Positions 1 to 52,823 of a stretch of 52,823 bases of DNA are shown in pieces. The position numbers and the translations under genes were made by a program. A model generated the notes under the pieces. It made no database searches. It was given only the letters and a program-made list of their open reading frames with translations, and was not told the origin of the DNA. Source of the stretch: Burkholderiales bacterium (lineage in GTDB: Bacteria; Pseudomonadota; Gammaproteobacteria; Burkholderiales; Ga0077523); contig JALHMS010000027.1 in NCBI GenBank assembly GCA_022843925.1, forward strand, positions 1 to 52,823, read 5' to 3'. Within the stretch, counting starts at the first letter, position 1; each line of letters starts with the position of its first letter.

Positions 1-39
1 GATGATGCCAGGGCCCGACGCTCCGCCCGGACCGGCCTG

Positions 40-113
40 TGGAGCGGGTGAAGGGAATCGAACCCTCGTCGTAAGCTTGGAAGGCTTCTGCTCTACCATT
101 GAGCTACACCCGC
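40..113 (-). tRNA. tRNA-Gly (anticodon TCC), CCA encoded
   Basis: Read on the minus strand, a 7-bp acceptor stem GCGGGTG/CACCCGC closes at 107-113 and 44-50. The discriminator T at 43 is followed by a genomically encoded CCA at 42-40. The D arm GCTC/GAGC, the T arm with GTTCGATTC, and an anticodon loop CTTCCAA with anticodon TCC are all visible. It lies 256 bases downstream of tRNA-Tyr on the same strand. The Tyr-Gly order matches the conserved proteobacterial Thr-Tyr-Gly-Thr-tuf cluster, so tRNA-Thr and EF-Tu probably lie just beyond the left edge (inference). The first anticodon-stem pair appears mismatched (G-A). Confidence 0.95.
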
Positions 114-369
114 CCAGTTCCTCCAGCTGCAACGCCGCTCGCCATGGCGCGCGACCGATGCCCTGATGCTCGCTTTTCCTGCTGTTGCTACTCGCCTGCC
201 CGTGTCACTTTGCCTGGCTGTTGCTGCACACCCGGCGTCTTGCCATCTGCCTTGCCGCGGATCACTGTTGCCGCTGACCACTGCCACATCGACCAGCCCT
301 GACACTGCCTTGCGGCATTCCTGAGCTTCGGAACTGCCCGTATTCGACTCGCCTGGCCTGCGAAATGAC

Positions 370-454
<85 letters not shown>

Positions 455-460
455 GACGAA

Positions 461-496
461 ACGCGCAATTATCTTGATGTTCATGGGTTCTGTCAA
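461..496 (-). promoter_or_regulatory. sigma-70 promoter of the tRNA-Tyr/tRNA-Gly unit
   Basis: On the minus strand a perfect -35 TTGACA (491-496) is followed by exactly 17 bases and then a -10 GATAAT (468-473), one mismatch from TATAAT. The bases after the -10 are GC-rich (TGCGCG), the kind of discriminator linked to stringent (ppGpp/DksA) control of stable-RNA promoters. The predicted start lies about 7 bases before the tRNA-Tyr 5' end at 454. Confidence 0.85.
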
Positions 497-545
497 ACCC
501 CATGCCACATCGGGTCGCCCGAAAACCGAGAGGAATCCGGAGCAA

Positions 546-1592
546 TCAGACGGCCGGATTCGGATGCTTCAGGTGTATCGCGTCGATGGCTGCCAGCGCC
601 CCCTCGTCCAGATCGATGGCTGCTCCATCGATGTTCGCCTTCAGCTGAGCCACCGAAGTGGCCCCGACGATCGTGCTGGCGCAGAACCACCGCGAACGGA
701 CGAACGCCAGCGCCAGCGCGGCGAGACTCAGTCCCTGACTGGCAGCCAGCTCGGCGTAGGCAGCCACCGCGGGCTGGACACAGGGTTTCTGGTAGCGCTG
801 CCCGAAAGGCGGGAAGAGAGTAAGCCGCGCACCCGCCGGCTGGGCCCCGGAGAGGTACTTGCCGGTCAGGTGACCGAACGCCAACACACTGTAGGCCATC
901 AGCGGCACACCCTCGTGGCGGGTCACCTCCGACAAGCCTGCCTCGTAGGTCCGGTTGATCAGGTTGTAGGCGTTCTGGATCGACACGACCCGGGGCAGGC
1001 CGGAACGCTCGGCCGCTCGGAGGAACTGCATCACACCCCAGGGCGTTTCGTTGCTGAGACCGATGTAGCGCACCTTCCCGGCCTTGACCAGTTCGCCGAG
1101 GTGGCCGAGTTGTTCCTCGATCGGGACGGTCGCACGCTCCGCCGCAGGGTCGTAGTGAATCTTGCCGAACGCCGGCACGTACCGGTCCGGCCAGTGGATC
1201 TGGTACAGGTCGACGTAATCGGTCCGGAGTCGGCGCAGGCTGCCTTCGATGGCTTCCGAGACACCCTTCCTGTCGATCGCGAGCTGCCCACCCCGCACCC
1301 ACGCGAATCCACGGCCGGGACCGGTGATCTTCGTCGCGACGACGAACTTGTCCCGCTGCTGGCGCGCAAGCCAGGTGCCGAGGATGCTCTCCGTCCGGCC
1401 CTGCGTGTCGGCGCTGGGCGGCACCGGGTACATCTCGGCGACATCGATGAAATTCACGCCGCGCGACACCGCGTAGTCGAGCTGCGCATGCCCCTCGGCC
1501 TCCGTATTCTGCTGGCCCCAGGTCATGGACCCGAGGCAGATCTCCGACACGTTGAGATCGCTGCCGCCGAGCTTCGTGTACCGCATTTCCAT
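546..1592 (-). CDS. tas: aldo/keto reductase, Tas-like
   Basis: A 348-residue NAD(P)H-dependent oxidoreductase of the aldo/keto reductase superfamily, predicted cytoplasmic. The N-terminus reads MEMRYTKLGGSDL and is followed by the Tas hallmarks LGSMTWGEQN-like (here GQQN), HAQLDYA and DVAEMYPVPP. The catalytic Asp/Tyr pair lies in DVAEMYP, the catalytic Lys in VATKITGPG and the His in IHWPDRY. Length matches E. coli Tas (about 346). I chose the ATG at 1592 because GGAG precedes it by 6 bases and the longer upstream extension is not family-like. It follows a RidA-family gene by 52 bases on the same strand, so the two may be co-transcribed. In E. coli, Tas was found as a suppressor of tyrosine auxotrophy in starving cells; the physiological substrate is unknown. 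Confidence 0.9.
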   Translation of the reverse strand: MEMRYTKLGGSDLNVSEICLGSMTWGQQNTEAEGHAQLDYAVSRGVNFIDVAEMYPVPPSADTQGRTESILGTWLARQQRDKFVVATKITGPGRGFAWVRGGQLAIDRKGVSEAIEGSLRRLRTDYVDLYQIHWPDRYVPAFGKIHYDPAAERATVPIEEQLGHLGELVKAGKVRYIGLSNETPWGVMQFLRAAERSGLPRVVSIQNAYNLINRTYEAGLSEVTRHEGVPLMAYSVLAFGHLTGKYLSGAQPAGARLTLFPPFGQRYQKPCVQPAVAAYAELAASQGLSLAALALAFVRSRWFCASTIVGATSVAQLKANIDGAAIDLDEGALAAIDAIHLKHPNPAV

Positions 1593-1644
1593 TCCGATCT
1601 CCGAATACGGCCTGCCTTTCCCGGCAAACCTGGTGAGGTTCCCT

Positions 1645-2106
1645 CTAGCCGCCTGCAACCGCCACCACCATCCGCACCTCCACTGCTGCCCCCCTCGGAA
1701 GCTCTGCCACGCCCACGGCCGTCCGCGCGTGCCGACCGGCCTCGCCGAAAACTTCCTGGAGAAACTTGGATGCGGCATCCATCACCCTCGGCTGCTCACG
1801 GAATCCCGGGGCGGACGCGACGAACCCCATCACCTCGACGATGCGATCCACGCGATCGAGCGATCCGAGCGCGCCGCGCAGCACCGAAAGCGCCTGCAGC
1901 ACACAGGCACGCGCGGCCACCTCGGCCTGTGCGACCGTGACGTCGTCCCCGACCCGCCCGACGGCGGCGAGTTCGCCGTCGACCCACGGCAGCTGCCCGC
2001 TCACCCAGGCCAGTCCGCCATGGACCACGACGGGCACGTACGCGAACTTCGGTACCGCTGCGACGGGCAGAACGATGTTCAGAGCGGCGAGTCTACTTTC
2101 GTGCAT
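1645..2106 (-). CDS. RidA family protein (YjgF/YER057c/UK114)
   Basis: A 153-residue protein of the RidA fold. Members hydrolyse reactive enamine/imine intermediates or act as related deaminases, usually as cytoplasmic trimers. The sequence begins MHESRLAAL and shows the family core WVSGQLPWVDG near residues 34-44, a long helix with QALSVLRGALGSLDRV, and the C-terminal strand containing ARTAVGVAELPRGA with VEVRMVVAVA. It belongs to the longer (about 150 residues) RidA subfamily, which often lacks the canonical active-site Arg. The Arg in HARTAVGV sits where that residue is expected, but I cannot align it. The ATG at 2106 has GAGGGG a few bases upstream. It heads a probable ridA-tas transcription unit. 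Confidence 0.85.
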   Translation of the reverse strand: MHESRLAALNIVLPVAAVPKFAYVPVVVHGGLAWVSGQLPWVDGELAAVGRVGDDVTVAQAEVAARACVLQALSVLRGALGSLDRVDRIVEVMGFVASAPGFREQPRVMDAASKFLQEVFGEAGRHARTAVGVAELPRGAAVEVRMVVAVAGG

Positions 2107-2272
2107 GTGTTACCCCTCAACGAAGGCATGAGTCAGTCGTTAGAGACGAGGCGGCGCAGGGACGCCGGGAGGTGGTCCGGCTTCTGCTCCCTTGATTTCA
2201 GATCGGGGCACTCCCAGATGTGGTTGCACGGAACTTGCCCTGACACAGTCACGAACGTCGGAGGTCATTGCC

Positions 2273-2503
2273 ATGAACGTGATCTACAACAGCCCCAACT
2301 ACCATGTCGTCGAGTACCCCGGTCACGGTTTCGAGGTGATCGCGAAGCACGCGGCAAAAGGGGCCTACCTCTCAGGAGAGACGGCCACCCGGTTCCGCGA
2401 CTATCTCGCCCAGGCTGCAGCGGAAGACGCGTCCATCGAGGTGGTGGACGAATACCTGGGAAATTTCGACGAGTTCATGAATCAGCCGGCCATCTATCAC
2501 TGA
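2273..2503 (+). CDS. DUF3567 family protein
   Basis: A 76-residue small soluble protein starting MNVIYNSPNYHVVEYP and ending FDEFMNQPAIYH. This matches the DUF3567 family of unknown function, which I know mainly from Betaproteobacteria. There is no signal peptide or membrane segment. I chose the ATG at 2273 because a strong GGAGG (2260-2264) precedes it with good spacing; the longer in-frame extension upstream has none. A good intrinsic terminator follows 46 bases after the stop, so it is probably monocistronic. It is divergent from the ridA-tas pair with 166 bases between them, in which I found no convincing -10/-35 pair. Confidence 0.85.
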   Translation: MNVIYNSPNYHVVEYPGHGFEVIAKHAAKGAYLSGETATRFRDYLAQAAAEDASIEVVDEYLGNFDEFMNQPAIYH

Positions 2504-2549
2504 CATTCCGACCGGGGCGGCGCCGGCGGCCCTCCCCTGCCACCCAACG

Positions 2550-2580
2550 ACGGCACGCCTGTATCAGGCGTGCCGTTTTT
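2550..2580 (+). terminator. intrinsic terminator after the DUF3567 gene
   Basis: A perfect 12-bp stem ACGGCACGCCTG/CAGGCGTGCCGT with a 3-base loop (TAT) is followed by four further T's, giving a T5 run that starts within the stem end. It lies between two converging genes (DUF3567 and lldP). Only the plus direction has a proper U-tract; on the minus side an A-tract precedes the stem and no U-tract follows. Confidence 0.92.
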
Positions 2581-2593
2581 CTTGCCGGCGACC

Positions 2594-4297
2594 TCAGTGC
2601 GCAGCAGCGCCCAATCCGGGCGGTCCGAGGACCATCTCCGTGAAGGGATACACATACGCCTGCAACATCACGAAGAGGCCGATCAGGCAGGCAAGCGCCA
2701 GCGAGTGCCAGAACACATACCGCAGGATCACGCCCTCCTTGCCGACGTAGTTGGTTGCCACGGAGGCGACCACGATGGACTGCGCGTCGATCATCTTGCC
2801 CATGACCCCGCCGGAGCTGTTCGCGGCCGCCATCAGCGTCGGCGACAGCCCGAGCTTGTTTGCCGTGATTTGTTGCTGGCTGCCGAACAGCGCGTTGGAT
2901 CCTGCATCCGTGCCCGTCAGCGCCACCCCGACCCAGCCGATCAGTGTCCCGAAGAACGGGTACAGCCAGCCCGTGTTGGCGAACGCAAGACCCATCGTGG
3001 CGTCCATGCCCGAGTACCGGGTCGTGTAGGCCAGCGCGATCATCGCGATGATCGTGATCACCGAGGTGCGCATGATCCACACGGTCTCGAGCCATTCGGA
3101 CACGAGTTCCTTGAGCTTGAATCCCATGACCAGCCCGCTGATCACGGCCGCGATCAGGATGCCGGTGCCGGTTGCGGAGATGATCCCGAACTTGAGGACC
3201 GCACCCTCCGTGTGCGGTGTCGCGACGGCAGGCGCCACGCGCTGCACCATCTTGTGCAGACCGGTCATCTCGAACTCGAAGTACGTGATGCCCTTCATGT
3301 TGAGCCAGGCCTTCACGAAGGGCAGGCCCCAGGCGAACAGGATCACCGTCAGGATGATCCATGGCGTCCAGGCCTTCACCACGAGATCCTTGGAGTGGCC
3401 ATGGTTGACGGCGGCCGCCTGCGAGTAAGGGACCATCCCTGCCGCAGAGCCGTCAGCGGCGATCATGACCTGCGTGGGCTTCCAGAACTTCAGGAACACC
3501 GCGACGGAGACCATCGAGATCATCGCGGAGAGCATGTCCACGAGCCACGGACCGTGGTAGTTCGAGATGATGAACTGCGGGACAGCGAAGCTCACACCCG
3601 CCACCAGGATGGCCGGCCAGATCTCCATCGACCGCTTGAAGCCGCAGAACGTGATCACCAGCCAGAACGGCACGATCACCGAGAAGAACGGCAGCTGCCG
3701 GCCCACCATGGCCGACAGCGTCAGCAGGTACTCGTCGGTGTTCTGCGTGACGCTGTTCAGCACGATGATCGGCGTGCCAAGGCCACCGTAGGCCACCGGC
3801 GCCGTGTTCGCGATCAGCGAGAGTCCGGAGGCCGCGAGCGGGGAGAAGCCCAGGCCGATCAGGATGGCGCCGGTCACCGCGACGGGCGTCCCGCCGCCTG
3901 CCGCACCCTCGAAGAACGCACCGAAGCAGAAGGCGATCAGCACCAGCTGCAGACGGCGGTCGCCGGTGATGGCGCCGATGGAGTCCTGCAGGACCTTGAA
4001 CAGTCCGGCCTTCTGCGTGAGCCGGTACAGGAAGATCAGGTTCACGATGATCCAGCCGATGCCGACCACCGCGAACGAGGCGCCGAAGAACGCCGCCGTC
4101 CCGGCCATCTTGAGCGGCATCCCGAGCAGGAACACGGCGATGGCGAACGCCGAGACCAGCCCCAGAATCGCGGCCACGTGCGCCTTGATGTGGAAGAAGC
4201 CCAGGCCGCCGAGCAGCACGAGCACGGGTATCGCCGCGACCAGCGTGGACAGGAATGTATTGCCCAGCGGGTCGTAGACCTGCGACCAGACTTCCAT
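2594..4297 (-). CDS. lldP: L-lactate permease (LctP/LldP family)
   Basis: A 567-residue inner-membrane symporter of the LctP family (TC 2.A.14) importing L-lactate (often D-lactate and glycolate too) with protons. The N-terminus MEVWSQVYDPLGNTFLSTL, the motif FGAFFEGAAGGGTPVAVTGA near residues 130-150, and the late motif FGSQQQITANKLG are family signatures. A dozen or so hydrophobic segments span the whole length. The ATG at 4297 has GGAGG about 5 bases upstream; an in-frame upstream extension to 4483 lacks this and is arginine-rich. No lactate dehydrogenase gene or LldR regulator is adjacent, so the lactate assignment rests on the family alone. It is divergent from the EamA gene. A TATACT -10-like hexamer lies upstream (about 4358) without a good -35. 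Confidence 0.93.
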   Translation of the reverse strand: MEVWSQVYDPLGNTFLSTLVAAIPVLVLLGGLGFFHIKAHVAAILGLVSAFAIAVFLLGMPLKMAGTAAFFGASFAVVGIGWIIVNLIFLYRLTQKAGLFKVLQDSIGAITGDRRLQLVLIAFCFGAFFEGAAGGGTPVAVTGAILIGLGFSPLAASGLSLIANTAPVAYGGLGTPIIVLNSVTQNTDEYLLTLSAMVGRQLPFFSVIVPFWLVITFCGFKRSMEIWPAILVAGVSFAVPQFIISNYHGPWLVDMLSAMISMVSVAVFLKFWKPTQVMIAADGSAAGMVPYSQAAAVNHGHSKDLVVKAWTPWIILTVILFAWGLPFVKAWLNMKGITYFEFEMTGLHKMVQRVAPAVATPHTEGAVLKFGIISATGTGILIAAVISGLVMGFKLKELVSEWLETVWIMRTSVITIIAMIALAYTTRYSGMDATMGLAFANTGWLYPFFGTLIGWVGVALTGTDAGSNALFGSQQQITANKLGLSPTLMAAANSSGGVMGKMIDAQSIVVASVATNYVGKEGVILRYVFWHSLALACLIGLFVMLQAYVYPFTEMVLGPPGLGAAAH

Positions 4298-4494
4298 CGA
4301 ACCTCCCCCTTCGGTTTTTTTCGGAATCCCTGCCGTCCTAGGATCGGCGCGGAAGTATAGTCGCTGGAAAGGGTGTCGCGGCACCTTGCGACGCGCTTCC
4401 CGAAGGGTTTTTACTGCGCTCCGTGACCCTGCGAATTCCGCTCGTCCGGCAGCCCGCCCGAGCCACCGTTCCCGGGCGTCCAACCCACCTCACG

Positions 4495-5385
4495 ATGACC
4501 GTCACTCCCCATGCCGAGCGGGCACGCGCCGCCGGTGCTCTCGCCCTCCTGTCGCTCCTCTGGGGATACAACTGGGTGGCCATGAAGGCGGGGCTCGCCC
4601 ACGCCTCGCCGCTCGGCATCGCCAGCTGGCGATTCCTGTTCGGTGCGATCTCCCTCCTGCCCGTGCTCGCCTGGATGCGTCGCCCCCTGGGCGTTCCGCG
4701 AAGCGAGTGGTGGCTGGTGGCCGCGCTGTCCGTGCTCCTCGTGCTCAACTTCGGCTCGTGCTTCACGGCACTCAGCATGGCCGGCACCGGCAAGACCGCC
4801 GTGCTGGTGTACACCATGCCCTTCTGGACCGTCGTGCTCGCGCGCGTCTTCCTGCATGAACGCATGCGACCCGCGCAGTGGGTTGCGGTGACGCTGGCCG
4901 GCGCCGGCCTCGTCGTGCTGGTGGACCCCATGCACCTGCGCGGCCTCGCGGCGAGCATGATCGCCGTCGGCGCAGGATTCTTCTGGGGTGGGAGCGTCGT
5001 CCTCGTCAAGGCCGTGCAGGGGCGGGTCGGGACCCACGTCCTCACGCTCACCTTCTGGCAGATGCTGGTCGGCTGCGCCGTCTTCTTCGTTGCGAACGCT
5101 GCCCTGGACCTTCGCGACACCGAGTGGACGACGGCATTCGTCGGCGCACTCGCCTACACGTCGGTGCTGGCATCGACGGTCGCGTGGCTCCTCTTCTATT
5201 ACGCGCTCGAACGCCTGCCGGCCGGAATGGCTGGTCTTGGCACCCTCGCGACGCCGGTCATCGGCGTCCTGTGCGCCTGGCTTGCCTTCGATGAAATCCC
5301 CTCGCGCCAGGAGGCCGCCGGGATGGTCCTCATCGGCGTCGGCCTTGTCCTCCTCGCGGTTCCTGCGCGCAGTCGCCCGGCGTAA
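4495..5385 (+). CDS. EamA/DMT family transporter
   Basis: A 296-residue inner-membrane protein with about ten hydrophobic segments in two EamA repeats, of the drug/metabolite exporter superfamily. The first repeat begins LSLLWGYNWVAMKAGL and contains MPFWTVVLAR; the second has FFWGGSVVLVKA and the family-typical LGTLATPVIGVLCAW with a charged-residue end. Such proteins export amino acids, nucleobases or drugs; the substrate cannot be read from sequence. The start is uncertain: I chose the ATG at 4495 (MTVTPHAERARA) because a GTG-initiated form at 4423 adds an atypical tail, but neither has a clear ribosome binding site. A binding-protein gene follows 61 bases later on the same strand. Confidence 0.88.
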   Translation: MTVTPHAERARAAGALALLSLLWGYNWVAMKAGLAHASPLGIASWRFLFGAISLLPVLAWMRRPLGVPRSEWWLVAALSVLLVLNFGSCFTALSMAGTGKTAVLVYTMPFWTVVLARVFLHERMRPAQWVAVTLAGAGLVVLVDPMHLRGLAASMIAVGAGFFWGGSVVLVKAVQGRVGTHVLTLTFWQMLVGCAVFFVANAALDLRDTEWTTAFVGALAYTSVLASTVAWLLFYYALERLPAGMAGLGTLATPVIGVLCAWLAFDEIPSRQEAAGMVLIGVGLVLLAVPARSRPA

Positions 5386-5446
5386 GATCCAACCGCCCGC
5401 CTGCCCGACAGAGCGGCCACGAAAAACGACATGGGAGGAATTTCCA

Positions 5447-6703
5447 ATGCGCAAACGCGCGTACGCACTCGCCGCTGGTCTGGCAACCGGTCTGGCCCTT
5501 CTGGCCGGACAGGCCACGCAGGCTTTCGCGGAGGATCCGGTCCGCATCGCCTTCATCGATCCGCTTTCGGGTCCGTTCGCCAACCTCGGCGAATCCGAGC
5601 TGCGTCACTTCCAGCTCGTGGCCGACATGATCAACGCGCGCGGTGGCGTCCTCGGCCGCAAGATCGAGATCGTCGCGATGGACAACAAGACGAGCCCGCA
5701 GGAATCCGTGCTCGCGCTGAAGCAGGCCATCGACCAGGGCATCCGGTACATCACCCAGGGCAACGGATCGAACGTCGCGCACGCGCTCCTGGACACGCTC
5801 GACAAGCACAACAAGCGCAATCCCGAGCAGGCGGTGATGTACCTCAACTACGCGGCCGTCGACCCCGCGCTGACCAACGAGAAGTGCTCCTTCTTCCACT
5901 TCCGGTTCGACGCCGACGCCGACATGAAGATGCAGGCCATGGTCGACTCCGTCGCCGAGAACAAGGCCCTCACCAAGATCTACCTGCTCAACCAGGACTA
6001 CGCGTTCGGCCAGGCCGCTTCGCGTGCCGCGAAGTTGATGCTCCCGAAGAAGCGCCCTGACATCCAGATCGTCGGCGACGACCTCCACCCGCTCGGCAAG
6101 GTGAAGGACTTCGCCCCCTACGTCGCGAAGATCAAGGCCTCGGGCGCGCAGGCGGTGATCACCGGCAACTGGGGCAACGATCTGTCGCTGCTCGTGAAGG
6201 CCAGCAAGGAAGCCGGTCTAGCCGTCGACTTCTACACGTACTACGGCTGGATCACCGGCACGCCCGCCGCCATCGGCGAGTCCGGGGTGGGCCACCTGAA
6301 GGCGGTGAGCACCTGGCACGCGAACGTCGGCACGCCGCACGCCGCGAAGATGCACGCCGCCTTCCGCGAGCGCTACAAGAATGGCAAGGACGACTGGTTC
6401 TTCAACCTCTCCCCCGTGCTCGAGATGCTCGTGAAGGCCATGGAGCAGGTGAAGTCGACGGAGCCCCTGCCGGTCGCGCGCGCGCTCGAGGGCATGAAGT
6501 ACCAGAGCGACACCGGCGAGGTGGTCATGCGGACGGACAACCACCAGCTCCTGCAGCCGATCTACATCTCGAGCTTCGCGAAGGTCGACGGCAAGACGGT
6601 CAAGTTCGACGTCGACCGCTCCGGCTACGGCATGCGCACCGACTTCCGCATCGAGGCGAAGGACACCGCGATGCCGACCACCTGCAAGATGGAACGCCCG
6701 TGA
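5447..6703 (+). CDS. branched-chain amino acid-type ABC transporter substrate-binding protein
   Basis: A 418-residue periplasmic binding protein of the LivJ/HAAT group. A signal peptide (MRKRAYALAAG through AFA, cleavage near residue 28) precedes the Peripla_BP_6 fold opening VRIAFIDPLSGPFANLGE. Further fold markers are NARGGVLGRKIE with the Lys-Thr-Ser-Pro turn, GNGSNVAHAL and the hinge region LNQDYAFGQAA. The ATG at 5447 has a strong GGGAGGAA. No LivH/M permease or LivG/F ATPase follows: the next gene is convergent and begins 7 bases after the stop. It must therefore work with a transporter encoded elsewhere or serve as a sensor or solute-binding orphan. Ligand class is inferred from family only; relatives bind amino acids, urea or aromatic acids. 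Confidence 0.9.
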   Translation: MRKRAYALAAGLATGLALLAGQATQAFAEDPVRIAFIDPLSGPFANLGESELRHFQLVADMINARGGVLGRKIEIVAMDNKTSPQESVLALKQAIDQGIRYITQGNGSNVAHALLDTLDKHNKRNPEQAVMYLNYAAVDPALTNEKCSFFHFRFDADADMKMQAMVDSVAENKALTKIYLLNQDYAFGQAASRAAKLMLPKKRPDIQIVGDDLHPLGKVKDFAPYVAKIKASGAQAVITGNWGNDLSLLVKASKEAGLAVDFYTYYGWITGTPAAIGESGVGHLKAVSTWHANVGTPHAAKMHAAFRERYKNGKDDWFFNLSPVLEMLVKAMEQVKSTEPLPVARALEGMKYQSDTGEVVMRTDNHQLLQPIYISSFAKVDGKTVKFDVDRSGYGMRTDFRIEAKDTAMPTTCKMERP

Positions 6704-6710
6704 CCGCGAT

Positions 6711-8735
6711 TCACGACCGACCGGCGCCCTCGTCCACCATGGCTTTCACGCCGTCCGTGGCCTGACCGAGGGCGCCGCGCTCCACCCGCTCCCGCAGTGC
6801 CTGCGCGTCCGCCGACAAGGCGGCACGCGCAGCCTCCCCCACCTCCCGCGGATCGAACCGCCAGCGGCGATACGCCCTCGCCACCCGCTCAGCCAGAGCG
6901 CGCGTCCCCGCATCGCTCCAGGGCAGCATAGGCAGCCACGCATGCACCGGTGACGCCGCAGCGCGCGCGAAGCCCAGCCGGCGCAGCGCATCCTCCAGCG
7001 CGGCGATGCCGGGCTCCGGGCTGCCCACCGGCAGCATCGCCACACCGGCATCGGTCCGCCGGCTCCGCCGTACGACGCCCCACGCCACCCAGCCGGCCAG
7101 CGGTGCGATCAGCAGCAGCCACAACGGATTCATCGACGACGTCTCGTCCGTCCCGCCCTGCCGCCATAGCGTGAAACGGTAGCGCAGCCAGGCGAACGGG
7201 TCCGTCACGGTCTCCCACCACGGCGCGCCGGTCGCCTCCGCCTCGATCCAGCCGCCGGGCGTCGGATCCACATCCCGCCAAGCACCGTCGATCCAGGCAG
7301 TCGTCCAGGCGTGACCGTCGCGGGCGCGCATGACCCACGCCCCCTCGAGATCGCTCCACTCGTGCACGGCGTAGCCCGTGACGTAGCGCGCGGGGATTCC
7401 CATCCGGCGCAGCAGCAGCGTGGTCGCCGAGGCGAAGTACTCGCAGTGCCCGCGACGGTCCGTCGCCAGGAACTGCGCGAGCGTGCGACGCCGGCCGTCG
7501 GCGGTCTCCAGCCGGGTCGTGTACTGGAAGCGCGACGCGAAGAACGCCACGATCGCCTCCGGACGTTCGCGGTCGGGCACCCCCGCGAGCGCGGCCTCGG
7601 CAATCACCGCGTCCAGCGCCCCTGCGACGGTTGCCGGCACACCGAGATCGGCCGGACCCGGCATCGCATCGTCCGGCGCGTCCCGCGAGACCTGCGCCGT
7701 GAAAGCGAGCAGCGGCGGGCCCTTCACGGCCCGCACGGTCCCCGTGGTGCTCGCCTCCACCCGGTCGACGTTGAGGCCGTCCAGCCGCACCGTACCCGGC
7801 GGCAGCGGAAGCACGCCGCGCCCGCCCTCCAGCCACATCGAGAGCCCCCACGCGCCCGACACCTCGGACGCCGCGATCCGCCACGCGGACTCTCCCTCCG
7901 GCGGCACCGCCCGGAAGATGTTCTGGCGCGCGAACCAGGTGTCGTGCGCGAAGCTCTCGTAGACGCCGTCGCGCAACCTTGCGGGAGGCGGCCCCGTCCC
8001 GCGCAGACGCGCAACGACACGGCCGGAGAGTTTCAGCCGGCCGAGTTCACCGATCGCCGTGGACGTGCGCGATCCGTCCCTGCGGTTCGCGAGCCGGTCG
8101 CGAAGGGCCTCCATCACCGTCGCTTCCATGTACGCCTGGAGTTGCACCATCCCCGCCTGCAGAACCCAGGCGAGGCCGAGCGCCGCAACGAAGACGAGGG
8201 GAAAACGCCATGACCGGACTGTCGATACCCGCTGCTGCCGGAGCAGCAGACCGGCCAACGCGGCCGCCGCGAACGCCATCGCGGGATGCCGCGGATTCCC
8301 GCAGGCCGCGGACAGCAAGCACACCCAGACGAACGTCGGCGCGAGATCGAGACGCACCTGCGCTGCCGGCGTCGCACCCGCACCCCGAAGCGACCAGAAG
8401 AACGCCGTCAGCGGCACCGTCCCGGCGCCACCGAGCCGCTGCATCACGAGGAGCGGTGCGAGCACGACGGGAAGCCAGACCAGCGTCGCGAGGATGCCCT
8501 CCCCGGCATGCCGGCTCCCGAACCACTGCCAGCCGAGCAGCAGCACGAGGGCGATGCTCGCGAGATCCGCCACGCGCTCGAACTCCCGGCGCTCGAACAC
8601 CCAGCGGGCACGGATGGCCCGGACGCCTTCGACGGTGAGCGCGAGCAGTACGCCAGCCACGGGATACCCGGCCGCGATCCCCCAGAAGAGCGCCGCCGCG
8701 CCTCCGAGCGGCAGTCGGACCCCGCTCATCCGCAT
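6711..8735 (-). CDS. TgpA-like membrane transglutaminase (DUF3488 + transglutaminase core)
   Basis: A 674-residue inner-membrane protein. About six hydrophobic segments fill residues 10-200 (DUF3488), then a periplasmic transglutaminase-like domain, a further membrane segment near 538-555, and a cytoplasmic C-terminal DUF4129-like tail. The Cys-His-Asp triad is visible: Cys431 in RRGHCEYFAS, His475 in DGHAWTTAW and Asp490 in DVDPTP. Pseudomonas aeruginosa TgpA is an essential member of this family; the substrate is not settled. The ATG at 8735 overlaps the DUF58 stop by 10 bases; an alternative ATG at 8729 would give a classic ATGA overlap. It is the last gene of an exbB-exbD-moxR-DUF58-tgpA series with overlapping ends, and ends 7 bases from the convergent binding-protein gene. 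Confidence 0.9.
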   Translation of the reverse strand: MRMSGVRLPLGGAAALFWGIAAGYPVAGVLLALTVEGVRAIRARWVFERREFERVADLASIALVLLLGWQWFGSRHAGEGILATLVWLPVVLAPLLVMQRLGGAGTVPLTAFFWSLRGAGATPAAQVRLDLAPTFVWVCLLSAACGNPRHPAMAFAAAALAGLLLRQQRVSTVRSWRFPLVFVAALGLAWVLQAGMVQLQAYMEATVMEALRDRLANRRDGSRTSTAIGELGRLKLSGRVVARLRGTGPPPARLRDGVYESFAHDTWFARQNIFRAVPPEGESAWRIAASEVSGAWGLSMWLEGGRGVLPLPPGTVRLDGLNVDRVEASTTGTVRAVKGPPLLAFTAQVSRDAPDDAMPGPADLGVPATVAGALDAVIAEAALAGVPDRERPEAIVAFFASRFQYTTRLETADGRRRTLAQFLATDRRGHCEYFASATTLLLRRMGIPARYVTGYAVHEWSDLEGAWVMRARDGHAWTTAWIDGAWRDVDPTPGGWIEAEATGAPWWETVTDPFAWLRYRFTLWRQGGTDETSSMNPLWLLLIAPLAGWVAWGVVRRSRRTDAGVAMLPVGSPEPGIAALEDALRRLGFARAAASPVHAWLPMLPWSDAGTRALAERVARAYRRWRFDPREVGEAARAALSADAQALRERVERGALGQATDGVKAMVDEGAGRS

Positions 8736-10060
8736 TGCACCGGCATGCCGGCGAGCGACGCCGCGACATCGTCGGGATCGACACGATGCAGCGGCACGCC
8801 CTCCGCGGTCCGTACGCCGGGAATCGCGCCGACCACGAGCACGAGCTGCGCGAGCCCGACACCGTGCAGCGCCTTCACGAGCGCGGCCCGCGCGTCATCC
8901 CACGCGAGGAACACGTGCAGGCACGCGGCGCACGACGGTGCGTGGGCGCGCACGGCATCACCCAGCGCAGCGAAGTCGACGCCAACGGCCGGTCCCGCGA
9001 GCGCCAGTTCGCGCAGCACCCCGTCGATCCCGCCGCCGGGCCGCCCCGCCGTGACGGTCACGATGCGCTGCTCCACGAACAGCACGTCGAGCAGCGCATC
9101 GCCCAGCCGCAGGCCGGCCGCGAGCGAGGCGGCGACCGACACTGCAGCGTCGAGCAACGCGCCGTCGCCAACGCCCGCGAACGTGTCGAGCACGAGGCCC
9201 ACGCGCGAGAAGTACTCCTCGCCGGTCTCCTTCACGACGAGCCGCCCGGAGCGCGCCGTGCTCGGCCAGTGGATGCGACGCACCGGATCGCCGGGCCGGT
9301 AGTCCCGCAACTGCAGGAACTCCTGGCTGTCGCCCACCTGCGGCACAGCGAGCGCGCCCGCCGGTCGATGACGCCGCCCCGTCGAGTACGCGATCGACGG
9401 GACGGGATGCACCGCGGGCAGCGCCAGCAGGGACACCGGTGCCGTCGTCGTGGCGATCGCATTCACGAGCCCGAGCGGATCCGGCCGTAGCAGTTGCACC
9501 GCCTCGAACCGCAGCCAGCCGCGCCGCAGCGGTACCAGATCGACGTGCGCCTCGGCGTGTCCGCGGGGATCCGCGGGTTCGACGGTGGCCGGCGGGATCC
9601 GCGCACCCCGATTCCGATCGAGCAGGGCGAGCCAGCGCGGATACCCGACACGTCGATCGAACGCGTTGGTGGCCGGCGCGTGGCGCGCCGAGTGGAACTG
9701 CGCATCGTCGGGGAATGCATCGGCGAGCGCATCCTGCACGGCGAAGTCCGCCGCGACGCCGGGGGGGAGACGCTCGATCGCGACGGCGTACCGCATCGGT
9801 ACCCCGACCGTGACGGTGGCCGGCAGCCGGCGCACCACGGCGAGCCCCGGGCGCCAGCGCAGCGAGAGCAGCCACGCGCACGCCAGCAGCGCGAGTCCGA
9901 GGGCGAACAGCTGATAGGCGACCGTACGCGTCGTGTCGACCGCGAGGATCCCGGATACGAGCGTCACGGCCGCGACCGTGCGACCCGCGGTGGTGAAACG
10001 CCGCTCGCTCCAGCGGGAGACCCGGTAGGCGGTCCGGAAACCGCGCAGCAGGCGCTTCAA
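8726..10060 (-). CDS. DUF58 domain-containing protein
   Basis: A 444-residue membrane-anchored protein. Two hydrophobic segments occur near residues 25-70 (AVTLVSGILAVDT, LFALGLALLACAWLL). The DUF58 signature DYRPGDPVRRIHWPSTARSG sits near residues 255-275, followed by a von Willebrand A-like fold. DUF58 proteins are regular partners of MoxR ATPases, probably as client or MIDAS-type adaptors, and of TgpA-type transglutaminases. The start overlaps the moxR stop by 4 bases (ATGA type) and the end overlaps tgpA, indicating tight translational coupling. Function in detail is unknown. Confidence 0.9.
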   Translation of the reverse strand: MKRLLRGFRTAYRVSRWSERRFTTAGRTVAAVTLVSGILAVDTTRTVAYQLFALGLALLACAWLLSLRWRPGLAVVRRLPATVTVGVPMRYAVAIERLPPGVAADFAVQDALADAFPDDAQFHSARHAPATNAFDRRVGYPRWLALLDRNRGARIPPATVEPADPRGHAEAHVDLVPLRRGWLRFEAVQLLRPDPLGLVNAIATTTAPVSLLALPAVHPVPSIAYSTGRRHRPAGALAVPQVGDSQEFLQLRDYRPGDPVRRIHWPSTARSGRLVVKETGEEYFSRVGLVLDTFAGVGDGALLDAAVSVAASLAAGLRLGDALLDVLFVEQRIVTVTAGRPGGGIDGVLRELALAGPAVGVDFAALGDAVRAHAPSCAACLHVFLAWDDARAALVKALHGVGLAQLVLVVGAIPGVRTAEGVPLHRVDPDDVAASLAGMPVQCG

Positions 10061-11022
10061 GCCGGCACAGGCACCGACTTCAGGAGATCGCGCACGACCT
10101 CGGCACCCGTCGCGCCCGCGTGGCGCCGGTCTGGGGTCGGGACGAGGCGATGGGCGAGTGCGTCCACCGCGATCTCCTGCACGTGCTCGGGCGAGACGAA
10201 GGACTCGCCGTCGAAAGCAGCCAGGGCCTGGGCGAGCTTCACCAGCGCCAGCGAGGCCCGCGGACTCGCCCCGAGCGCCACGCCGGGCGCCCGGCGCGAT
10301 GCCCCGACGAGATCCACCACATACCGCTTCAGCGCCTCGGAGACGCGCACCCCGGCGAGCGCAGCGCGCGCAGCGAGAACGTCATCGACACTGGCCACCG
10401 GGACGAGCGCCTCCAGCGGATCGCGACCTTCCCGCGCAGAGAGCATCGCGACCTCCTGCGCCGGATCGAGGTAGCCGAGCTGCAGCCGCAGCGCGAAACG
10501 ATCGAGCTGGGCTTCCGGCAGCGGATAGGTGCCGTGGAACTCCACCGGGTTCTGCGTCGCGAGCACGAAGAAGAAGGGCGGCAGGCTATGGCGTTCGCCG
10601 TCGACGCTCACCTGGCCTTCCGCCATGGCCTCCAGCAGCGCCGACTGCGTGCGCGGGCTCGCGCGGTTGATCTCGTCGGCCAGCAGCACGTGCGTGAACA
10701 CCGGGCCCCGATGGAACTGGAAACCGCCCGACCGGGGATCGTAGATCGAGACGCCGGAGATGTCGGAGGGCAGGAGATCGGGCGTGAACTGCACCCGCTT
10801 GAACGTCGCGTCGAGGCAGCGGGCGAGGGCCTTCGCGAGGGTCGTCTTGCCGGTGCCGGGAACATCCTCGAGGAGCACGTGGCCCCCGGTGACGAGCGCC
10901 GCGCAGAGCTTGCGGAGCGTCGTCCCCTGACCGACGACCACCTCGCCCGCCTTCGCGGCGATGCGGTCGTGCAGTTGCCTCAGGAGTGCCGGGCTGGCGC
11001 TGTCGGGGAGGGCGTCCGGCAT
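10057..11022 (-). CDS. MoxR family AAA+ ATPase
   Basis: A 321-residue cytoplasmic AAA+ chaperone-like ATPase of the MoxR branch. Walker A GTGKTT is at residues 56-61, Walker B LLADEINRA near 115-123, sensor 1 in LATQNPVEFHGTYPLPEAQLD (where PLPEAQLDRF is a MoxR hallmark), and a C-terminal lid with SPRASLALVKLAQA. MoxR proteins help mature or assemble partner complexes, commonly with VWA/DUF58 proteins, which fits the directly overlapping DUF58 gene. The ATG at 11022 follows the exbD stop by 15 bases. Gene order exbD-moxR-DUF58-tgpA suggests a cell-envelope role (inference). Confidence 0.93.
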   Translation of the reverse strand: MPDALPDSASPALLRQLHDRIAAKAGEVVVGQGTTLRKLCAALVTGGHVLLEDVPGTGKTTLAKALARCLDATFKRVQFTPDLLPSDISGVSIYDPRSGGFQFHRGPVFTHVLLADEINRASPRTQSALLEAMAEGQVSVDGERHSLPPFFFVLATQNPVEFHGTYPLPEAQLDRFALRLQLGYLDPAQEVAMLSAREGRDPLEALVPVASVDDVLAARAALAGVRVSEALKRYVVDLVGASRRAPGVALGASPRASLALVKLAQALAAFDGESFVSPEHVQEIAVDALAHRLVPTPDRRHAGATGAEVVRDLLKSVPVPA

Positions 11023-11037
11023 CTGGGGCGGCGCGCC

Positions 11038-11478
11038 TCAGCGGGCGTCCGCCGGGACGTTGGGGTCGGTGACGAATCCGAGCTTCGTGAGCCCGGCGTT
11101 CCGCGCGATCGCCATGATCTCGGCGAGCCGCTGGTACTTCGTGTTCATGTCGGCGCGCAGATGCAGTTCGGGCTGAGGGGTGCGGGCGGCGGCCCGGGCC
11201 ATGGCCGCCGGCAGATCCGCCTCGGCCATCGCTGCATCGTTCCAGAACATGCGACCCTCGGCATCCACGGACAGCGTCACGGTCTCGGGTTGCTCGGGGT
11301 TCGCGCTGCTCGTCGCCTTCGGCAGATCGATCTTGATGCCGTGGGTCAGCAGCGGTGCGGTCACGATGAAGATGATGAGCAGCACGAGCATCACGTCCAC
11401 CAGCGGCGTGGTGTTGATCTCGGCCATGGGCTGCGGCGTCGGCGCACCGCCCTGATCCTGGAAGCTCCCGAAGGCCAT
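11038..11478 (-). CDS. ExbD/TolR family biopolymer transport protein (first copy)
   Basis: A 146-residue inner-membrane protein with one N-terminal membrane segment and a periplasmic domain. The segment PLVDVMLVLLIIFIVTAPLL carries the conserved Asp that faces the proton channel formed with ExbB/TolQ. The preceding AEINTTPLVDV is the standard ExbD/TolR lead-in. It follows its ExbB partner by 13 bases. No tonB, tolA or tolB gene is next to it; instead moxR follows. The energised client is therefore unclear, though another TonB is encoded at 23.2-23.9 kb. Confidence 0.92.
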   Translation of the reverse strand: MAFGSFQDQGGAPTPQPMAEINTTPLVDVMLVLLIIFIVTAPLLTHGIKIDLPKATSSANPEQPETVTLSVDAEGRMFWNDAAMAEADLPAAMARAAARTPQPELHLRADMNTKYQRLAEIMAIARNAGLTKLGFVTDPNVPADAR

Positions 11479-11491
11479 CGCGTCGGACTCC

Positions 11492-12235
11492 TCAGACGGG
11501 GCGCGGCGCGCCCGTCGCTGCCGTGGCGGCCGGGCCGGTCGGCACCTCCACCCGCGCCCCGGTGGCCAGGAAGGCGTGGAGGTCGTGGGCGAAGGCGTCG
11601 AGATCCGCGAGGATCACCCGGTTGAGGCGCGTCAGCGCGTTGTACCCGAGCACGGCGGGAATCGCGACGGCAAGGCCGAGCGCCGTCATGATCAGCGCCT
11701 CGCCCACGGGACCGGCCACCTTGTCGATGCTGGCCTGGCCGCTGGCCCCGATGCCGATCAGTGCGTGGTAGATGCCCCAGACGGTTCCGAACAGTCCGAC
11801 GAACGGCGCCGTGCTGCCCACGGACGCCAGCAGTGCCAGACCCGTCTCGAGCCGCGCCTGCGCGCGATTGATGCCCTGCCGCAGGGACCGCGTGACGAAC
11901 TCCGAGAGCGAGAGCGCCTCACCGAGCCGCCCGGCCTGATGCCGCTGATGGTGCGCGGCACCGTTCACCCCGGCCCGGGCCAGCTCGACGAACGGATTGG
12001 TGGGCCCCGCGCGCATCTCCTCGACGGCGCGGGCAAGGTTGGGCGTGTTCCAGAAGTTGTCGATCGTGCGGCGCGCACCCTGCCGGATGGACCACGCGCG
12101 GAAGACCTTGGAGAGGATCACCGCCCAGCTCCCCACCGACATCGCGAAGAGAAGGGCCGCGATGGCCATCCCGACCGCGTCGGTCTGCTGGAGGAAAGCC
12201 ATCATGCCGTGGGAGGCAGGGGTCGGAGTGGGCAT
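11492..12235 (-). CDS. MotA/TolQ/ExbB family proton-channel protein
   Basis: A 247-residue inner-membrane protein with three hydrophobic segments. The first (about residues 20-45, AALLFAMSVGSWAVILSK) precedes a cytoplasmic region, and the second and third (LALLASVGSTAPFVGLFGTVWG and EALIMTALGLAVAIPAVLGYNAL) form the conserved MotA_ExbB domain. With ExbD it would make a proton-driven motor. The ATG at 12235 has AGGA about 7 bases upstream; a second candidate at MMAFLQQ is also possible. It is the first gene of the exbBD-moxR-DUF58-tgpA unit. The 250 bases upstream (12236-12485) hold a large hairpin behind dksA but no promoter I can support. Confidence 0.9.
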   Translation of the reverse strand: MPTPTPASHGMMAFLQQTDAVGMAIAALLFAMSVGSWAVILSKVFRAWSIRQGARRTIDNFWNTPNLARAVEEMRAGPTNPFVELARAGVNGAAHHQRHQAGRLGEALSLSEFVTRSLRQGINRAQARLETGLALLASVGSTAPFVGLFGTVWGIYHALIGIGASGQASIDKVAGPVGEALIMTALGLAVAIPAVLGYNALTRLNRVILADLDAFAHDLHAFLATGARVEVPTGPAATAATGAPRPV

Positions 12236-12447
12236 CGAGACGTCCTGTGAATCTGAAGTGCGTCGGCATCCGGCGAAGCCGTGCTGCCCGCGCACACCAT
12301 ACATCCGACGGCGACCGCCTCCGCCGGGCCTGCGTCGGCGGGAGCGCCGGAAACCGGCGCCGGGACCCAGACACCGGAGAGGCGCAACTGGCGAACCCCT
12401 GTCCGGCTGCGACGGCGGCAGCGCCGCATCGGACGCCGGCGAACGTT

Positions 12448-12485
12448 CACGCCGGACCGGTGCGCGTCACCGGACTGCCGGCGTG
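12448..12485 (-). terminator. large hairpin immediately after dksA
   Basis: An 8-bp outer stem (CACGCCGG at 12448-12455 with CCGGCGTG at 12478-12485) encloses a 6-bp inner stem (CCGGTG/CACCGG) with a 5-base loop. It begins directly after the dksA stop. There is no U-tract, so it could be a U-less terminator, an mRNA 3'-end protector or a Rho-assisted site. The fold is seen in the sequence; the role is inferred. Confidence 0.5.
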
Positions 12486-13037
12486 CTAATCACCATACAT
12501 GCGCTGCATGCGCTCCCGACGCTCCTGCGCCTCGATCGTGAGCGTCGCCGTGGGCCGCGCCAGGAGGCGGCGGACACCGATGGGTTCCCCCGTCTCGGCG
12601 CAGTACCCGTAGGCACCCTCCTCGATGCGCTGCAGGGCTTCGTCGATCTTCTTCAGCAGCTTGCGCTCGCGGTCGCGGGTCCGCAGTTCGAGGGCCTGCT
12701 CCTCCTCCTGCGTGGCGCGGTCGGACACATCGCTGGTCGCCTCGGTTTCCCGGAGGTGTTCGCTGGTGTCGCGCACGTTCGCCAGGAGTTCCTCCTTCTG
12801 GCGGCGCAGCCGGTCGCGGAAGAACGCGAGCTGGGCGTCGTTCATGTAGTCCCTGGCCGGCTGCGCGACGAGCTGCTCCTCGGTGAGGAGCACCCGTGCG
12901 GATGCAGGCTTGGCAGCGGCGGCGGGCGCAGCTGGGGTCGCAGGGACTGCGGCGGGGGTGTCCGGCGCCACGGCGGCGGACACATGGGCGGCAGCGGTGG
13001 CCGCTGCGGCAGCTTTCTTCGTCGGTTTGCGTTCCAT
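12486..13037 (-). CDS. dksA: RNA polymerase-binding protein DksA (single-Cys type)
   Basis: A 183-residue secondary-channel regulator of RNA polymerase that acts with ppGpp on stable-RNA and amino-acid promoters. An Ala/Pro-rich, low-complexity N-terminal extension (about residues 8-48) precedes the coiled coil. The coil-tip motif is intact: Asp103, Asp106 and Ala108 in DVSDRATQEEE, corresponding to E. coli Asp71, Asp74 and Ala76. The C-terminal globular part keeps only Cys146 (YGYCAETGEPIG). The other three zinc ligands are replaced (CAET for CxxC, LTIEAQ for the second pair), so zinc is unlikely to bind. Single-Cys forms are known among proteobacterial DksA paralogues. It is followed by a strong hairpin and is divergent from the Rap1a-like gene. 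Confidence 0.94.
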   Translation of the reverse strand: MERKPTKKAAAAATAAAHVSAAVAPDTPAAVPATPAAPAAAAKPASARVLLTEEQLVAQPARDYMNDAQLAFFRDRLRRQKEELLANVRDTSEHLRETEATSDVSDRATQEEEQALELRTRDRERKLLKKIDEALQRIEEGAYGYCAETGEPIGVRRLLARPTATLTIEAQERRERMQRMYGD

Positions 13038-13258
13038 AGGTACTTCTCGGCACAGCCTCCGATTTTGGCGGCGGGGAAGAGTGCACTGCTACGGCGCCGA
13101 GCGCAAGATGCCAGACGGAAAAAGCGCGCACGTCGCAGCGCAAGGCTGGTCAGAGTCGTCGGTCACACTCGATCTCGGCAGGAGGATGCCTCCCGGAAGA
13201 GGAGGCGCGCCGCGAACATCGACGCCCGGCCCCGCCCCATTCACGGAGGAACCTCGTC

Positions 13259-13663
13259 ATGGAATCCGCACCCACGCATGCCGCACCCGCACCGATCTTC
13301 CACACCGCGCGCACCCGGCCTTGCCGGTGGCTCGCGGCAATCCTCGCAGCCGGCGCGCTGTCGGGGCCGGCCCGCGCGGAGTTCGCGAGCAGCGAAAAGC
13401 TCTTCGACTGGTTGACCGAGGCCTCCCGAAGCGGTGGGTCCTTCAAGGACACCACGCTCTCCCTCGGCTACGTGGTCGGCGTCCACGACCTGCTGCCCGA
13501 CGGCGAAGTCTGTCTTCCGCCCAAGGCGACCGCCAAGCAGATGCAACTCGATATCCTGCGATGGATGAAGGACCACCGACTGCAGTGGGATCCGGTCGGC
13601 GCCCGCACGGTGCGCCGCGCCCTCATGGAGACCTACCCCTGCCCGGGTGAGCCTGCCCGGTGA
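13259..13663 (+). CDS. Rap1a/Tai family immunity-like protein
   Basis: A 134-residue exported protein. A signal peptide ends near residue 40 (LAAILAAGALSGPARA). The mature part has the Rap1a/Tai features: helix SLGYVVGVHDLL, then EVCLPPKATAKQMQLDILRWM, and a terminal helix RRALMETYPCP. The two Cys (in EVCLPP and YPCP) are placed to form the family disulfide. Rap1a and Tai proteins neutralise periplasmic peptidoglycan-amidase effectors of type VI secretion, but many stand alone in genomes. No effector or T6SS gene is visible here, so an immunity role is not supported by context. GGAGGAA precedes the ATG at 13259. It is convergent with the sensor kinase gene, 21 bases apart. Confidence 0.75.
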   Translation: MESAPTHAAPAPIFHTARTRPCRWLAAILAAGALSGPARAEFASSEKLFDWLTEASRSGGSFKDTTLSLGYVVGVHDLLPDGEVCLPPKATAKQMQLDILRWMKDHRLQWDPVGARTVRRALMETYPCPGEPAR

Positions 13664-13684
13664 CCGGGGCGAAACGCCCGGCCG

Positions 13685-16600
13685 TCACACCGCAGCAGGG
13701 CCGGTGGCAGCCATCAAGGCCTCGATCGCCGCCTGCAGATCGTCGAGCGAGAACGGCTTCGGCAGGTAGGCGTCCATCCCCGCCGCCAGGCATGCCGCCC
13801 GGTCCGACGCCATCGCGTTGGCGGTGAGTGCGAGGATCGGCATCCGCGGGGCGCCCTGCGTCTGTTCGATCTCGCGGATGCGCCGCGTCAGGGCCAGACC
13901 GTCCATGCCGGGCATCTGGATGTCGAAGACGCCGAGGTCGAACGCCCCGGGCGCGAACTGCTCGAGCGCCCGGTTGCCGTCCTCGGTGATCGTCGGCCCA
14001 TGGCCCAGCTTGCGCAGGACCGCCTCCACCACACGTCGATTCACCGGGTTGTCCTCCGCCACAAGGACCCGCAGCGACCGCGTGTCGCCCGCCGGGATCG
14101 GCATGGGCTGCGCACTGCCCTCGGGCAGTGCGGCTGCGACCGGCAGGTGCACCGTGAAGCTGAAACGGCTGCCCTCGCCGGGTCGGCTCGCGACCTGCAG
14201 CCGCCCGCCCATCGCCGCCACCAGACGCGACGAGATCGTGAGTCCGAGACCCGTGCCGCCGTACCGCCGCGTGATGGAGTTGTCGGCCTGGCTGAACGCC
14301 TCGAAGATCGCCTCGCGACGGTCCTCGGGGATCCCGATGCCGGTGTCGATCACCGCGAACGTCAGCGCGCAGGTCGCGTCCACGACAGGCGACGCCGCGA
14401 CCTCCAGGCGCACCTCGCCGCGCTCCGTGAACTTGATCGCATTGCCCACGAGGTTCACCAGCACCTGCCGCAGCCGCAGGGCATCGCCGGTGACCATGGC
14501 CGGCACTTCCGCTGCCACCGTCACACGCAGCGGCAGACCCTTCGCCTCGGCCGCCGGTGCCATGAGCCGATCGATGTCGCCGAGACTCCTGCGCAGGTCG
14601 ATCGGCTCGACGGACAGTTCCACGCGACCGGCGTCCAGCCGCGAGTAGTCGAGGATGTCGTTGATCACTTCGAGCAGGTGCTCGCCGGACGCCCGCACGG
14701 TGGCGACCTGCTCGCGCTGCTCGGGCGTGAGCGGCGTGCGGGCCAGCAGTTCGGTCATGCCGAGCACCCCGTTCAGCGGGGTGCGGATCTCGTGGCTCAC
14801 GTTCGCGAGGAAATCGCTCTTCGCGCGACTGCCTTCCTCGGCGTGCTCCTTCGCGATACGGAGCGCCTCCTCGGCGGCGCGCCGCTCCGTGATGTCGGCG
14901 ATGGCACCGACCATGCGCTGCGGCTTCCCGTCGGCCCCGAGGATCGACTGTCCGATCGAGCGCACCCAGACGTACAGACCGTCGTGGCGCATCAGTCGGA
15001 ACTCCTCGTCGAACACCGTGCCGTCGACCAGGTGCCGCTCGAGGCTCTCGAGAATGCGTTCGCGGTCGTCGGGATGCACGAGCCGCGCGAGGGCCTGGTC
15101 CACCGGTTCGTTCTCGTCCGGCGCGGCGCCGAGGATCTCCTGGTAGCGCTCCGACCGGTTGACGCGCCCCGTCGCGAGATCCCAGTCCCACACGCCCTCG
15201 CGCGATGCCGCGACGACGATGGCCAGCCGCTCCTCGTTGCGGACGGCCCGCCGCTCCGCGCCCTCGAGGCGATGCACGGTCTCGCCGAGGTGACGCCCCA
15301 TCTCCCGGATCCGCTCGGTGGATTCGTGCATCTCGCGGATGGGCATCTCCACGGCCGGGTGCTCGTACTCGCCGGCGACGATCCCGCGCACGATGCGGTC
15401 GATCTCGAGCAGCGGACGCGTGAGCTTGCGGCTGTCGGACTCCGCGCGGCGATACAGCACGGCGAAGAAGATCGCGTAGAAGAGGACCATGCCGCCGACC
15501 ATCGTCCACGCCACGGTGTCGGCGCGCGCGCGCAGGCGGTCGATCACCGAATACACGTTGTCGCGCGGCACGATCACCACGAGTTTCCAGCCCGGCGCCG
15601 GCACCGTCGCCCACGCGACGAGCTTCGGCCCTGCGAACGCGATCTCGGCCACGCCCGCGTCGCCGCGCTGCACCTCCTGCCCGATCGCTGCGAGCGAGGC
15701 TCGCTTGAAGAGGTTGAAGTCGTCCGGCTTCAGGGTGTCCTGCCGGATGGCCGTCTGGTAGTCGTGCTTCGTCAGTTCCGCGAGCCCCCAGGCGGCCTCG
15801 CCGCGCTTCGGCAGCGCGATCACGGTGCCCTGCGCGGACACCAGCACGCCGTAGCCGTCCCACGGGATGTCCAGGCTCAGCACGCGCTGGATGATCGTCT
15901 CGATCGTGACGTCGATGCCGACCACGCCCTCCAGGAAGTCCGCCCGGTACACGGGCGCGATCGCCGAGACGATCCAGCCTGCACCGGCGGGGTCGAGATA
16001 CGCGTCCGTCCACACCACGCCGCGCTGCGGGTTGTGCCTGGCGTCGGCCTCGTAATAGAAGTTGAAGCTGGGGATGTCCATCCGCGGGGGGAACTGCGGC
16101 AGCACGTCGAAGTACGGATAGATCCGGTTCATCGAGTCGTGCGTGTTGAAGTAGCCCTGCACGACCATCGGATGCGCCGCCCGGATCGCCTTCAGCGTGC
16201 GATCGAGCTGCGCCAGGCGGTGCGCCTTCGCCTTCTCGGCCGGACCCACCGGCACCACGCCGCTGTAGTAGAGCGCCGAGCCGCCGGTGTCGCGTGCGGA
16301 GTAGTACATCCCCTCCGGCGACGTCCGATAGCTTGCGATGACCTCCTGCGGCGGCGTGTAGGGCGTGTCGAGCGACACGCGCGCCTCGGTGCGCAGCACC
16401 TCCGCGAGGCTCGCCACCGCACCGAGCTTCTCCTCGATGTTGAGCGCCTCCCGACGCGCGATGCCGGCGACCTCGAAGCGGGCCTGCTCGGTGATCGAGG
16501 CGAGGTTCGCGCGGTGCGACAGCATCGTGGTCGCGACGTACGCCGCGATGATCACCACCTCGACGAGCAGGAGCGGTACGAGCGTGGTCTTGACGTAGGA

Positions 16601-16714
16601 GAGCCAGATCCAGCGGGCCGCGGACATCCGCCGGGGCGATGGCGGCGTCGGGCCCAGGCGTGAGTCGGTCATGCGTGAGTCGGTCATGCGGGGGGCGGCT
16701 ACGGAAGCAGGCAT
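13685..16714 (-). CDS. hybrid sensor histidine kinase (dCache-PAS-HisKA-HATPase-REC)
   Basis: A 1,009-residue inner-membrane two-component kinase. Domains: membrane segment about 41-62; periplasmic double-Cache ligand domain about 65-395; second membrane segment about 403-420; HAMP-like linker to 475; PAS about 485-610 ending with the PAC motif; HisKA with phospho-acceptor His641 (FLANVSHEIRTPLNG); HATPase with Asn758 in the N box and DTGIG from residue 790; C-terminal receiver with Asp931 (FDIQMPGMDG). The start is ambiguous: ATGs at 16714, 16687 and 16672 are in frame, and the last two come from a 15-base tandem duplication encoding MTDSR twice. None has a good ribosome binding site. I took 16714, 8 bases after the hydroxypyruvate isomerase stop, implying translational coupling. 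No separate response regulator is adjacent. Confidence 0.92.
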   Translation of the reverse strand: MPASVAAPRMTDSRMTDSRLGPTPPSPRRMSAARWIWLSYVKTTLVPLLLVEVVIIAAYVATTMLSHRANLASITEQARFEVAGIARREALNIEEKLGAVASLAEVLRTEARVSLDTPYTPPQEVIASYRTSPEGMYYSARDTGGSALYYSGVVPVGPAEKAKAHRLAQLDRTLKAIRAAHPMVVQGYFNTHDSMNRIYPYFDVLPQFPPRMDIPSFNFYYEADARHNPQRGVVWTDAYLDPAGAGWIVSAIAPVYRADFLEGVVGIDVTIETIIQRVLSLDIPWDGYGVLVSAQGTVIALPKRGEAAWGLAELTKHDYQTAIRQDTLKPDDFNLFKRASLAAIGQEVQRGDAGVAEIAFAGPKLVAWATVPAPGWKLVVIVPRDNVYSVIDRLRARADTVAWTMVGGMVLFYAIFFAVLYRRAESDSRKLTRPLLEIDRIVRGIVAGEYEHPAVEMPIREMHESTERIREMGRHLGETVHRLEGAERRAVRNEERLAIVVAASREGVWDWDLATGRVNRSERYQEILGAAPDENEPVDQALARLVHPDDRERILESLERHLVDGTVFDEEFRLMRHDGLYVWVRSIGQSILGADGKPQRMVGAIADITERRAAEEALRIAKEHAEEGSRAKSDFLANVSHEIRTPLNGVLGMTELLARTPLTPEQREQVATVRASGEHLLEVINDILDYSRLDAGRVELSVEPIDLRRSLGDIDRLMAPAAEAKGLPLRVTVAAEVPAMVTGDALRLRQVLVNLVGNAIKFTERGEVRLEVAASPVVDATCALTFAVIDTGIGIPEDRREAIFEAFSQADNSITRRYGGTGLGLTISSRLVAAMGGRLQVASRPGEGSRFSFTVHLPVAAALPEGSAQPMPIPAGDTRSLRVLVAEDNPVNRRVVEAVLRKLGHGPTITEDGNRALEQFAPGAFDLGVFDIQMPGMDGLALTRRIREIEQTQGAPRMPILALTANAMASDRAACLAAGMDAYLPKPFSLDDLQAAIEALMAATGPAAV

Positions 16715-16721
16715 GAAGCGG

Positions 16722-17567
16722 CTATCGACCCGCCCCGGGGCTTCTGGACCCCACGCCATAGCGCGACGCCCAGCCGAGGCCAGCCACCGTATCGCCCTTC
16801 GGCCGGTACTCGCAGCCGATCCAGCCGTCGTAGCCCAGGCTGTCCAGGAGGTCGAAGAGGAACGGATAGTGGATCTCGCCCACGTCGGGTTCGTGGCGGC
16901 CCGGCACGCCCGCGATCTGCAGATGGTGCAGACGCGGCAGGCAGGCACGCAGCGTGTCGGCGAGATGCCCCTCCAGCACCTGCATGTGATAGCAGTCGAG
17001 ATGCAGCCGCACGTTGTCGCGGGCGATCGCATCGAGCAGCCGGCAGGCGTGATCCGAATGGTTCAGGAAGTAGCCGTGCATGCCCTCGGTGGTGTAGCTG
17101 GGCCCGCCCTGCACCACGCCCATCCGCGGATTGATCGGCTCGATCACGACCGTCATCCCGTGCGGCGCGAGCACGTCCGCGGCCACCCGCAGGTTCGCGA
17201 CGTACACCGCTTCGCACGCCGCGTAGTCCATTCCCGGCCCCACCACGCCGGCCATCACGTGCACCGTCGGGCAGTCGAGCGCCTGCCCGTAGACGATCAC
17301 GCGTTCGAGACTCTCGCGGAACTCGGCCTCGCGGCCCGGCAGGCAGGCCAGACCGCGTTCGCCGGCATTCCAGTCGCCCATCGGCGCATCGAAGAGCACC
17401 ATCTCGAGGTGATGGGCATCCAGCCTCGCGCGAAGCAGCGTCGGCGGGTAGTCGTACGGCACCTGGAACTCCACAGCGCGGAATCCGCTCTGCGCCGCCG
17501 CGGCGAATCGGTCGAGGAAGGGCAGCTCGGTGAACAGGTAGTGCAGATTGGCAGCGAATCTTGGCAA
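16722..17567 (-). CDS. hyi: hydroxypyruvate isomerase / 2-oxo-tetronate isomerase family
   Basis: A 281-residue xylose-isomerase-like TIM barrel protein, predicted cytoplasmic. It opens PRFAANLHYLFTELPFLDRF, and has VEFQVPYDYP near 32-41, LFDAPMGDW near 58-66, and the metal-binding Glu/His set in VVIEPINPR, LHLDCYH and HLQIAGVPGRHEPD followed by GEIHYPF. These are the marks of Hyi/OtnI, which interconvert hydroxypyruvate with tartronate semialdehyde or 2-oxo-tetronates; which substrate is used cannot be told. The start is a TTG at 17567 preceded by GGAG; no ATG fits the conserved N-terminus. It lies just upstream of the hybrid kinase gene, which could sense a related small acid (speculative). 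Usual partners (tartronate semialdehyde reductase, glyoxylate carboligase) are absent. Confidence 0.88.
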   Translation of the reverse strand: MPRFAANLHYLFTELPFLDRFAAAAQSGFRAVEFQVPYDYPPTLLRARLDAHHLEMVLFDAPMGDWNAGERGLACLPGREAEFRESLERVIVYGQALDCPTVHVMAGVVGPGMDYAACEAVYVANLRVAADVLAPHGMTVVIEPINPRMGVVQGGPSYTTEGMHGYFLNHSDHACRLLDAIARDNVRLHLDCYHMQVLEGHLADTLRACLPRLHHLQIAGVPGRHEPDVGEIHYPFLFDLLDSLGYDGWIGCEYRPKGDTVAGLGWASRYGVGSRSPGAGR

Positions 17568-17709
17568 CGGGGATTCTCCAGGAAAGTTTCCGCAGCTTGT
17601 GGGCCGAAAGAATCACCAGACCGCGACGATCAAGACATGAAATCGCAACGCAATCCCGCGAGACTCAAAGATCGGGCGCGGAAGTCACGTGCCGATTCAC
17701 CGGATCACC

Positions 17710-18438
17710 ATGAGCGACACCTTCGGCGACCGCATCCCTCCGGATGCCCGCGAGGCACTTTACCGCGAGAACGCGCGCGCGCGTCAGTCGCCGGCACGCC
17801 TCGCGCCGGAGGCGATCGGCGACGACACCTCCGTGGCGGTGCTCGGTCTGGAGCAGGGCACCATCAGCCGCCTGTACCGATGCGGGATCGTTCGCCTGCG
17901 CGATCTCCTCGATCATTGCGTGGAAGACCTCTGGCGGCGGGTGGGCCGCCACGGCATTGCCGACATCCTCGACCGCCTCGACCGCAGCGGCATCCCGCTG
18001 CCGTCGCTCACAGACCAGGCCCGCTGGCGTCTCGGCCTGCTGTCGCGGGAAGCGGCGGTGGTGGCGCTGGACGCCGATACCCCGGTGGCCGACCTGTGGC
18101 CCCGGCTGGGGCAGCCACTCGTCGACACGCTGCTCCGCCGCGGGCTGCTGCGACTGCGGGACCTCGCCCCGCAGGACGACGAGGCGGTGCTCCAGCTGTA
18201 CCGATTGGGGCGCGCGAACCTCGGCCGCATCCGGGAACTCCTGGAAGCCGCACTGGGCTCGACCGACGAGGCGGACCACCGCTGGCTCGGCAAGGGGATC
18301 GAGGTGATCCGGGAACGCGAACAGAACGGCCGACGCCGCACCCGGAGCGTAGAACCGGCCACGCACAACGATCGCCCTGCGGCCCGGCGCACGACCCCCG
18401 GTAGCCCCGGGGGTCTGCATCGGGGATTGCCCCCGTGA
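17710..18438 (+). CDS. protein with two RNA polymerase alpha-CTD-like (HhH) modules
   Basis: A 242-residue soluble protein I cannot name. Residues about 40-105 (VLGLEQGTISRLYRCGIV, then LRDLLDHCVEDLWRRVGRHG and ILDRLDRSGIPL) follow the pattern of the RNA polymerase alpha C-terminal domain: helix, RLRDL turn, helix, helix-hairpin-helix with a central Gly, terminal helix. Residues about 125-195 (DLWPRLGQPLVDTLLRRGLL, LRDLAPQDDEAVLQLYRLGR and IRELLEAAL) look like a second, diverged copy. The last 45 residues are Arg/Pro-rich and probably disordered. The ATG at 17710 is chosen over a GTG at 17689; neither has a strong ribosome site. It is divergent from hyi, and a small reading frame overlaps its stop by 4 bases. 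A DNA- or polymerase-binding role is inference. Confidence 0.65.
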   Translation: MSDTFGDRIPPDAREALYRENARARQSPARLAPEAIGDDTSVAVLGLEQGTISRLYRCGIVRLRDLLDHCVEDLWRRVGRHGIADILDRLDRSGIPLPSLTDQARWRLGLLSREAAVVALDADTPVADLWPRLGQPLVDTLLRRGLLRLRDLAPQDDEAVLQLYRLGRANLGRIRELLEAALGSTDEADHRWLGKGIEVIREREQNGRRRTRSVEPATHNDRPAARRTTPGSPGGLHRGLPP

Positions 18439-18635
18439 GCGAGACGCCCCACACCCCGCCGGAACCCAACTGGGCCGACTACATCGACGCCCTCCGAGGA
18501 TTCGATCCGCCCACGCTGCGTCTCGCACTGCGGCAGCGGGCGCTCGAGGGCCTGTGCAAGGCGTCCGCCGCCAACGCATCGGCTGACGGCAGCGCGTGGT
18601 GGCGCCCGTCCGGCGCGGCAATGCCTAGAAGGTGA
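18435..18635 (+). CDS. small hypothetical protein
   Basis: A 66-residue frame starting at a GTG that overlaps the stop of the alpha-CTD-like gene (GTGA). It reads MSETPHTPPEPNWADYIDALRG and continues with a plausible amphipathic helix, but the last 20 residues are low-information. It overlaps the convergent epsL gene by 11 bases. I recognise no family. The overlap geometry is the main reason to list it; it could equally be chance in GC-rich DNA. Confidence 0.35.
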   Translation: MSETPHTPPEPNWADYIDALRGFDPPTLRLALRQRALEGLCKASAANASADGSAWWRPSGAAMPRR

Positions 18636-19881
18636 GTTGCCCGGAGACGTAGAGCGTCAGGACGTCGAAATCCGCGAAGTTTCCAAACGCGGCATTCGCC
18701 TTCCGCTTGTCGTACGAGAGCGTCGTGTCGACGCGAGTCCGCCGCAGCGGCAGCCAGGACAGCGTCGCCGACCATGAATGGATCTGGTCGATGCGCATGT
18801 CGTTGGTGTTCACGACGAAGTTCGGATCCCCTTCGAAGCTCCGCCTGCGGAGGCCGTAGTTGGCCTGGGCAACGAGCTTGTCCGAGATGGAGTACGAGGG
18901 GGTCACGGTGAAGCCGCGGGTGAGGATGTAGCTGCTCGTCGCGTCTTCCCACCCGCCGATCTCCTGAAACACTGCCGTAGCCCAGGTTGTCTTCTCGCTC
19001 TGCCGATAGGTGACATTCACCCGCCCAGTGGGACCCGTGAAATCGCGTTGCGACACCTGCGGATGCCGGCGCGTCGTAAGGCCGGCGCTGCCGGTGATCC
19101 GCGTTAGCCCGCTCAACTGGTACTCGACGTTGCCTTCCAGGGTGTACTGCTGGAAGCTGTTGTCGATGGTCGATCCGGCGATGACGGTCCTATTGGGGAA
19201 GGTCCCGTCCAGGTAGCGGAAAGTGAGCCCGAGGAAATCGTCGGTCCCTTTGCTGTAGTGGCGCGTGCCAACCTCGGTGATCCATTGCTGCTGGTCGGCC
19301 CCGGAGAATCGCGCGAGGCTGTTTTCTATATCGGCGAAGCGGATCCCGGCGCGGAGCTTCCAGTCGGCGCTCATCCGCAGCATGGCAGTCGCCGACATGA
19401 CCGTCTGGGTCCGCAGGTTTCGTGTCTGGCGCTGATCGTTGGCAAAGAAATCGTACAGGTTCGAAGCCACCTGCGTCTTCTCTATGCCCGCGTCGCCGTC
19501 CCAGCGCTCGCCGACCACCCAGTTCCACGTACCCCGTACGTTGTAGGCTTGGTAGTCCAGGGAGCTGTAGGTTACGTGCCGGTTTTCCGTGAGTTGCGAG
19601 CGGAGGACGAATGTCTGGCGGTTCCAGTAGTGGTCGACGTCGAACCCGAGCCGCAGCCCGAGGGTGGTGTCGTGGCGCTGGTTGTTCTTGAGGAAAGGCG
19701 CCCCGGCGTTCGGAAACCGGTCGTCCAGGTAGAAGACGTTGTCCGTGTACGTGTAGGTCAATCCCACGCTGGGCCGGATGCGGTCGCCTTCCAGGGCGTG
19801 GACCGGGGCGGCTGCGCAGGCGAGCAGCAGGACACCCGCCACGGGTCGAAGGCGGGGGTGAAGGCGGAGGGTAGGTCGCAT
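18625..19881 (-). CDS. epsL: EpsL-like outer-membrane beta-barrel protein (exosortase-associated)
   Basis: A 418-residue outer-membrane protein. A signal peptide ends near HALEGD (about residue 30). The rest is alternating beta strands with Tyr/Trp girdles (PSVGLTYTYTDNVFYLDD, LGLRLGFDVDHYWNRQ, TPSYSISDKLVAQANYG), ending in a strand with a terminal Phe (LTLYVSGQLTF), the BAM recognition pattern. This matches EpsL-type proteins of XrtB/PEP-CTERM exopolysaccharide loci, proposed as outer-membrane exporters. The base composition is slightly less GC-rich than its neighbours. It follows the CAAX-protease-related gene by 17 bases, another exosortase-associated gene, so the pair is probably co-transcribed. 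No eps synthesis or exosortase gene is in the window. Confidence 0.8.
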   Translation of the reverse strand: MRPTLRLHPRLRPVAGVLLLACAAAPVHALEGDRIRPSVGLTYTYTDNVFYLDDRFPNAGAPFLKNNQRHDTTLGLRLGFDVDHYWNRQTFVLRSQLTENRHVTYSSLDYQAYNVRGTWNWVVGERWDGDAGIEKTQVASNLYDFFANDQRQTRNLRTQTVMSATAMLRMSADWKLRAGIRFADIENSLARFSGADQQQWITEVGTRHYSKGTDDFLGLTFRYLDGTFPNRTVIAGSTIDNSFQQYTLEGNVEYQLSGLTRITGSAGLTTRRHPQVSQRDFTGPTGRVNVTYRQSEKTTWATAVFQEIGGWEDATSSYILTRGFTVTPSYSISDKLVAQANYGLRRRSFEGDPNFVVNTNDMRIDQIHSWSATLSWLPLRRTRVDTTLSYDKRKANAAFGNFADFDVLTLYVSGQLTF

Positions 19882-19898
19882 CGTTCTTCTTCGTGAGG

Positions 19899-20570
19899 TC
19901 ACCAGAACTGCCACGCCCGAGTATAGAGGACCCATGCGCCCAGCAATCCGTTGGTGACGGCGTGGGCGACGGTCGGTGCCCACAGGTTGCCCGTGACGCG
20001 GTACAACCCGCCGTAGGCAAGCCCCGCGATGATCCCGGCGAACCACTCGTTGTGCTCGAATCCGAAGACGACCGACGACAGCAGCAGCGCCTTGAAGGTC
20101 ACCGCGGCGGGTATCACGGCGCGGAAGTTCGGGTTGTCGATCCAGCGCATCACGAAGGACCGCCAGAAGAGCTCCTCCATCACCGGCACCACGAGCGCGG
20201 CACCGCCGATGCGGAAGAGGGCCAGCGCGACGTTCACGTGCTCGCCATCCCGCGGGTCGAAGCCCTTGCCGGGGGCGCCCCGATGCATCCACGAGGCGGA
20301 CAGGTTCACCCACAGAAGGAAGACAACGATCCCCACGACGAGCGACAGAGACCAGTAGCCGCCGGGCATCGCGAACCGCCCGCGCAACTCGTCGTAGTGC
20401 TTCCAGAAGAATCCCAGGGCCAGCGCCACCAGCACCACCCTGACCGGGTACAGCCACCGGACGTCGAAGGCCGTCGAATCGGCAAACATCCCACTCAGGG
20501 CGAGCAGGGCGATGTAGATCGCGAAGGGGATGATCCGGGCGGCGGCGGGATGGGCGAGCCAGGCGGGCAT
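19899..20570 (-). CDS. CAAX prenyl protease-related (CPBP family) membrane protein
   Basis: A 223-residue inner-membrane protein with about six hydrophobic segments. CPBP/Abi protease motifs are present: Glu132-Glu133 with Arg137 (MEELFWRSF), His173 (FGFEHNEWFAG) and His203 (APTVAHAVTN), the expected intramembrane glutamyl-protease residues. I recognise it as the PEP-CTERM-associated CAAX-protease-related type, which in other genomes sits with exosortase/EPS genes or is fused to exosortase E. Substrate unknown. The ATG at 20570 (MPAWLAHP) is chosen because the longer upstream frame is Arg/Gly-rich and non-hydrophobic. It is followed by epsL after 17 bases and preceded by the coiled-coil gene with a 71-base gap. 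Confidence 0.88.
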   Translation of the reverse strand: MPAWLAHPAAARIIPFAIYIALLALSGMFADSTAFDVRWLYPVRVVLVALALGFFWKHYDELRGRFAMPGGYWSLSLVVGIVVFLLWVNLSASWMHRGAPGKGFDPRDGEHVNVALALFRIGGAALVVPVMEELFWRSFVMRWIDNPNFRAVIPAAVTFKALLLSSVVFGFEHNEWFAGIIAGLAYGGLYRVTGNLWAPTVAHAVTNGLLGAWVLYTRAWQFW

Positions 20571-20641
20571 GGGCGACCTGTCGGGAAATGGAGACAGCGG
20601 ATTATCACAGACTCGGTGCTGACCACGCGTGGTGGCCGCAC

Positions 20642-21328
20642 TTATCGTGCCGGTGGGATCCTCGCTGCCTCGACTCGGTCGCGATAGTCCTCGAGCAGAT
20701 TCTCGACCTCGACGCGGCGCACGCGTGTGAACGGCTCGCGGCGCTTCAAGGCGTCCCAGAATCCGACGTCGCGGTACTTGTCCATCAGCTCGGTCGCCAC
20801 GACCGCAAGCGCCCCGTTCTTCTCCTCGCACGTGGCGAGTGCGGCCGCGCCCTGCCGGCCGGAGGCCTGCAATGCCGCGATCTCCGAAGCGCGCGCGGTC
20901 AACGCCTCCTCGCGCCGGGCCAGTTCGGCCGTGGCCTGCCCGATCTGCGCTTGCGCCTGCCGGAGCTTCTCGGCGAGGGCCTTCCGCTCGGCATCCGCGC
21001 TGGCGTGCTCCCGGGTCATCGCGTCCAGCTTCTGCTGCAGTTCCGCGGCGCGCCGCCGCTCCTGCGCGACGCCCGCCTCGACGGCCTTCGCCTTCTTCTG
21101 GACGTCCGCGAGTTGACCTTCGACCGCCGCCTTCTCGGTCTCGGCGCGGGCGCGGGCCTCCTCCGCCTGCCGCTGAGCCTCCTGGACGCGGCGCAGGACC
21201 TCGCGGTCGCGGTTGGCCTGGCGCGCATTGGGATCCTGCGCGAACGCCGACGGCGCGACCGATGGGATCAGGAGGCCGGGAGCGAGCACCAGCGCCATGG
21301 CCAGGGGGAGGATGAGCAGGCGGCGCAT
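20642..21328 (-). CDS. secreted coiled-coil protein of the TonB/porin locus
   Basis: A 228-residue exported protein. A signal peptide ends near residue 31 (LLIPSVAPSAFAQDP). From about 38 to 170 it is one long Ala/Glu/Gln/Arg-rich coiled coil (RRVQEAQRQAEEARARAETE and similar), then a short globular end with TCEEKNGALAVVATELMDKY and VRRVEVENLLEDYRDRV. Function unknown. It starts 1 base after the porin stop, so it is translated with the porin, and it is the last gene of the exbB-exbD-tonB-porin series. A periplasmic spacer or chaperone for the porin or TonB complex is a reasonable guess only. Confidence 0.85.
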   Translation of the reverse strand: MRRLLILPLAMALVLAPGLLIPSVAPSAFAQDPNARQANRDREVLRRVQEAQRQAEEARARAETEKAAVEGQLADVQKKAKAVEAGVAQERRRAAELQQKLDAMTREHASADAERKALAEKLRQAQAQIGQATAELARREEALTARASEIAALQASGRQGAAALATCEEKNGALAVVATELMDKYRDVGFWDALKRREPFTRVRRVEVENLLEDYRDRVEAARIPPAR

Positions 21329-21329
21329 G

Positions 21330-23159
21330 TCAGAACTTCAGCATGAGGTCGCCCTGCAGCACGTCGATCGCGAGCGCCGGGCCGTAGATCGCGTTCGCCG
21401 TCAGCCAGCGCCAGCGCATCCACACGTTGGTGTCGATACCGTAATTCAGGCCGAGCATGTAGCCCTTCGCGTTGGTGCCGCCGAGCAGCACGTTCGCCTG
21501 GGTGAACGCATCGAGGACGGCGTCCGGCTCCACGTACCGGTAGCCGAGGAACACCGACGTGTTGCCGCGACCCCAGACGTCCGGATTGCCGACGGTGAGC
21601 ATCGTCTGGTACGCCGTGGTCCTCGCCTCGAAGTCGAGGCCGGTGCGGGCGAGGATCTCCCCCCGGTCGAAACCGATGTTCTTCGCGTAGTCGCCGGTGA
21701 GGCGCACGTGCAGCGGATCGAGATGACCGAGGTCCAGCGCACCGGACAAGTTGAGGATGTGGAACCGGGACGCGAGCGCGAGCCGTGCCGCCTGTCCCGT
21801 ACCCGCGTTGATGTCGAAGACCGTGTTGCCCTTCTGCCGGAACGGCGGCACCGTCCAGTCGTTCGCGTTCGGGGCTGCGATCGTGTTGCGCTGGCCCTCG
21901 ATCGAGTCGTAGTGGAAGTACCCGACGCCCACCTTCAGGCCCACGTTCCGATCCGGGATCCACTCCGCGCCGGCCTGCGCGCCGAGCATGCTCTTGTCGC
22001 GCGGCGCCCGCACCGTCTGGGTGGGGTCCAGCAACTCCATCTGGAAGGCACCGACCGTGAAGAAACCTTCCGCGGTGCTGCTGAACCGCGGTTTGTAGGT
22101 GATCGCGCCGCCCTCGAAGTTGAGATCCTCGTACCACAGAAGGTCGGTGGGCCAGAACCACGGGTTGCCGATACGGCCGGCCTGCGCGGAGATGCGCGGA
22201 TCCGGGTCCCACGCGATCGCCGCGCGGTCCACCACCAGCCGGAATCCGTCCGGATCGCCGTACTGACCGAGGCGGGGGTTGGCCGACACCGGCGTACGCC
22301 CGGTCGCCAGCCGCGCGATGACCTTGAAGGTGTCGGAGACCTTCGCCGTCGCGCCCAGGCGGAACCGGAACCGGAACCCGTCGACGTCCGTCTGGGTGTT
22401 GCCGATCGGCAGGCCGTCGCGCAGTGCGCCGGTGACGGCGTAATACGTGGTCGGGTCGGTGTTGCCCGACCCGTAATACTCTCCCTGATACCGCAGGCGG
22501 AGGTCGCCATCGAACGAGATGCGGTCCATCCATCCCGGCAGGGTTCCGGGATCGCCCCACCGCTCGGCCTTCGCCTGGGCGAGGACATCCTGGCGGATCT
22601 GGTCGCGCATCTCGTTGCGTACGATCTCGGGAATGTACGGAACGCGGACGACGCCCTTCTCGGGCGGGGCGGCCTCCGCGGTCGCCGGCGCCCCCGTGGC
22701 AGGGGCTGCGGGTGCTGCCGCGGCCGGGGGGGTCCGCACCACCACATCCGCCAGCGCGCCGCGATCGCGCGCGGGCAGGAGTTCTTCCGCCTTCTCGCGC
22801 GGGATCACGCCGTCCTCGACCATCAGCCGGATCAACCGCACCGTGGTCGCCTGGGCGGCCTCGAGTTCCTGTCGCTCCTTGCGGATCTGCGCGAGGAGGG
22901 CCGCCGCCTCGGCGGTCGCATCGTCCCGCGGCGCCGCCTCGGCAGGCTTCGCCACGGCGCTGCGACGCGCGGTGGCCGCCGCGGCCGCCGCCCGGGGCGC
23001 CTTGCGGACAGTGGTCGGCGCCTTCTTCTCGGCAGCGGGCGGGGTCGTCTGGGCCTGTACGGCACCGGTGGCGACGAGCACGGTGATCGATCCGGTGACG
23101 AGGCTGCGAAGTCGGGATGCTGGCGTCGCGCGGCCGGAGGGGGAGATGGGGTGATTCAT
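21330..23159 (-). CDS. putative porin (Porin_5-like) with N-terminal periplasmic extension
   Basis: A 609-residue outer-membrane protein. A signal peptide (to about residue 36, GAVQAQ) is followed by an Ala/Lys-rich linker and a short coiled coil about 70-115 containing LIRLMVEDGVIPREKAEELL, a pattern common before this barrel type. The barrel begins near WMDRISFDGDLRLRYQGEYY (about residue 205) and runs to a C-terminal strand ending LQGDLMLKF, with terminal Phe. Its extension could reach through the periplasm. No TonB plug domain or obvious TonB box is seen, although tonB lies 16 bases upstream in the same unit. Substrate unknown. Confidence 0.85.
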   Translation of the reverse strand: MNHPISPSGRATPASRLRSLVTGSITVLVATGAVQAQTTPPAAEKKAPTTVRKAPRAAAAAATARRSAVAKPAEAAPRDDATAEAAALLAQIRKERQELEAAQATTVRLIRLMVEDGVIPREKAEELLPARDRGALADVVVRTPPAAAAPAAPATGAPATAEAAPPEKGVVRVPYIPEIVRNEMRDQIRQDVLAQAKAERWGDPGTLPGWMDRISFDGDLRLRYQGEYYGSGNTDPTTYYAVTGALRDGLPIGNTQTDVDGFRFRFRLGATAKVSDTFKVIARLATGRTPVSANPRLGQYGDPDGFRLVVDRAAIAWDPDPRISAQAGRIGNPWFWPTDLLWYEDLNFEGGAITYKPRFSSTAEGFFTVGAFQMELLDPTQTVRAPRDKSMLGAQAGAEWIPDRNVGLKVGVGYFHYDSIEGQRNTIAAPNANDWTVPPFRQKGNTVFDINAGTGQAARLALASRFHILNLSGALDLGHLDPLHVRLTGDYAKNIGFDRGEILARTGLDFEARTTAYQTMLTVGNPDVWGRGNTSVFLGYRYVEPDAVLDAFTQANVLLGGTNAKGYMLGLNYGIDTNVWMRWRWLTANAIYGPALAIDVLQGDLMLKF

Positions 23160-23175
23160 GGTGGGGGAAGGGATC

Positions 23176-23850
23176 TCAGCCAGCGGTGCGAGAAGACAGA
23201 CGCAGCCGCATGGGCTGGGGCATGTCGCTCGGGGGAGGTTGTTTCAGCGGGCGCACCTCGAGCAGCGCGCTCCGGATCGTCCGGTCGATCTCTTCGTTGC
23301 CGGTGCCGTCCACCACTTCCACGCGGTCGATCGTGCCGCGCTCGGTGAACCAGACCTTCACGACGGTCTTGTAGTTGGACTGGCGCAGCTTGTCCCTGCG
23401 CAGCAGCTCGTCCTGCAGATGGGTCTGCACGAGGTTCGCGAACCAGGCGAACTTCGCCCCGCCGCCTCCACCGCCGCCCGTCTGGGGCCCGATGGTGGTG
23501 ATGTCACGACCGCCGGGCCGGCCCTGCAGACCGAACCCATCCGAACCCGCACCGCCCGCCGCGTCCACGCCGAGGCTCTCCGCGGGTGGCGGCTGGTCGT
23601 CGGCCTGCTTCGGTTCCGGATCGGGGTCGGGATCGGGCAGCTTCACCTCCTCCTTCTTGATCTCCGGCTCGGGCGGCTTCTCCTGCGGCTTGGGCGGCGG
23701 CGGTGGCGGCTGCTGGCGCAGCACGGCAATCTGCTGGGCCTTCGGCTTCGCCGACTTCACGGGATTCTGGAGATACACGTACAACCCGTACGCTCCGGAC
23801 GCCATCAGGACGACGAACCCGATCCAAAGCGCGATATAGCGCAGGTTCAT
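23176..23850 (-). CDS. tonB: TonB family energy transducer
   Basis: A 224-residue protein with a single N-terminal membrane segment (about 6-27), a Pro/Lys/Glu/Asp-rich periplasm-spanning stretch about 40-95 (a run of six Pro, then EPEIKKEEVKLP), a Gly-rich spacer (six Gly), and a TonB C-terminal domain about 135-215. The latter contains TVVKVWFTERGTIDRVEVVD and EEIDRTIRSALLEVRPLKQPPP. It would couple proton-motive force from ExbB/ExbD to an outer-membrane partner. It sits 4 bases after exbD and 16 before the porin gene, with no plug-type TonB-dependent receptor gene in the window. Confidence 0.93.
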   Translation of the reverse strand: MNLRYIALWIGFVVLMASGAYGLYVYLQNPVKSAKPKAQQIAVLRQQPPPPPPKPQEKPPEPEIKKEEVKLPDPDPDPEPKQADDQPPPAESLGVDAAGGAGSDGFGLQGRPGGRDITTIGPQTGGGGGGGAKFAWFANLVQTHLQDELLRRDKLRQSNYKTVVKVWFTERGTIDRVEVVDGTGNEEIDRTIRSALLEVRPLKQPPPSDMPQPMRLRLSSRTAG

Positions 23851-23854
23851 CGTG

Positions 23855-24265
23855 TCACTTCACCAGGCGCTGCGTGACGAGGCCGAGCTGGGTGATGTCG
23901 AGCCGGCCGCACAGGTCGAGCACGTCGATCACCTTCTCGTACTGCACCCGGGCATCGCCCTTGATCACCACGGGGAACTCCGGCGTCACGGCCTTGAACT
24001 GCAGGAGCCGCTGCTCCAGTTCCGCCATCGACACGGGGTACGTGTCGAGGAAGATCTGGCCGTCCTCGCGGATCGTGATCGCCTTCGTGGTCGGCTTCGC
24101 GAGGCTGGGCGTGTTCGACGCCTTCGGCAGGTTCACCTTGATGCCCTGCACCGACGCGGTGGTCATGATGATGAAGATGACGAGCAGCACGTACGCGAGG
24201 TCGAGCATCGGCGTGACGTTGATCTCGTCGTACGGTTCGTTGCCGTCCTGGACCTTGGCTGACAT
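23855..24265 (-). CDS. exbD: ExbD family biopolymer transporter (second copy)
   Basis: A 136-residue inner-membrane protein with one membrane segment (TPMLDLAYVLLVIFIIMTT, about residues 18-37) holding the conserved channel Asp, and a periplasmic domain with KVNLPKAS, the standard ExbD strand. It lies between the ExbB-like fusion gene (22-base gap) and tonB (4-base gap). It differs clearly from the copy at 11 kb, so the two motors are not a recent duplication. Confidence 0.93.
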   Translation of the reverse strand: MSAKVQDGNEPYDEINVTPMLDLAYVLLVIFIIMTTASVQGIKVNLPKASNTPSLAKPTTKAITIREDGQIFLDTYPVSMAELEQRLLQFKAVTPEFPVVIKGDARVQYEKVIDVLDLCGRLDITQLGLVTQRLVK

Positions 24266-24287
24266 GGCGCTTTCCCGTCCCTGGTCC

Positions 24288-25976
24288 TCAGTCCGCGTAC
24301 CGCTCGGCGATGCGGCTCGTGAGTTCGTCCACGAAGACCTGCATGTCGGCCGAGATGACCTTGATCCGGCTGGCCAGGTAGTTGTAGCCGAAGAGCGCGG
24401 GGATCGCGACGGCCAGACCGGCCACCGTCGCCACGAGTGCGGCGGCGATACCCGGCGCGATGGCGTTCACGTTCACGTCGCCCGCGGCGGCGATCGCGGC
24501 GAACGTGATCATCACGCCCACCACCGTGCCGAGCAGTCCGAGGAACGGTCCGCCGGAGATCGAGATGGTGAGCAGCACCATCTGACTGTTGAGACGCGCG
24601 CTCTCCCGCACCACCTGCGCATCCATCGTCGCGCGGATCGAGTCGATCGCCTTCCCGGAGATCACCGTCTTGCCGGAATCGAGACGCTTGCGCAGTTCGC
24701 CCGCAGCGACGTCGTAGATCCGCCTGAGCGTCGCGTGCCGCGCTCCCTTGGTGTCCCCGGGCGCCGCGAGAAGATCCTCGATCTCCGCGAAACGCTTCTG
24801 GAACGCCTTGTTCGCGTTGTCGGTCTGCGCCATCGCGATCGACTTCGTGAACATCACGTAGAAGCTCAACACCATCATGACCATCAGGATCGCGATCACG
24901 ACCCAGCCGTCGATCGTCACCGCCGAGAGCAGGATGCCGACGTACGACGTGCTCTCACCGCCCTCACCGGCCTCGGCCTCGGTCGCGACCTTCACCAGCG
25001 TCGCAGCGTCGCCCTGCGACGCCACCGCGAGGGCGATCGCGCCGGCCGTGCGTGCGGTGTTGGCGATCGTCAGTTCGTCGAGCTCGCCCTGGAAGTCGGC
25101 CCCGACCACCACCTCGCCGGAAACGGCCCCCGCCTTCGCCGCCACGGCTGCAGCCTCGCGTCCGTCGACGTGCAGCACGATGCGATCACCGAGCGTCACC
25201 GCGACGTGATGCCAGGCCCCCGCGGGGAGAGCCGCCTTGCCCGTGGCGCCCGCCGACGTCGCCACCCAGACCTGACCGCCCTCGTATTGGATCTGCAGCG
25301 CGCCACCCTGCTGCGACAAGAGCGTCGCCTTCTGCTCCGCGATCGCGGGCTTCACCCAGACCGATACGGTCATCCCGCCCGGACCGCTGGCGAGCGACGG
25401 CGCCGTCACTGTGAGGCGCGCCGTACCGTCGAACACCGCAGCGCCGTCGGCGACCCCGGCACCGCCGCCCTTCACCCCGGTCACCGCCACCGGCTGCGCG
25501 TAGGCCGTCGAATCGCGGAAGGCGCCGTCGGCCTCGGCGAAGTGCATGACCAACGTGTCGTTGTCGGTGTAGGTGCCCTTGGGGTTGCCTGCGGGCACCG
25601 CCTTCTCGTTGCCGTAGTAGAGCCACACGTGGCCCTCGGCGGACCCGGGAGTCAGCCGCGGCACCTTCACCCACACGAGCGCCAGTTCGTTCACGCCATC
25701 GAACTTCTCGATGTGGAACTCCAGGGGGGTCTTGTCATCGTCGGCGACGAAGCGCAGGTCGTTGCCGTCGATCTGCGCCTCGTTGAACACGAAGTTCCCC
25801 GTGTGCAGCCGCACCAGCACAGGCACGTTCGCGAGGCCTTCCTTGAGGGCCGCGCCCTGGTCGGTGGTGTCGAGCGACACCTTGCGGCGCCCGGTCCATT
25901 CGGGGTTCCACCAGGCCTGCGCGGCCGCGGGCAGCACTGCGATCAAGACGAGAAGGACGAGGAACAACCGTTTCAT
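24288..25976 (-). CDS. ExbB/MotA-TolQ protein with periplasmic DUF2341 and LamG-like domains
   Basis: A 562-residue chimera. A signal peptide (to about residue 21, LPAAAQA) is followed by a DUF2341-like domain about 22-120 (WWNPEWTGRRKVSLDTT, VWVKVPRL, VWLYYGNEKA). A concanavalin/LamG-like domain about 150-310 follows (FDGTARLTVTAPSL, MTVSVWVKP, GAWHHVAVTLGDRIVLHVDG), then a membrane segment about 345-375, and a MotA/TolQ/ExbB channel domain to the end (SISGGPFLGLLGTVVGVMITF, LVATVAGLAVAIPALFGYNYL). The extra domain would hang in the periplasm and could bind glycan or a protein partner. It heads the exbB-exbD-tonB-porin-coiled-coil unit, 204 bases after the giant TpsA gene; that gap shows no promoter I would defend. 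Confidence 0.92.
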   Translation of the reverse strand: MKRLFLVLLVLIAVLPAAAQAWWNPEWTGRRKVSLDTTDQGAALKEGLANVPVLVRLHTGNFVFNEAQIDGNDLRFVADDDKTPLEFHIEKFDGVNELALVWVKVPRLTPGSAEGHVWLYYGNEKAVPAGNPKGTYTDNDTLVMHFAEADGAFRDSTAYAQPVAVTGVKGGGAGVADGAAVFDGTARLTVTAPSLASGPGGMTVSVWVKPAIAEQKATLLSQQGGALQIQYEGGQVWVATSAGATGKAALPAGAWHHVAVTLGDRIVLHVDGREAAAVAAKAGAVSGEVVVGADFQGELDELTIANTARTAGAIALAVASQGDAATLVKVATEAEAGEGGESTSYVGILLSAVTIDGWVVIAILMVMMVLSFYVMFTKSIAMAQTDNANKAFQKRFAEIEDLLAAPGDTKGARHATLRRIYDVAAGELRKRLDSGKTVISGKAIDSIRATMDAQVVRESARLNSQMVLLTISISGGPFLGLLGTVVGVMITFAAIAAAGDVNVNAIAPGIAAALVATVAGLAVAIPALFGYNYLASRIKVISADMQVFVDELTSRIAERYAD

Positions 25977-26180
25977 GGAGGACTCGGGGAGGGTGCCAGC
26001 GGATGGCGCATTCTCGGCACGCTCTGTTGCACGAATATGACCGAGAGATGTGAAGTGAATGACTGCAACTTGCCGACAGCTGCGACACAGATACGCAATT
26101 TCCGACTAGCCGACCATGGCAAATCGCGACCACTGCACAGGCCTTACCATGAGCCGATCGGATCACCCCGTGCGAATGCC

Positions 26181-29100
26181 TCACTCATCCCCGTACCCCA
26201 GTACCTGCACCGTGATGAAGGATGGCATCGTCTTCAACGCGTTGGCCGCGCTCTCCGCAGCCGCCGTCTCCGCGGCCCGGGCCACGGCAGCGGTCGTCTG
26301 CGACTCGTTGCTGGACGTGCCGGACAGCCCGATCGACAGCGAGGGCGTCGCGTTCGGCACCCCGCCGCTCGTGCCGCCTACGCTGATGTTCGCCGCGTTG
26401 GCCACCGTCTGCGCCCGCACGACGAGGTCACCTGCGACCACGACCCCGGCGTCACCGGCATCCACCTCGCCGAGCGGCGTGATCAGCGCGGCACTGCCGG
26501 GCGGCACATCCGGTCGGCTGAGCAGCACGCCGATGCCCGAGCCCGAGATGGAACGCGACGTGTCGAGCACGAACTTGCCGTCGCGGATCACGATCTGCGG
26601 CGGCGGCGTGGCGGTCGCCGTCTTCGCGCCCTTGCCCGCATCGATGTTGCCGAACGAGGCCCAGAGGTTGATGTCGCCACCGCCCAGGGTGAATACGCGC
26701 GACTGGTTGACGAGGAAGTCCTCCAGCACCGTGGCCTCGATGGAACCACCGCGGACCGTGACGATCCCGAGGGACGACGCGCCCTTCGACAGCACGCCCG
26801 GATTGGCCAGACCCGCATTGACGAGGCCACCCGGCACCCGCAGTTCGATGGCCCCGCCCTGCTCGGTCTTGATCTGACTGAAGAAGAGGTTCACGTCGCC
26901 GGCGTAGCGCTCGGCCATCGCGAGGTAGTTCGAGGCGAATCCCCTCGCCCCGTCGTTCGGATCGAACGTGGCCCCGGGACGCGACATCTCGGCAAGCAGC
27001 GGCTTCACGTTCTTGCCGTAGCTCCGCTCGAGCAGACCCACGAGCGCAAGGAAGTTCGACTCCGTGAGCTGCGCCTGCACGTCCGGGTCCACCGGGTAGA
27101 GCGTGGCCATCGCCCGGTAGCCGCGCACCTCGAAGCCCGGCAGCGCGGCTTCGAGATTCCCGGGGTTGCCCGCCAGCCGCAGTTCCGAGAAGAGGACCGA
27201 ATTGACGAAGGCGGTCTGCGCAGGCCGGTCCAGCGCGAGGAATGCCGTGATGGCATCGTCGGCCGGGAGATTGGCGTCCCCCGTGCGCGAGCGCATGTAG
27301 GCGACGAGCTCCGTCCGGTAGTTCACCGACTCGACGAACGCGTCGATGGAAGCGCCCCCGAGGCCCTGCAGGGCCTGCAACGCGGACGCACGACCGGCCG
27401 GCGTGTCGGGGAACTCCGTACCTCCGTTGTCCTTCACGAACTGCCGCACCTCCCGCGGGAACTGCGCAGCCAGCCGGTCGAGATCGGTGGAGAGATACGT
27501 GTCGAGGAATCCGCTGTAGTCCGGCGCGACACCGCCGGCCGAGACGCGGATGGCCGCGCCCGATTCGGGTAGGAACGGGTTGTCGAGATTGCCGCGGGTG
27601 AGGATGCCGAGCGAGTTCCCGAGGTCCACATCGCGCCCGGTGTTGATCTGCAGTTCACCCGGCCCGCCCCACTGGATACCGCTCAGGTTGCTGCGCTGGT
27701 TGCCGAGCGGATCGCGCAGCGTGTTGAAGCGCAGATCACGCCCCGCCTCGAAACGGGTGATGTCGGTCGGGTTCACGTTCTGCCCGATCACCCAGGTGTC
27801 GACGATGTCCCGGCCCGCCACCAGCATCAGCGATTTCGCAAAGACGCCGAGCGGGCTGACACCGGTCTGCGGATCGACCGGCCCCCGCACGTCGCCGCGC
27901 GCGGCCACGATGCGGATCGGGGTCGTGTCCCCCGCGTGCAGGACCTGCTCGTCGTGGAACAGGGCGCCCTGCTCGGAGGCGTTCACGAGCAGCGGGCTGA
28001 GGGAGTTGGAGAACGCCCGATCCGGAGAGAGCGGCGCCGGCAGCGACAGCGGAGAGACATCCGACATCAGGATGCGGCCATCGACCGTGACGTCCGTGGC
28101 GGCCAGCAGTTCGAACTGCCCGCGACGATCCGGTGCCATGAAGAACTCCCGGCCGACGCGCGCGTCGCCGGAGAGGGCAGCGACGCGCACGGTCCCCGGG
28201 TAGATGACGGACGACACGGACTCACCTGCGCTACCGAAGCTCGCGAGCGGCGACCCGCTGATCTGGGGCAACAGTTCGCGGTTGTTCGACAGCGTCGCGG
28301 ATCCCGTGAGCGCCGAGAGATCGAAGCTAGCCCCTTCGCCGTAGGTCAGAAAGTACGACGTGAGCAAGCCCGTGGTCCCGATGTTGCCTCGCGGCTGCCG
28401 CTGGATCGTCGGGTTGAAGACACCCTCGACTGTGGCGTCGCGGCCGGCGCGGACCCCGATGCTGGCGTCGCCGAGCGCGAACATCGCATTGAGCGGCGTG
28501 CCGGAGACCGTGGTGGCCGAACCCACGTCGCGCCCGGCCTGGATGTCACCGATGCCACGCTGCACCACGTACAGGCCGCTCAGCAGGTCGCGACCCGCAC
28601 GCACCGTGAGATCCCCACCGCCCAGCTCGACGAAGTTCCCGGCAAGCGGTGCCGACGCCGCGTCGCCTCCGAGCTGCGCATTGGTCGGCACCGCGCCGCT
28701 CACGTTCGCGATGTCGCGGCCCGCCTCCATCCACACGTCGCCGCCCCCGAGCGCCCCGACGCCTTCATGGAACGCGTCGTAGCGCACCCACCAGGTGGTC
28801 TGCGGGTTGGGTTGGATCTCGTTCCGCGCGTTGCGCCGCACGTCCCGATACAACCATTCCGTGACCGCGCGGCCCGAGGAAGCCCCCCGCAGATCGCGCC
28901 CCGCGACGACGCGCACATCGCCGCCACCTTCCGTGTAGGTCGGGGTATGGGTCCGGGCCGCGCCCGCGACGGTCGGTGGATTCGGCACGATGAAGCCGGC
29001 CACTGCCGCCCCCGGCTCGCCGGACGTATAGATCACTGCCCGCGCGTCGGCCAGCACCAGGTCACGGGCCGCGACCACATCGATGAATCCGTCGCTCGTG

Positions 29101-32100
29101 CGCACCAGACGGCCCGCCGCCAGCGTGACATCGGCCTCGGTCCCCGCAACGGTGGCGAGCAGGTCGGCGCTGCCGATGTCCGCGCCCGCGACGACACGGT
29201 ACGACCAGCCGCCGCCCGCGCGCGGCACGTACGCGTCGTTCATCACTGTGATGCTGGCCGTGGTCGGCGTCGCCGGCGGAAGTGCACGGAACCCGTCACT
29301 CAGGGTGCGGTTCAGCGCGACGTTGCCTTCCGACCGGAGGGTGAGCACGCCCGGCTCGCCGCCGAAGCTCCACACGCCGTTCGGGCCGGCGCAGGTGGCG
29401 GCCGTGCCGCAGTAGAAGTTCCAGTCCGCAGCGAGGCTGATGGTGCCGCCGCGCACCTCGATGCCGGGGCGCAGGCGGATCGTAGCGTCGCTGCCGAGGC
29501 GGGTGGCCACGGCGGGTCGCGCGACCGAGAGGTAGTCGCGCGTCTCGTTGAAGAGGGATGCGGCGCCACCGGTATTCGAGATGTTGAGTCCGCTGCCCGC
29601 CGCCGTCCCGATGGTCGTTGCCGAGTACACGCGGAACGCCTCGATGATCACCTCGTCGGTGCCGATCAACGTGGGTGCGAGCGCCGTGATCGCGACGTCG
29701 TCAACGGTCCGCGGCGCGCGTAGCCATACCTCGCCTGCCGCGCCGTCGCCGGCCGCCGATACATCGAGGGTCGTGCCCGACTGCACGGCAATGGCGCCGG
29801 CAGACGTGCCGAGGAATACGAGCCCCCCGTCGCCGTTTCCACCGGTGGCGCGCACCAGCAGGCGGGACGTTCCCGCGGTCGTGACGTCGCCCGACGCCCA
29901 CACCTCGATGCGTCCACCCTTGCCGGCACTGGCGTCGAGCATGCCCGCGACGGTGACCGTGCCGGCGTCGGCCGCCAGGCGGATCTCCCGGGCCGTCATC
30001 GTGCGGTCCGCCGCGAGCGCGAGATCGCCGCTCCGAACGCGATATCTCTGCGCCCCGGAGAAGCCGCCGGCCAGCGCCGACGCGGCGAAGGCGTCCAGAT
30101 CGCCATCCTGGGCGATGTCGGCCGCGATGCTTCCGCCGCCCGTGCCGGTCAGCGTGCCCCCGAGTGCGAGTGAACGGCCGGACTGCATCTCGACGAGACC
30201 GGCCTTCGCACCATTGCCGCCGGCGGAGACGTCGATCGACGAACCCGCCGCGAGGGCGATGTCACCGGCCTCCGTCCGCATCCGGACCGTGCCGCCATCG
30301 GTCACGCGGGTCACACCGGGAGTGAACACCACCTCGGTTCCCGACGCGTCGATGACGGCGCCACTCAGCAACCGGATGGCGTCGTCCGCGCGAGCGCCGG
30401 TCGCCATCATGTCGACCACGCCGGACGGCAGGTCGATCCGCGTCGCCACGTCGACGCGCGTACCGACGAGGGCGAGCCGGGAACCGAGCCCGGGGCTCGC
30501 GGCGCCGGCCAGCGGCGTCGCCGGCGCCTGCAGGCTGAGCAACCCGGACGAGGTGATCCGCCCGTCCGCCGCGGCTGCAGCGGTGAGCGTGGACGTGACG
30601 ATCCTCAGTTCGGCCGCGGTCGAGACCATCTCGCCCGTCCCCGCGATGCGCACCTGCCGATCGCCTTCGAGCACGACGAGATCCGCACCGCCCAGGGCAA
30701 CGGCGCCGGGCCCGAGCGTCAGTGTGCCGCCCGTGGTGGTGCCGTCGCCGAGCGCTTCGAAACGCAGGTCGCCCGTGCCGGTCCCCGTCGGCGAGACGAC
30801 GGTGCCCGACGAGTTCGTGAGGACCATCGTGCCGGCGCGGAACACCTTGTCGCCTGCGCCGAAGGCATTCACCGCGGGCGCGTCGAGCGTGAGGGATGCG
30901 AGCAGAGGCCGACCGTCGGCATCGACGGCACCGATCGTGTTCGCGCCGTACAGATCGATCGTGCTGTAACTCTTCAGCGCCAGCGCATCGCCCCCGCCGA
31001 GGCGTTGGAGCAGGGCCCCGCCGATGACGAGTCCATCGGTCGCCGGCACTGCAGCGCCGAGATCGATGCGGCCAGCCGCCAGTGACACCGCGGCCGCCTC
31101 GATCTGCACGTTGGAGGCAAGCGTCGTGGTCCGGGTCGCGTCGAGGAGCACCGAGGTGCCCGCATCGAGCAAGGCATTCGGGGCAACCGTGAGGGTGCCC
31201 GCCACGCGGTCGAACGCCGAACGCGCTACCGTCGCCACGGGCGCCGTGGAAACACGGACGAAGGCACCGTTCCCGGCGATCGCGATGGTCCCGGGCGTCG
31301 GTGCACCGGTGCCCGTCGCGCGGAGGACGGCGCCGTCCTCGATCCGGATGTCACCGGCGGACACGAGCATGAGATCGGCCGCCAGCAGGGGCGAGTCCGC
31401 ACGGTTGGAGAGGATCACTTCGCGGCTGCCGACACCCGTGGTGATGGTCATGCCGTCCGCTGTCGACCGCGTGCCACCCAGCAGCAGGCTGGAGGCGCCG
31501 AGCGCGTTGAGACGCGAGACGTCGAGGTTGAGGAAACCGCTCGCGGGCACATCGCCGGGCGCATGCACACGGATGGCCGGTGCCGCGATGTCCACCTGCA
31601 GGCCGCGCGCGCCGGCGCCGGCGATGGTGCCGGCCAGCGAGAGGGCGCCACTCGTCTCGAGCACGAGGCGCCCCGCGTCCGCGGGCATCTGGGCACCGGT
31701 GGTGCCCGGGAAGAAGCCGCCCACCGAAGTGCGCGTGTACTCGGCGAGGCGCCCCAGCGCCCGCTGGTCGTGGATCACGAAGAGACTCGTGCGCTCGTCC
31801 CGGATGACGGTCCCGTCGAACTCGCGCGCCGTGCGATAGCCCGCCACCAGTTGCACGTTGCGAAGATCGCCGGTGACCGGCCCCGCATAGCGCGCGGAGA
31901 CGGGGCCGAACGGCAGGTCCAGCACCGGCGTCTCGCTGGGGGTGACGAGGAAGGCGCCAGGCAGCGAGGCGTACGCGCGAGGCAGCAGCGTGTACACGCC
32001 ATCCGGAAGACCGGCGACCCCTCGCAACTGGATCTGGTCGCCGACGATCAGCCCGGTCGTGCCCTGCTGCGACTGGTGGTCGTACGGTCCGTACGCTGCA

Positions 32101-35100
32101 CCAACGCCGGGCAGGATGGCGAAGCTGCCGGGCAGTGGATCGCGGGCCGCCGAGGCGCCGGGGTTGAAGATGTCGGCCGAGCCGCCGGGCCCTGGCACGA
32201 ACTCGTACGCCAGCAGATCGCCACCGCCGGACAGATCGACGAGCGCGCCCGCAGCCAGCGTCACCGTCGGTGCCGCCAGTTCGATGCGCTTCTCCGGCGG
32301 CGTGGTGATCACGAGGTTGCCGAAGCCGGCCCCAAGGTCGTACACGTAGTCCTTGCCCGACAATTCCGTCTGGCCGAAAGGAATCGCCTGCCCGTTGCCG
32401 CTGGCACTCGTGACACTGCCCGCACCGAGTACCACGCTGTCCGTGGCTTCGAACCGGATGGACCCGAACGGCGCCGCGACGAGGGTCTCCTGGCGGATGG
32501 TCCGCGCCTGGACGAGCAGTTCACCGGCAGCCGAGAGGATGGGTGTGGTGGGCCCGACGACGGCCGGTGCCAGGAACTCGATGGTCCCGTCCGTCGAGAC
32601 GGCGCCGGTCCCGGTGTCGACCGCGACGGTGCGGAAAGTGAAAGACGTCGCCGTCGTCGGCGCGATGCGTTCGGCCTCGAGTTGCACGATCGACGCCGCC
32701 GTGGTGAGGCCACCAATCAGGCGATAGGCGACCCCTTCGCCCGCCACCGTGTCGACCAGGACACCCCGCAACCGGATGTCGCCGCCGGAGACGCCCGTAC
32801 CGCTCGTGCTTCGGACGGATACGCGGTCCACGCCGGTCAGGTTCACACGGCCCACGAGGTCGACGACGCGCGCCCGCACGTCGAGCGTTCCCGCACCCGC
32901 CACGGGAGTGATCTGCAGTTGTCGGGAGAGGTCGGTGCTGCCGAGGTTCACGACCGCCGAGTCCAACGACACGGCCGCTCCGTTAGCGACGCGGATCTCG
33001 GGCGCATCGAGCGTGAGGCTGCGACCGGGGGAGAGCGTGAGGGTATCCGGGAACTCGATGCGATCGCGCGCCATCAGCGTCACGGCCGAAAAGCCGGCGT
33101 CGGTGATCCTGTCGGCGTTCAGGTACGCACCACCGCCCAGATCGACGCCGCCGACCACCGTCGGGATCGGGGCACCCGGCGCGGCACCCGGCGCCAGGAA
33201 GGTCGGGTTCCCGCCGACTCCGGACCCCTTCATGACGACGATGCGTTTCTCCGTGCCCGGGAAATTGACCTGCGGTGCAGCCGTCATGGCAACGAAGAGC
33301 GTCCCGCCCGCCTGCCCTGCCCGCCCCGGTGCGGCGCGGAACGTGGCGTCGGCAAGGATCCCTTCGCGCGCGACGAGGTGGATCTCACCGGCGGAACTGG
33401 CAACGGCCGTGCGCCTGTAGCTGAGGTCGGCGACCGTCACGCCGCTCGCGGTGATCCCTGTGACGCTCGCAACCGGCACATCCAGGACATCCTCGATGCG
33501 CGGACCCCGAAGCCCGGCGGTCGTCGTGCCGGAGACCACGCCCGAGACATCGAGCACGGACCCGGCTTCGAGCACCACGCTGCCCTTGGCGGCATTGATT
33601 TCGATGCGCCCGCCATCGTGAACCACCCCGGTGAAGAACCCGAGGTTGTTGCGCCTCGACTGCGCAACCCCCTGCGCGAAGATGCGCGCGGTGCTGCCGA
33701 TCCATACCGACACATCGGACTCGAACGTGTCGTTCGACCCCGGCGGCACGTTGCCGATGGTGATGGTCCCACCGGGTGCGGACAGCCCGCCCAGCACGGT
33801 GACTCGACGGCCCGATTCGATGGCGATGCTGCCGAGCGGATCCACCTCGACGATGGCATTGCGGGCGATCTCGACGTGCCCGCGCGCCGCGCTGTCGGAC
33901 CGCAGTACGATGGCCGCCGGGGACCACGGATCGACGAAGTCGTCGAAGCCGCCCGCGAGCCGCGACCATTGGCGAAGCCCGCCCGTCAGCGGGTTCGTGA
34001 CAGCGCTATCCGGGCCGGTGCGGAACATCGGCGTGCCGGTGCGCTTGGATTCGAGTGCCGCACCATCCACCTGCCAGGCCGAGACCCTGGGTGTGACGAC
34101 GGCGCCATCGGCGACGAGCAGTCCGTCCTGCCCGTTCATCGTGAAGCTCGTGAAGCCGCCGCGATCGAAGAATGCCGGCGCGAGATGCAGTTCGCCCGTC
34201 GCGCCGGTGCCGGCCGCGCCGATCACGATGCGGGAGGTGGAGATGGCCAGATCTCCACCGGTTCCGACCACCCCGCCCATCGGCTGCACCACCGCGAAAC
34301 CGCGCAGCTCGCCGCCCAGTGTCAGCGTCGACACCTGGGGATCCGCCTCGGAGAGCCCGAGCCTGCCGGTCGTGATGGCGATCCGCCCCGCGTCACCGGC
34401 AGTCAGACGCCCTGCCTCGTCGACGCGCGCACCGCCGGAGACATCGAGCACGGAGCCGCCGGCCAGCCGCACGTCGGCCACGCCACGCAGCGAGATCGAC
34501 CCGCCGTCCAACACGATCGCCGAACCAGGCGCCACAGGGTTGAGCGATCGACGATCGTTGGTCCACGTGCCGGCCGTGTCGATGTGCACGCCGGAGGCCA
34601 CGTCCAGTGCGAACCGCGACGGATCGGTGATGTCCTCGCCGCTGACCTCATGGGTCGCGAGCGTGACGATGGCCCCAGGCGCATTGATGTTCGCCGATAC
34701 CGCGACGGCGCGCCCGGCGAGCGAGAGCGAACCCCAGGGGGCGAGGGTGATGGGTGTTTCGACGGTGACGGCACCGTCGGAACTGGCGTTCAGACGCGTG
34801 AAACCACCAGTCCCGAACAGCGCGATCGGATCGAGTGCCACGCGATCCCGCCACGGCGCATCGAGCACGCTGTCCGCGTTGAACGTCGACCCGAGGCGCT
34901 GCGGGATTGCCACGAACGCCAGATCGCGCAGCTTGCGGCTCCCGGCGGTGATGGCATCGGCCGAGAGGTCGCCCAGCAGTAGCTGCCCGCCCTGGGGTGC
35001 GAGCGCTGCCGTGCGCTGGAACTCGCCCGCGGTGGCGCGGCCGACCAGCGTGCCGTCGAGAACCGCCCCGTGCGACACCACTGCGATGGACCCCGCGCTT

Positions 35101-36935
35101 CGCCCCTCCGTGTAACCCGCCACGAGCGGGAGGTCGGCCTTGTTCGTGGAGAGAAGCCCGGCCGCCCGGCCGGCAACGACGTCCGTCTCCGGCGCGCGGT
35201 CCGCGAAACCGACGTAGACGCGGTCCAGCGTCGCCTCGCTCATCGCATAGGTGACCCCGTCGGCACCCAGGAGTCGCGTTTCGGCGGCACGCCCCGCGTT
35301 GTAGGTCAGCACGCTGCCCGACACGTCGAGCACACTGCCTTCGCGGAGGATCACATCGCCTTCCGAGCGCAGCGTGATCGTTCCGCCGCCGGCCGTGCGT
35401 TCGTCGACGGCGCGGGCCACCTGGTTGACGAATCCGGAAACATCGCCGATCGGCGTGCCCTTGCGGATGTCCACCGTGACCTTCTGGCCGCGCACGAAGC
35501 TGTCGCGCAGCAGCGGGGAGTCGCGGAGTTCGTTGCCGCGCAGTTCCACGTCGATGAAGTTGCGTTCCACCGACAGCGTAACGCCCTGCGTGCCGGCGAC
35601 GTCGATGCGGGCCCCGGGCGCCACGTAGATGCGCACGTCACCCACCGCAGGGCTGCCGGGCACCTGGAAGAGGGGCGCAGTCTGGGCCGAGATGGCCACC
35701 TCGCCGGCGGGTGCGCGCAGCACGCTGTCCGCCTCGAGAACCACGCGCCGTCCGACCACGTCGATGCGCGAGGGGGTGAAGCCCTGCGCGTCCTGCGTGG
35801 TGGTCCGGTCGCCTGTCTGCGGCATCACTTCCGTCGTGCTGCCGGGGCCGAACGTGACGGTGCCGGTCCGCTGGCCCCGGGGGATCACCACGTTGCCGTT
35901 CACCGTCACCGTGGAGATGCCGCTGCTCTGACTGACCTGGTCGCGGGCCTGCAGGAAGACCGAACCGTTGACGCTGACCGACGTCGTCGCCGAGACCCTG
36001 CCGTTCTGGTTGACGGCGAAGGCCGCGAGCGTGGCATTGCCGCGGTCGACGAGGACGCGCCCCGTCGAAGCATTGGTGACGGTGCCGCCGACGACGTCGG
36101 TCGGCGTGCCTGCACCATCGAACGTCTGATACGGATCGACCTCGACGAGAAACCCGCGCAGGGTCGCGTCGAGCGGCGCCGTGAGGAACACCTTGGCGCC
36201 ACCGGCCAGCACGACCTGACCCTCCGGTGCCGAGATCGTCCCTTGGTTGTTCACCCTGGGGGCCAGCACCATGATGCGTCCACCGGTGGACGCATTGAGC
36301 GCGGCCCCGGGCGCGACGTCGATCAGGCTGGTCTCGAACTCCGCCTTCGTGCCGCCCCACGTGAACGCGGCCTGCGCGTTGGCGCCGACGGGCAGCGACA
36401 GGAAGCCGCGGGTGAAGGCGTCGCCGTTCACCTGCAGCGTGGAGGCGAAGAGGGACCCCACGTCGACCTGGGCACCGTCCTTGAAGAGGATCCCGTTCTG
36501 GTTGACGAGATAGATCTCGCCGGCGGCGCGGATCGACCCCTGGATGACGCTCGGGTTGACGTCGTGGATCTGGTTCAGCGTCGCCGAGCCTGCGCCCTGC
36601 TGGTGGTTGAACTGGACGGTCGCACCGGCACCCACGTTGAAGCTCTGCCAGTTGATGACGGCCCGGAGGCTGGACTGATCCACCGTCATCGTGGCGTTGT
36701 TTATCGCAGCGGTGGCGGCACCGCTGGCGGCGATGTTCGGGCTGCCGATGGGGAGCGTCGGTACCGGCAGCGTCGGGTCGGCCACGGCCGCGGCGGCGGC
36801 GCCCAGCAGCGCCGCCGAAACGAGGCCGGCCGCCGATGCGCGACGCTTGCTGCGCACGGCGGTGGCGTTCTCCCCCACGGGGACCAGCATTCCGTGGATC
36901 CGGCTGGAGACAAGGCGGAAGCAGCGCGCGTTCAT
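26181..36935 (-). CDS. giant filamentous-haemagglutinin-type TpsA exoprotein
   Basis: A 3,584-residue secreted protein. It starts with an extended signal peptide of the ESPR kind (MNARCFRLVSSRIHGMLVPV) and a hydrophobic core, with cleavage near ADP about residue 53. A TPS secretion domain (haemagglutinin activity domain) covers about 60-190, with INWQSFNVGAGATVQFNHQ, IQGSIRAAGEIYLVNQNGIL and a SLFASTL-type motif. The bulk is repetitive beta-helix (GSVLDVSG, GRDL and GAVIDASG-type repeats). Near the C-terminus come a helical stretch with LTESNFLALVGLLERSYGK and a Ser/Thr/Ala-rich tail ending VLGYGDE. No toxin, VENN or CDI domain and no anchoring motif is seen. The C-terminal region resembles the DUF3739-bearing haemagglutinin family. 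AGGAG precedes the ATG. TpsB is encoded 76 bases upstream. Confidence 0.93.
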   Translation of the reverse strand: MNARCFRLVSSRIHGMLVPVGENATAVRSKRRASAAGLVSAALLGAAAAAVADPTLPVPTLPIGSPNIAASGAATAAINNATMTVDQSSLRAVINWQSFNVGAGATVQFNHQQGAGSATLNQIHDVNPSVIQGSIRAAGEIYLVNQNGILFKDGAQVDVGSLFASTLQVNGDAFTRGFLSLPVGANAQAAFTWGGTKAEFETSLIDVAPGAALNASTGGRIMVLAPRVNNQGTISAPEGQVVLAGGAKVFLTAPLDATLRGFLVEVDPYQTFDGAGTPTDVVGGTVTNASTGRVLVDRGNATLAAFAVNQNGRVSATTSVSVNGSVFLQARDQVSQSSGISTVTVNGNVVIPRGQRTGTVTFGPGSTTEVMPQTGDRTTTQDAQGFTPSRIDVVGRRVVLEADSVLRAPAGEVAISAQTAPLFQVPGSPAVGDVRIYVAPGARIDVAGTQGVTLSVERNFIDVELRGNELRDSPLLRDSFVRGQKVTVDIRKGTPIGDVSGFVNQVARAVDERTAGGGTITLRSEGDVILREGSVLDVSGSVLTYNAGRAAETRLLGADGVTYAMSEATLDRVYVGFADRAPETDVVAGRAAGLLSTNKADLPLVAGYTEGRSAGSIAVVSHGAVLDGTLVGRATAGEFQRTAALAPQGGQLLLGDLSADAITAGSRKLRDLAFVAIPQRLGSTFNADSVLDAPWRDRVALDPIALFGTGGFTRLNASSDGAVTVETPITLAPWGSLSLAGRAVAVSANINAPGAIVTLATHEVSGEDITDPSRFALDVASGVHIDTAGTWTNDRRSLNPVAPGSAIVLDGGSISLRGVADVRLAGGSVLDVSGGARVDEAGRLTAGDAGRIAITTGRLGLSEADPQVSTLTLGGELRGFAVVQPMGGVVGTGGDLAISTSRIVIGAAGTGATGELHLAPAFFDRGGFTSFTMNGQDGLLVADGAVVTPRVSAWQVDGAALESKRTGTPMFRTGPDSAVTNPLTGGLRQWSRLAGGFDDFVDPWSPAAIVLRSDSAARGHVEIARNAIVEVDPLGSIAIESGRRVTVLGGLSAPGGTITIGNVPPGSNDTFESDVSVWIGSTARIFAQGVAQSRRNNLGFFTGVVHDGGRIEINAAKGSVVLEAGSVLDVSGVVSGTTTAGLRGPRIEDVLDVPVASVTGITASGVTVADLSYRRTAVASSAGEIHLVAREGILADATFRAAPGRAGQAGGTLFVAMTAAPQVNFPGTEKRIVVMKGSGVGGNPTFLAPGAAPGAPIPTVVGGVDLGGGAYLNADRITDAGFSAVTLMARDRIEFPDTLTLSPGRSLTLDAPEIRVANGAAVSLDSAVVNLGSTDLSRQLQITPVAGAGTLDVRARVVDLVGRVNLTGVDRVSVRSTSGTGVSGGDIRLRGVLVDTVAGEGVAYRLIGGLTTAASIVQLEAERIAPTTATSFTFRTVAVDTGTGAVSTDGTIEFLAPAVVGPTTPILSAAGELLVQARTIRQETLVAAPFGSIRFEATDSVVLGAGSVTSASGNGQAIPFGQTELSGKDYVYDLGAGFGNLVITTPPEKRIELAAPTVTLAAGALVDLSGGGDLLAYEFVPGPGGSADIFNPGASAARDPLPGSFAILPGVGAAYGPYDHQSQQGTTGLIVGDQIQLRGVAGLPDGVYTLLPRAYASLPGAFLVTPSETPVLDLPFGPVSARYAGPVTGDLRNVQLVAGYRTAREFDGTVIRDERTSLFVIHDQRALGRLAEYTRTSVGGFFPGTTGAQMPADAGRLVLETSGALSLAGTIAGAGARGLQVDIAAPAIRVHAPGDVPASGFLNLDVSRLNALGASSLLLGGTRSTADGMTITTGVGSREVILSNRADSPLLAADLMLVSAGDIRIEDGAVLRATGTGAPTPGTIAIAGNGAFVRVSTAPVATVARSAFDRVAGTLTVAPNALLDAGTSVLLDATRTTTLASNVQIEAAAVSLAAGRIDLGAAVPATDGLVIGGALLQRLGGGDALALKSYSTIDLYGANTIGAVDADGRPLLASLTLDAPAVNAFGAGDKVFRAGTMVLTNSSGTVVSPTGTGTGDLRFEALGDGTTTGGTLTLGPGAVALGGADLVVLEGDRQVRIAGTGEMVSTAAELRIVTSTLTAAAAADGRITSSGLLSLQAPATPLAGAASPGLGSRLALVGTRVDVATRIDLPSGVVDMMATGARADDAIRLLSGAVIDASGTEVVFTPGVTRVTDGGTVRMRTEAGDIALAAGSSIDVSAGGNGAKAGLVEMQSGRSLALGGTLTGTGGGSIAADIAQDGDLDAFAASALAGGFSGAQRYRVRSGDLALAADRTMTAREIRLAADAGTVTVAGMLDASAGKGGRIEVWASGDVTTAGTSRLLVRATGGNGDGGLVFLGTSAGAIAVQSGTTLDVSAAGDGAAGEVWLRAPRTVDDVAITALAPTLIGTDEVIIEAFRVYSATTIGTAAGSGLNISNTGGAASLFNETRDYLSVARPAVATRLGSDATIRLRPGIEVRGGTISLAADWNFYCGTAATCAGPNGVWSFGGEPGVLTLRSEGNVALNRTLSDGFRALPPATPTTASITVMNDAYVPRAGGGWSYRVVAGADIGSADLLATVAGTEADVTLAAGRLVRTSDGFIDVVAARDLVLADARAVIYTSGEPGAAVAGFIVPNPPTVAGAARTHTPTYTEGGGDVRVVAGRDLRGASSGRAVTEWLYRDVRRNARNEIQPNPQTTWWVRYDAFHEGVGALGGGDVWMEAGRDIANVSGAVPTNAQLGGDAASAPLAGNFVELGGGDLTVRAGRDLLSGLYVVQRGIGDIQAGRDVGSATTVSGTPLNAMFALGDASIGVRAGRDATVEGVFNPTIQRQPRGNIGTTGLLTSYFLTYGEGASFDLSALTGSATLSNNRELLPQISGSPLASFGSAGESVSSVIYPGTVRVAALSGDARVGREFFMAPDRRGQFELLAATDVTVDGRILMSDVSPLSLPAPLSPDRAFSNSLSPLLVNASEQGALFHDEQVLHAGDTTPIRIVAARGDVRGPVDPQTGVSPLGVFAKSLMLVAGRDIVDTWVIGQNVNPTDITRFEAGRDLRFNTLRDPLGNQRSNLSGIQWGGPGELQINTGRDVDLGNSLGILTRGNLDNPFLPESGAAIRVSAGGVAPDYSGFLDTYLSTDLDRLAAQFPREVRQFVKDNGGTEFPDTPAGRASALQALQGLGGASIDAFVESVNYRTELVAYMRSRTGDANLPADDAITAFLALDRPAQTAFVNSVLFSELRLAGNPGNLEAALPGFEVRGYRAMATLYPVDPDVQAQLTESNFLALVGLLERSYGKNVKPLLAEMSRPGATFDPNDGARGFASNYLAMAERYAGDVNLFFSQIKTEQGGAIELRVPGGLVNAGLANPGVLSKGASSLGIVTVRGGSIEATVLEDFLVNQSRVFTLGGGDINLWASFGNIDAGKGAKTATATPPPQIVIRDGKFVLDTSRSISGSGIGVLLSRPDVPPGSAALITPLGEVDAGDAGVVVAGDLVVRAQTVANAANISVGGTSGGVPNATPSLSIGLSGTSSNESQTTAAVARAAETAAAESAANALKTMPSFITVQVLGYGDE

Positions 36936-37011
36936 GGGAACTCCTGACTACCTGAAGCGAATGGGATGAAGGGCCGGGGTGATGGACGGGACGAATGCCG
37001 GCGGCGCGACA

Positions 37012-38601
37012 TCAGAAGTCGTAGGCCACTCGGAGGTGCACACGCGTGCTTCCAGCCTTAGTCACGAGGGCGTCCTCCATCGGGAAACCCACTTCGAGGG
37101 ACGCTGCGAGATCGGGCTGTCGCTGGTAGCGAAAGCCGAATCCGGCCGCCCACGGCGTCTGTCGCGAGGCCTGACCCGCAAGCGGGCTCTTGAGGCGCAC
37201 GCTGGCCGCATCGACGAAGCCGAGCAGGATCAGTTCGCCGACCCCGCCCGCTTCGGCACCACCGGTGAGCGATGGCGACCGCATCTCGGCGGTCGCGAGC
37301 CAGCCCTCGTCGCCGAGCACCTCGGCCTCGTAATAGCCGCGCACCCCGTCGGCGCCCGCGCCGACGAACTGCTCGGTGTTGATGAGCGGTGCGCTGGCGG
37401 TGTGTGTGATCACGCGGGCGAAACCGACCATGCCGCGCTTCAGGTTCTGCTCGCGCGACAGTTCGGCGCGCAGGGTGATGAAGTTCGCGGTGGCCCGGAA
37501 TCGCCGCTCCGCGAACTCGCGGTCGGAGTTTCCTGCCAGCCCGCCGCGCATCGCGAAGACCGACGTGAGGCTGCCGCGCGTGGTGCCCTTGTCGCCGCGC
37601 TTCGTCGCGCTGTACTGCGCGGTGATCGGCGTGTAGCTCACGGTGGATCCGAGCGACGCACCGGGTCCGATCGATACGTCCTGCAGGGACTCCTTGTAGT
37701 CCACACCGACCACCGCGCTGTGGAAGAGGCGGTCGCTTCCGGGGAGCGGACGGATCACGCGCGCGCCGAGGATGTTGCTGTTGCCGACCACCGTGGACGA
37801 GCCCAGCGTTGCGACGGTGCTGCGGGCGCGAACGCCGTATAGCGCCAGCATCGTGCTGCCGCCGGCGGGCCGGAACACGTAGTTGGCGGAAAGTGCGCTC
37901 ACCTCCGAGGTGTTCTCGGGCGAGAGCAGATAGATGAGCGACGCGCTGTGATCGCGCCCCCAGAGATTGTCGTAGCGGACGGAACCCTGGATCCGCAGCG
38001 GAGATGTATTCGGCGCCTGCCGGTTGTTGACTTCGACGGCCGCGTGGAACGGGCGCTCGTCCTGCACCCGCAGTTCCATCTCGACCTCGCCGCGCTGCTG
38101 GCCGGGGCGGAGCACCGGTGTCACGGTCCGACCGCCCGCCTGGTTGAACTCGGTCAGTTCCTTCTGGGCATCGGGGAAGTAAGGTACGGTCCCCGGCGCG
38201 ATCGACGGGAGCTTCGAACGGATGTAGTCCCGCGAGTGATAGCGATTGCCAGTGACGACGACCTTCTTCACGACGCCGTCCACGACCTGCAACCGAACCA
38301 CGCCGTTCTTCACTTGCTGCGGCGGCAGATCGACGGTCACCGTGAGGTAGCCCGCGTCCTGATACACCTTCTCGAGAGCAGCGCGCGCCGCCTGTGCGTC
38401 CGCGATGGACTTGCCGTAGCCCAGATGCGGATACACGGCCTTCTCGATCTCGATGCCGGGGAGCGTCGTGTTGCCGTCCACGACGAACTCGAGGATATCG
38501 AAGGCGGCCTCCTGCGCGCGGGCAGGCGACAGACTCAACGCCGCGAGGGTGATGAGGGCGATAACGACATGCGAAAGCACTTCGACTGCTCTGCGTTCCA
38601 C
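37012..38601 (-). CDS. TpsB (ShlB/FhaC/HecB family) outer-membrane transporter
   Basis: A 529-residue outer-membrane Omp85-superfamily translocator. A signal peptide ends near SPARAQ (residue 30). POTRA domains follow (FDILEFVVDGNTTLPGIEIE about 34-53; VVDGVVKKVVVTGNRYHSRD about 128-147), then a 16-strand barrel with the conserved VRGYYEAE motif near residue 430 that lies inside the pore, and a C-terminal aromatic strand (VHLRVAYDF). It secretes its cognate TpsA, here the giant gene directly downstream. The start is a GTG at 38601 without a clear ribosome site. Confidence 0.94.
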   Translation of the reverse strand: MERRAVEVLSHVVIALITLAALSLSPARAQEAAFDILEFVVDGNTTLPGIEIEKAVYPHLGYGKSIADAQAARAALEKVYQDAGYLTVTVDLPPQQVKNGVVRLQVVDGVVKKVVVTGNRYHSRDYIRSKLPSIAPGTVPYFPDAQKELTEFNQAGGRTVTPVLRPGQQRGEVEMELRVQDERPFHAAVEVNNRQAPNTSPLRIQGSVRYDNLWGRDHSASLIYLLSPENTSEVSALSANYVFRPAGGSTMLALYGVRARSTVATLGSSTVVGNSNILGARVIRPLPGSDRLFHSAVVGVDYKESLQDVSIGPGASLGSTVSYTPITAQYSATKRGDKGTTRGSLTSVFAMRGGLAGNSDREFAERRFRATANFITLRAELSREQNLKRGMVGFARVITHTASAPLINTEQFVGAGADGVRGYYEAEVLGDEGWLATAEMRSPSLTGGAEAGGVGELILLGFVDAASVRLKSPLAGQASRQTPWAAGFGFRYQRQPDLAASLEVGFPMEDALVTKAGSTRVHLRVAYDF

Positions 38602-38700
38602 GATTCACCACACTGAAACGCCGAACGAGGGGATGAGCCCGCGTCCGGCGTCGATCTGCGTTGGGCCGACGGCAACGCGCCGACGACCCGACCACCTACA

Positions 38701-40221
38701 TCAGAACAACATCTGCATCGGCGAGCACGTGTTGCCGAAACGCGTGCCCTTCGCGACGTTCGGGCTCGACGTCGGGTCGAACGTCGGCGGCAGGGCGGCG
38801 ACCCACGGGCTGGCGTTGAAGGCCGGATCGCCCGCACGCTTGATGAACTCGTTCACGAACGCGAGCTTCAGGCCGGAGAGTGCAGGGACGCTGTCTCCCT
38901 GGTCGTTGCGGTCCACCGCCGCCTTCCGGTACTGCATCGTCAACTCGACCATGAAGTCGTACTTGCCGTCGATCATGTTGGCCTTGCTGGGCGCCATGCC
39001 GGTGCCGGGACCGGCAGCGAGCGTGGAGGTGTTGATGTTGAACACACCGGCGCCATCGAGGTAACGGAAGCTCCAGCCGTTCTGGTTCGGATTGGCGCTG
39101 GAAGCGCTGTCGCCGGACAGCGTGCCGATCGCGCGGAACGGTTCGGTGCTGTTCGAGAACTGGACGCGGTACCAATTGCCGTCGTCACCGCGGAAGTTGT
39201 GGTCGAGGTTGTTCTGGGCGCTGCGCAGGCAGTCGCGCACGTTCCCGGAACCGGGGTTCTCAACCACCGTGAAGCCGGCCGTGGGATCGATCGTGAACGG
39301 ATTGAGCTGCGTCCCCGTGCCACCGGTGATGCCGCTCACGCTGTCCGTCATGCGGGACGGGGGCACCAGGCCGCCGAAGCTGTTCTGGCAGGGGAAGTTG
39401 TTGAACAGCCAGTTGTACGACGTCTGCGTGCCGGAGCCCTGCACGCGGCGGCACACGATGACTTGCGTGTTTCCGCTGTTGATCGACGGGTCGACCTGGC
39501 TCCAGTCCTGGTAGGTTCCGGACAGCATCGCACCGTAGGCCGACCGCGAGAGCCAGGTCTCGGCGGGGACCGCGTTGGTCGCCACGATGCCCATGCTGAG
39601 TGCGTTGACAGGCTTAACTTCCAGACGCGCCACTTCGATGTTGCTCAGCTGCTGAACACCGAACTCGACGTTGAAGGGACCCTTGAACATGGCCGGTTCC
39701 ACGTCGGAAACACCGAAGTCGGAAACTTCGCCGAGGTTCACCAAGGGATTGGCGTACTCGGGAAGACCCGGATCGAGACCCTTGACGGAACAACGGTAGA
39801 TCGACGCTTCCAGCACGCAGGTGGACGACGTGATGTCGAGCGTCTCGATGCGCGAGGCGCGCGCCACGGGGTTCACACCCCACACCGAGCCGCCGCGGGA
39901 TCGCTTGACGAACAGCACGGTGCGACCGCGGAGCGTCGCGGGCACCGTGGGGTCGGTCTTCACCCGGCCGTAGAAGGCGTTGTAACCGCGGCCGTCATCA
40001 CCGAAGTTGGCGGCGGTGCCGTTGTTGTCCTGATACCGGTGGAAACCCGCTTCGAACAGACCCGTGGCGATCTGGACGAGGAAATTGTCGGGGGCGGTGG
40101 CGCCGGAGAGGATCACTTTGAGCTCGGGCGCGGAGAACGGGGCAGGTGTCTGCGCCGCCACCTGTCCGCTGGCGATGACGCCGACGGCGGAGCAGGCGAG
40201 AGCGATAGCTTTCATCTTCAT
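38701..40221 (-). CDS. secreted PstS-like (periplasmic-binding-protein fold) protein
   Basis: A 506-residue exported protein; signal peptide to about residue 23 (GVIASGQVAAQ). It is not a standard PstS but carries a PstS-like pattern. Near the N-terminus is LKVILSGATAPDNFL; then VSDFGVSDVEPAMF, resembling the DFGASD ligand loop; SGTYQDWSQVDPS, resembling the KITNW/DD region; and VCRRVQGSGTQTSYNWLF, resembling the RxDGSGT phosphate-binding loop. The C-terminal third is Asn/Gly-rich and has no match I know. Five or more Cys suggest disulfides. An anion- or phosphate-ester-binding role is inference. GGAG lies 6 bases before the ATG at 40221. It is flanked by the PEP-CTERM gene upstream and tpsB downstream. 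It is less GC-rich than its surroundings. Confidence 0.6.
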   Translation of the reverse strand: MKMKAIALACSAVGVIASGQVAAQTPAPFSAPELKVILSGATAPDNFLVQIATGLFEAGFHRYQDNNGTAANFGDDGRGYNAFYGRVKTDPTVPATLRGRTVLFVKRSRGGSVWGVNPVARASRIETLDITSSTCVLEASIYRCSVKGLDPGLPEYANPLVNLGEVSDFGVSDVEPAMFKGPFNVEFGVQQLSNIEVARLEVKPVNALSMGIVATNAVPAETWLSRSAYGAMLSGTYQDWSQVDPSINSGNTQVIVCRRVQGSGTQTSYNWLFNNFPCQNSFGGLVPPSRMTDSVSGITGGTGTQLNPFTIDPTAGFTVVENPGSGNVRDCLRSAQNNLDHNFRGDDGNWYRVQFSNSTEPFRAIGTLSGDSASSANPNQNGWSFRYLDGAGVFNINTSTLAAGPGTGMAPSKANMIDGKYDFMVELTMQYRKAAVDRNDQGDSVPALSGLKLAFVNEFIKRAGDPAFNASPWVAALPPTFDPTSSPNVAKGTRFGNTCSPMQMLF

Positions 40222-40260
40222 GGGAAACTCCTTGAAATTTGGGCGTACCAATCCCTGCAC

Positions 40261-40280
40261 GACGCGCCCGGGGGCGCATC
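40261..40280 (-). other. GC-rich hairpin between the PEP-CTERM and PstS-like genes
   Basis: A near-perfect inverted repeat (GATGCGCCC...GGGCGCGTC on the minus strand, one G-U pair) lies in the 92-base gap between the two genes, with no U-tract after it. It could attenuate or protect the upstream message and so set different levels for the two products. The fold is seen; the function is a guess. Confidence 0.4.
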
Positions 40281-40313
40281 GCGTGTCAGGAACGATCAGT
40301 CGTTAAGTTTGGA

Positions 40314-41120
40314 TCAGCGCTTGTTACGGCGACGGGCGGCGAAGCCGAGCGCCGCAATGCCGACACCCATCATGGCGTAGGTGCTGGGCTCGGGAACCGG
40401 CATGATTTTGAGTTCGCTGCCATTGAAGCTCACTTCGTACGGCTGGGTGTTGAACTTCAGCTCGGAAACGATCCCGGGGTTGGTACGCTGAGCGAAGGCA
40501 TTGCTCGCCTGACGAATCAGGATCAACGAAGCTGTTTCGTCGATAGCGATACCGTTGTTGAACCCGCTGGCATTACCACCGAAGTTCGTCCCCCACAGCG
40601 CGCCGAGCGCGTACGCCTCATTATCGGAAGGGATGGCGATGTTCGACCCGTTTGCCTGGGTCGGATGGGTCCCGAGCGTGTTGGTGGCGGCGATGAAGGC
40701 GTCTGCCGCGTTATCCAGGCGGGCCACCGCTTGATTGGTGAATGTCGGGAGTGTCGCGCCCTGGCGGTAGGTGCTCAGATGCTTCTCGAAGTTGCCCGTG
40801 CCAGAACCCGTGCTGTCGAGCGCGCCGATGTTCCAGATGAGGCTGCCGGGGTTAGCCGTGCCAGCGATGAACTGGACCAGCATGGCGTCGTTGGCAAAGG
40901 ACCAAGACTCGCCCGTAGCGGCGGCCGCGAGGAAGTTGTCGAGGCTGATGCCGAGGTCGCGGGTATAGGTCCGCTCCCCCGCCTGGTCCATGACCACCCA
41001 GAACAGCTCGCCGCTGCCGCCCAGGGCGCCGCCGGCCTTCGAATCCTGGATCAAGGCGAATGCCGAGGTCGAGACGGATGCCGCTAGCGCGGCGGTGATC
41101 AGAGTGCGGTAGATATGCAT
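40314..41120 (-). CDS. PEP-CTERM sorting domain-containing protein
   Basis: A 268-residue exported surface protein. An N-terminal signal peptide (MHIYRTLITAALAASVSTSAFA) precedes a mature part rich in Ala/Gly/Asn (SGELFWVVMDQAGERTYTRD, EAYALGALWGTNFGGNASGF). The C-terminus is a textbook PEP-CTERM sorting signal: VPEPSTYAMMG, a hydrophobic segment, then ARRRNKR. Such signals are cleaved by an exosortase and the protein is delivered to the cell surface or exopolysaccharide matrix. The middle region is unknown to me. The ATG at 41120 has GGAG 8 bases upstream. No exosortase gene is in the window, but EpsA, EpsL and a CAAX-protease-related gene are. Confidence 0.93.
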   Translation of the reverse strand: MHIYRTLITAALAASVSTSAFALIQDSKAGGALGGSGELFWVVMDQAGERTYTRDLGISLDNFLAAAATGESWSFANDAMLVQFIAGTANPGSLIWNIGALDSTGSGTGNFEKHLSTYRQGATLPTFTNQAVARLDNAADAFIAATNTLGTHPTQANGSNIAIPSDNEAYALGALWGTNFGGNASGFNNGIAIDETASLILIRQASNAFAQRTNPGIVSELKFNTQPYEVSFNGSELKIMPVPEPSTYAMMGVGIAALGFAARRRNKR

Positions 41121-41548
41121 GTAACAGTCTCCTGCTTGGAAAGGTGCGTTGTCGTCAGATCGCCTGGAGCACTTCTCCGTTATCGGGTTGGAGCTGGCGC
41201 GCCCGGCGAAGGGTGGCTGCACGAATTCCAGTTTCGCTGTGCACCGTGACGACCATCACGTCGTGCGGGCCGGCGAACGTCGTCCGAATGGATCACCCGG
41301 AGGCCCATGACTTTCACGGACCGCTACTGGGAGTATCCAAGCGGCACCTGTCCATTCCATGACACACGCAACATCGATTCATGGTTCTTTGGGACTACGT
41401 ACATGACGAGTTCGCGGCATGCTGTCGTAGCCCATCTGCCGGAAATCGACGCCTCCCCGGGGCGTAGCGAGCGCAAGGCCAGACGACGCCCCGTGCATAA
41501 AGAACTATCGGACCGATAGATTTCCGGACGGCAACGGCAGGACCTGCG
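41121..41548 (-). promoter_or_regulatory. 428-base non-coding stretch upstream of the PEP-CTERM gene
   Basis: No reading frame here is convincing. The stretch must hold the promoter of the PEP-CTERM/PstS-like genes, because the preceding operon ends at 41549. I see no confident sigma-70 pair. One GG-N10-GC spacing near 41227 is too poor in the flanking consensus to call sigma-54. A short palindrome at 41505-41519 probably marks the end of the upstream operon. Confidence 0.4.
41505..41519 (-). terminator. weak hairpin after the pseudopilin operon
   Basis: A 7-bp perfect palindrome CTATCGG/CCGATAG around one base lies 30 bases after the last pseudopilin stop and is followed on the minus strand by TTCTTTA. 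The T-rich tail makes it a possible weak intrinsic terminator, but the stem is short and only moderately GC-rich. Confidence 0.35.
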
Positions 41549-42319
41549 CTATCGAGATGGCGGCAGACGCAGCGGTGGGATGGTCTGATCGCGCACGCAC
41601 GCGAAAAACCGGCTCGATGCCGACGCCGTGCAGATCGCGATCTCGCCGCCTGTCGCGCCGGTCTCGCGGGCGGCAGCACAAGTGCGCAGATCGTCGCTGC
41701 GCTGGAGCTCGCACGCCTCGTCGCGGCGGCGGACCGGTGGGGGCGCAGGGACTTCCGCAGGCGGTGCACCCGGCTCCACGGGCCCCGCGACCGGACCCGT
41801 GGCGGGAACAGTCGGCACGGCAGGCGCTCCGGACACGGGTGCGGGCGCCACCGCCGGCGCAGCCGAGGGCGAGTACGCGAACCGCCAGTCCCGATAGCTG
41901 CTCGCGGACGCGAACTCTTCCTGTTCCCGCGTGAAGTTGGCGCGACGCAGGGGAACACCCTTGTGCAGGCTGTGCACTCCGATGATGCGGTCACCCGCGC
42001 GGATGAGCCCCCAGTCCCGCGTGCCCGTCATCGGGTCGCGGAAGATCTGCCGCAGATGGTGCGCCGGCTTCAGGCCGCGGTTGTCCTCCACGAGATCCTG
42101 CAGTGTCCGGGGAAACACCTTCGTTCCGTCGGGCGAGCTGTCGTAGTAGCTGCGGATCGCGCTGCGGAACTGCTCACCCGTGAACAGCAGTTCCTCCTCG
42201 CGGTCGCGCTGGGCCACGGTGGACCACCAGGTGCCGATGGCCGCGAGCCCGGCGCCCATGGCGGCGACGAGGAACAGTACGAACAGGTAGGTGAAGCCGC
42301 CCTGCCGGCGCGAGCTCAG
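41549..42319 (-). CDS. type II secretion pseudopilin (FTYL type), apparent CTG start
   Basis: A 256-residue predicted pseudopilin. The leader SSRRQGG is followed directly by FTYLFVLFLVAAMGAGLAAIG, a prepilin-peptidase site (G/F) and hydrophobic helix, but without the usual Glu at +5. Then comes TVAQRDREEELLFTGEQFRSAI, a DPMTG motif as in GspG relatives, and a long Ala/Pro/Val-rich region before a Cys-containing tail. No ATG, GTG or TTG exists in frame within about 50 codons upstream. The best start is a CTG at 42319 that overlaps the epsA stop (CTGA), giving the normal short leader. Relatives with an FTYL helix accompany PilM/N/O-type secretion operons in Betaproteobacteria. It is the last gene of this operon. 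Confidence 0.8.
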   Translation of the reverse strand: MSSRRQGGFTYLFVLFLVAAMGAGLAAIGTWWSTVAQRDREEELLFTGEQFRSAIRSYYDSSPDGTKVFPRTLQDLVEDNRGLKPAHHLRQIFRDPMTGTRDWGLIRAGDRIIGVHSLHKGVPLRRANFTREQEEFASASSYRDWRFAYSPSAAPAVAPAPVSGAPAVPTVPATGPVAGPVEPGAPPAEVPAPPPVRRRDEACELQRSDDLRTCAAARETGATGGEIAICTASASSRFFACVRDQTIPPLRLPPSR

Positions 42320-43113
42320 CCGCCGTTGCCGATCAGCTTGAGCGAGATACCCTTCGCCACCGCCTGGGCGCGGTTCTGCACGACGAGCTTCCGGAGGATC
42401 TTCTGGACGTGGTTCTTCACGGTGAGGGGGCTGATGCCGAGGATGAGCCCGATCTCCTGGTTGCTCTTCCCGTCGCGCACCCATTGCAGGATCTCGATCT
42501 CGCGCGCGGTGATCACCTGCTGGATCCGGGCTGCAGGCGCACCCATCTCCGGCGAGTCCGCCATCAGCATCCGCACGTACGACGCGTGGAGGCACGGCAC
42601 CATGAGGTCGATCGCATGGGCCAGCGTCCCGTGGGGCTGCGACGCAAGCCGGGCGAAGACGAAATGACTCGCGGGAAACCCCGGGTAGGCCGACAGTCCG
42701 TGGACCGCGATGCGGCCCAGCGAGAGCTGCGCGATGGTCTGCTCGAAGCGCCGCGGGACGGGCAGGTCGCCCGGCTCGGACCCGATGACGAGCGGCCGCT
42801 CGCCCCCTTCCACCCACGCCTGGACGAGCTGCATCGCGAGGCCGGTCTCCCGGTGCACGAGCTGACGCTCGTCGCCCTCCCGCACCGGGTAGCTCGAGAA
42901 ACACTCCACCACCATGCTCCGCCGGGAGAGATCGCCGTGCACGCACACCATCAGCTCGTGCGGGACGAAGCCCTGCAACGCGCCCTGCACCCACAGATAG
43001 AACTGGTTCCGACGGCGCACTTCCAGCCCCGACCGCAGGACGTCGTGCAGCCGCTCCGCCTGGCGCTCGTCGAGCGTCGCGAAGGATTCCGGGGAGAGGG
43101 GCAGCGCTGACAT
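42316..43113 (-). CDS. epsA: EpsA, XrtB/PEP-CTERM-associated LuxR-type regulator
   Basis: A 265-residue cytoplasmic regulator. The N-terminal sensor-like part (LRSGLEVRRRNQFYLWVQGA, then HELMVCVHGD and VVECFSSYPV) matches the EpsA family found with exosortase B and exopolysaccharide genes. A LuxR-type helix-turn-helix ends it (about residues 197-258), with TAREIEILQWVRDGKSNQEI and ISPLTVKNHVQKILRKL. There is no receiver phospho-site. It lies between pseudopilin genes of a secretion operon: 183 bases after the second pseudopilin and overlapping the third. The 183-base gap may carry its own promoter; a GATACT -10-like hexamer is there with a weak -35. Confidence 0.85.
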   Translation of the reverse strand: MSALPLSPESFATLDERQAERLHDVLRSGLEVRRRNQFYLWVQGALQGFVPHELMVCVHGDLSRRSMVVECFSSYPVREGDERQLVHRETGLAMQLVQAWVEGGERPLVIGSEPGDLPVPRRFEQTIAQLSLGRIAVHGLSAYPGFPASHFVFARLASQPHGTLAHAIDLMVPCLHASYVRMLMADSPEMGAPAARIQQVITAREIEILQWVRDGKSNQEIGLILGISPLTVKNHVQKILRKLVVQNRAQAVAKGISLKLIGNGG

Positions 43114-43296
43114 CGTGGCGATGGGGTTCCACGCAGGGTATGACGCCGGCAGGCGTCGTCCGCGCGTCGGAAGCGGGATCCGTGGGAGTCGAGACGCCCG
43201 GAGTATCGCGACCGCTTGTTACAGGAACATGGCTGCTCCGCGGGAGATCGCGGGGCGATGCCACCTCGGCGCCGCGCCCGGCGTCGTCGGGCTCCA

Positions 43297-43701
43297 TCAC
43301 CAGCTCTCGAACGGCGTCCCGTCCGCGCCGGTGCCGGGCGCCGAACTGCGCACGTCATACACGGCGCCGCCCGCGGTGGCGGTGCCGGCCGGGGGTGGCA
43401 GGATCACCCACGTCTCGCGGCTGTCGGTGATCGGGTCCACCGGAACCGCCCGGAGATAGCGGCGCGTCACGAGATCCGAGAGCGCGTCGGGATACCGTCC
43501 GCGGTCGGCGTGGTACTTGTCGATGGCGTCCCGCATGACGCCGAGGTTCTCGCGCAGCACCGCCTCGCGGGACCGCTGGATATGGTCGAAATAACGCGGC
43601 GCGGCGAGCGCGAGCAGGAGGGCGATCACCGCCAGCACCACGAGCAGCTCGATGAGCGTGAACCCGCGGCGGCCACGTGCCGGTCTGCGCGACGTCACCA
43701 T
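43297..43701 (-). CDS. type II secretion pseudopilin (GspG-like), second
   Basis: A 134-residue pseudopilin with leader MVTSRRPARGRRG and the class III signal G/FTLIELLVVLAVIALLLAL, including Glu at +5. The globular part has the GspG-type layout: long helix RSREAVLRENLGVMRDAIDK, YHADRGRYPDALSDL, then YLRAVPVDPITD and a C-terminal DGTPFESW. It starts inside the end of the preceding pseudopilin (7-base overlap). It is probably a major or minor subunit of the short periplasmic pseudopilus. Confidence 0.93.
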   Translation of the reverse strand: MVTSRRPARGRRGFTLIELLVVLAVIALLLALAAPRYFDHIQRSREAVLRENLGVMRDAIDKYHADRGRYPDALSDLVTRRYLRAVPVDPITDSRETWVILPPPAGTATAGGAVYDVRSSAPGTGADGTPFESW

Positions 43702-44195
43702 TCGCGGTACGGGACGCCGTTCAGTCCGGCGCCCTCCCGGCGGGAGTAGACATCGTAGACATCCATGCCGGAAGACGGTGACGACGCCGAACTCGCGTAG
43801 CTGCGCAGGCCCCAGGTCTCCTCCGCGGAGAGATCGGCCGGCGCGAACGGATCGCGCGGGATGCGACGCAGGAACCGGATTAGCCTGCGGTCGGGCGTCT
43901 TGATGTCGGGCATGCCGTTCGCGAGATCGGAGAGCCGGCGCGGATAGCCGGTCTCGTCGGCCTTGCGCTCCACGCGGCCTTCCTCGGCGGCCTTCTTGTA
44001 CGCATCGATGGCACCGCGGATCTGGCGCAGGGCGAGGCGGAGGTCCTGCTCGCGCGTGCGCTGCACGGCCAGCTCAGCCAGCGGCACCGCGCCCACGGCG
44101 AGCACCGCCAGGATCGCCACCACGATCATCAACTCGATGAGCGTGAAGCCGCGCGCCGCGGGAGGCAGGGCGCTGGCGGGCCGGGGGGCATCCAT
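43695..44195 (-). CDS. type II secretion pseudopilin (GspG-like), first
   Basis: A 166-residue pseudopilin. The leader MDAPRPASALPPAARG precedes FTLIELMIVVAILAVLAVGA with Glu at +5, then RTREQDLRLALRQIRGAIDAYKK, GYPRRLSDL and FLRRIPRDPFAPAD, the GspG-like beta region, ending GLNGVPYREW. The ATG at 44195 lies 14 bases after the secretin stop; a second ATG at 44191 is out of frame. Its similarity to the next gene (same C-terminal NGVPY/DGTPF-ExW ending) suggests tandem duplication. Confidence 0.93.
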   Translation of the reverse strand: MDAPRPASALPPAARGFTLIELMIVVAILAVLAVGAVPLAELAVQRTREQDLRLALRQIRGAIDAYKKAAEEGRVERKADETGYPRRLSDLANGMPDIKTPDRRLIRFLRRIPRDPFAPADLSAEETWGLRSYASSASSPSSGMDVYDVYSRREGAGLNGVPYREW

Positions 44196-44209
44196 CGGGG
44201 AAGCGCCCG

Positions 44210-46396
44210 CTACTTCCTGACCACGACCGCGATCGGCGGCGGCGGGGCGACACCGACGGCGAATCCGGATGCATCGACCAGCTCGGCGTTCGAGACCGTG
44301 ACCTGCGAGCCGGTCGTCTCCTTGAGCGTCAGGAACGTGACCTGGAGGGACTGTCCGCTGCCCGCCGCCGGCAGGCGCACGCGCCCGGGCTCCGCGGGGG
44401 TGCCGCCGACGATCTGCAGGATGGCCGGGTCGTACGCGATCTCCACGAAGCCGTTCGCGATCTCGACCACGTCCGGCAGCGTCACGGTGAGCGGGAACTG
44501 TTCGTTGAGCCGTACCGTCGACGGCGCCGACAGGCCGAACTGGAACACCGAGTCGGGGTTCGAACGCGCGTCCGGCGGAGGCCGCAGCCCGCCGCCACCG
44601 GTACCGTTGCCGCCACTGTCCGACGACATGCCGAGCGACCCCGGTGCGGTCTTCGCGATGCGCAGCGGCGCGCGGCCGGGCATGGTGTCCGTGCCCACGG
44701 GCAGCTCCGCGAGCACGCCTTCGGGCCGCACGATGTTGCGCACCACGCGCGGCGTGATGAGCAGCACGATCTCGGTCTTCTCCTTGTTGTCGTTGTTGCT
44801 GCCGAAGAGGCGACCCACGATCGGGATGTCGCCGAGGCCGGGGATGCGCACCGACGTCCGCCGATCGTTGTCGTTGATGAGGCCCGCCAGGATCTGCGTC
44901 TCGCCGTCGCGCAACTGCAGGACGGTGTTCGTGTTGCGCGTGCCGATCTGGTACGCGATGGTCTGCCCGGCGTTGGCCGACACCTCCCGCACGATGTTGC
45001 TCACCTCCAGACCCATCTTGATCGCCACGTCGTCGTTCAGATAGACCTGCGGCTCGACGTCGAGCTTCAGGCCCACGTCGAGATAGGTGACGGACTGCGC
45101 CACGCCGGCGTTCGCCACCGCCGTGCTGGTGAAGACCGGCACCTTCTCGCCGATGTGGATCCGCGCCTTCTCGCGGTTCTTCACGCGGATGCGCGGGTTG
45201 GCGAGCAGCGTCGAGCGGCCCACGGTCGCGCGCATGCTGGCCACCAGTGCCGGATTGGCGATGCTGAAGACCATCGGCCCGTCGATGAGCTGGCTCGCAG
45301 CCGCTGTCGTCGCCGCACCCGTGGTGCGCGCGCCGAGCGACACGCCGCCGGGCCACGCCACTCCGAGGTCCTGCAGGCGCGTGCGTGTCAGCTCCAGCAC
45401 CTCCACTTCGAGCATCACCTCCGGCTCCGCGAGGTCGAGCGTGCGCACGAGCTGGTCCGCCATCCGCACCACCTCCGGCGTGTCGCGCATCACCATGAGG
45501 TTCAGCTTCTCGTCGATGAAGACGTCCTGCGCCCGCGTCAGCGTCTTCACCATCACGGCCGCCTGCTTCACGTCGGCGTTCGAGAGATAGAAGCTGCGCA
45601 CGACGAGTTCGCGGTAGTCCTTCTGCTTCGCCGGCGTGTTCGGGTAGATGAGCACGGAGTTATCGTTCAGCACCTTGCGGTCGAGGGCGTGCGTGGTGAG
45701 GATCAGTTCGAGCGCGTCCTCCAGCGTGGTGTTGCGCAGGAACACCGTGAGCTTCTGGTCCTGCTTCACGTCGCGGTCGAAGACGAAGTTGATGCCCGAC
45801 GTGCGCGACAGCATGTCGAACACCGTGCGCATCTGCGCATCGCGGAATTCGAGCGTCACCGGCTTCCGGAACGGCGCCTTCAGGCGCGGTGTCGGGTCCG
45901 CCGCCATGCCGGCCTCCAGCACGCGGCGCAGCAGATCCCGCGCCGGCGCGTGGTTCGGCGCGTCGCCGAGCACCTCGCGCACGCGCGTCTCGGCCGCGTC
46001 GAGCCGCTTCGCTTTCAGGCTCGCCTCCGCTTCCCGCAGGATCGCATCGTGACGCCGGGCCCGGGCGACATCCGCGAGCCGCACGGTGCTGCGAACGGCG
46101 TCGGCGTCGAGCGCCGCCGCGGCCTGGTACTCGCGCTCGGCCTCGTCGTAGCGGCCGGCGCGCAACTGCACATCGCCGGCGTTCATCCGCATGGCCACGG
46201 CACGATCGCGCTCGCGCAGCAGCGCGGCGCGGTACTGCGCGTTCCGCGGGTTCTGCTCCACGAGCTGTTGCAGGCGGGCCACGGCCGCCTCGGGCTGGCC
46301 GGCCTCGGAGAGACGCGCGGCGTCTTCGTAGGTGGGGTTGGACGCGCAGGCGGCCAGGACGAGCGCAGCCAGCAGGGGAAGAAGGAATCGCATCAT
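44210..46396 (-). CDS. gspD: GspD/PilQ-type secretin lipoprotein with C-terminal cohesin domain
   Basis: A 728-residue outer-membrane secretin. The lipobox LAAC puts the lipidated Cys at residue 17. TPR-like helices occupy about 25-165, a STN/N0-like domain about 185-245 (VTLEFRDAQMRTVFDMLSRT), N1-type domains to about 330 (VRSFYLSNADVKQAAVMVKT), and the secretin core about 340-560 with the VPVFTSTAVANA and LRDGETQILAGLIND motifs. After a Gly/Pro linker, a cohesin-like domain fills about 620-728 (LTVTLPDVVEIANGFVEIAY, GSQVTVSNAELVDASG). It forms the exit pore of the secretion system. The start overlaps the PilP/GspC-like stop (ATGA type). Confidence 0.93.
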   Translation of the reverse strand: MMRFLLPLLAALVLAACASNPTYEDAARLSEAGQPEAAVARLQQLVEQNPRNAQYRAALLRERDRAVAMRMNAGDVQLRAGRYDEAEREYQAAAALDADAVRSTVRLADVARARRHDAILREAEASLKAKRLDAAETRVREVLGDAPNHAPARDLLRRVLEAGMAADPTPRLKAPFRKPVTLEFRDAQMRTVFDMLSRTSGINFVFDRDVKQDQKLTVFLRNTTLEDALELILTTHALDRKVLNDNSVLIYPNTPAKQKDYRELVVRSFYLSNADVKQAAVMVKTLTRAQDVFIDEKLNLMVMRDTPEVVRMADQLVRTLDLAEPEVMLEVEVLELTRTRLQDLGVAWPGGVSLGARTTGAATTAAASQLIDGPMVFSIANPALVASMRATVGRSTLLANPRIRVKNREKARIHIGEKVPVFTSTAVANAGVAQSVTYLDVGLKLDVEPQVYLNDDVAIKMGLEVSNIVREVSANAGQTIAYQIGTRNTNTVLQLRDGETQILAGLINDNDRRTSVRIPGLGDIPIVGRLFGSNNDNKEKTEIVLLITPRVVRNIVRPEGVLAELPVGTDTMPGRAPLRIAKTAPGSLGMSSDSGGNGTGGGGLRPPPDARSNPDSVFQFGLSAPSTVRLNEQFPLTVTLPDVVEIANGFVEIAYDPAILQIVGGTPAEPGRVRLPAAGSGQSLQVTFLTLKETTGSQVTVSNAELVDASGFAVGVAPPPPIAVVVRK

Positions 46397-46983
46397 CGCG
46401 CTCCGAGAGTGAGCGTGCGGGACTGTTGCAGGGGGACATACACGAACAGCGCACGCTGTTCGTTCACCAGTTCGAGGCGCCAGACACCGTCGAGCACGTC
46501 GCCGGGTCTTGCCATCAGGTCGCGTTCACCGTTCGACAGGAACAGCGTCGTCCGGCCATCGTCGCCCATCATCCCGACGTACCGGTACGGCAGCGGCGGC
46601 GCCTGGGGCGGTGGGGGCGGCGGCGGGGCGGCAGCGGCCTGCTCCGCCGCCGTGAGCTTCCGCGGCGGCGGCGCCCAGCTCTGCGGCGCGAAGGCGTCGG
46701 CGGCCAGCGGTTGCAGGGCACGGCGCGCGCGAGTCAAGTCGACGGCGGGCGCGGGGCCGGCGGGAACCGGCGCTGCGGCCGGCGACGACGGCGCGGGCCG
46801 CGTGGAGTCGGGCATCTTCGTGTCGTCCGTGCGCGCAGCGGTCACCCTCGGGGCTGCCGTCCGGGCGTTCGCACGCTTCTCGTCCGCGGGTTCGTCCCGC
46901 GACTCGACCCAGCCGATCGCAGCCACGGTGAGCGCGAGACCCGCGGCCAGCAGGACCGCTCGAAGGCGTGGCGCCAGCGTCAT
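46393..46983 (-). CDS. PilP/GspC-like inner-membrane protein
   Basis: A 196-residue protein with one N-terminal membrane segment (about 8-25, VLLAAGLALTVAAIGWV), a Pro/Ala-rich periplasmic linker (seven consecutive Pro), and a small C-terminal beta domain (YRYVGMMGDDGRTTLFL, MARPGDVLDGVWRLELVNEQ) of the GspC homology-region/PilP type. This domain normally contacts the secretin N0 domain. It overlaps the pilO-like gene and the secretin gene by 4 bases each, so translation is coupled. There is no PDZ domain. Confidence 0.82.
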   Translation of the reverse strand: MTLAPRLRAVLLAAGLALTVAAIGWVESRDEPADEKRANARTAAPRVTAARTDDTKMPDSTRPAPSSPAAAPVPAGPAPAVDLTRARRALQPLAADAFAPQSWAPPPRKLTAAEQAAAAPPPPPPPQAPPLPYRYVGMMGDDGRTTLFLSNGERDLMARPGDVLDGVWRLELVNEQRALFVYVPLQQSRTLTLGAR

Positions 46984-47558
46984 TGCGCGCCTCCGAGGTG
47001 GATCGCGAGGCGCACGCGCGCTTCCATCTCGCGGTTCGCCACCGACTCGCGCCGCACGAGGACATCCTCGATGGACGCGGCGGGCACCTTCGTCAGCACG
47101 TCGGCGAGAAACGCGCGCAACTGCGGATACGTACCGCGCAGGGGAAGGTCCAGCTCGTAGCGCGCCAGTCGGGCGCCGGCCGGGTGCTGCAACTGGTACT
47201 GCCCGCTGTCGAGCGCGAGGCCGTGCCGGGCAGCGGCGAGGTGCACCTGGCCCAGCCAGTCGGGCAGCGTCGAGACGTCGGGGAAGAATGCGTAGTAGGT
47301 CTCGAGCTGCACGAGCTTCGAGGGCGGCGCAGCCGTGCCACCCGCGCCTCCGACGGCACCGGACCGCAACTCGGTCCGGAGCTTGGCGACCTCGGCGCGC
47401 CGCTCTTCGGCCTCGCGCTCCGCCGGCACAGCGGCGAAGAGGACGAGCCCTGCGGCGAGCGCGAGCAGCACGATGCCCGCGATGCCCCGCCAGCCGAGGC
47501 GCGATGCCTCGCGGCGCAGCCACCACGACGCGTGGACGCTCAGCGCGCGGGCGTCCAT
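46980..47558 (-). CDS. PilO/GspM-like inner-membrane protein
   Basis: A 192-residue bitopic protein: short cytoplasmic start, membrane segment about 27-43 (GIVLLALAAGLVLFAAV), coiled-coil AEREAEERRAEVAKLRTEL, and a PilO/GspM-like ferredoxin-fold periplasmic domain (DWLGQVHLAAARHGLALD, YELDLPLRGTYPQLRAFLAD). It would pair with the PilN-like protein to form the assembly platform scaffold. The start lies inside the pilN-like gene (19-base overlap) and the end overlaps pilP (4 bases). Confidence 0.82.
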   Translation of the reverse strand: MDARALSVHASWWLRREASRLGWRGIAGIVLLALAAGLVLFAAVPAEREAEERRAEVAKLRTELRSGAVGGAGGTAAPPSKLVQLETYYAFFPDVSTLPDWLGQVHLAAARHGLALDSGQYQLQHPAGARLARYELDLPLRGTYPQLRAFLADVLTKVPAASIEDVLVRRESVANREMEARVRLAIHLGGAQ

Positions 47559-48097
47559 CGGGCCTCCACGGAGAATGCGAGCGGGCGGTGCGGATCGGTC
47601 ACCCGCCATTCGTGCTGACGCAGATGCGCCTCGGCGAGCGTCGGGGCCGCATCGAGTCGCGCGAGGAATGTGAGCAGCGCATTCAGATGGCGCGCCTCGC
47701 CGTCGATCACGACGATGCGTCCCTTCGGATCGGGCTGCACGAGCGTGAGGGCGACATCGGGTCCGAGGGCGCGCTCCACGTCGGCGAAGAGCGCGTCCCA
47801 CGGGAGGGCCAGCCGGTCGAGCACTTCGTTGGCGGCCCGCACCTCGGCGGCCATCTCGCGGTCGGGAGCCTCCCGGCCCGGGGCCTTCACCCGCTCGATG
47901 GACGGCATCGCGCGGCGCGCGAGGCGTCGGGTATCGTCGAGGCGCTCGGTCTGGCGGTCGCGCTCGTCCTGCGCTTCCGTCATGGCATCCCACGCCCAGA
48001 TCGCGGCGGCGAAGCCGACCGCCGCGAGCACGGTGCCGACGAGACGCACGGGCCGCGGCGTCCCCGCGAAGTCGATGCCGACCGCACGCACGCTCAT
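47540..48097 (-). CDS. PilN/GspL-like inner-membrane protein
   Basis: A 185-residue bitopic protein with a membrane segment about 20-38 (VGTVLAAVGFAAAIWAWDA), a following coiled coil (QDERDRQTERLDDTRRLARR) and a PilN-like periplasmic domain (DALFADVERALGPDVALTLV, VIDGEARHLNALLTFLARLD). Together with the PilM-like protein it makes up the two halves of GspL. It overlaps the pilM-like gene by 4 bases (ATGA). Confidence 0.82.
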   Translation of the reverse strand: MSVRAVGIDFAGTPRPVRLVGTVLAAVGFAAAIWAWDAMTEAQDERDRQTERLDDTRRLARRAMPSIERVKAPGREAPDREMAAEVRAANEVLDRLALPWDALFADVERALGPDVALTLVQPDPKGRIVVIDGEARHLNALLTFLARLDAAPTLAEAHLRQHEWRVTDPHRPLAFSVEARWTPAR

Positions 48098-48906
48098 GAC
48101 CGGCCCCAGGCAACCCTTGCGCGGGGTGCGGGCGCGGCGTCGTCGGCGGTCACGACGTCCCAGCCGCCGACGTGGGCGGGCAGCGCTTCCGGCGATCCGT
48201 CGAAGACCACGTGCAGGCGTCGCGGCGACTCGGGGCAGATGCCCAGCGCATCGATGCGCGCGAGCGGCGCGGCGATGGCGTCGGTGAGGCGCCCCGCGAG
48301 CCGGGCCGATTCCAGATGCCGCCAGCGGCCCCGTTCGAAGGCTGCGATCGTGCAGCGTCCGCGCTCGACGAGGGCGAAGGCGGCCGACGGCGCCGTGAGC
48401 ATGCGGCGATGACGGTCGAGCGCCGCGCCGAACGCAGGCTGCACGGCGACCAGCCGGCCCGCCGCAGCCCTGGCGATGGCGGTGAGGCGATCGTGAACCG
48501 CGTCGTCGATCGCGCAGGCGGGCGACGACTCGCCAGGGCGGCCATCCGCCAGCCGGATGCGCCATGCGCGGGCACGCTCGCCGTGCACGGACTCGAACTC
48601 GAGCCGGGCGTAGGCGAGCCGTTCGGAATCGGTGGCGAGCGCCGCGCTCCAGGGGAGCAGCAGCCAGCGGACGAAGGCACCGTCGAGCGTGACATCGAGA
48701 TCCATGCCGCGCAGGCGCGGCGCGAGCAGCGTCTGCTCCAGCGCATCCGCGGCGGCGGCCCACGGTGCATCTCCGTCATGGGTGGCGGGGACCGCGACGT
48801 CGAAGGTCTCCGCGGCGGGCGATCGCCAGCCGCGGCGATGGCGCGCGATGCGCAACCCGTGCGGCGCGAGCTTCACGCGGAGGACGTCACGCCACGAGAG
48901 TGACAC
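48094..48906 (-). CDS. PilM-like actin-fold cytoplasmic protein
   Basis: A 270-residue protein without membrane segments, placed where PilM/GspL-N is expected. Visible features are an N-terminal strand pair (LRVKLAPHGLRIARHRRG), DLDVTLDGAFVRWLLLPWS near 68-86 in the style of PilM-like reduced actin folds, and AFALVERGRCTIAAFERGRW. Sequence identity to PilM is low, so the call leans on gene order. It overlaps the ATPase gene end by 20 bases and pilN by 4. Confidence 0.7.
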   Translation of the reverse strand: MSLSWRDVLRVKLAPHGLRIARHRRGWRSPAAETFDVAVPATHDGDAPWAAAADALEQTLLAPRLRGMDLDVTLDGAFVRWLLLPWSAALATDSERLAYARLEFESVHGERARAWRIRLADGRPGESSPACAIDDAVHDRLTAIARAAAGRLVAVQPAFGAALDRHRRMLTAPSAAFALVERGRCTIAAFERGRWRHLESARLAGRLTDAIAAPLARIDALGICPESPRRLHVVFDGSPEALPAHVGGWDVVTADDAAPAPRARVAWGRS

Positions 48907-50578
48907 GGTTGATCTCCGTCAGTGTGGTCTCACCCCGCGCCACGAGGTCGAGCGCCGAATCGCGCAGGAACCGCGTCCCGCCGGCGCGCGCGGCTTCCTT
49001 CACGCGGCGGATGGGTTCCTTGGAGGTGATGAGTTCGCGCAGCTCGTCGGTGAGCAGCAGCATCTCGGAAATGGCCTTGCGCCCGCGGTAGCCGCTGCCA
49101 CGACAGTGGCCGCAGCCGCGACCGGCGCGGAACACGAAACCTTCGACGCGCGAGCGGTCGAGGCCCGATGCGGCGAGCAGTTCGTCGTCGGGGTGATCCT
49201 CCGTGGCGCAGTGCGGGCAGTTCACGCGCACGAGGCGCTGCGCGACGATGCCGTTCAGCGCGGCGACGAAACTGTAGGGGTCCACGCCCATGTGCGTGAA
49301 GCGGCCGATCACGTCGAACACGTTGTTGGCGTGCACGGTGGTGAACACGAGGTGGCCGGTGAGTGCGGCCTGCACCGCGATCTGCGCGGTGTCGGCGTCG
49401 CGGATCTCGCCCACCATGATCTTGTCCGGGTCGTGCCGCAGGATCGACCGCAGGCCGCGCGCGAAGGTGAGGCCCTTCTTCTCGTTCACCGGGATCTGCA
49501 GCACGCCGGGCAGCTGGTACTCGACCGGATCCTCGATGGTGATCAGCTTGTCGTGGCCGTGATTGATCTCGGAGATCGCGGCGTAGAGCGTGGTGGTCTT
49601 GCCGCTGCCGGTGGGGCCGGTCACGAGCAGCATGCCGTAGGGTTCCGACGACAGGCGGCGCATCCACGCCTTGGCGACGTCGTCGAAGCCGAGGCTCTCG
49701 AGCGACAAGCCCTTCACCTCGTCCGCGAGGCTCTGCTTGTCGAGGATCCGCAGCACCGCATCCTCGCCGAAGATCGACGGCATGATCGACACGCGGAAGT
49801 CGATCTCGCGGCCCTGCGTGTGCACCTTGAAGCGGCCGTCCTGCGGCACGCGGCGCTCGGCGATGTCCAGCTCGGACATCACCTTCACGCGCGAGATGAC
49901 GTGCTCGGCGGTCTCGAGCCCGGGCACGTGGCTCACGTGCGAGAGCACGCCGTCGATGCGGTACTTGATGGTGAGGCCGGCGGGCGTGGTCTCGAGGTGG
50001 ATGTCGCTCACGGAACTCTTCAGCGCGTCGTAGAGCGTCGAGTTCACGAGCCGCACCACCGGGCTGGCGTCCTCGGAGATCGTCTTCAGCGAGAGGTCGG
50101 CCACCGCGCTGCCGCCGTCGGTCTCGCGCCGCGACTCGACGACCATGCTCTCCATCGCCCGCAGGCTCTCGCCCTGCCGGGCAAGCCACGCCGCGAGATC
50201 CGCGTGGTGCGCGAGACGCAGCTCGAACGGAGCCGCAATGCGCTCGTCGACCCAGTGCCGGAAACGCTCGTCGAACGGATCCCCATGCACGAGGACGAGC
50301 CCGCCGGCATCGTCGCGCAGCACCGCACATTCGCGCGCCATCGCCTCGGCGTAGGGGAGCACGTCGAACGCGGTCTGCGCGGCGTGCAGCGCATCCATCG
50401 TCATCGGCGGCAACACGAGCGCGGCGGCGAGCGCCTGCACGAAGTCCTCGGATTCGAGCCCGCTGTCGGCTTCGAGACAGTCGACGATGCGGCGACCCGA
50501 CGCGCGCGCAGCGTCACGGGCGCGCGCGAAATCGGCGGGGGCGAAGGTGCGCGGCGGGGTGAGGTCGGTGGGGTTCAT
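48887..50578 (-). CDS. gspE: GspE/PilB-type secretion ATPase
   Basis: A 563-residue cytoplasmic hexameric ATPase. A T2SSE N-domain lies in the first about 140 residues. The core has Walker A GPTGSGKT at 321-328, an Asp box ITIEDPVEYQLPG, Walker B IMVGEIRD near 388-394, and a His box TTVHANN about 413-419. A zinc knuckle is formed by Cys454/Cys457 (NCPHC) and Cys489/Cys492 (GCGHC), as in GspE/PilB and not in PilT. It drives pseudopilus extension or secretion. The ATG at 50578 (MNPTDLTPP) is chosen because the longer frame runs into the repeat region and encodes repeat-derived sequence. Confidence 0.95.
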   Translation of the reverse strand: MNPTDLTPPRTFAPADFARARDAARASGRRIVDCLEADSGLESEDFVQALAAALVLPPMTMDALHAAQTAFDVLPYAEAMARECAVLRDDAGGLVLVHGDPFDERFRHWVDERIAAPFELRLAHHADLAAWLARQGESLRAMESMVVESRRETDGGSAVADLSLKTISEDASPVVRLVNSTLYDALKSSVSDIHLETTPAGLTIKYRIDGVLSHVSHVPGLETAEHVISRVKVMSELDIAERRVPQDGRFKVHTQGREIDFRVSIMPSIFGEDAVLRILDKQSLADEVKGLSLESLGFDDVAKAWMRRLSSEPYGMLLVTGPTGSGKTTTLYAAISEINHGHDKLITIEDPVEYQLPGVLQIPVNEKKGLTFARGLRSILRHDPDKIMVGEIRDADTAQIAVQAALTGHLVFTTVHANNVFDVIGRFTHMGVDPYSFVAALNGIVAQRLVRVNCPHCATEDHPDDELLAASGLDRSRVEGFVFRAGRGCGHCRGSGYRGRKAISEMLLLTDELRELITSKEPIRRVKEAARAGGTRFLRDSALDLVARGETTLTEINRVTLVA

Positions 50579-50610
50579 GTAGAGGACACCCGGACGCGGG
50601 CCATGACCCC

Positions 50611-50835
50611 GTAGGAGGGGGCCATGCCCCCGAAAGCGGTGGATGCCGTGGAAGCGCATCGACCGGAACCAGCGCTTTCGCGGCCATGGGCCGCTCCTAC
50701 AACAGCGCGGCCCATTCCCGAGGTGGGTGGCGCATCCACGGGGGGATATACAAGGGGTCCTCCCCTTGTTGGTACACCACGCGGGCACCCCGCCGCGGGC
50801 CAGCGGCCCGAGAGGCGGCCATGGGCCGCTCCTAC
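50611..50835 (+). repeat. REPIN (50611-50700) plus one 135-base type-A unit (50701-50835)
   Basis: The first 90 bases are two inverted REP singlets: GTAGGAGGGGGCCATG at the left and its counterpart ending GGGCCGCTCCTAC at 50700, with CGAAAGCG/CGCTTTCG inside. The next 135 bases are the reverse-orientation copy of the type-A unit seen at 52088, ending again in a REP arm CGCTCCTAC. The block fills most of the 268-base gap between gspF and gspE and is inverted relative to the array on the other side of gspF. Confidence 0.9.
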
Positions 50836-50846
50836 AAAGGCCCGCC

Positions 50847-52034
50847 TCACCGCACGCTCCCCGCCAACTCGAAGATCGGCAGATACATCAGCACCACGAT
50901 CCCGCCGATCACCACGCCGATCAGCGCCATCAACAAGGGCTCGAACGTCTTCGTGAACCAATCGACCCAGCGCGCCATCTCCTCGTCGTGGAACGTGGCG
51001 ATGCGCTCCATCATCTCGCCCATCTGGCCGCTGCGTTCGCCCACCCGCAGCAACCGCAATGCGACGGGCGTGACGAGGCCGGCGGTCTCCATCGAATCCG
51101 ACATCGGGCGGCCTTCGCGGACGAGACGCGTCGCCTGGTCGAGACGCGCGCGGAGTTCGGCGTCGAGCAGGCCCGCCACCATCCCGAGCGCCGGCACCAC
51201 CGAGATGCCGCCGGTCAGGAGCATGCCGAGGGTGCGGTAGAAGCGAGTGAGCTGGTAGACGCGCACGCGCTCGTGGAACCCGGGGATGCGGCGCATCGCG
51301 CGGAGCATGCGGGCGCGGGTGCCGGGCTGGATGATCCACCACGCCACGAGGCCGACGACGGCGAGGAAGATACCGCCCGTCAGCGGACCGTTCTCGTCGA
51401 TGAGCGACCCCCAGCGCAGCAGCAGCCGCGAGAGCAGCGGGAGATCCCCGCCCATGTCCTCGTACACATGACTGAAGCGCGGCACGACGTAGCCCAGCAG
51501 GAACATCGTGACCATGCCCCCGACGATGAGCAGGATCGCCGGGTAGATGGAGGCGCTCACCAGCTTCTTCCGCACGAGATCGAGCTGCGTCTGATAGGTG
51601 ACGTAGCGGGCCAGCGCCTCGGAGAGATCACCGGTGCGCTCGCTCGCGCGGACCGAGGCCACGTACAGGTCGGGAAAGATCGCCGGGTTGGCCTGCAGTG
51701 CGGCGGAGAACGACTTCCCCTCGCGCAGGAGATCGAGCAACCCCTGCAGCACCGATCGGCTCTCGGCGCGGGATTCCTTCTCGGCGAGGGTCTCGAGCGC
51801 TTCGACGAGGCTGATGCCGGCGTTGAGCAGCGCGAGCAGTTCCTGGGTGAAGAGCAGCAGCGGAAACCGATGCCGGCGCTGCGGCAGGCTGAGCGACCAC
51901 GCGCCCCCCTGCACGCCGAGCACGGCGTAGCCCTTGTCGGTCGCCTGCGCACGGGCGTCCCGGGCATCGCGCGCATCGAACGACAGCGACACCACGCCCT
52001 CGCCCGCCTTCATGGCTTTCACCTGGAAGCGCAT
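50847..52034 (-). CDS. gspF: GspF/PilC-type inner-membrane platform protein
   Basis: A 395-residue polytopic protein with two T2SSF domains. The first spans about 60-185 (FTQELLALLNAGISLVEALE, then ASERTGDLSEALARYV). A membrane pair follows about 165-230 (SASIYPAILLIVGGMVTMFL). The second domain spans about 265-390 (FYRTLGMLLTGGISVVPALG, GERSGQMGEMMERIATFHDEE), ending with the last membrane segment (LMALIGVVIGGIVVLMYLPIF). The ATG at 52034 (MRFQVKAMKAGEG) has GGGA upstream; extension further reads into repeat DNA. It heads the secretion operon but is separated from gspE by a 268-base repeat-filled gap, and its own upstream region is entirely REPIN array. Confidence 0.94.
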   Translation of the reverse strand: MRFQVKAMKAGEGVVSLSFDARDARDARAQATDKGYAVLGVQGGAWSLSLPQRRHRFPLLLFTQELLALLNAGISLVEALETLAEKESRAESRSVLQGLLDLLREGKSFSAALQANPAIFPDLYVASVRASERTGDLSEALARYVTYQTQLDLVRKKLVSASIYPAILLIVGGMVTMFLLGYVVPRFSHVYEDMGGDLPLLSRLLLRWGSLIDENGPLTGGIFLAVVGLVAWWIIQPGTRARMLRAMRRIPGFHERVRVYQLTRFYRTLGMLLTGGISVVPALGMVAGLLDAELRARLDQATRLVREGRPMSDSMETAGLVTPVALRLLRVGERSGQMGEMMERIATFHDEEMARWVDWFTKTFEPLLMALIGVVIGGIVVLMYLPIFELAGSVR

Positions 52035-52054
52035 GGTCCCAGCTCTGCATGGAT

Positions 52055-52087
52055 GCGCCACCCACCGTGGAAACGGACCACGATGTT
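52055..52087 (+). repeat. truncated tail of a type-A repeat unit
   Basis: The 33 bases before the first full type-A unit (CACCGTGG, then AACGGACCACG and TGTT) match the last part of the type-A unit (CACCGTGGGAACGGACC...) with a few changes. The array therefore began or was cut inside a unit right next to the gspF start. Confidence 0.6.
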
Positions 52088-52222
52088 GTAGGAGCGGCCC
52101 ATGGCCGCCTCTCGGGCCGGCGGCCCGCGGCGGCTTGGCCGCAGGGCGTACCAACAAGGAGAGGGCCCCTTGTATATCCCCCCGTTGTTGGGCACCCCAC
52201 CGTGGGAACGGACCACGCTGTT
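52088..52222 (+). repeat. type-A repeat unit, 135 bases, copy 1
   Basis: It begins with a REP arm GTAGGAGCGGCCCATGGCCG and then holds GGGCCGGCGGCCC, a CAAGG...CCTTG hairpin and a tail ending CACGCTGTT. The second copy at 52451 differs at only about two positions, in the CAAGG hairpin, where the changes partly compensate. Confidence 0.9.
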
Positions 52223-52336
52223 GTAGGAGCGGGCCATGCCCGCGAGAGCGTTCGTTCCGGTCGAGGCGCTCCCATGGCATCCACCGCTTTCGGGGGCATG
52301 GCCCCCTCCTACAAATTCATCGCCCATCAGGACCTT
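52223..52336 (+). repeat. type-B unit: 90-base REPIN plus 24-base linker, copy 1
   Basis: The REPIN spans 52223-52312. The left arm GTAGGAGCGGGCCATGCCCG with CGAGAGCG is inverted at the right end as CGCTTTCG...GGCCCCCTCCTAC, and about 34 bases separate the arms. The linker AAATTCATCGCCCATCAGGA and four more bases leads to the next unit. Confidence 0.92.
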
Positions 52337-52450
52337 GTAGGAGCGGGCCATGCCCGCGAGAGCGTTCGTTCCGGTCGAGGCGCTCCCATGGCATCCACCG
52401 CTTTCGGGGGCATGGCCCCCTCCTACAAATTCATCGCCCATCAGGACCTT
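52337..52450 (+). repeat. type-B unit: REPIN plus linker, copy 2
   Basis: Identical in layout to copy 1 (114 bases: REPIN 52337-52426 plus the 24-base linker) and, as far as I can read, identical in sequence. Confidence 0.92.
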
Positions 52451-52585
52451 GTAGGAGCGGCCCATGGCCGCCTCTCGGGCCGGCGGCCCGCGGCGGCTTG
52501 GCCGCAGGGCGTACCAACAAGGGGAGAGCCCCTTGTATATCCCCCCGTTGTTGGGCACCCCACCGTGGGAACGGACCACGCTGTT
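52451..52585 (+). repeat. type-A repeat unit, copy 2
   Basis: A 135-base copy of the unit at 52088 starting GTAGGAGCGGCCCATGGCCG. It opens the second 363-base A-B-B super-repeat. Confidence 0.9.
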
Positions 52586-52823
52586 GTAGGAGCGGCCCAT
52601 GGCCGCGAAAGCGTTCGTTCCGGTCGAGGCGCTTCCACGGCATTCACCGCTTTCGGGGGCATGGCCCCCTCCTACAAATTCATCGCCCATCAGGACCTTG
52701 TAGGAGCGGGCCATGCCCGCGAGAGCGTTCGTTCCGGTCGAGGCGCTCCCATGGCATCCACCGCTTTCGGGGGCATGGCCCCCTCCTACAAATTCATCGC
52801 CCATCAGGACCTTGTAGGAGCGG
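52586..52823 (+). repeat. type-B units 3 and 4 and the start of a further unit, cut by the window edge
   Basis: REPINs at 52586-52675 and 52700-52789, each followed by the 24-base linker, then GTAGGAGCGG at 52814-52823 as the start of the next unit. The left arm of the first (GCGGCCCATGGCCGCGAAAG) is a variant of the standard CGGGCCATGCCCG. The A-B-B order predicts a type-A unit next. Confidence 0.9.

Follow-up and report, generated by a model that had tools for sequence, protein, structure and literature searches.

Gene content of the locus

The window, meaning the whole 52,823-nucleotide stretch of DNA that was analyzed, carries on its minus strand a two-partner secretion (TPS) pair, a Ton unit, a porin gene and a coiled-coil gene. 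These genes and their neighbors are:

37012..38601, minus strand: TpsB transporter (Pfam POTRA_2 1.3e-16, ShlB 1.8e-8)
26181..36935, minus strand: TpsA exoprotein, 3584 aa (Pfam N-terminal TPS domain 7.1e-23; C-terminal DUF3739 6.6e-31 at residues 3419-3527)
26184..26225, minus strand: TpsA C-terminal peptide PSFITVQVLGYGDE (family PSx(I/L)TVEV(L/I)G(F/Y)G)
24288..25976, minus strand: ExbB fusion with an N-terminal DUF2341 and LamG extension (Pfam DUF2341, Laminin_G_3, MotA_ExbB)
23855..24265, minus strand: ExbD (PF02472 2.2e-30), with VTPMLDLAYVLL and Asp at residue 22
23176..23850, minus strand: TonB with a Pro-rich spacer and short C-terminal domain (Pfam TonB_2 4.3e-9)
21330..23159, minus strand: Porin_5 (PF16930 1.4e-139) with an N-terminal extension modeled as helical (residues about 80-200)
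20642..21328, minus strand: secreted coiled-coil protein, PA0697-like by position (one weak Pfam match only, below cut-off)
38701..40221, minus strand: PstS-like phosphate-binding protein (P0009), 506 aa (profile of 21 homologues against the PDB; motif columns)
40314..41120, minus strand: PEP-CTERM-type exported protein with a C-terminal VPEPSTYAMMGVGIAALGFAARRR signal
41552..52280, minus strand: type II secretion (T2SS) operon upstream of the PEP-CTERM gene, pseudopilin-like ORFs included
43297-43701, minus strand: GspG-like, T2SS operon
44210-46396, minus strand: secretin, T2SS operon
48887-50788, minus strand: GspE, T2SS operon
50847-52280, minus strand: GspF, T2SS operon
19902..20570, minus strand: CAAX (Rce1-like) protease ORF, next after the coiled-coil gene (a single cluster of 9 entries, some of them sharing a genome)
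within ORF 18625-20457: EpsL, following the CAAX protease ORF

ORFs, translations and Pfam all agree with the seven minus-strand genes, tpsB to coiled coil, that the sequence-only reading had listed. The gaps in the order tpsB, tpsA, ExbB fusion, exbD, tonB, Porin_5, coiled coil are 76, 204, 22, 4, 16 and 1 bases, in keeping with the spacing it gave (76 and 204 bases around tpsA and at most 22 within the Ton unit). That reading had overlooked the PstS-like gene, the PEP-CTERM gene and the T2SS operon upstream of tpsB. The ORF of P0009 extends to 40260, with the ATG at 40221 as its likely start.

The TPS pair is of type Vb by Pfam: TpsB combines POTRA with a ShlB/FhaC barrel, and TpsA has an N-terminal TPS domain (PF05860 7.1e-23, TIGR01901 2.3e-19) and reads, by eye, NQNG at the usual NPNG position. 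ExbB, ExbD and a TonB with a C-terminal TonB domain likewise constitute a Ton system in Pfam. The ExbB part of the fusion aligns to solved TolQ and ExbB, and LamG and ExbB columns are conserved across 64 fusion sequences; the DUF2341 and LamG extension is predicted to be periplasmic. The locus TonB searched alone had no solved relative at 0.1, and a pattern scan of viral contigs found no relative of the DUF2341-LamG-ExbB fusion. DUF2341 has also been noted as an extra, functionally unassigned domain on the A subunit of MotAB/ExbBD-type 'generic ion transporters', which differ from the window in that no TPS or porin link is described for them in the available text of that paper (PMC12505986).

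Relation to the pdt locus of Pseudomonas aeruginosa

This type of system is already known in print from the P. aeruginosa pdt locus, and a 2009 paper had described TPS genes as associated with homologues of ExbBD and PA0696 (PMC2729926). According to the available portions of the sources, the PUMA3/sigmaVreI regulon comprises the hxc T2SS, lapA and pdtA-phdA-pdtB-exbB2-exbD2-tonB4-PA0696-PA0697-PA0698(YbjN)-PA0699(PpiC)-PA0701(LysR) (PMC7035377, PMC4971064, PMC2729926). There, pdtA/pdtB-exbB2-exbD2-tonB4-PA0696-PA0697 are described as induced by phosphate starvation (PMC7035377, PMC4971064), and phdA, pdtB, exbB2D2, tonB4 and PA0696-PA0701 as transcribed from one promoter (PMC4971064); one source terms exbB2-exbD2-tonB4 'still uncharacterized' and lists PA0696-PA0700 as having no known function (PMC7035377). 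Both loci, as far as these portions describe the P. aeruginosa one, bring together a TPS pair, ExbB, ExbD, TonB, a putative porin and PA0697 within a single stretch that a T2SS adjoins (PMC7035377, PMC4971064, PMC2729926). The window matches the combination TpsA/TpsB plus ExbB-ExbD-TonB-porin-PA0697-like by family and order, as opposed to direct comparison with the P. aeruginosa proteins. A K. quasipneumoniae plasmid preserves the PA0690-PA0701 order except for phdA, and profiles built from the window's relatives recognize all seven of the core proteins it encodes.

In contrast to PUMA3, the window block showed no VreAIR, phdA, YbjN, PpiC or LysR gene (VreA-VreI-VreR did not turn up among those ORFs that were scanned in the block and upstream of it), whereas PstS-like and PEP-CTERM genes are present and tpsA follows tpsB. 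New is the combination of a PstS-like gene with a block beside which VreAIR was not seen. Elsewhere, a profile of the operon TonB finds the C-terminal domain of VreA-like sensors at eight loci (5e-14 to 1.5e-17) and matched nothing in 20 TolQ/ExbB-like control loci; by this profile comparison, the C-terminal domain of VreA-like regulators is related to that of the dedicated TonB. Methylosinus carries STN, sigma and FecR genes.

Among 14 control genomes, Plug domains were matched in three only (E. coli, Caulobacter and Bacteroides). Because P. aeruginosa has many Plug-type receptors, it was probably not one of the 14, and the fact that PF10102 (bacterial part), PF16930 and PF12545 matched nothing in that set is uninformative about P. 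aeruginosa.

Conservation and co-occurrence of the block

The block occurs in the same order in seven other families of the order. Beside the ExbB fusion, ExbD was found in 59/59 loci, TonB in 58/58 and Porin_5 in 55/55, and the coiled coil follows the porin in all 52 loci with enough sequence. TPS genes adjoin the fusion in 58 of 63 loci, a count that admits three loci with less than 3 kb upstream because TPS was matched there; with at least 3 kb upstream, the count is 55/60. Resemblance to the fusion was the basis on which these loci had been selected, and one of 68 (L118), which lacks the fusion, was left out. None of the 20 TolQ/ExbB-like control loci matched TpsA, TpsB, TonB, Porin_5 or the coiled coil. 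Since the order recurs in seven other families and the control loci are without matches, the block is not a chance assembly. The TPS and Ton-porin blocks also stand together in Beta-, Gamma- and Alphaproteobacteria and in Verrucomicrobiota, the co-occurrence that the sequence-only reading had wished to see checked; because of this spread, its proviso that the two blocks might be found together only in this lineage proved false. A lineage-specific neighborhood was likewise ruled out by recurrence in distant taxa.

Every genome with a DUF3739-type TpsA also carried a full-length Porin_5 (24/24 in three samples totaling 649 genomes: 18/18 of 274, 3/3 of 240 and 3/3 of 135), and one further genome had the full-length porin without that TpsA. 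Excluding G000, G358 and G356, sample centers picked for having the locus, the pairing is 21/21; Fisher's test on the 18/18 gives 2.8e-27, a value that ignores phylogeny. The searches for the porin used a limit of E 1e-20; G462, whose match ends at a contig edge (E 5.6e-97), was counted as full-length, and G281, with a DUF3739 match under the cut-off and a stop, was left out. Matches to the barrel part of Porin_5 only were seen in 14 of 135 genomes in Verrucomicrobiota and, within the class sample, in G175 and G225; these genomes had no DUF3739 above the cut-off. The pairing across classes and phyla suggests that the Ton-porin genes work with the fiber. This tight DUF3739/Porin_5 coupling is new. 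In the literature collection searched, no paper named DUF3739, PF12545 or PF16930, and none paired DUF3739 with 'two-partner secretion'.

The block could instead spread as a cassette, on plasmids among other ways, with no mechanistic coupling between its parts. Porin_5 relatives do occur in 12 plasmid records, some of them very large replicons, and the block was read on plasmid replicons of Klebsiella, Methylosinus and Aquabacterium. We nevertheless regard hitchhiking as very unlikely: the set is retained in several gene orders, being divergent in G307 and, in G194, having tpsA on the opposite strand at a distance of about 15 kb. Separate contigs in G160 were not counted toward this, because a break between contigs does not establish distance. 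A quick ExbB tree, in which 17 of 61 inner branches were weak, required seven changes of the arrangement label (set by hand for 49 of 64 rows), and two of these led to a state lacking nearby TPS. At five loci the Ton-porin unit, or the beginning of it, is not flanked by TPS, one such genome lacking any DUF3739 match, and in two genomes there is an additional fusion-ExbD-TonB set that has no porin.

A further explanation is co-regulation only, in which TPS, Ton unit and porin would be separate phosphate-starvation (or biofilm) functions sharing a regulon and TonB would serve ordinary receptors encoded elsewhere. No plugged TonB-dependent receptor lies at the locus to act as Ton client, as the sequence-only reading had said; its wider statement that none is present does not hold for the genome, where 14 Plug-domain matches lie elsewhere and make a distant receptor client for the locus TonB possible. 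T2SS genes also adjoin the block, with homologues in 9/20 upstream regions versus 0/20 controls, and the P. aeruginosa locus is described as part of a PhoB/sigmaVreI regulon, of which the Hxc T2SS is another member (PMC7035377, PMC4971064, PMC2729926). In the available text of the 2009 study, insertions in tpsA, tpsB, PA0695 (tonB) or PA0696 left VreI-induced zebrafish lethality unchanged (PMC2729926), a further point in favor. Shared control alone, however, predicts neither the presence of full-length Porin_5 in 24/24 DUF3739 genomes nor a specialized LamG-ExbB, nor that VreA-like proteins should have a TonB-related domain, and we judge this explanation improbable.

Candidate clients of the Ton motor and the possible cargo

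Porin_5 is the sole Pfam match of the window porin. Its AF2 model (pLDDT 78) shows a helical N-terminal extension, comprising a coiled coil and a VRVPYVPE segment ahead of strand 1, in which columns V173, Y175 and P177 are conserved at 90% or more. The nearest solved fold is Veillonella OmpM1 (TM 0.71 by target length, 0.39 by query length, 16% identity). OmpM1 has a stalk and a peptidoglycan-binding part; in the window porin, Porin_5 alone was detected. The Ton motor might work on the porin alone, with the extension as TonB contact, the channel energized or gated, and TpsA only gathering ligand. The conserved helical extension, the porin downstream in all 55 loci and the tracking of the system by full-length Porin_5, with barrel-part-only genomes having no DUF3739 above the cut-off, all fit such an arrangement. 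Yet the model's secondary structure has no globular plug-like domain before the barrel, and the DUF3739 partner and TpsA tail would be left unexplained; we consider it possible, if on the unlikely side.

The C-terminus of TpsA ends in a conserved peptide, xTVEVxGFG, behind a flexible Ala/Ser-rich linker. A tuned pattern recovered it in 57 of 60 TpsA proteins, a set that includes near-copies and some genomes twice; the pattern had been widened after misses were inspected, the first version giving 39/60. The tuned pattern hit 0/60 preceding segments of the same proteins and 3/519 other ORFs. The tail is unstructured in the AF2 model, and a fold search that used the model of the TpsA C-terminus found nothing at E 0.001. 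This newly recognized peptide is a candidate TonB-box-like handle, a likeness of position, linker and strand-like pattern only.

Periplasmic retention of a TpsA C-terminus has precedent: in the available text of one source, the C-terminus of CdrA is kept there, and the same is expected for HMW1 and HxuA (PMC5422565). The anchored adhesins CdrAB and HMW1 resemble the window, on that partial account, in having a giant TpsA with a periplasmic C-terminal tail; its Ton and porin genes are additional. Two Cys occur in the last 230 residues of 18/60 family members, and 42/60, the window protein included, have none in that part. HxuCBA of Haemophilus influenzae likewise joins a TPS fiber, its TpsA C-terminus expected to be periplasmic, to Ton-dependent uptake, as far as that text goes (PMC5422565), but HxuC is a TonB-dependent transporter, whereas the window has Porin_5 and a private Ton motor.

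That the set recurs in distant bacteria points to a single machine, whose job is probably to capture a nutrient, perhaps phosphate. The reading that we favor, held tentatively and short of even confidence, is that the genes form one outer-membrane apparatus in which the Ton motor is coupled to an anchored TpsA fiber and/or to the porin, and ligand is passed to the porin. TpsB would secrete the giant TpsA fiber, which probably stays anchored with its linker and xTVEVxGFG peptide in the periplasm. The TonB C-terminal domain of the LamG-ExbB/ExbD/TonB motor may then take the candidate tail by beta-strand addition, in the manner of a TonB box, and the direction of work would be a pull on the anchored fiber and/or on the helical periplasmic porin extension, so that ligand captured outside would reach the porin. 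A more specific version, in which the DUF3739 TpsA tail is a TonB-box-like handle gripped by the dedicated motor, VreA-type regulators sense the same handle by means of a related TonB-type C-terminal domain, and capture from fiber to porin is Ton-driven, we hold to be doubtful; the relation of the VreA-like C-terminal domain to that of the dedicated TonB is itself new. If a Ton motor does move a type V secreted fiber, this would be a new job for Ton energy, no description of such a use in type V secretion having been found in the available portions of the literature. The TpsA tail and the porin extension offer two short, specific candidate targets. Counted in favor of the favored reading were the recurring block and its pairing of DUF3739 with Porin_5, the several gene orders, the TpsA peptide, the VreA-like domain, the PstS relation, the phosphate-starvation induction and shared promoter in P. 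aeruginosa and the periplasmic TpsA C-termini. Counted against it were the widening of the tail pattern and the near-copies in that set, the lack of an E. coli-type Pho box in the window and of an excess upstream of PstS-like genes, the PstS-like gene in 13/43 genomes, the TPS-less loci, the porin-less second sets and the zebrafish result.

The cargo in the window's lineage may be phosphate or one of its esters, which the PstS-like protein would bind. P0009 itself gave no Pfam match at 0.01, but the profile of its 21 homologues matches PDB phosphate-binding proteins (best E 1.8e-6), and membership of PstS/PBP_like_2 is modest, by profile match and by motif columns that we take to contact phosphate. 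PBP_like_2 fell below the cut-off in 5/10 homologues and above it in the Methylomagnum homologue. Unlike the PhoB-controlled PUMA3 locus, the window has no match within 3 mismatches to CTGTCATNNNNCTGTCAT, the E. coli Pho box consensus, a search that a diverged box could escape. At p<=0.05, the Pho-box scan gave no excess upstream of PstS-like genes (1/25), 0/59 upstream of tonB and 0/55 upstream of the coiled coil, stretches of the latter two lying mostly inside the operon; hits were obtained upstream of tpsB at 5/32 loci and for 2/9 plasmid genes. The PstS-like gene is present in 13/43 genomes searched and in 0/21 of those with the other two arrangements. PEP-CTERM homologues near the PstS-like gene form one cluster of 12 loci, the window included, and in the G039 homologue the PEP-CTERM Pfam match falls below the cut-off.

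Gene Block and Upstream Region

All seven genes of the block were found on the minus strand where a sequence-only reading had placed them; open frames and translations give gaps of 76, 204, 22, 4, 16 and 1 bases. Pfam searches identified POTRA_2 and ShlB in TpsB, TPS and DUF3739 in TpsA, DUF2341, Laminin_G_3 and MotA_ExbB within a single fusion protein, and then ExbD, TonB_2 and Porin_5; the sole match of the coiled coil was weak and under the cut-off. Translated ExbD has an aspartate at residue 22, within the segment VTPMLDLAYVLL, that was taken for the membrane aspartate. Downstream of the coiled-coil gene are a CAAX protease-like ORF and then EpsL. A second ExbB/ExbD-like pair (11038-12304, minus strand; tblastn matches) is likely tolQ/tolR of a tol-pal cluster.

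An AlphaFold2 model of the porin (44 sequences; pLDDT 78), read from its secondary structure, has a disordered start, a helical extension (residues 81-138 and 178-198) and then a barrel. The closest solved fold is OmpM1 (TM-score 0.71 by target and 0.39 by query, 16% identity), and conserved porin columns include ones in the N-terminal extension.

Upstream of tpsB are features that the sequence-only reading had overlooked:

38701-40221, minus strand: P0009, an exported PstS-like protein of about 506 residues, directly upstream of the block and preceded by a PEP-CTERM-type gene
41552-52280, minus strand: type II secretion (T2SS) operon immediately preceding the PEP-CTERM/PstS-like/TPS block, with genes for a TPR-secretin, GspE, GspF and pseudopilins

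Homologues of the PEP-CTERM-type gene occur at or near that place in 11 other genomes. GspD/E/F/G homologues were present in the next upstream stretch of 9 of 20 fetched regions (two of them short and one largely tpsA) and in none of 20 control loci. By eye, a LuxR-type regulator-like ORF (42316-43113, minus strand) overlaps, in another frame, a pseudopilin-like ORF at 41549-43300. A dense repeat family at ~50600-52823, with the motif GHARESVRSGRGAP...GGMAPSYK in several translated frames, overlaps the beginning of the gspF frame.

Conservation of the Neighborhood

A first sample of 60 genomes comprised the window's own, 11 of its genus and 48 belonging to the order's other families. Every one of the 11 congeners had strong matches to the fusion, fragmented in G001 and G004, as did 7/48 genomes of other families. 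Nine of the 11 related regions read had PstS-like, TpsB, TpsA, ExbB fusion, ExbD, TonB, Porin_5 and coiled-coil genes in order, with a weak PstS-like match (E 5e-4) in one of them, G059; of the others, G010 starts within tpsA and G011 stops within the porin gene. The proposed conservation of the neighborhood across distant genera was borne out by a pattern scan of a species collection, which yielded 68 loci in Beta-, Gamma- and Alphaproteobacteria and Verrucomicrobiota (by titles). Given enough contig, the fusion was followed by ExbD (59/59), TonB (58/58), Porin_5 (55/55) and the coiled coil (52/52), and TPS genes flanked it in 58/63 loci (55/60 of those with at least 3 kb upstream). Twenty TolQ/ExbB-like control loci, drawn from non-fusion matches in the 60-genome search, had zero matches to TpsA, TpsB, TonB, Porin_5 or the coiled coil. 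The block is well supported as a functional unit.

No TPS gene was nearby at L059, L062, L065, L083 and L101; four of these genomes have a DUF3739 match elsewhere, and that of L062 has none. A quick tree of 64 ExbB-fusion sequences, with arrangement labels assigned by hand on 49 rows (TpsB-TpsA-Ton, TpsB-Ton-TpsA, TpsA-TpsB-Ton or no TPS nearby), required seven changes of arrangement, two of them to no TPS nearby. Second fusion-ExbD-TonB sets without a porin occur at L135 (G194) and L148 (G177), the latter close to T2SS genes and a PstS-like gene. Tandem exbD pairs were seen in the Ton unit of R_G036 (L037/L038), L047 (G011), L069 and L194.

Co-occurrence was also counted irrespective of neighborhood. 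In the class sample, which had 274 genomes from 222 genera, DUF3739 was over the cut-off in 18, full-length Porin_5 was found in 19, and both in 18 (Fisher 2.8e-27, kinship among genomes ignored). The porin-only exception, G163, is 85% complete and has its Ton-porin unit on an 8.6-kb contig. DUF3739 and Porin_5 were found in the identical three of 240 alphaproteobacterial genomes (one porin match cut by a contig end), and DUF3739 and full-length Porin_5 likewise coincided exactly, in three of 135 Verrucomicrobiota. The three genomes on which these samples were centered (G000, G358 and G356) had been picked for having the locus; excluding them, the count is 21/21. Porin_5 matches to the barrel part only occurred in G175 and G225 of the class sample, with DUF3739 not over the cut-off, and in 14 further Verrucomicrobiota, with DUF3739 absent. 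Hence, DUF3739-type TpsA tracks the porin with the N-terminal extension and not simply the barrel. DUF2341, with which the fusion protein begins, was found in 17/18 class genomes with DUF3739; the remaining one, G258, is 64% complete.

Pseudomonas aeruginosa, Plasmid Relatives and Phosphate

This kind of system is already known, from the sigmaVreI regulon of P. aeruginosa. In the accessible portion of PMC7035377, that regulon includes hxc, lapA, pdtA, phdA, pdtB, exbB2, exbD2, tonB4 and PA0696-PA0699 (PA0696, putative porin; PA0698, YbjN; PA0699, PpiC), and exbB2-exbD2-tonB4 is termed a "still uncharacterized putative TonB system". According to the available text of PMC4971064, phdA, pdtB, exbB2D2, tonB4 and PA0696-PA0701 are transcribed from a single promoter and PhoB is needed. 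Homologues of TPS, ExbBD and PA0696 had been tied to the regulator in other species in 2009 (PMC2729926, in part). The pdt locus resembles the window's block by gene names and order, and the T2SS operon adjoining the block parallels hxc beside pdt.

A Klebsiella quasipneumoniae plasmid carries TpsA, TpsB, ExbB, ExbD, TonB, porin, hypothetical, YbjN, PPIase, hypothetical and LysR genes, the order of PA0690-PA0701 with phdA excepted. The ExbB encoded there combines DUF2341 with LamG, the porin belongs to Porin_5, and 7/7 core proteins match profiles built from the window's relatives. This plasmid (NZ_CP084804.1; L190) is typed conjugative, with IS elements and arsenic genes near the locus. A link between the variants is a Methylosinus plasmid carrying genes for an STN protein, a sigma factor, FecR, TpsB, ExbB, ExbD, TonB, porin, a hypothetical protein, PPIase, YbjN and TpsA. 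A PBP_like_2 protein adjoins this locus on the opposite strand; the part of it within the stretch was not matched by the P0009-family profile. On a Methylomagnum plasmid (NZ_AP019784.1; L195), PstS-like, TpsB and TpsA genes share one strand, with Porin_5 apart and phoU close; the stretch read has no exbBD-tonB match.

P0009 itself has no Pfam match at 0.01. A profile of its family (21 homologues) matched nine solved chains at E ≤0.001 (best E 1.8e-6), six named as phosphate-binding or phosphate-transport proteins, one as ABC substrate-binding, one as "alkaline phosphatase" and one with an uncharacterized name. P0009 carries SGATAP, DFGVSD and R..GSGT, which we take to be PstS phosphate-contact motifs; they are partly kept in most homologues, with G53, A56, G183, D186, R272, S276 and G277 invariant. 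PBP_like_2 gave matches under the cut-off in 5/10 homologues and was over it in that of Methylomagnum. The PstS-like gene was found in 13/43 genomes searched, comprising 13/22 that either share the window's arrangement or lack TPS nearby and 0/21 others; in 8/13, the eight placed, its contig matches that of the fusion in length and it lies ~12.6-14.7 kb upstream of the fusion (coordinates by hand). The odds that the system has a phosphate role are about even: the PstS-like gene and phosphate control in P. aeruginosa support it, and it is weakened by the absence of a Pho box in the window and of any excess in a scan upstream of PstS-like genes.

TpsA Tail and VreA-like Proteins

Beyond DUF3739, TpsA has an Ala/Ser/Gly/Thr-rich linker (mean 48 residues in 28 measurable sequences) followed by a strand-like peptide, PSx(I/L)TVEV(L/I)G(F/Y)G, that usually lies 2-15 residues short of the C-terminus. 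The strict pattern was found in 39/60 sequences and a pattern widened after inspection in 57/60, compared to 0/60 preceding segments and 3/519 other ORFs. In an AlphaFold2 model, the last 330 residues begin with a helical part and then a section rich in beta-strands; a linker modelled at low confidence and one helix come next, and the tail is unstructured. The C-terminal tail of CdrA is periplasmic, and those of HMW1 and HxuA are expected to be, according to the part of PMC5422565 available. The TpsA peptide may be a clue to mechanism. In six loci (L055, L058, L060, L061, L064 and L066), TpsA terminates, past the peptide, in a two-cysteine motif (NCKEQQKDC-like) that resembles a cysteine hook.

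A second possible clue is the C-terminal domain of VreA-like proteins. The C-terminus of VreA was described as TolA/TonB-like in 2009 (PMC2729926, in part). The C-terminal part of the operon-TonB profile matches this domain (5e-14 to 1.5e-17) in seven loci of the pattern scan (L073, L081, L084, L108, L109, L112 and L114) and in Methylosinus, and matches other proteins of the same loci more weakly. The profile gave no match at the 20 TolQ controls, at which a tolA gene would presumably be expected. Such related C-terminal grips suggest that regulator and motor may have a common partner. Five of six VreA-like proteins scanned have an STN domain, three over the cut-off; that of L114 has none.
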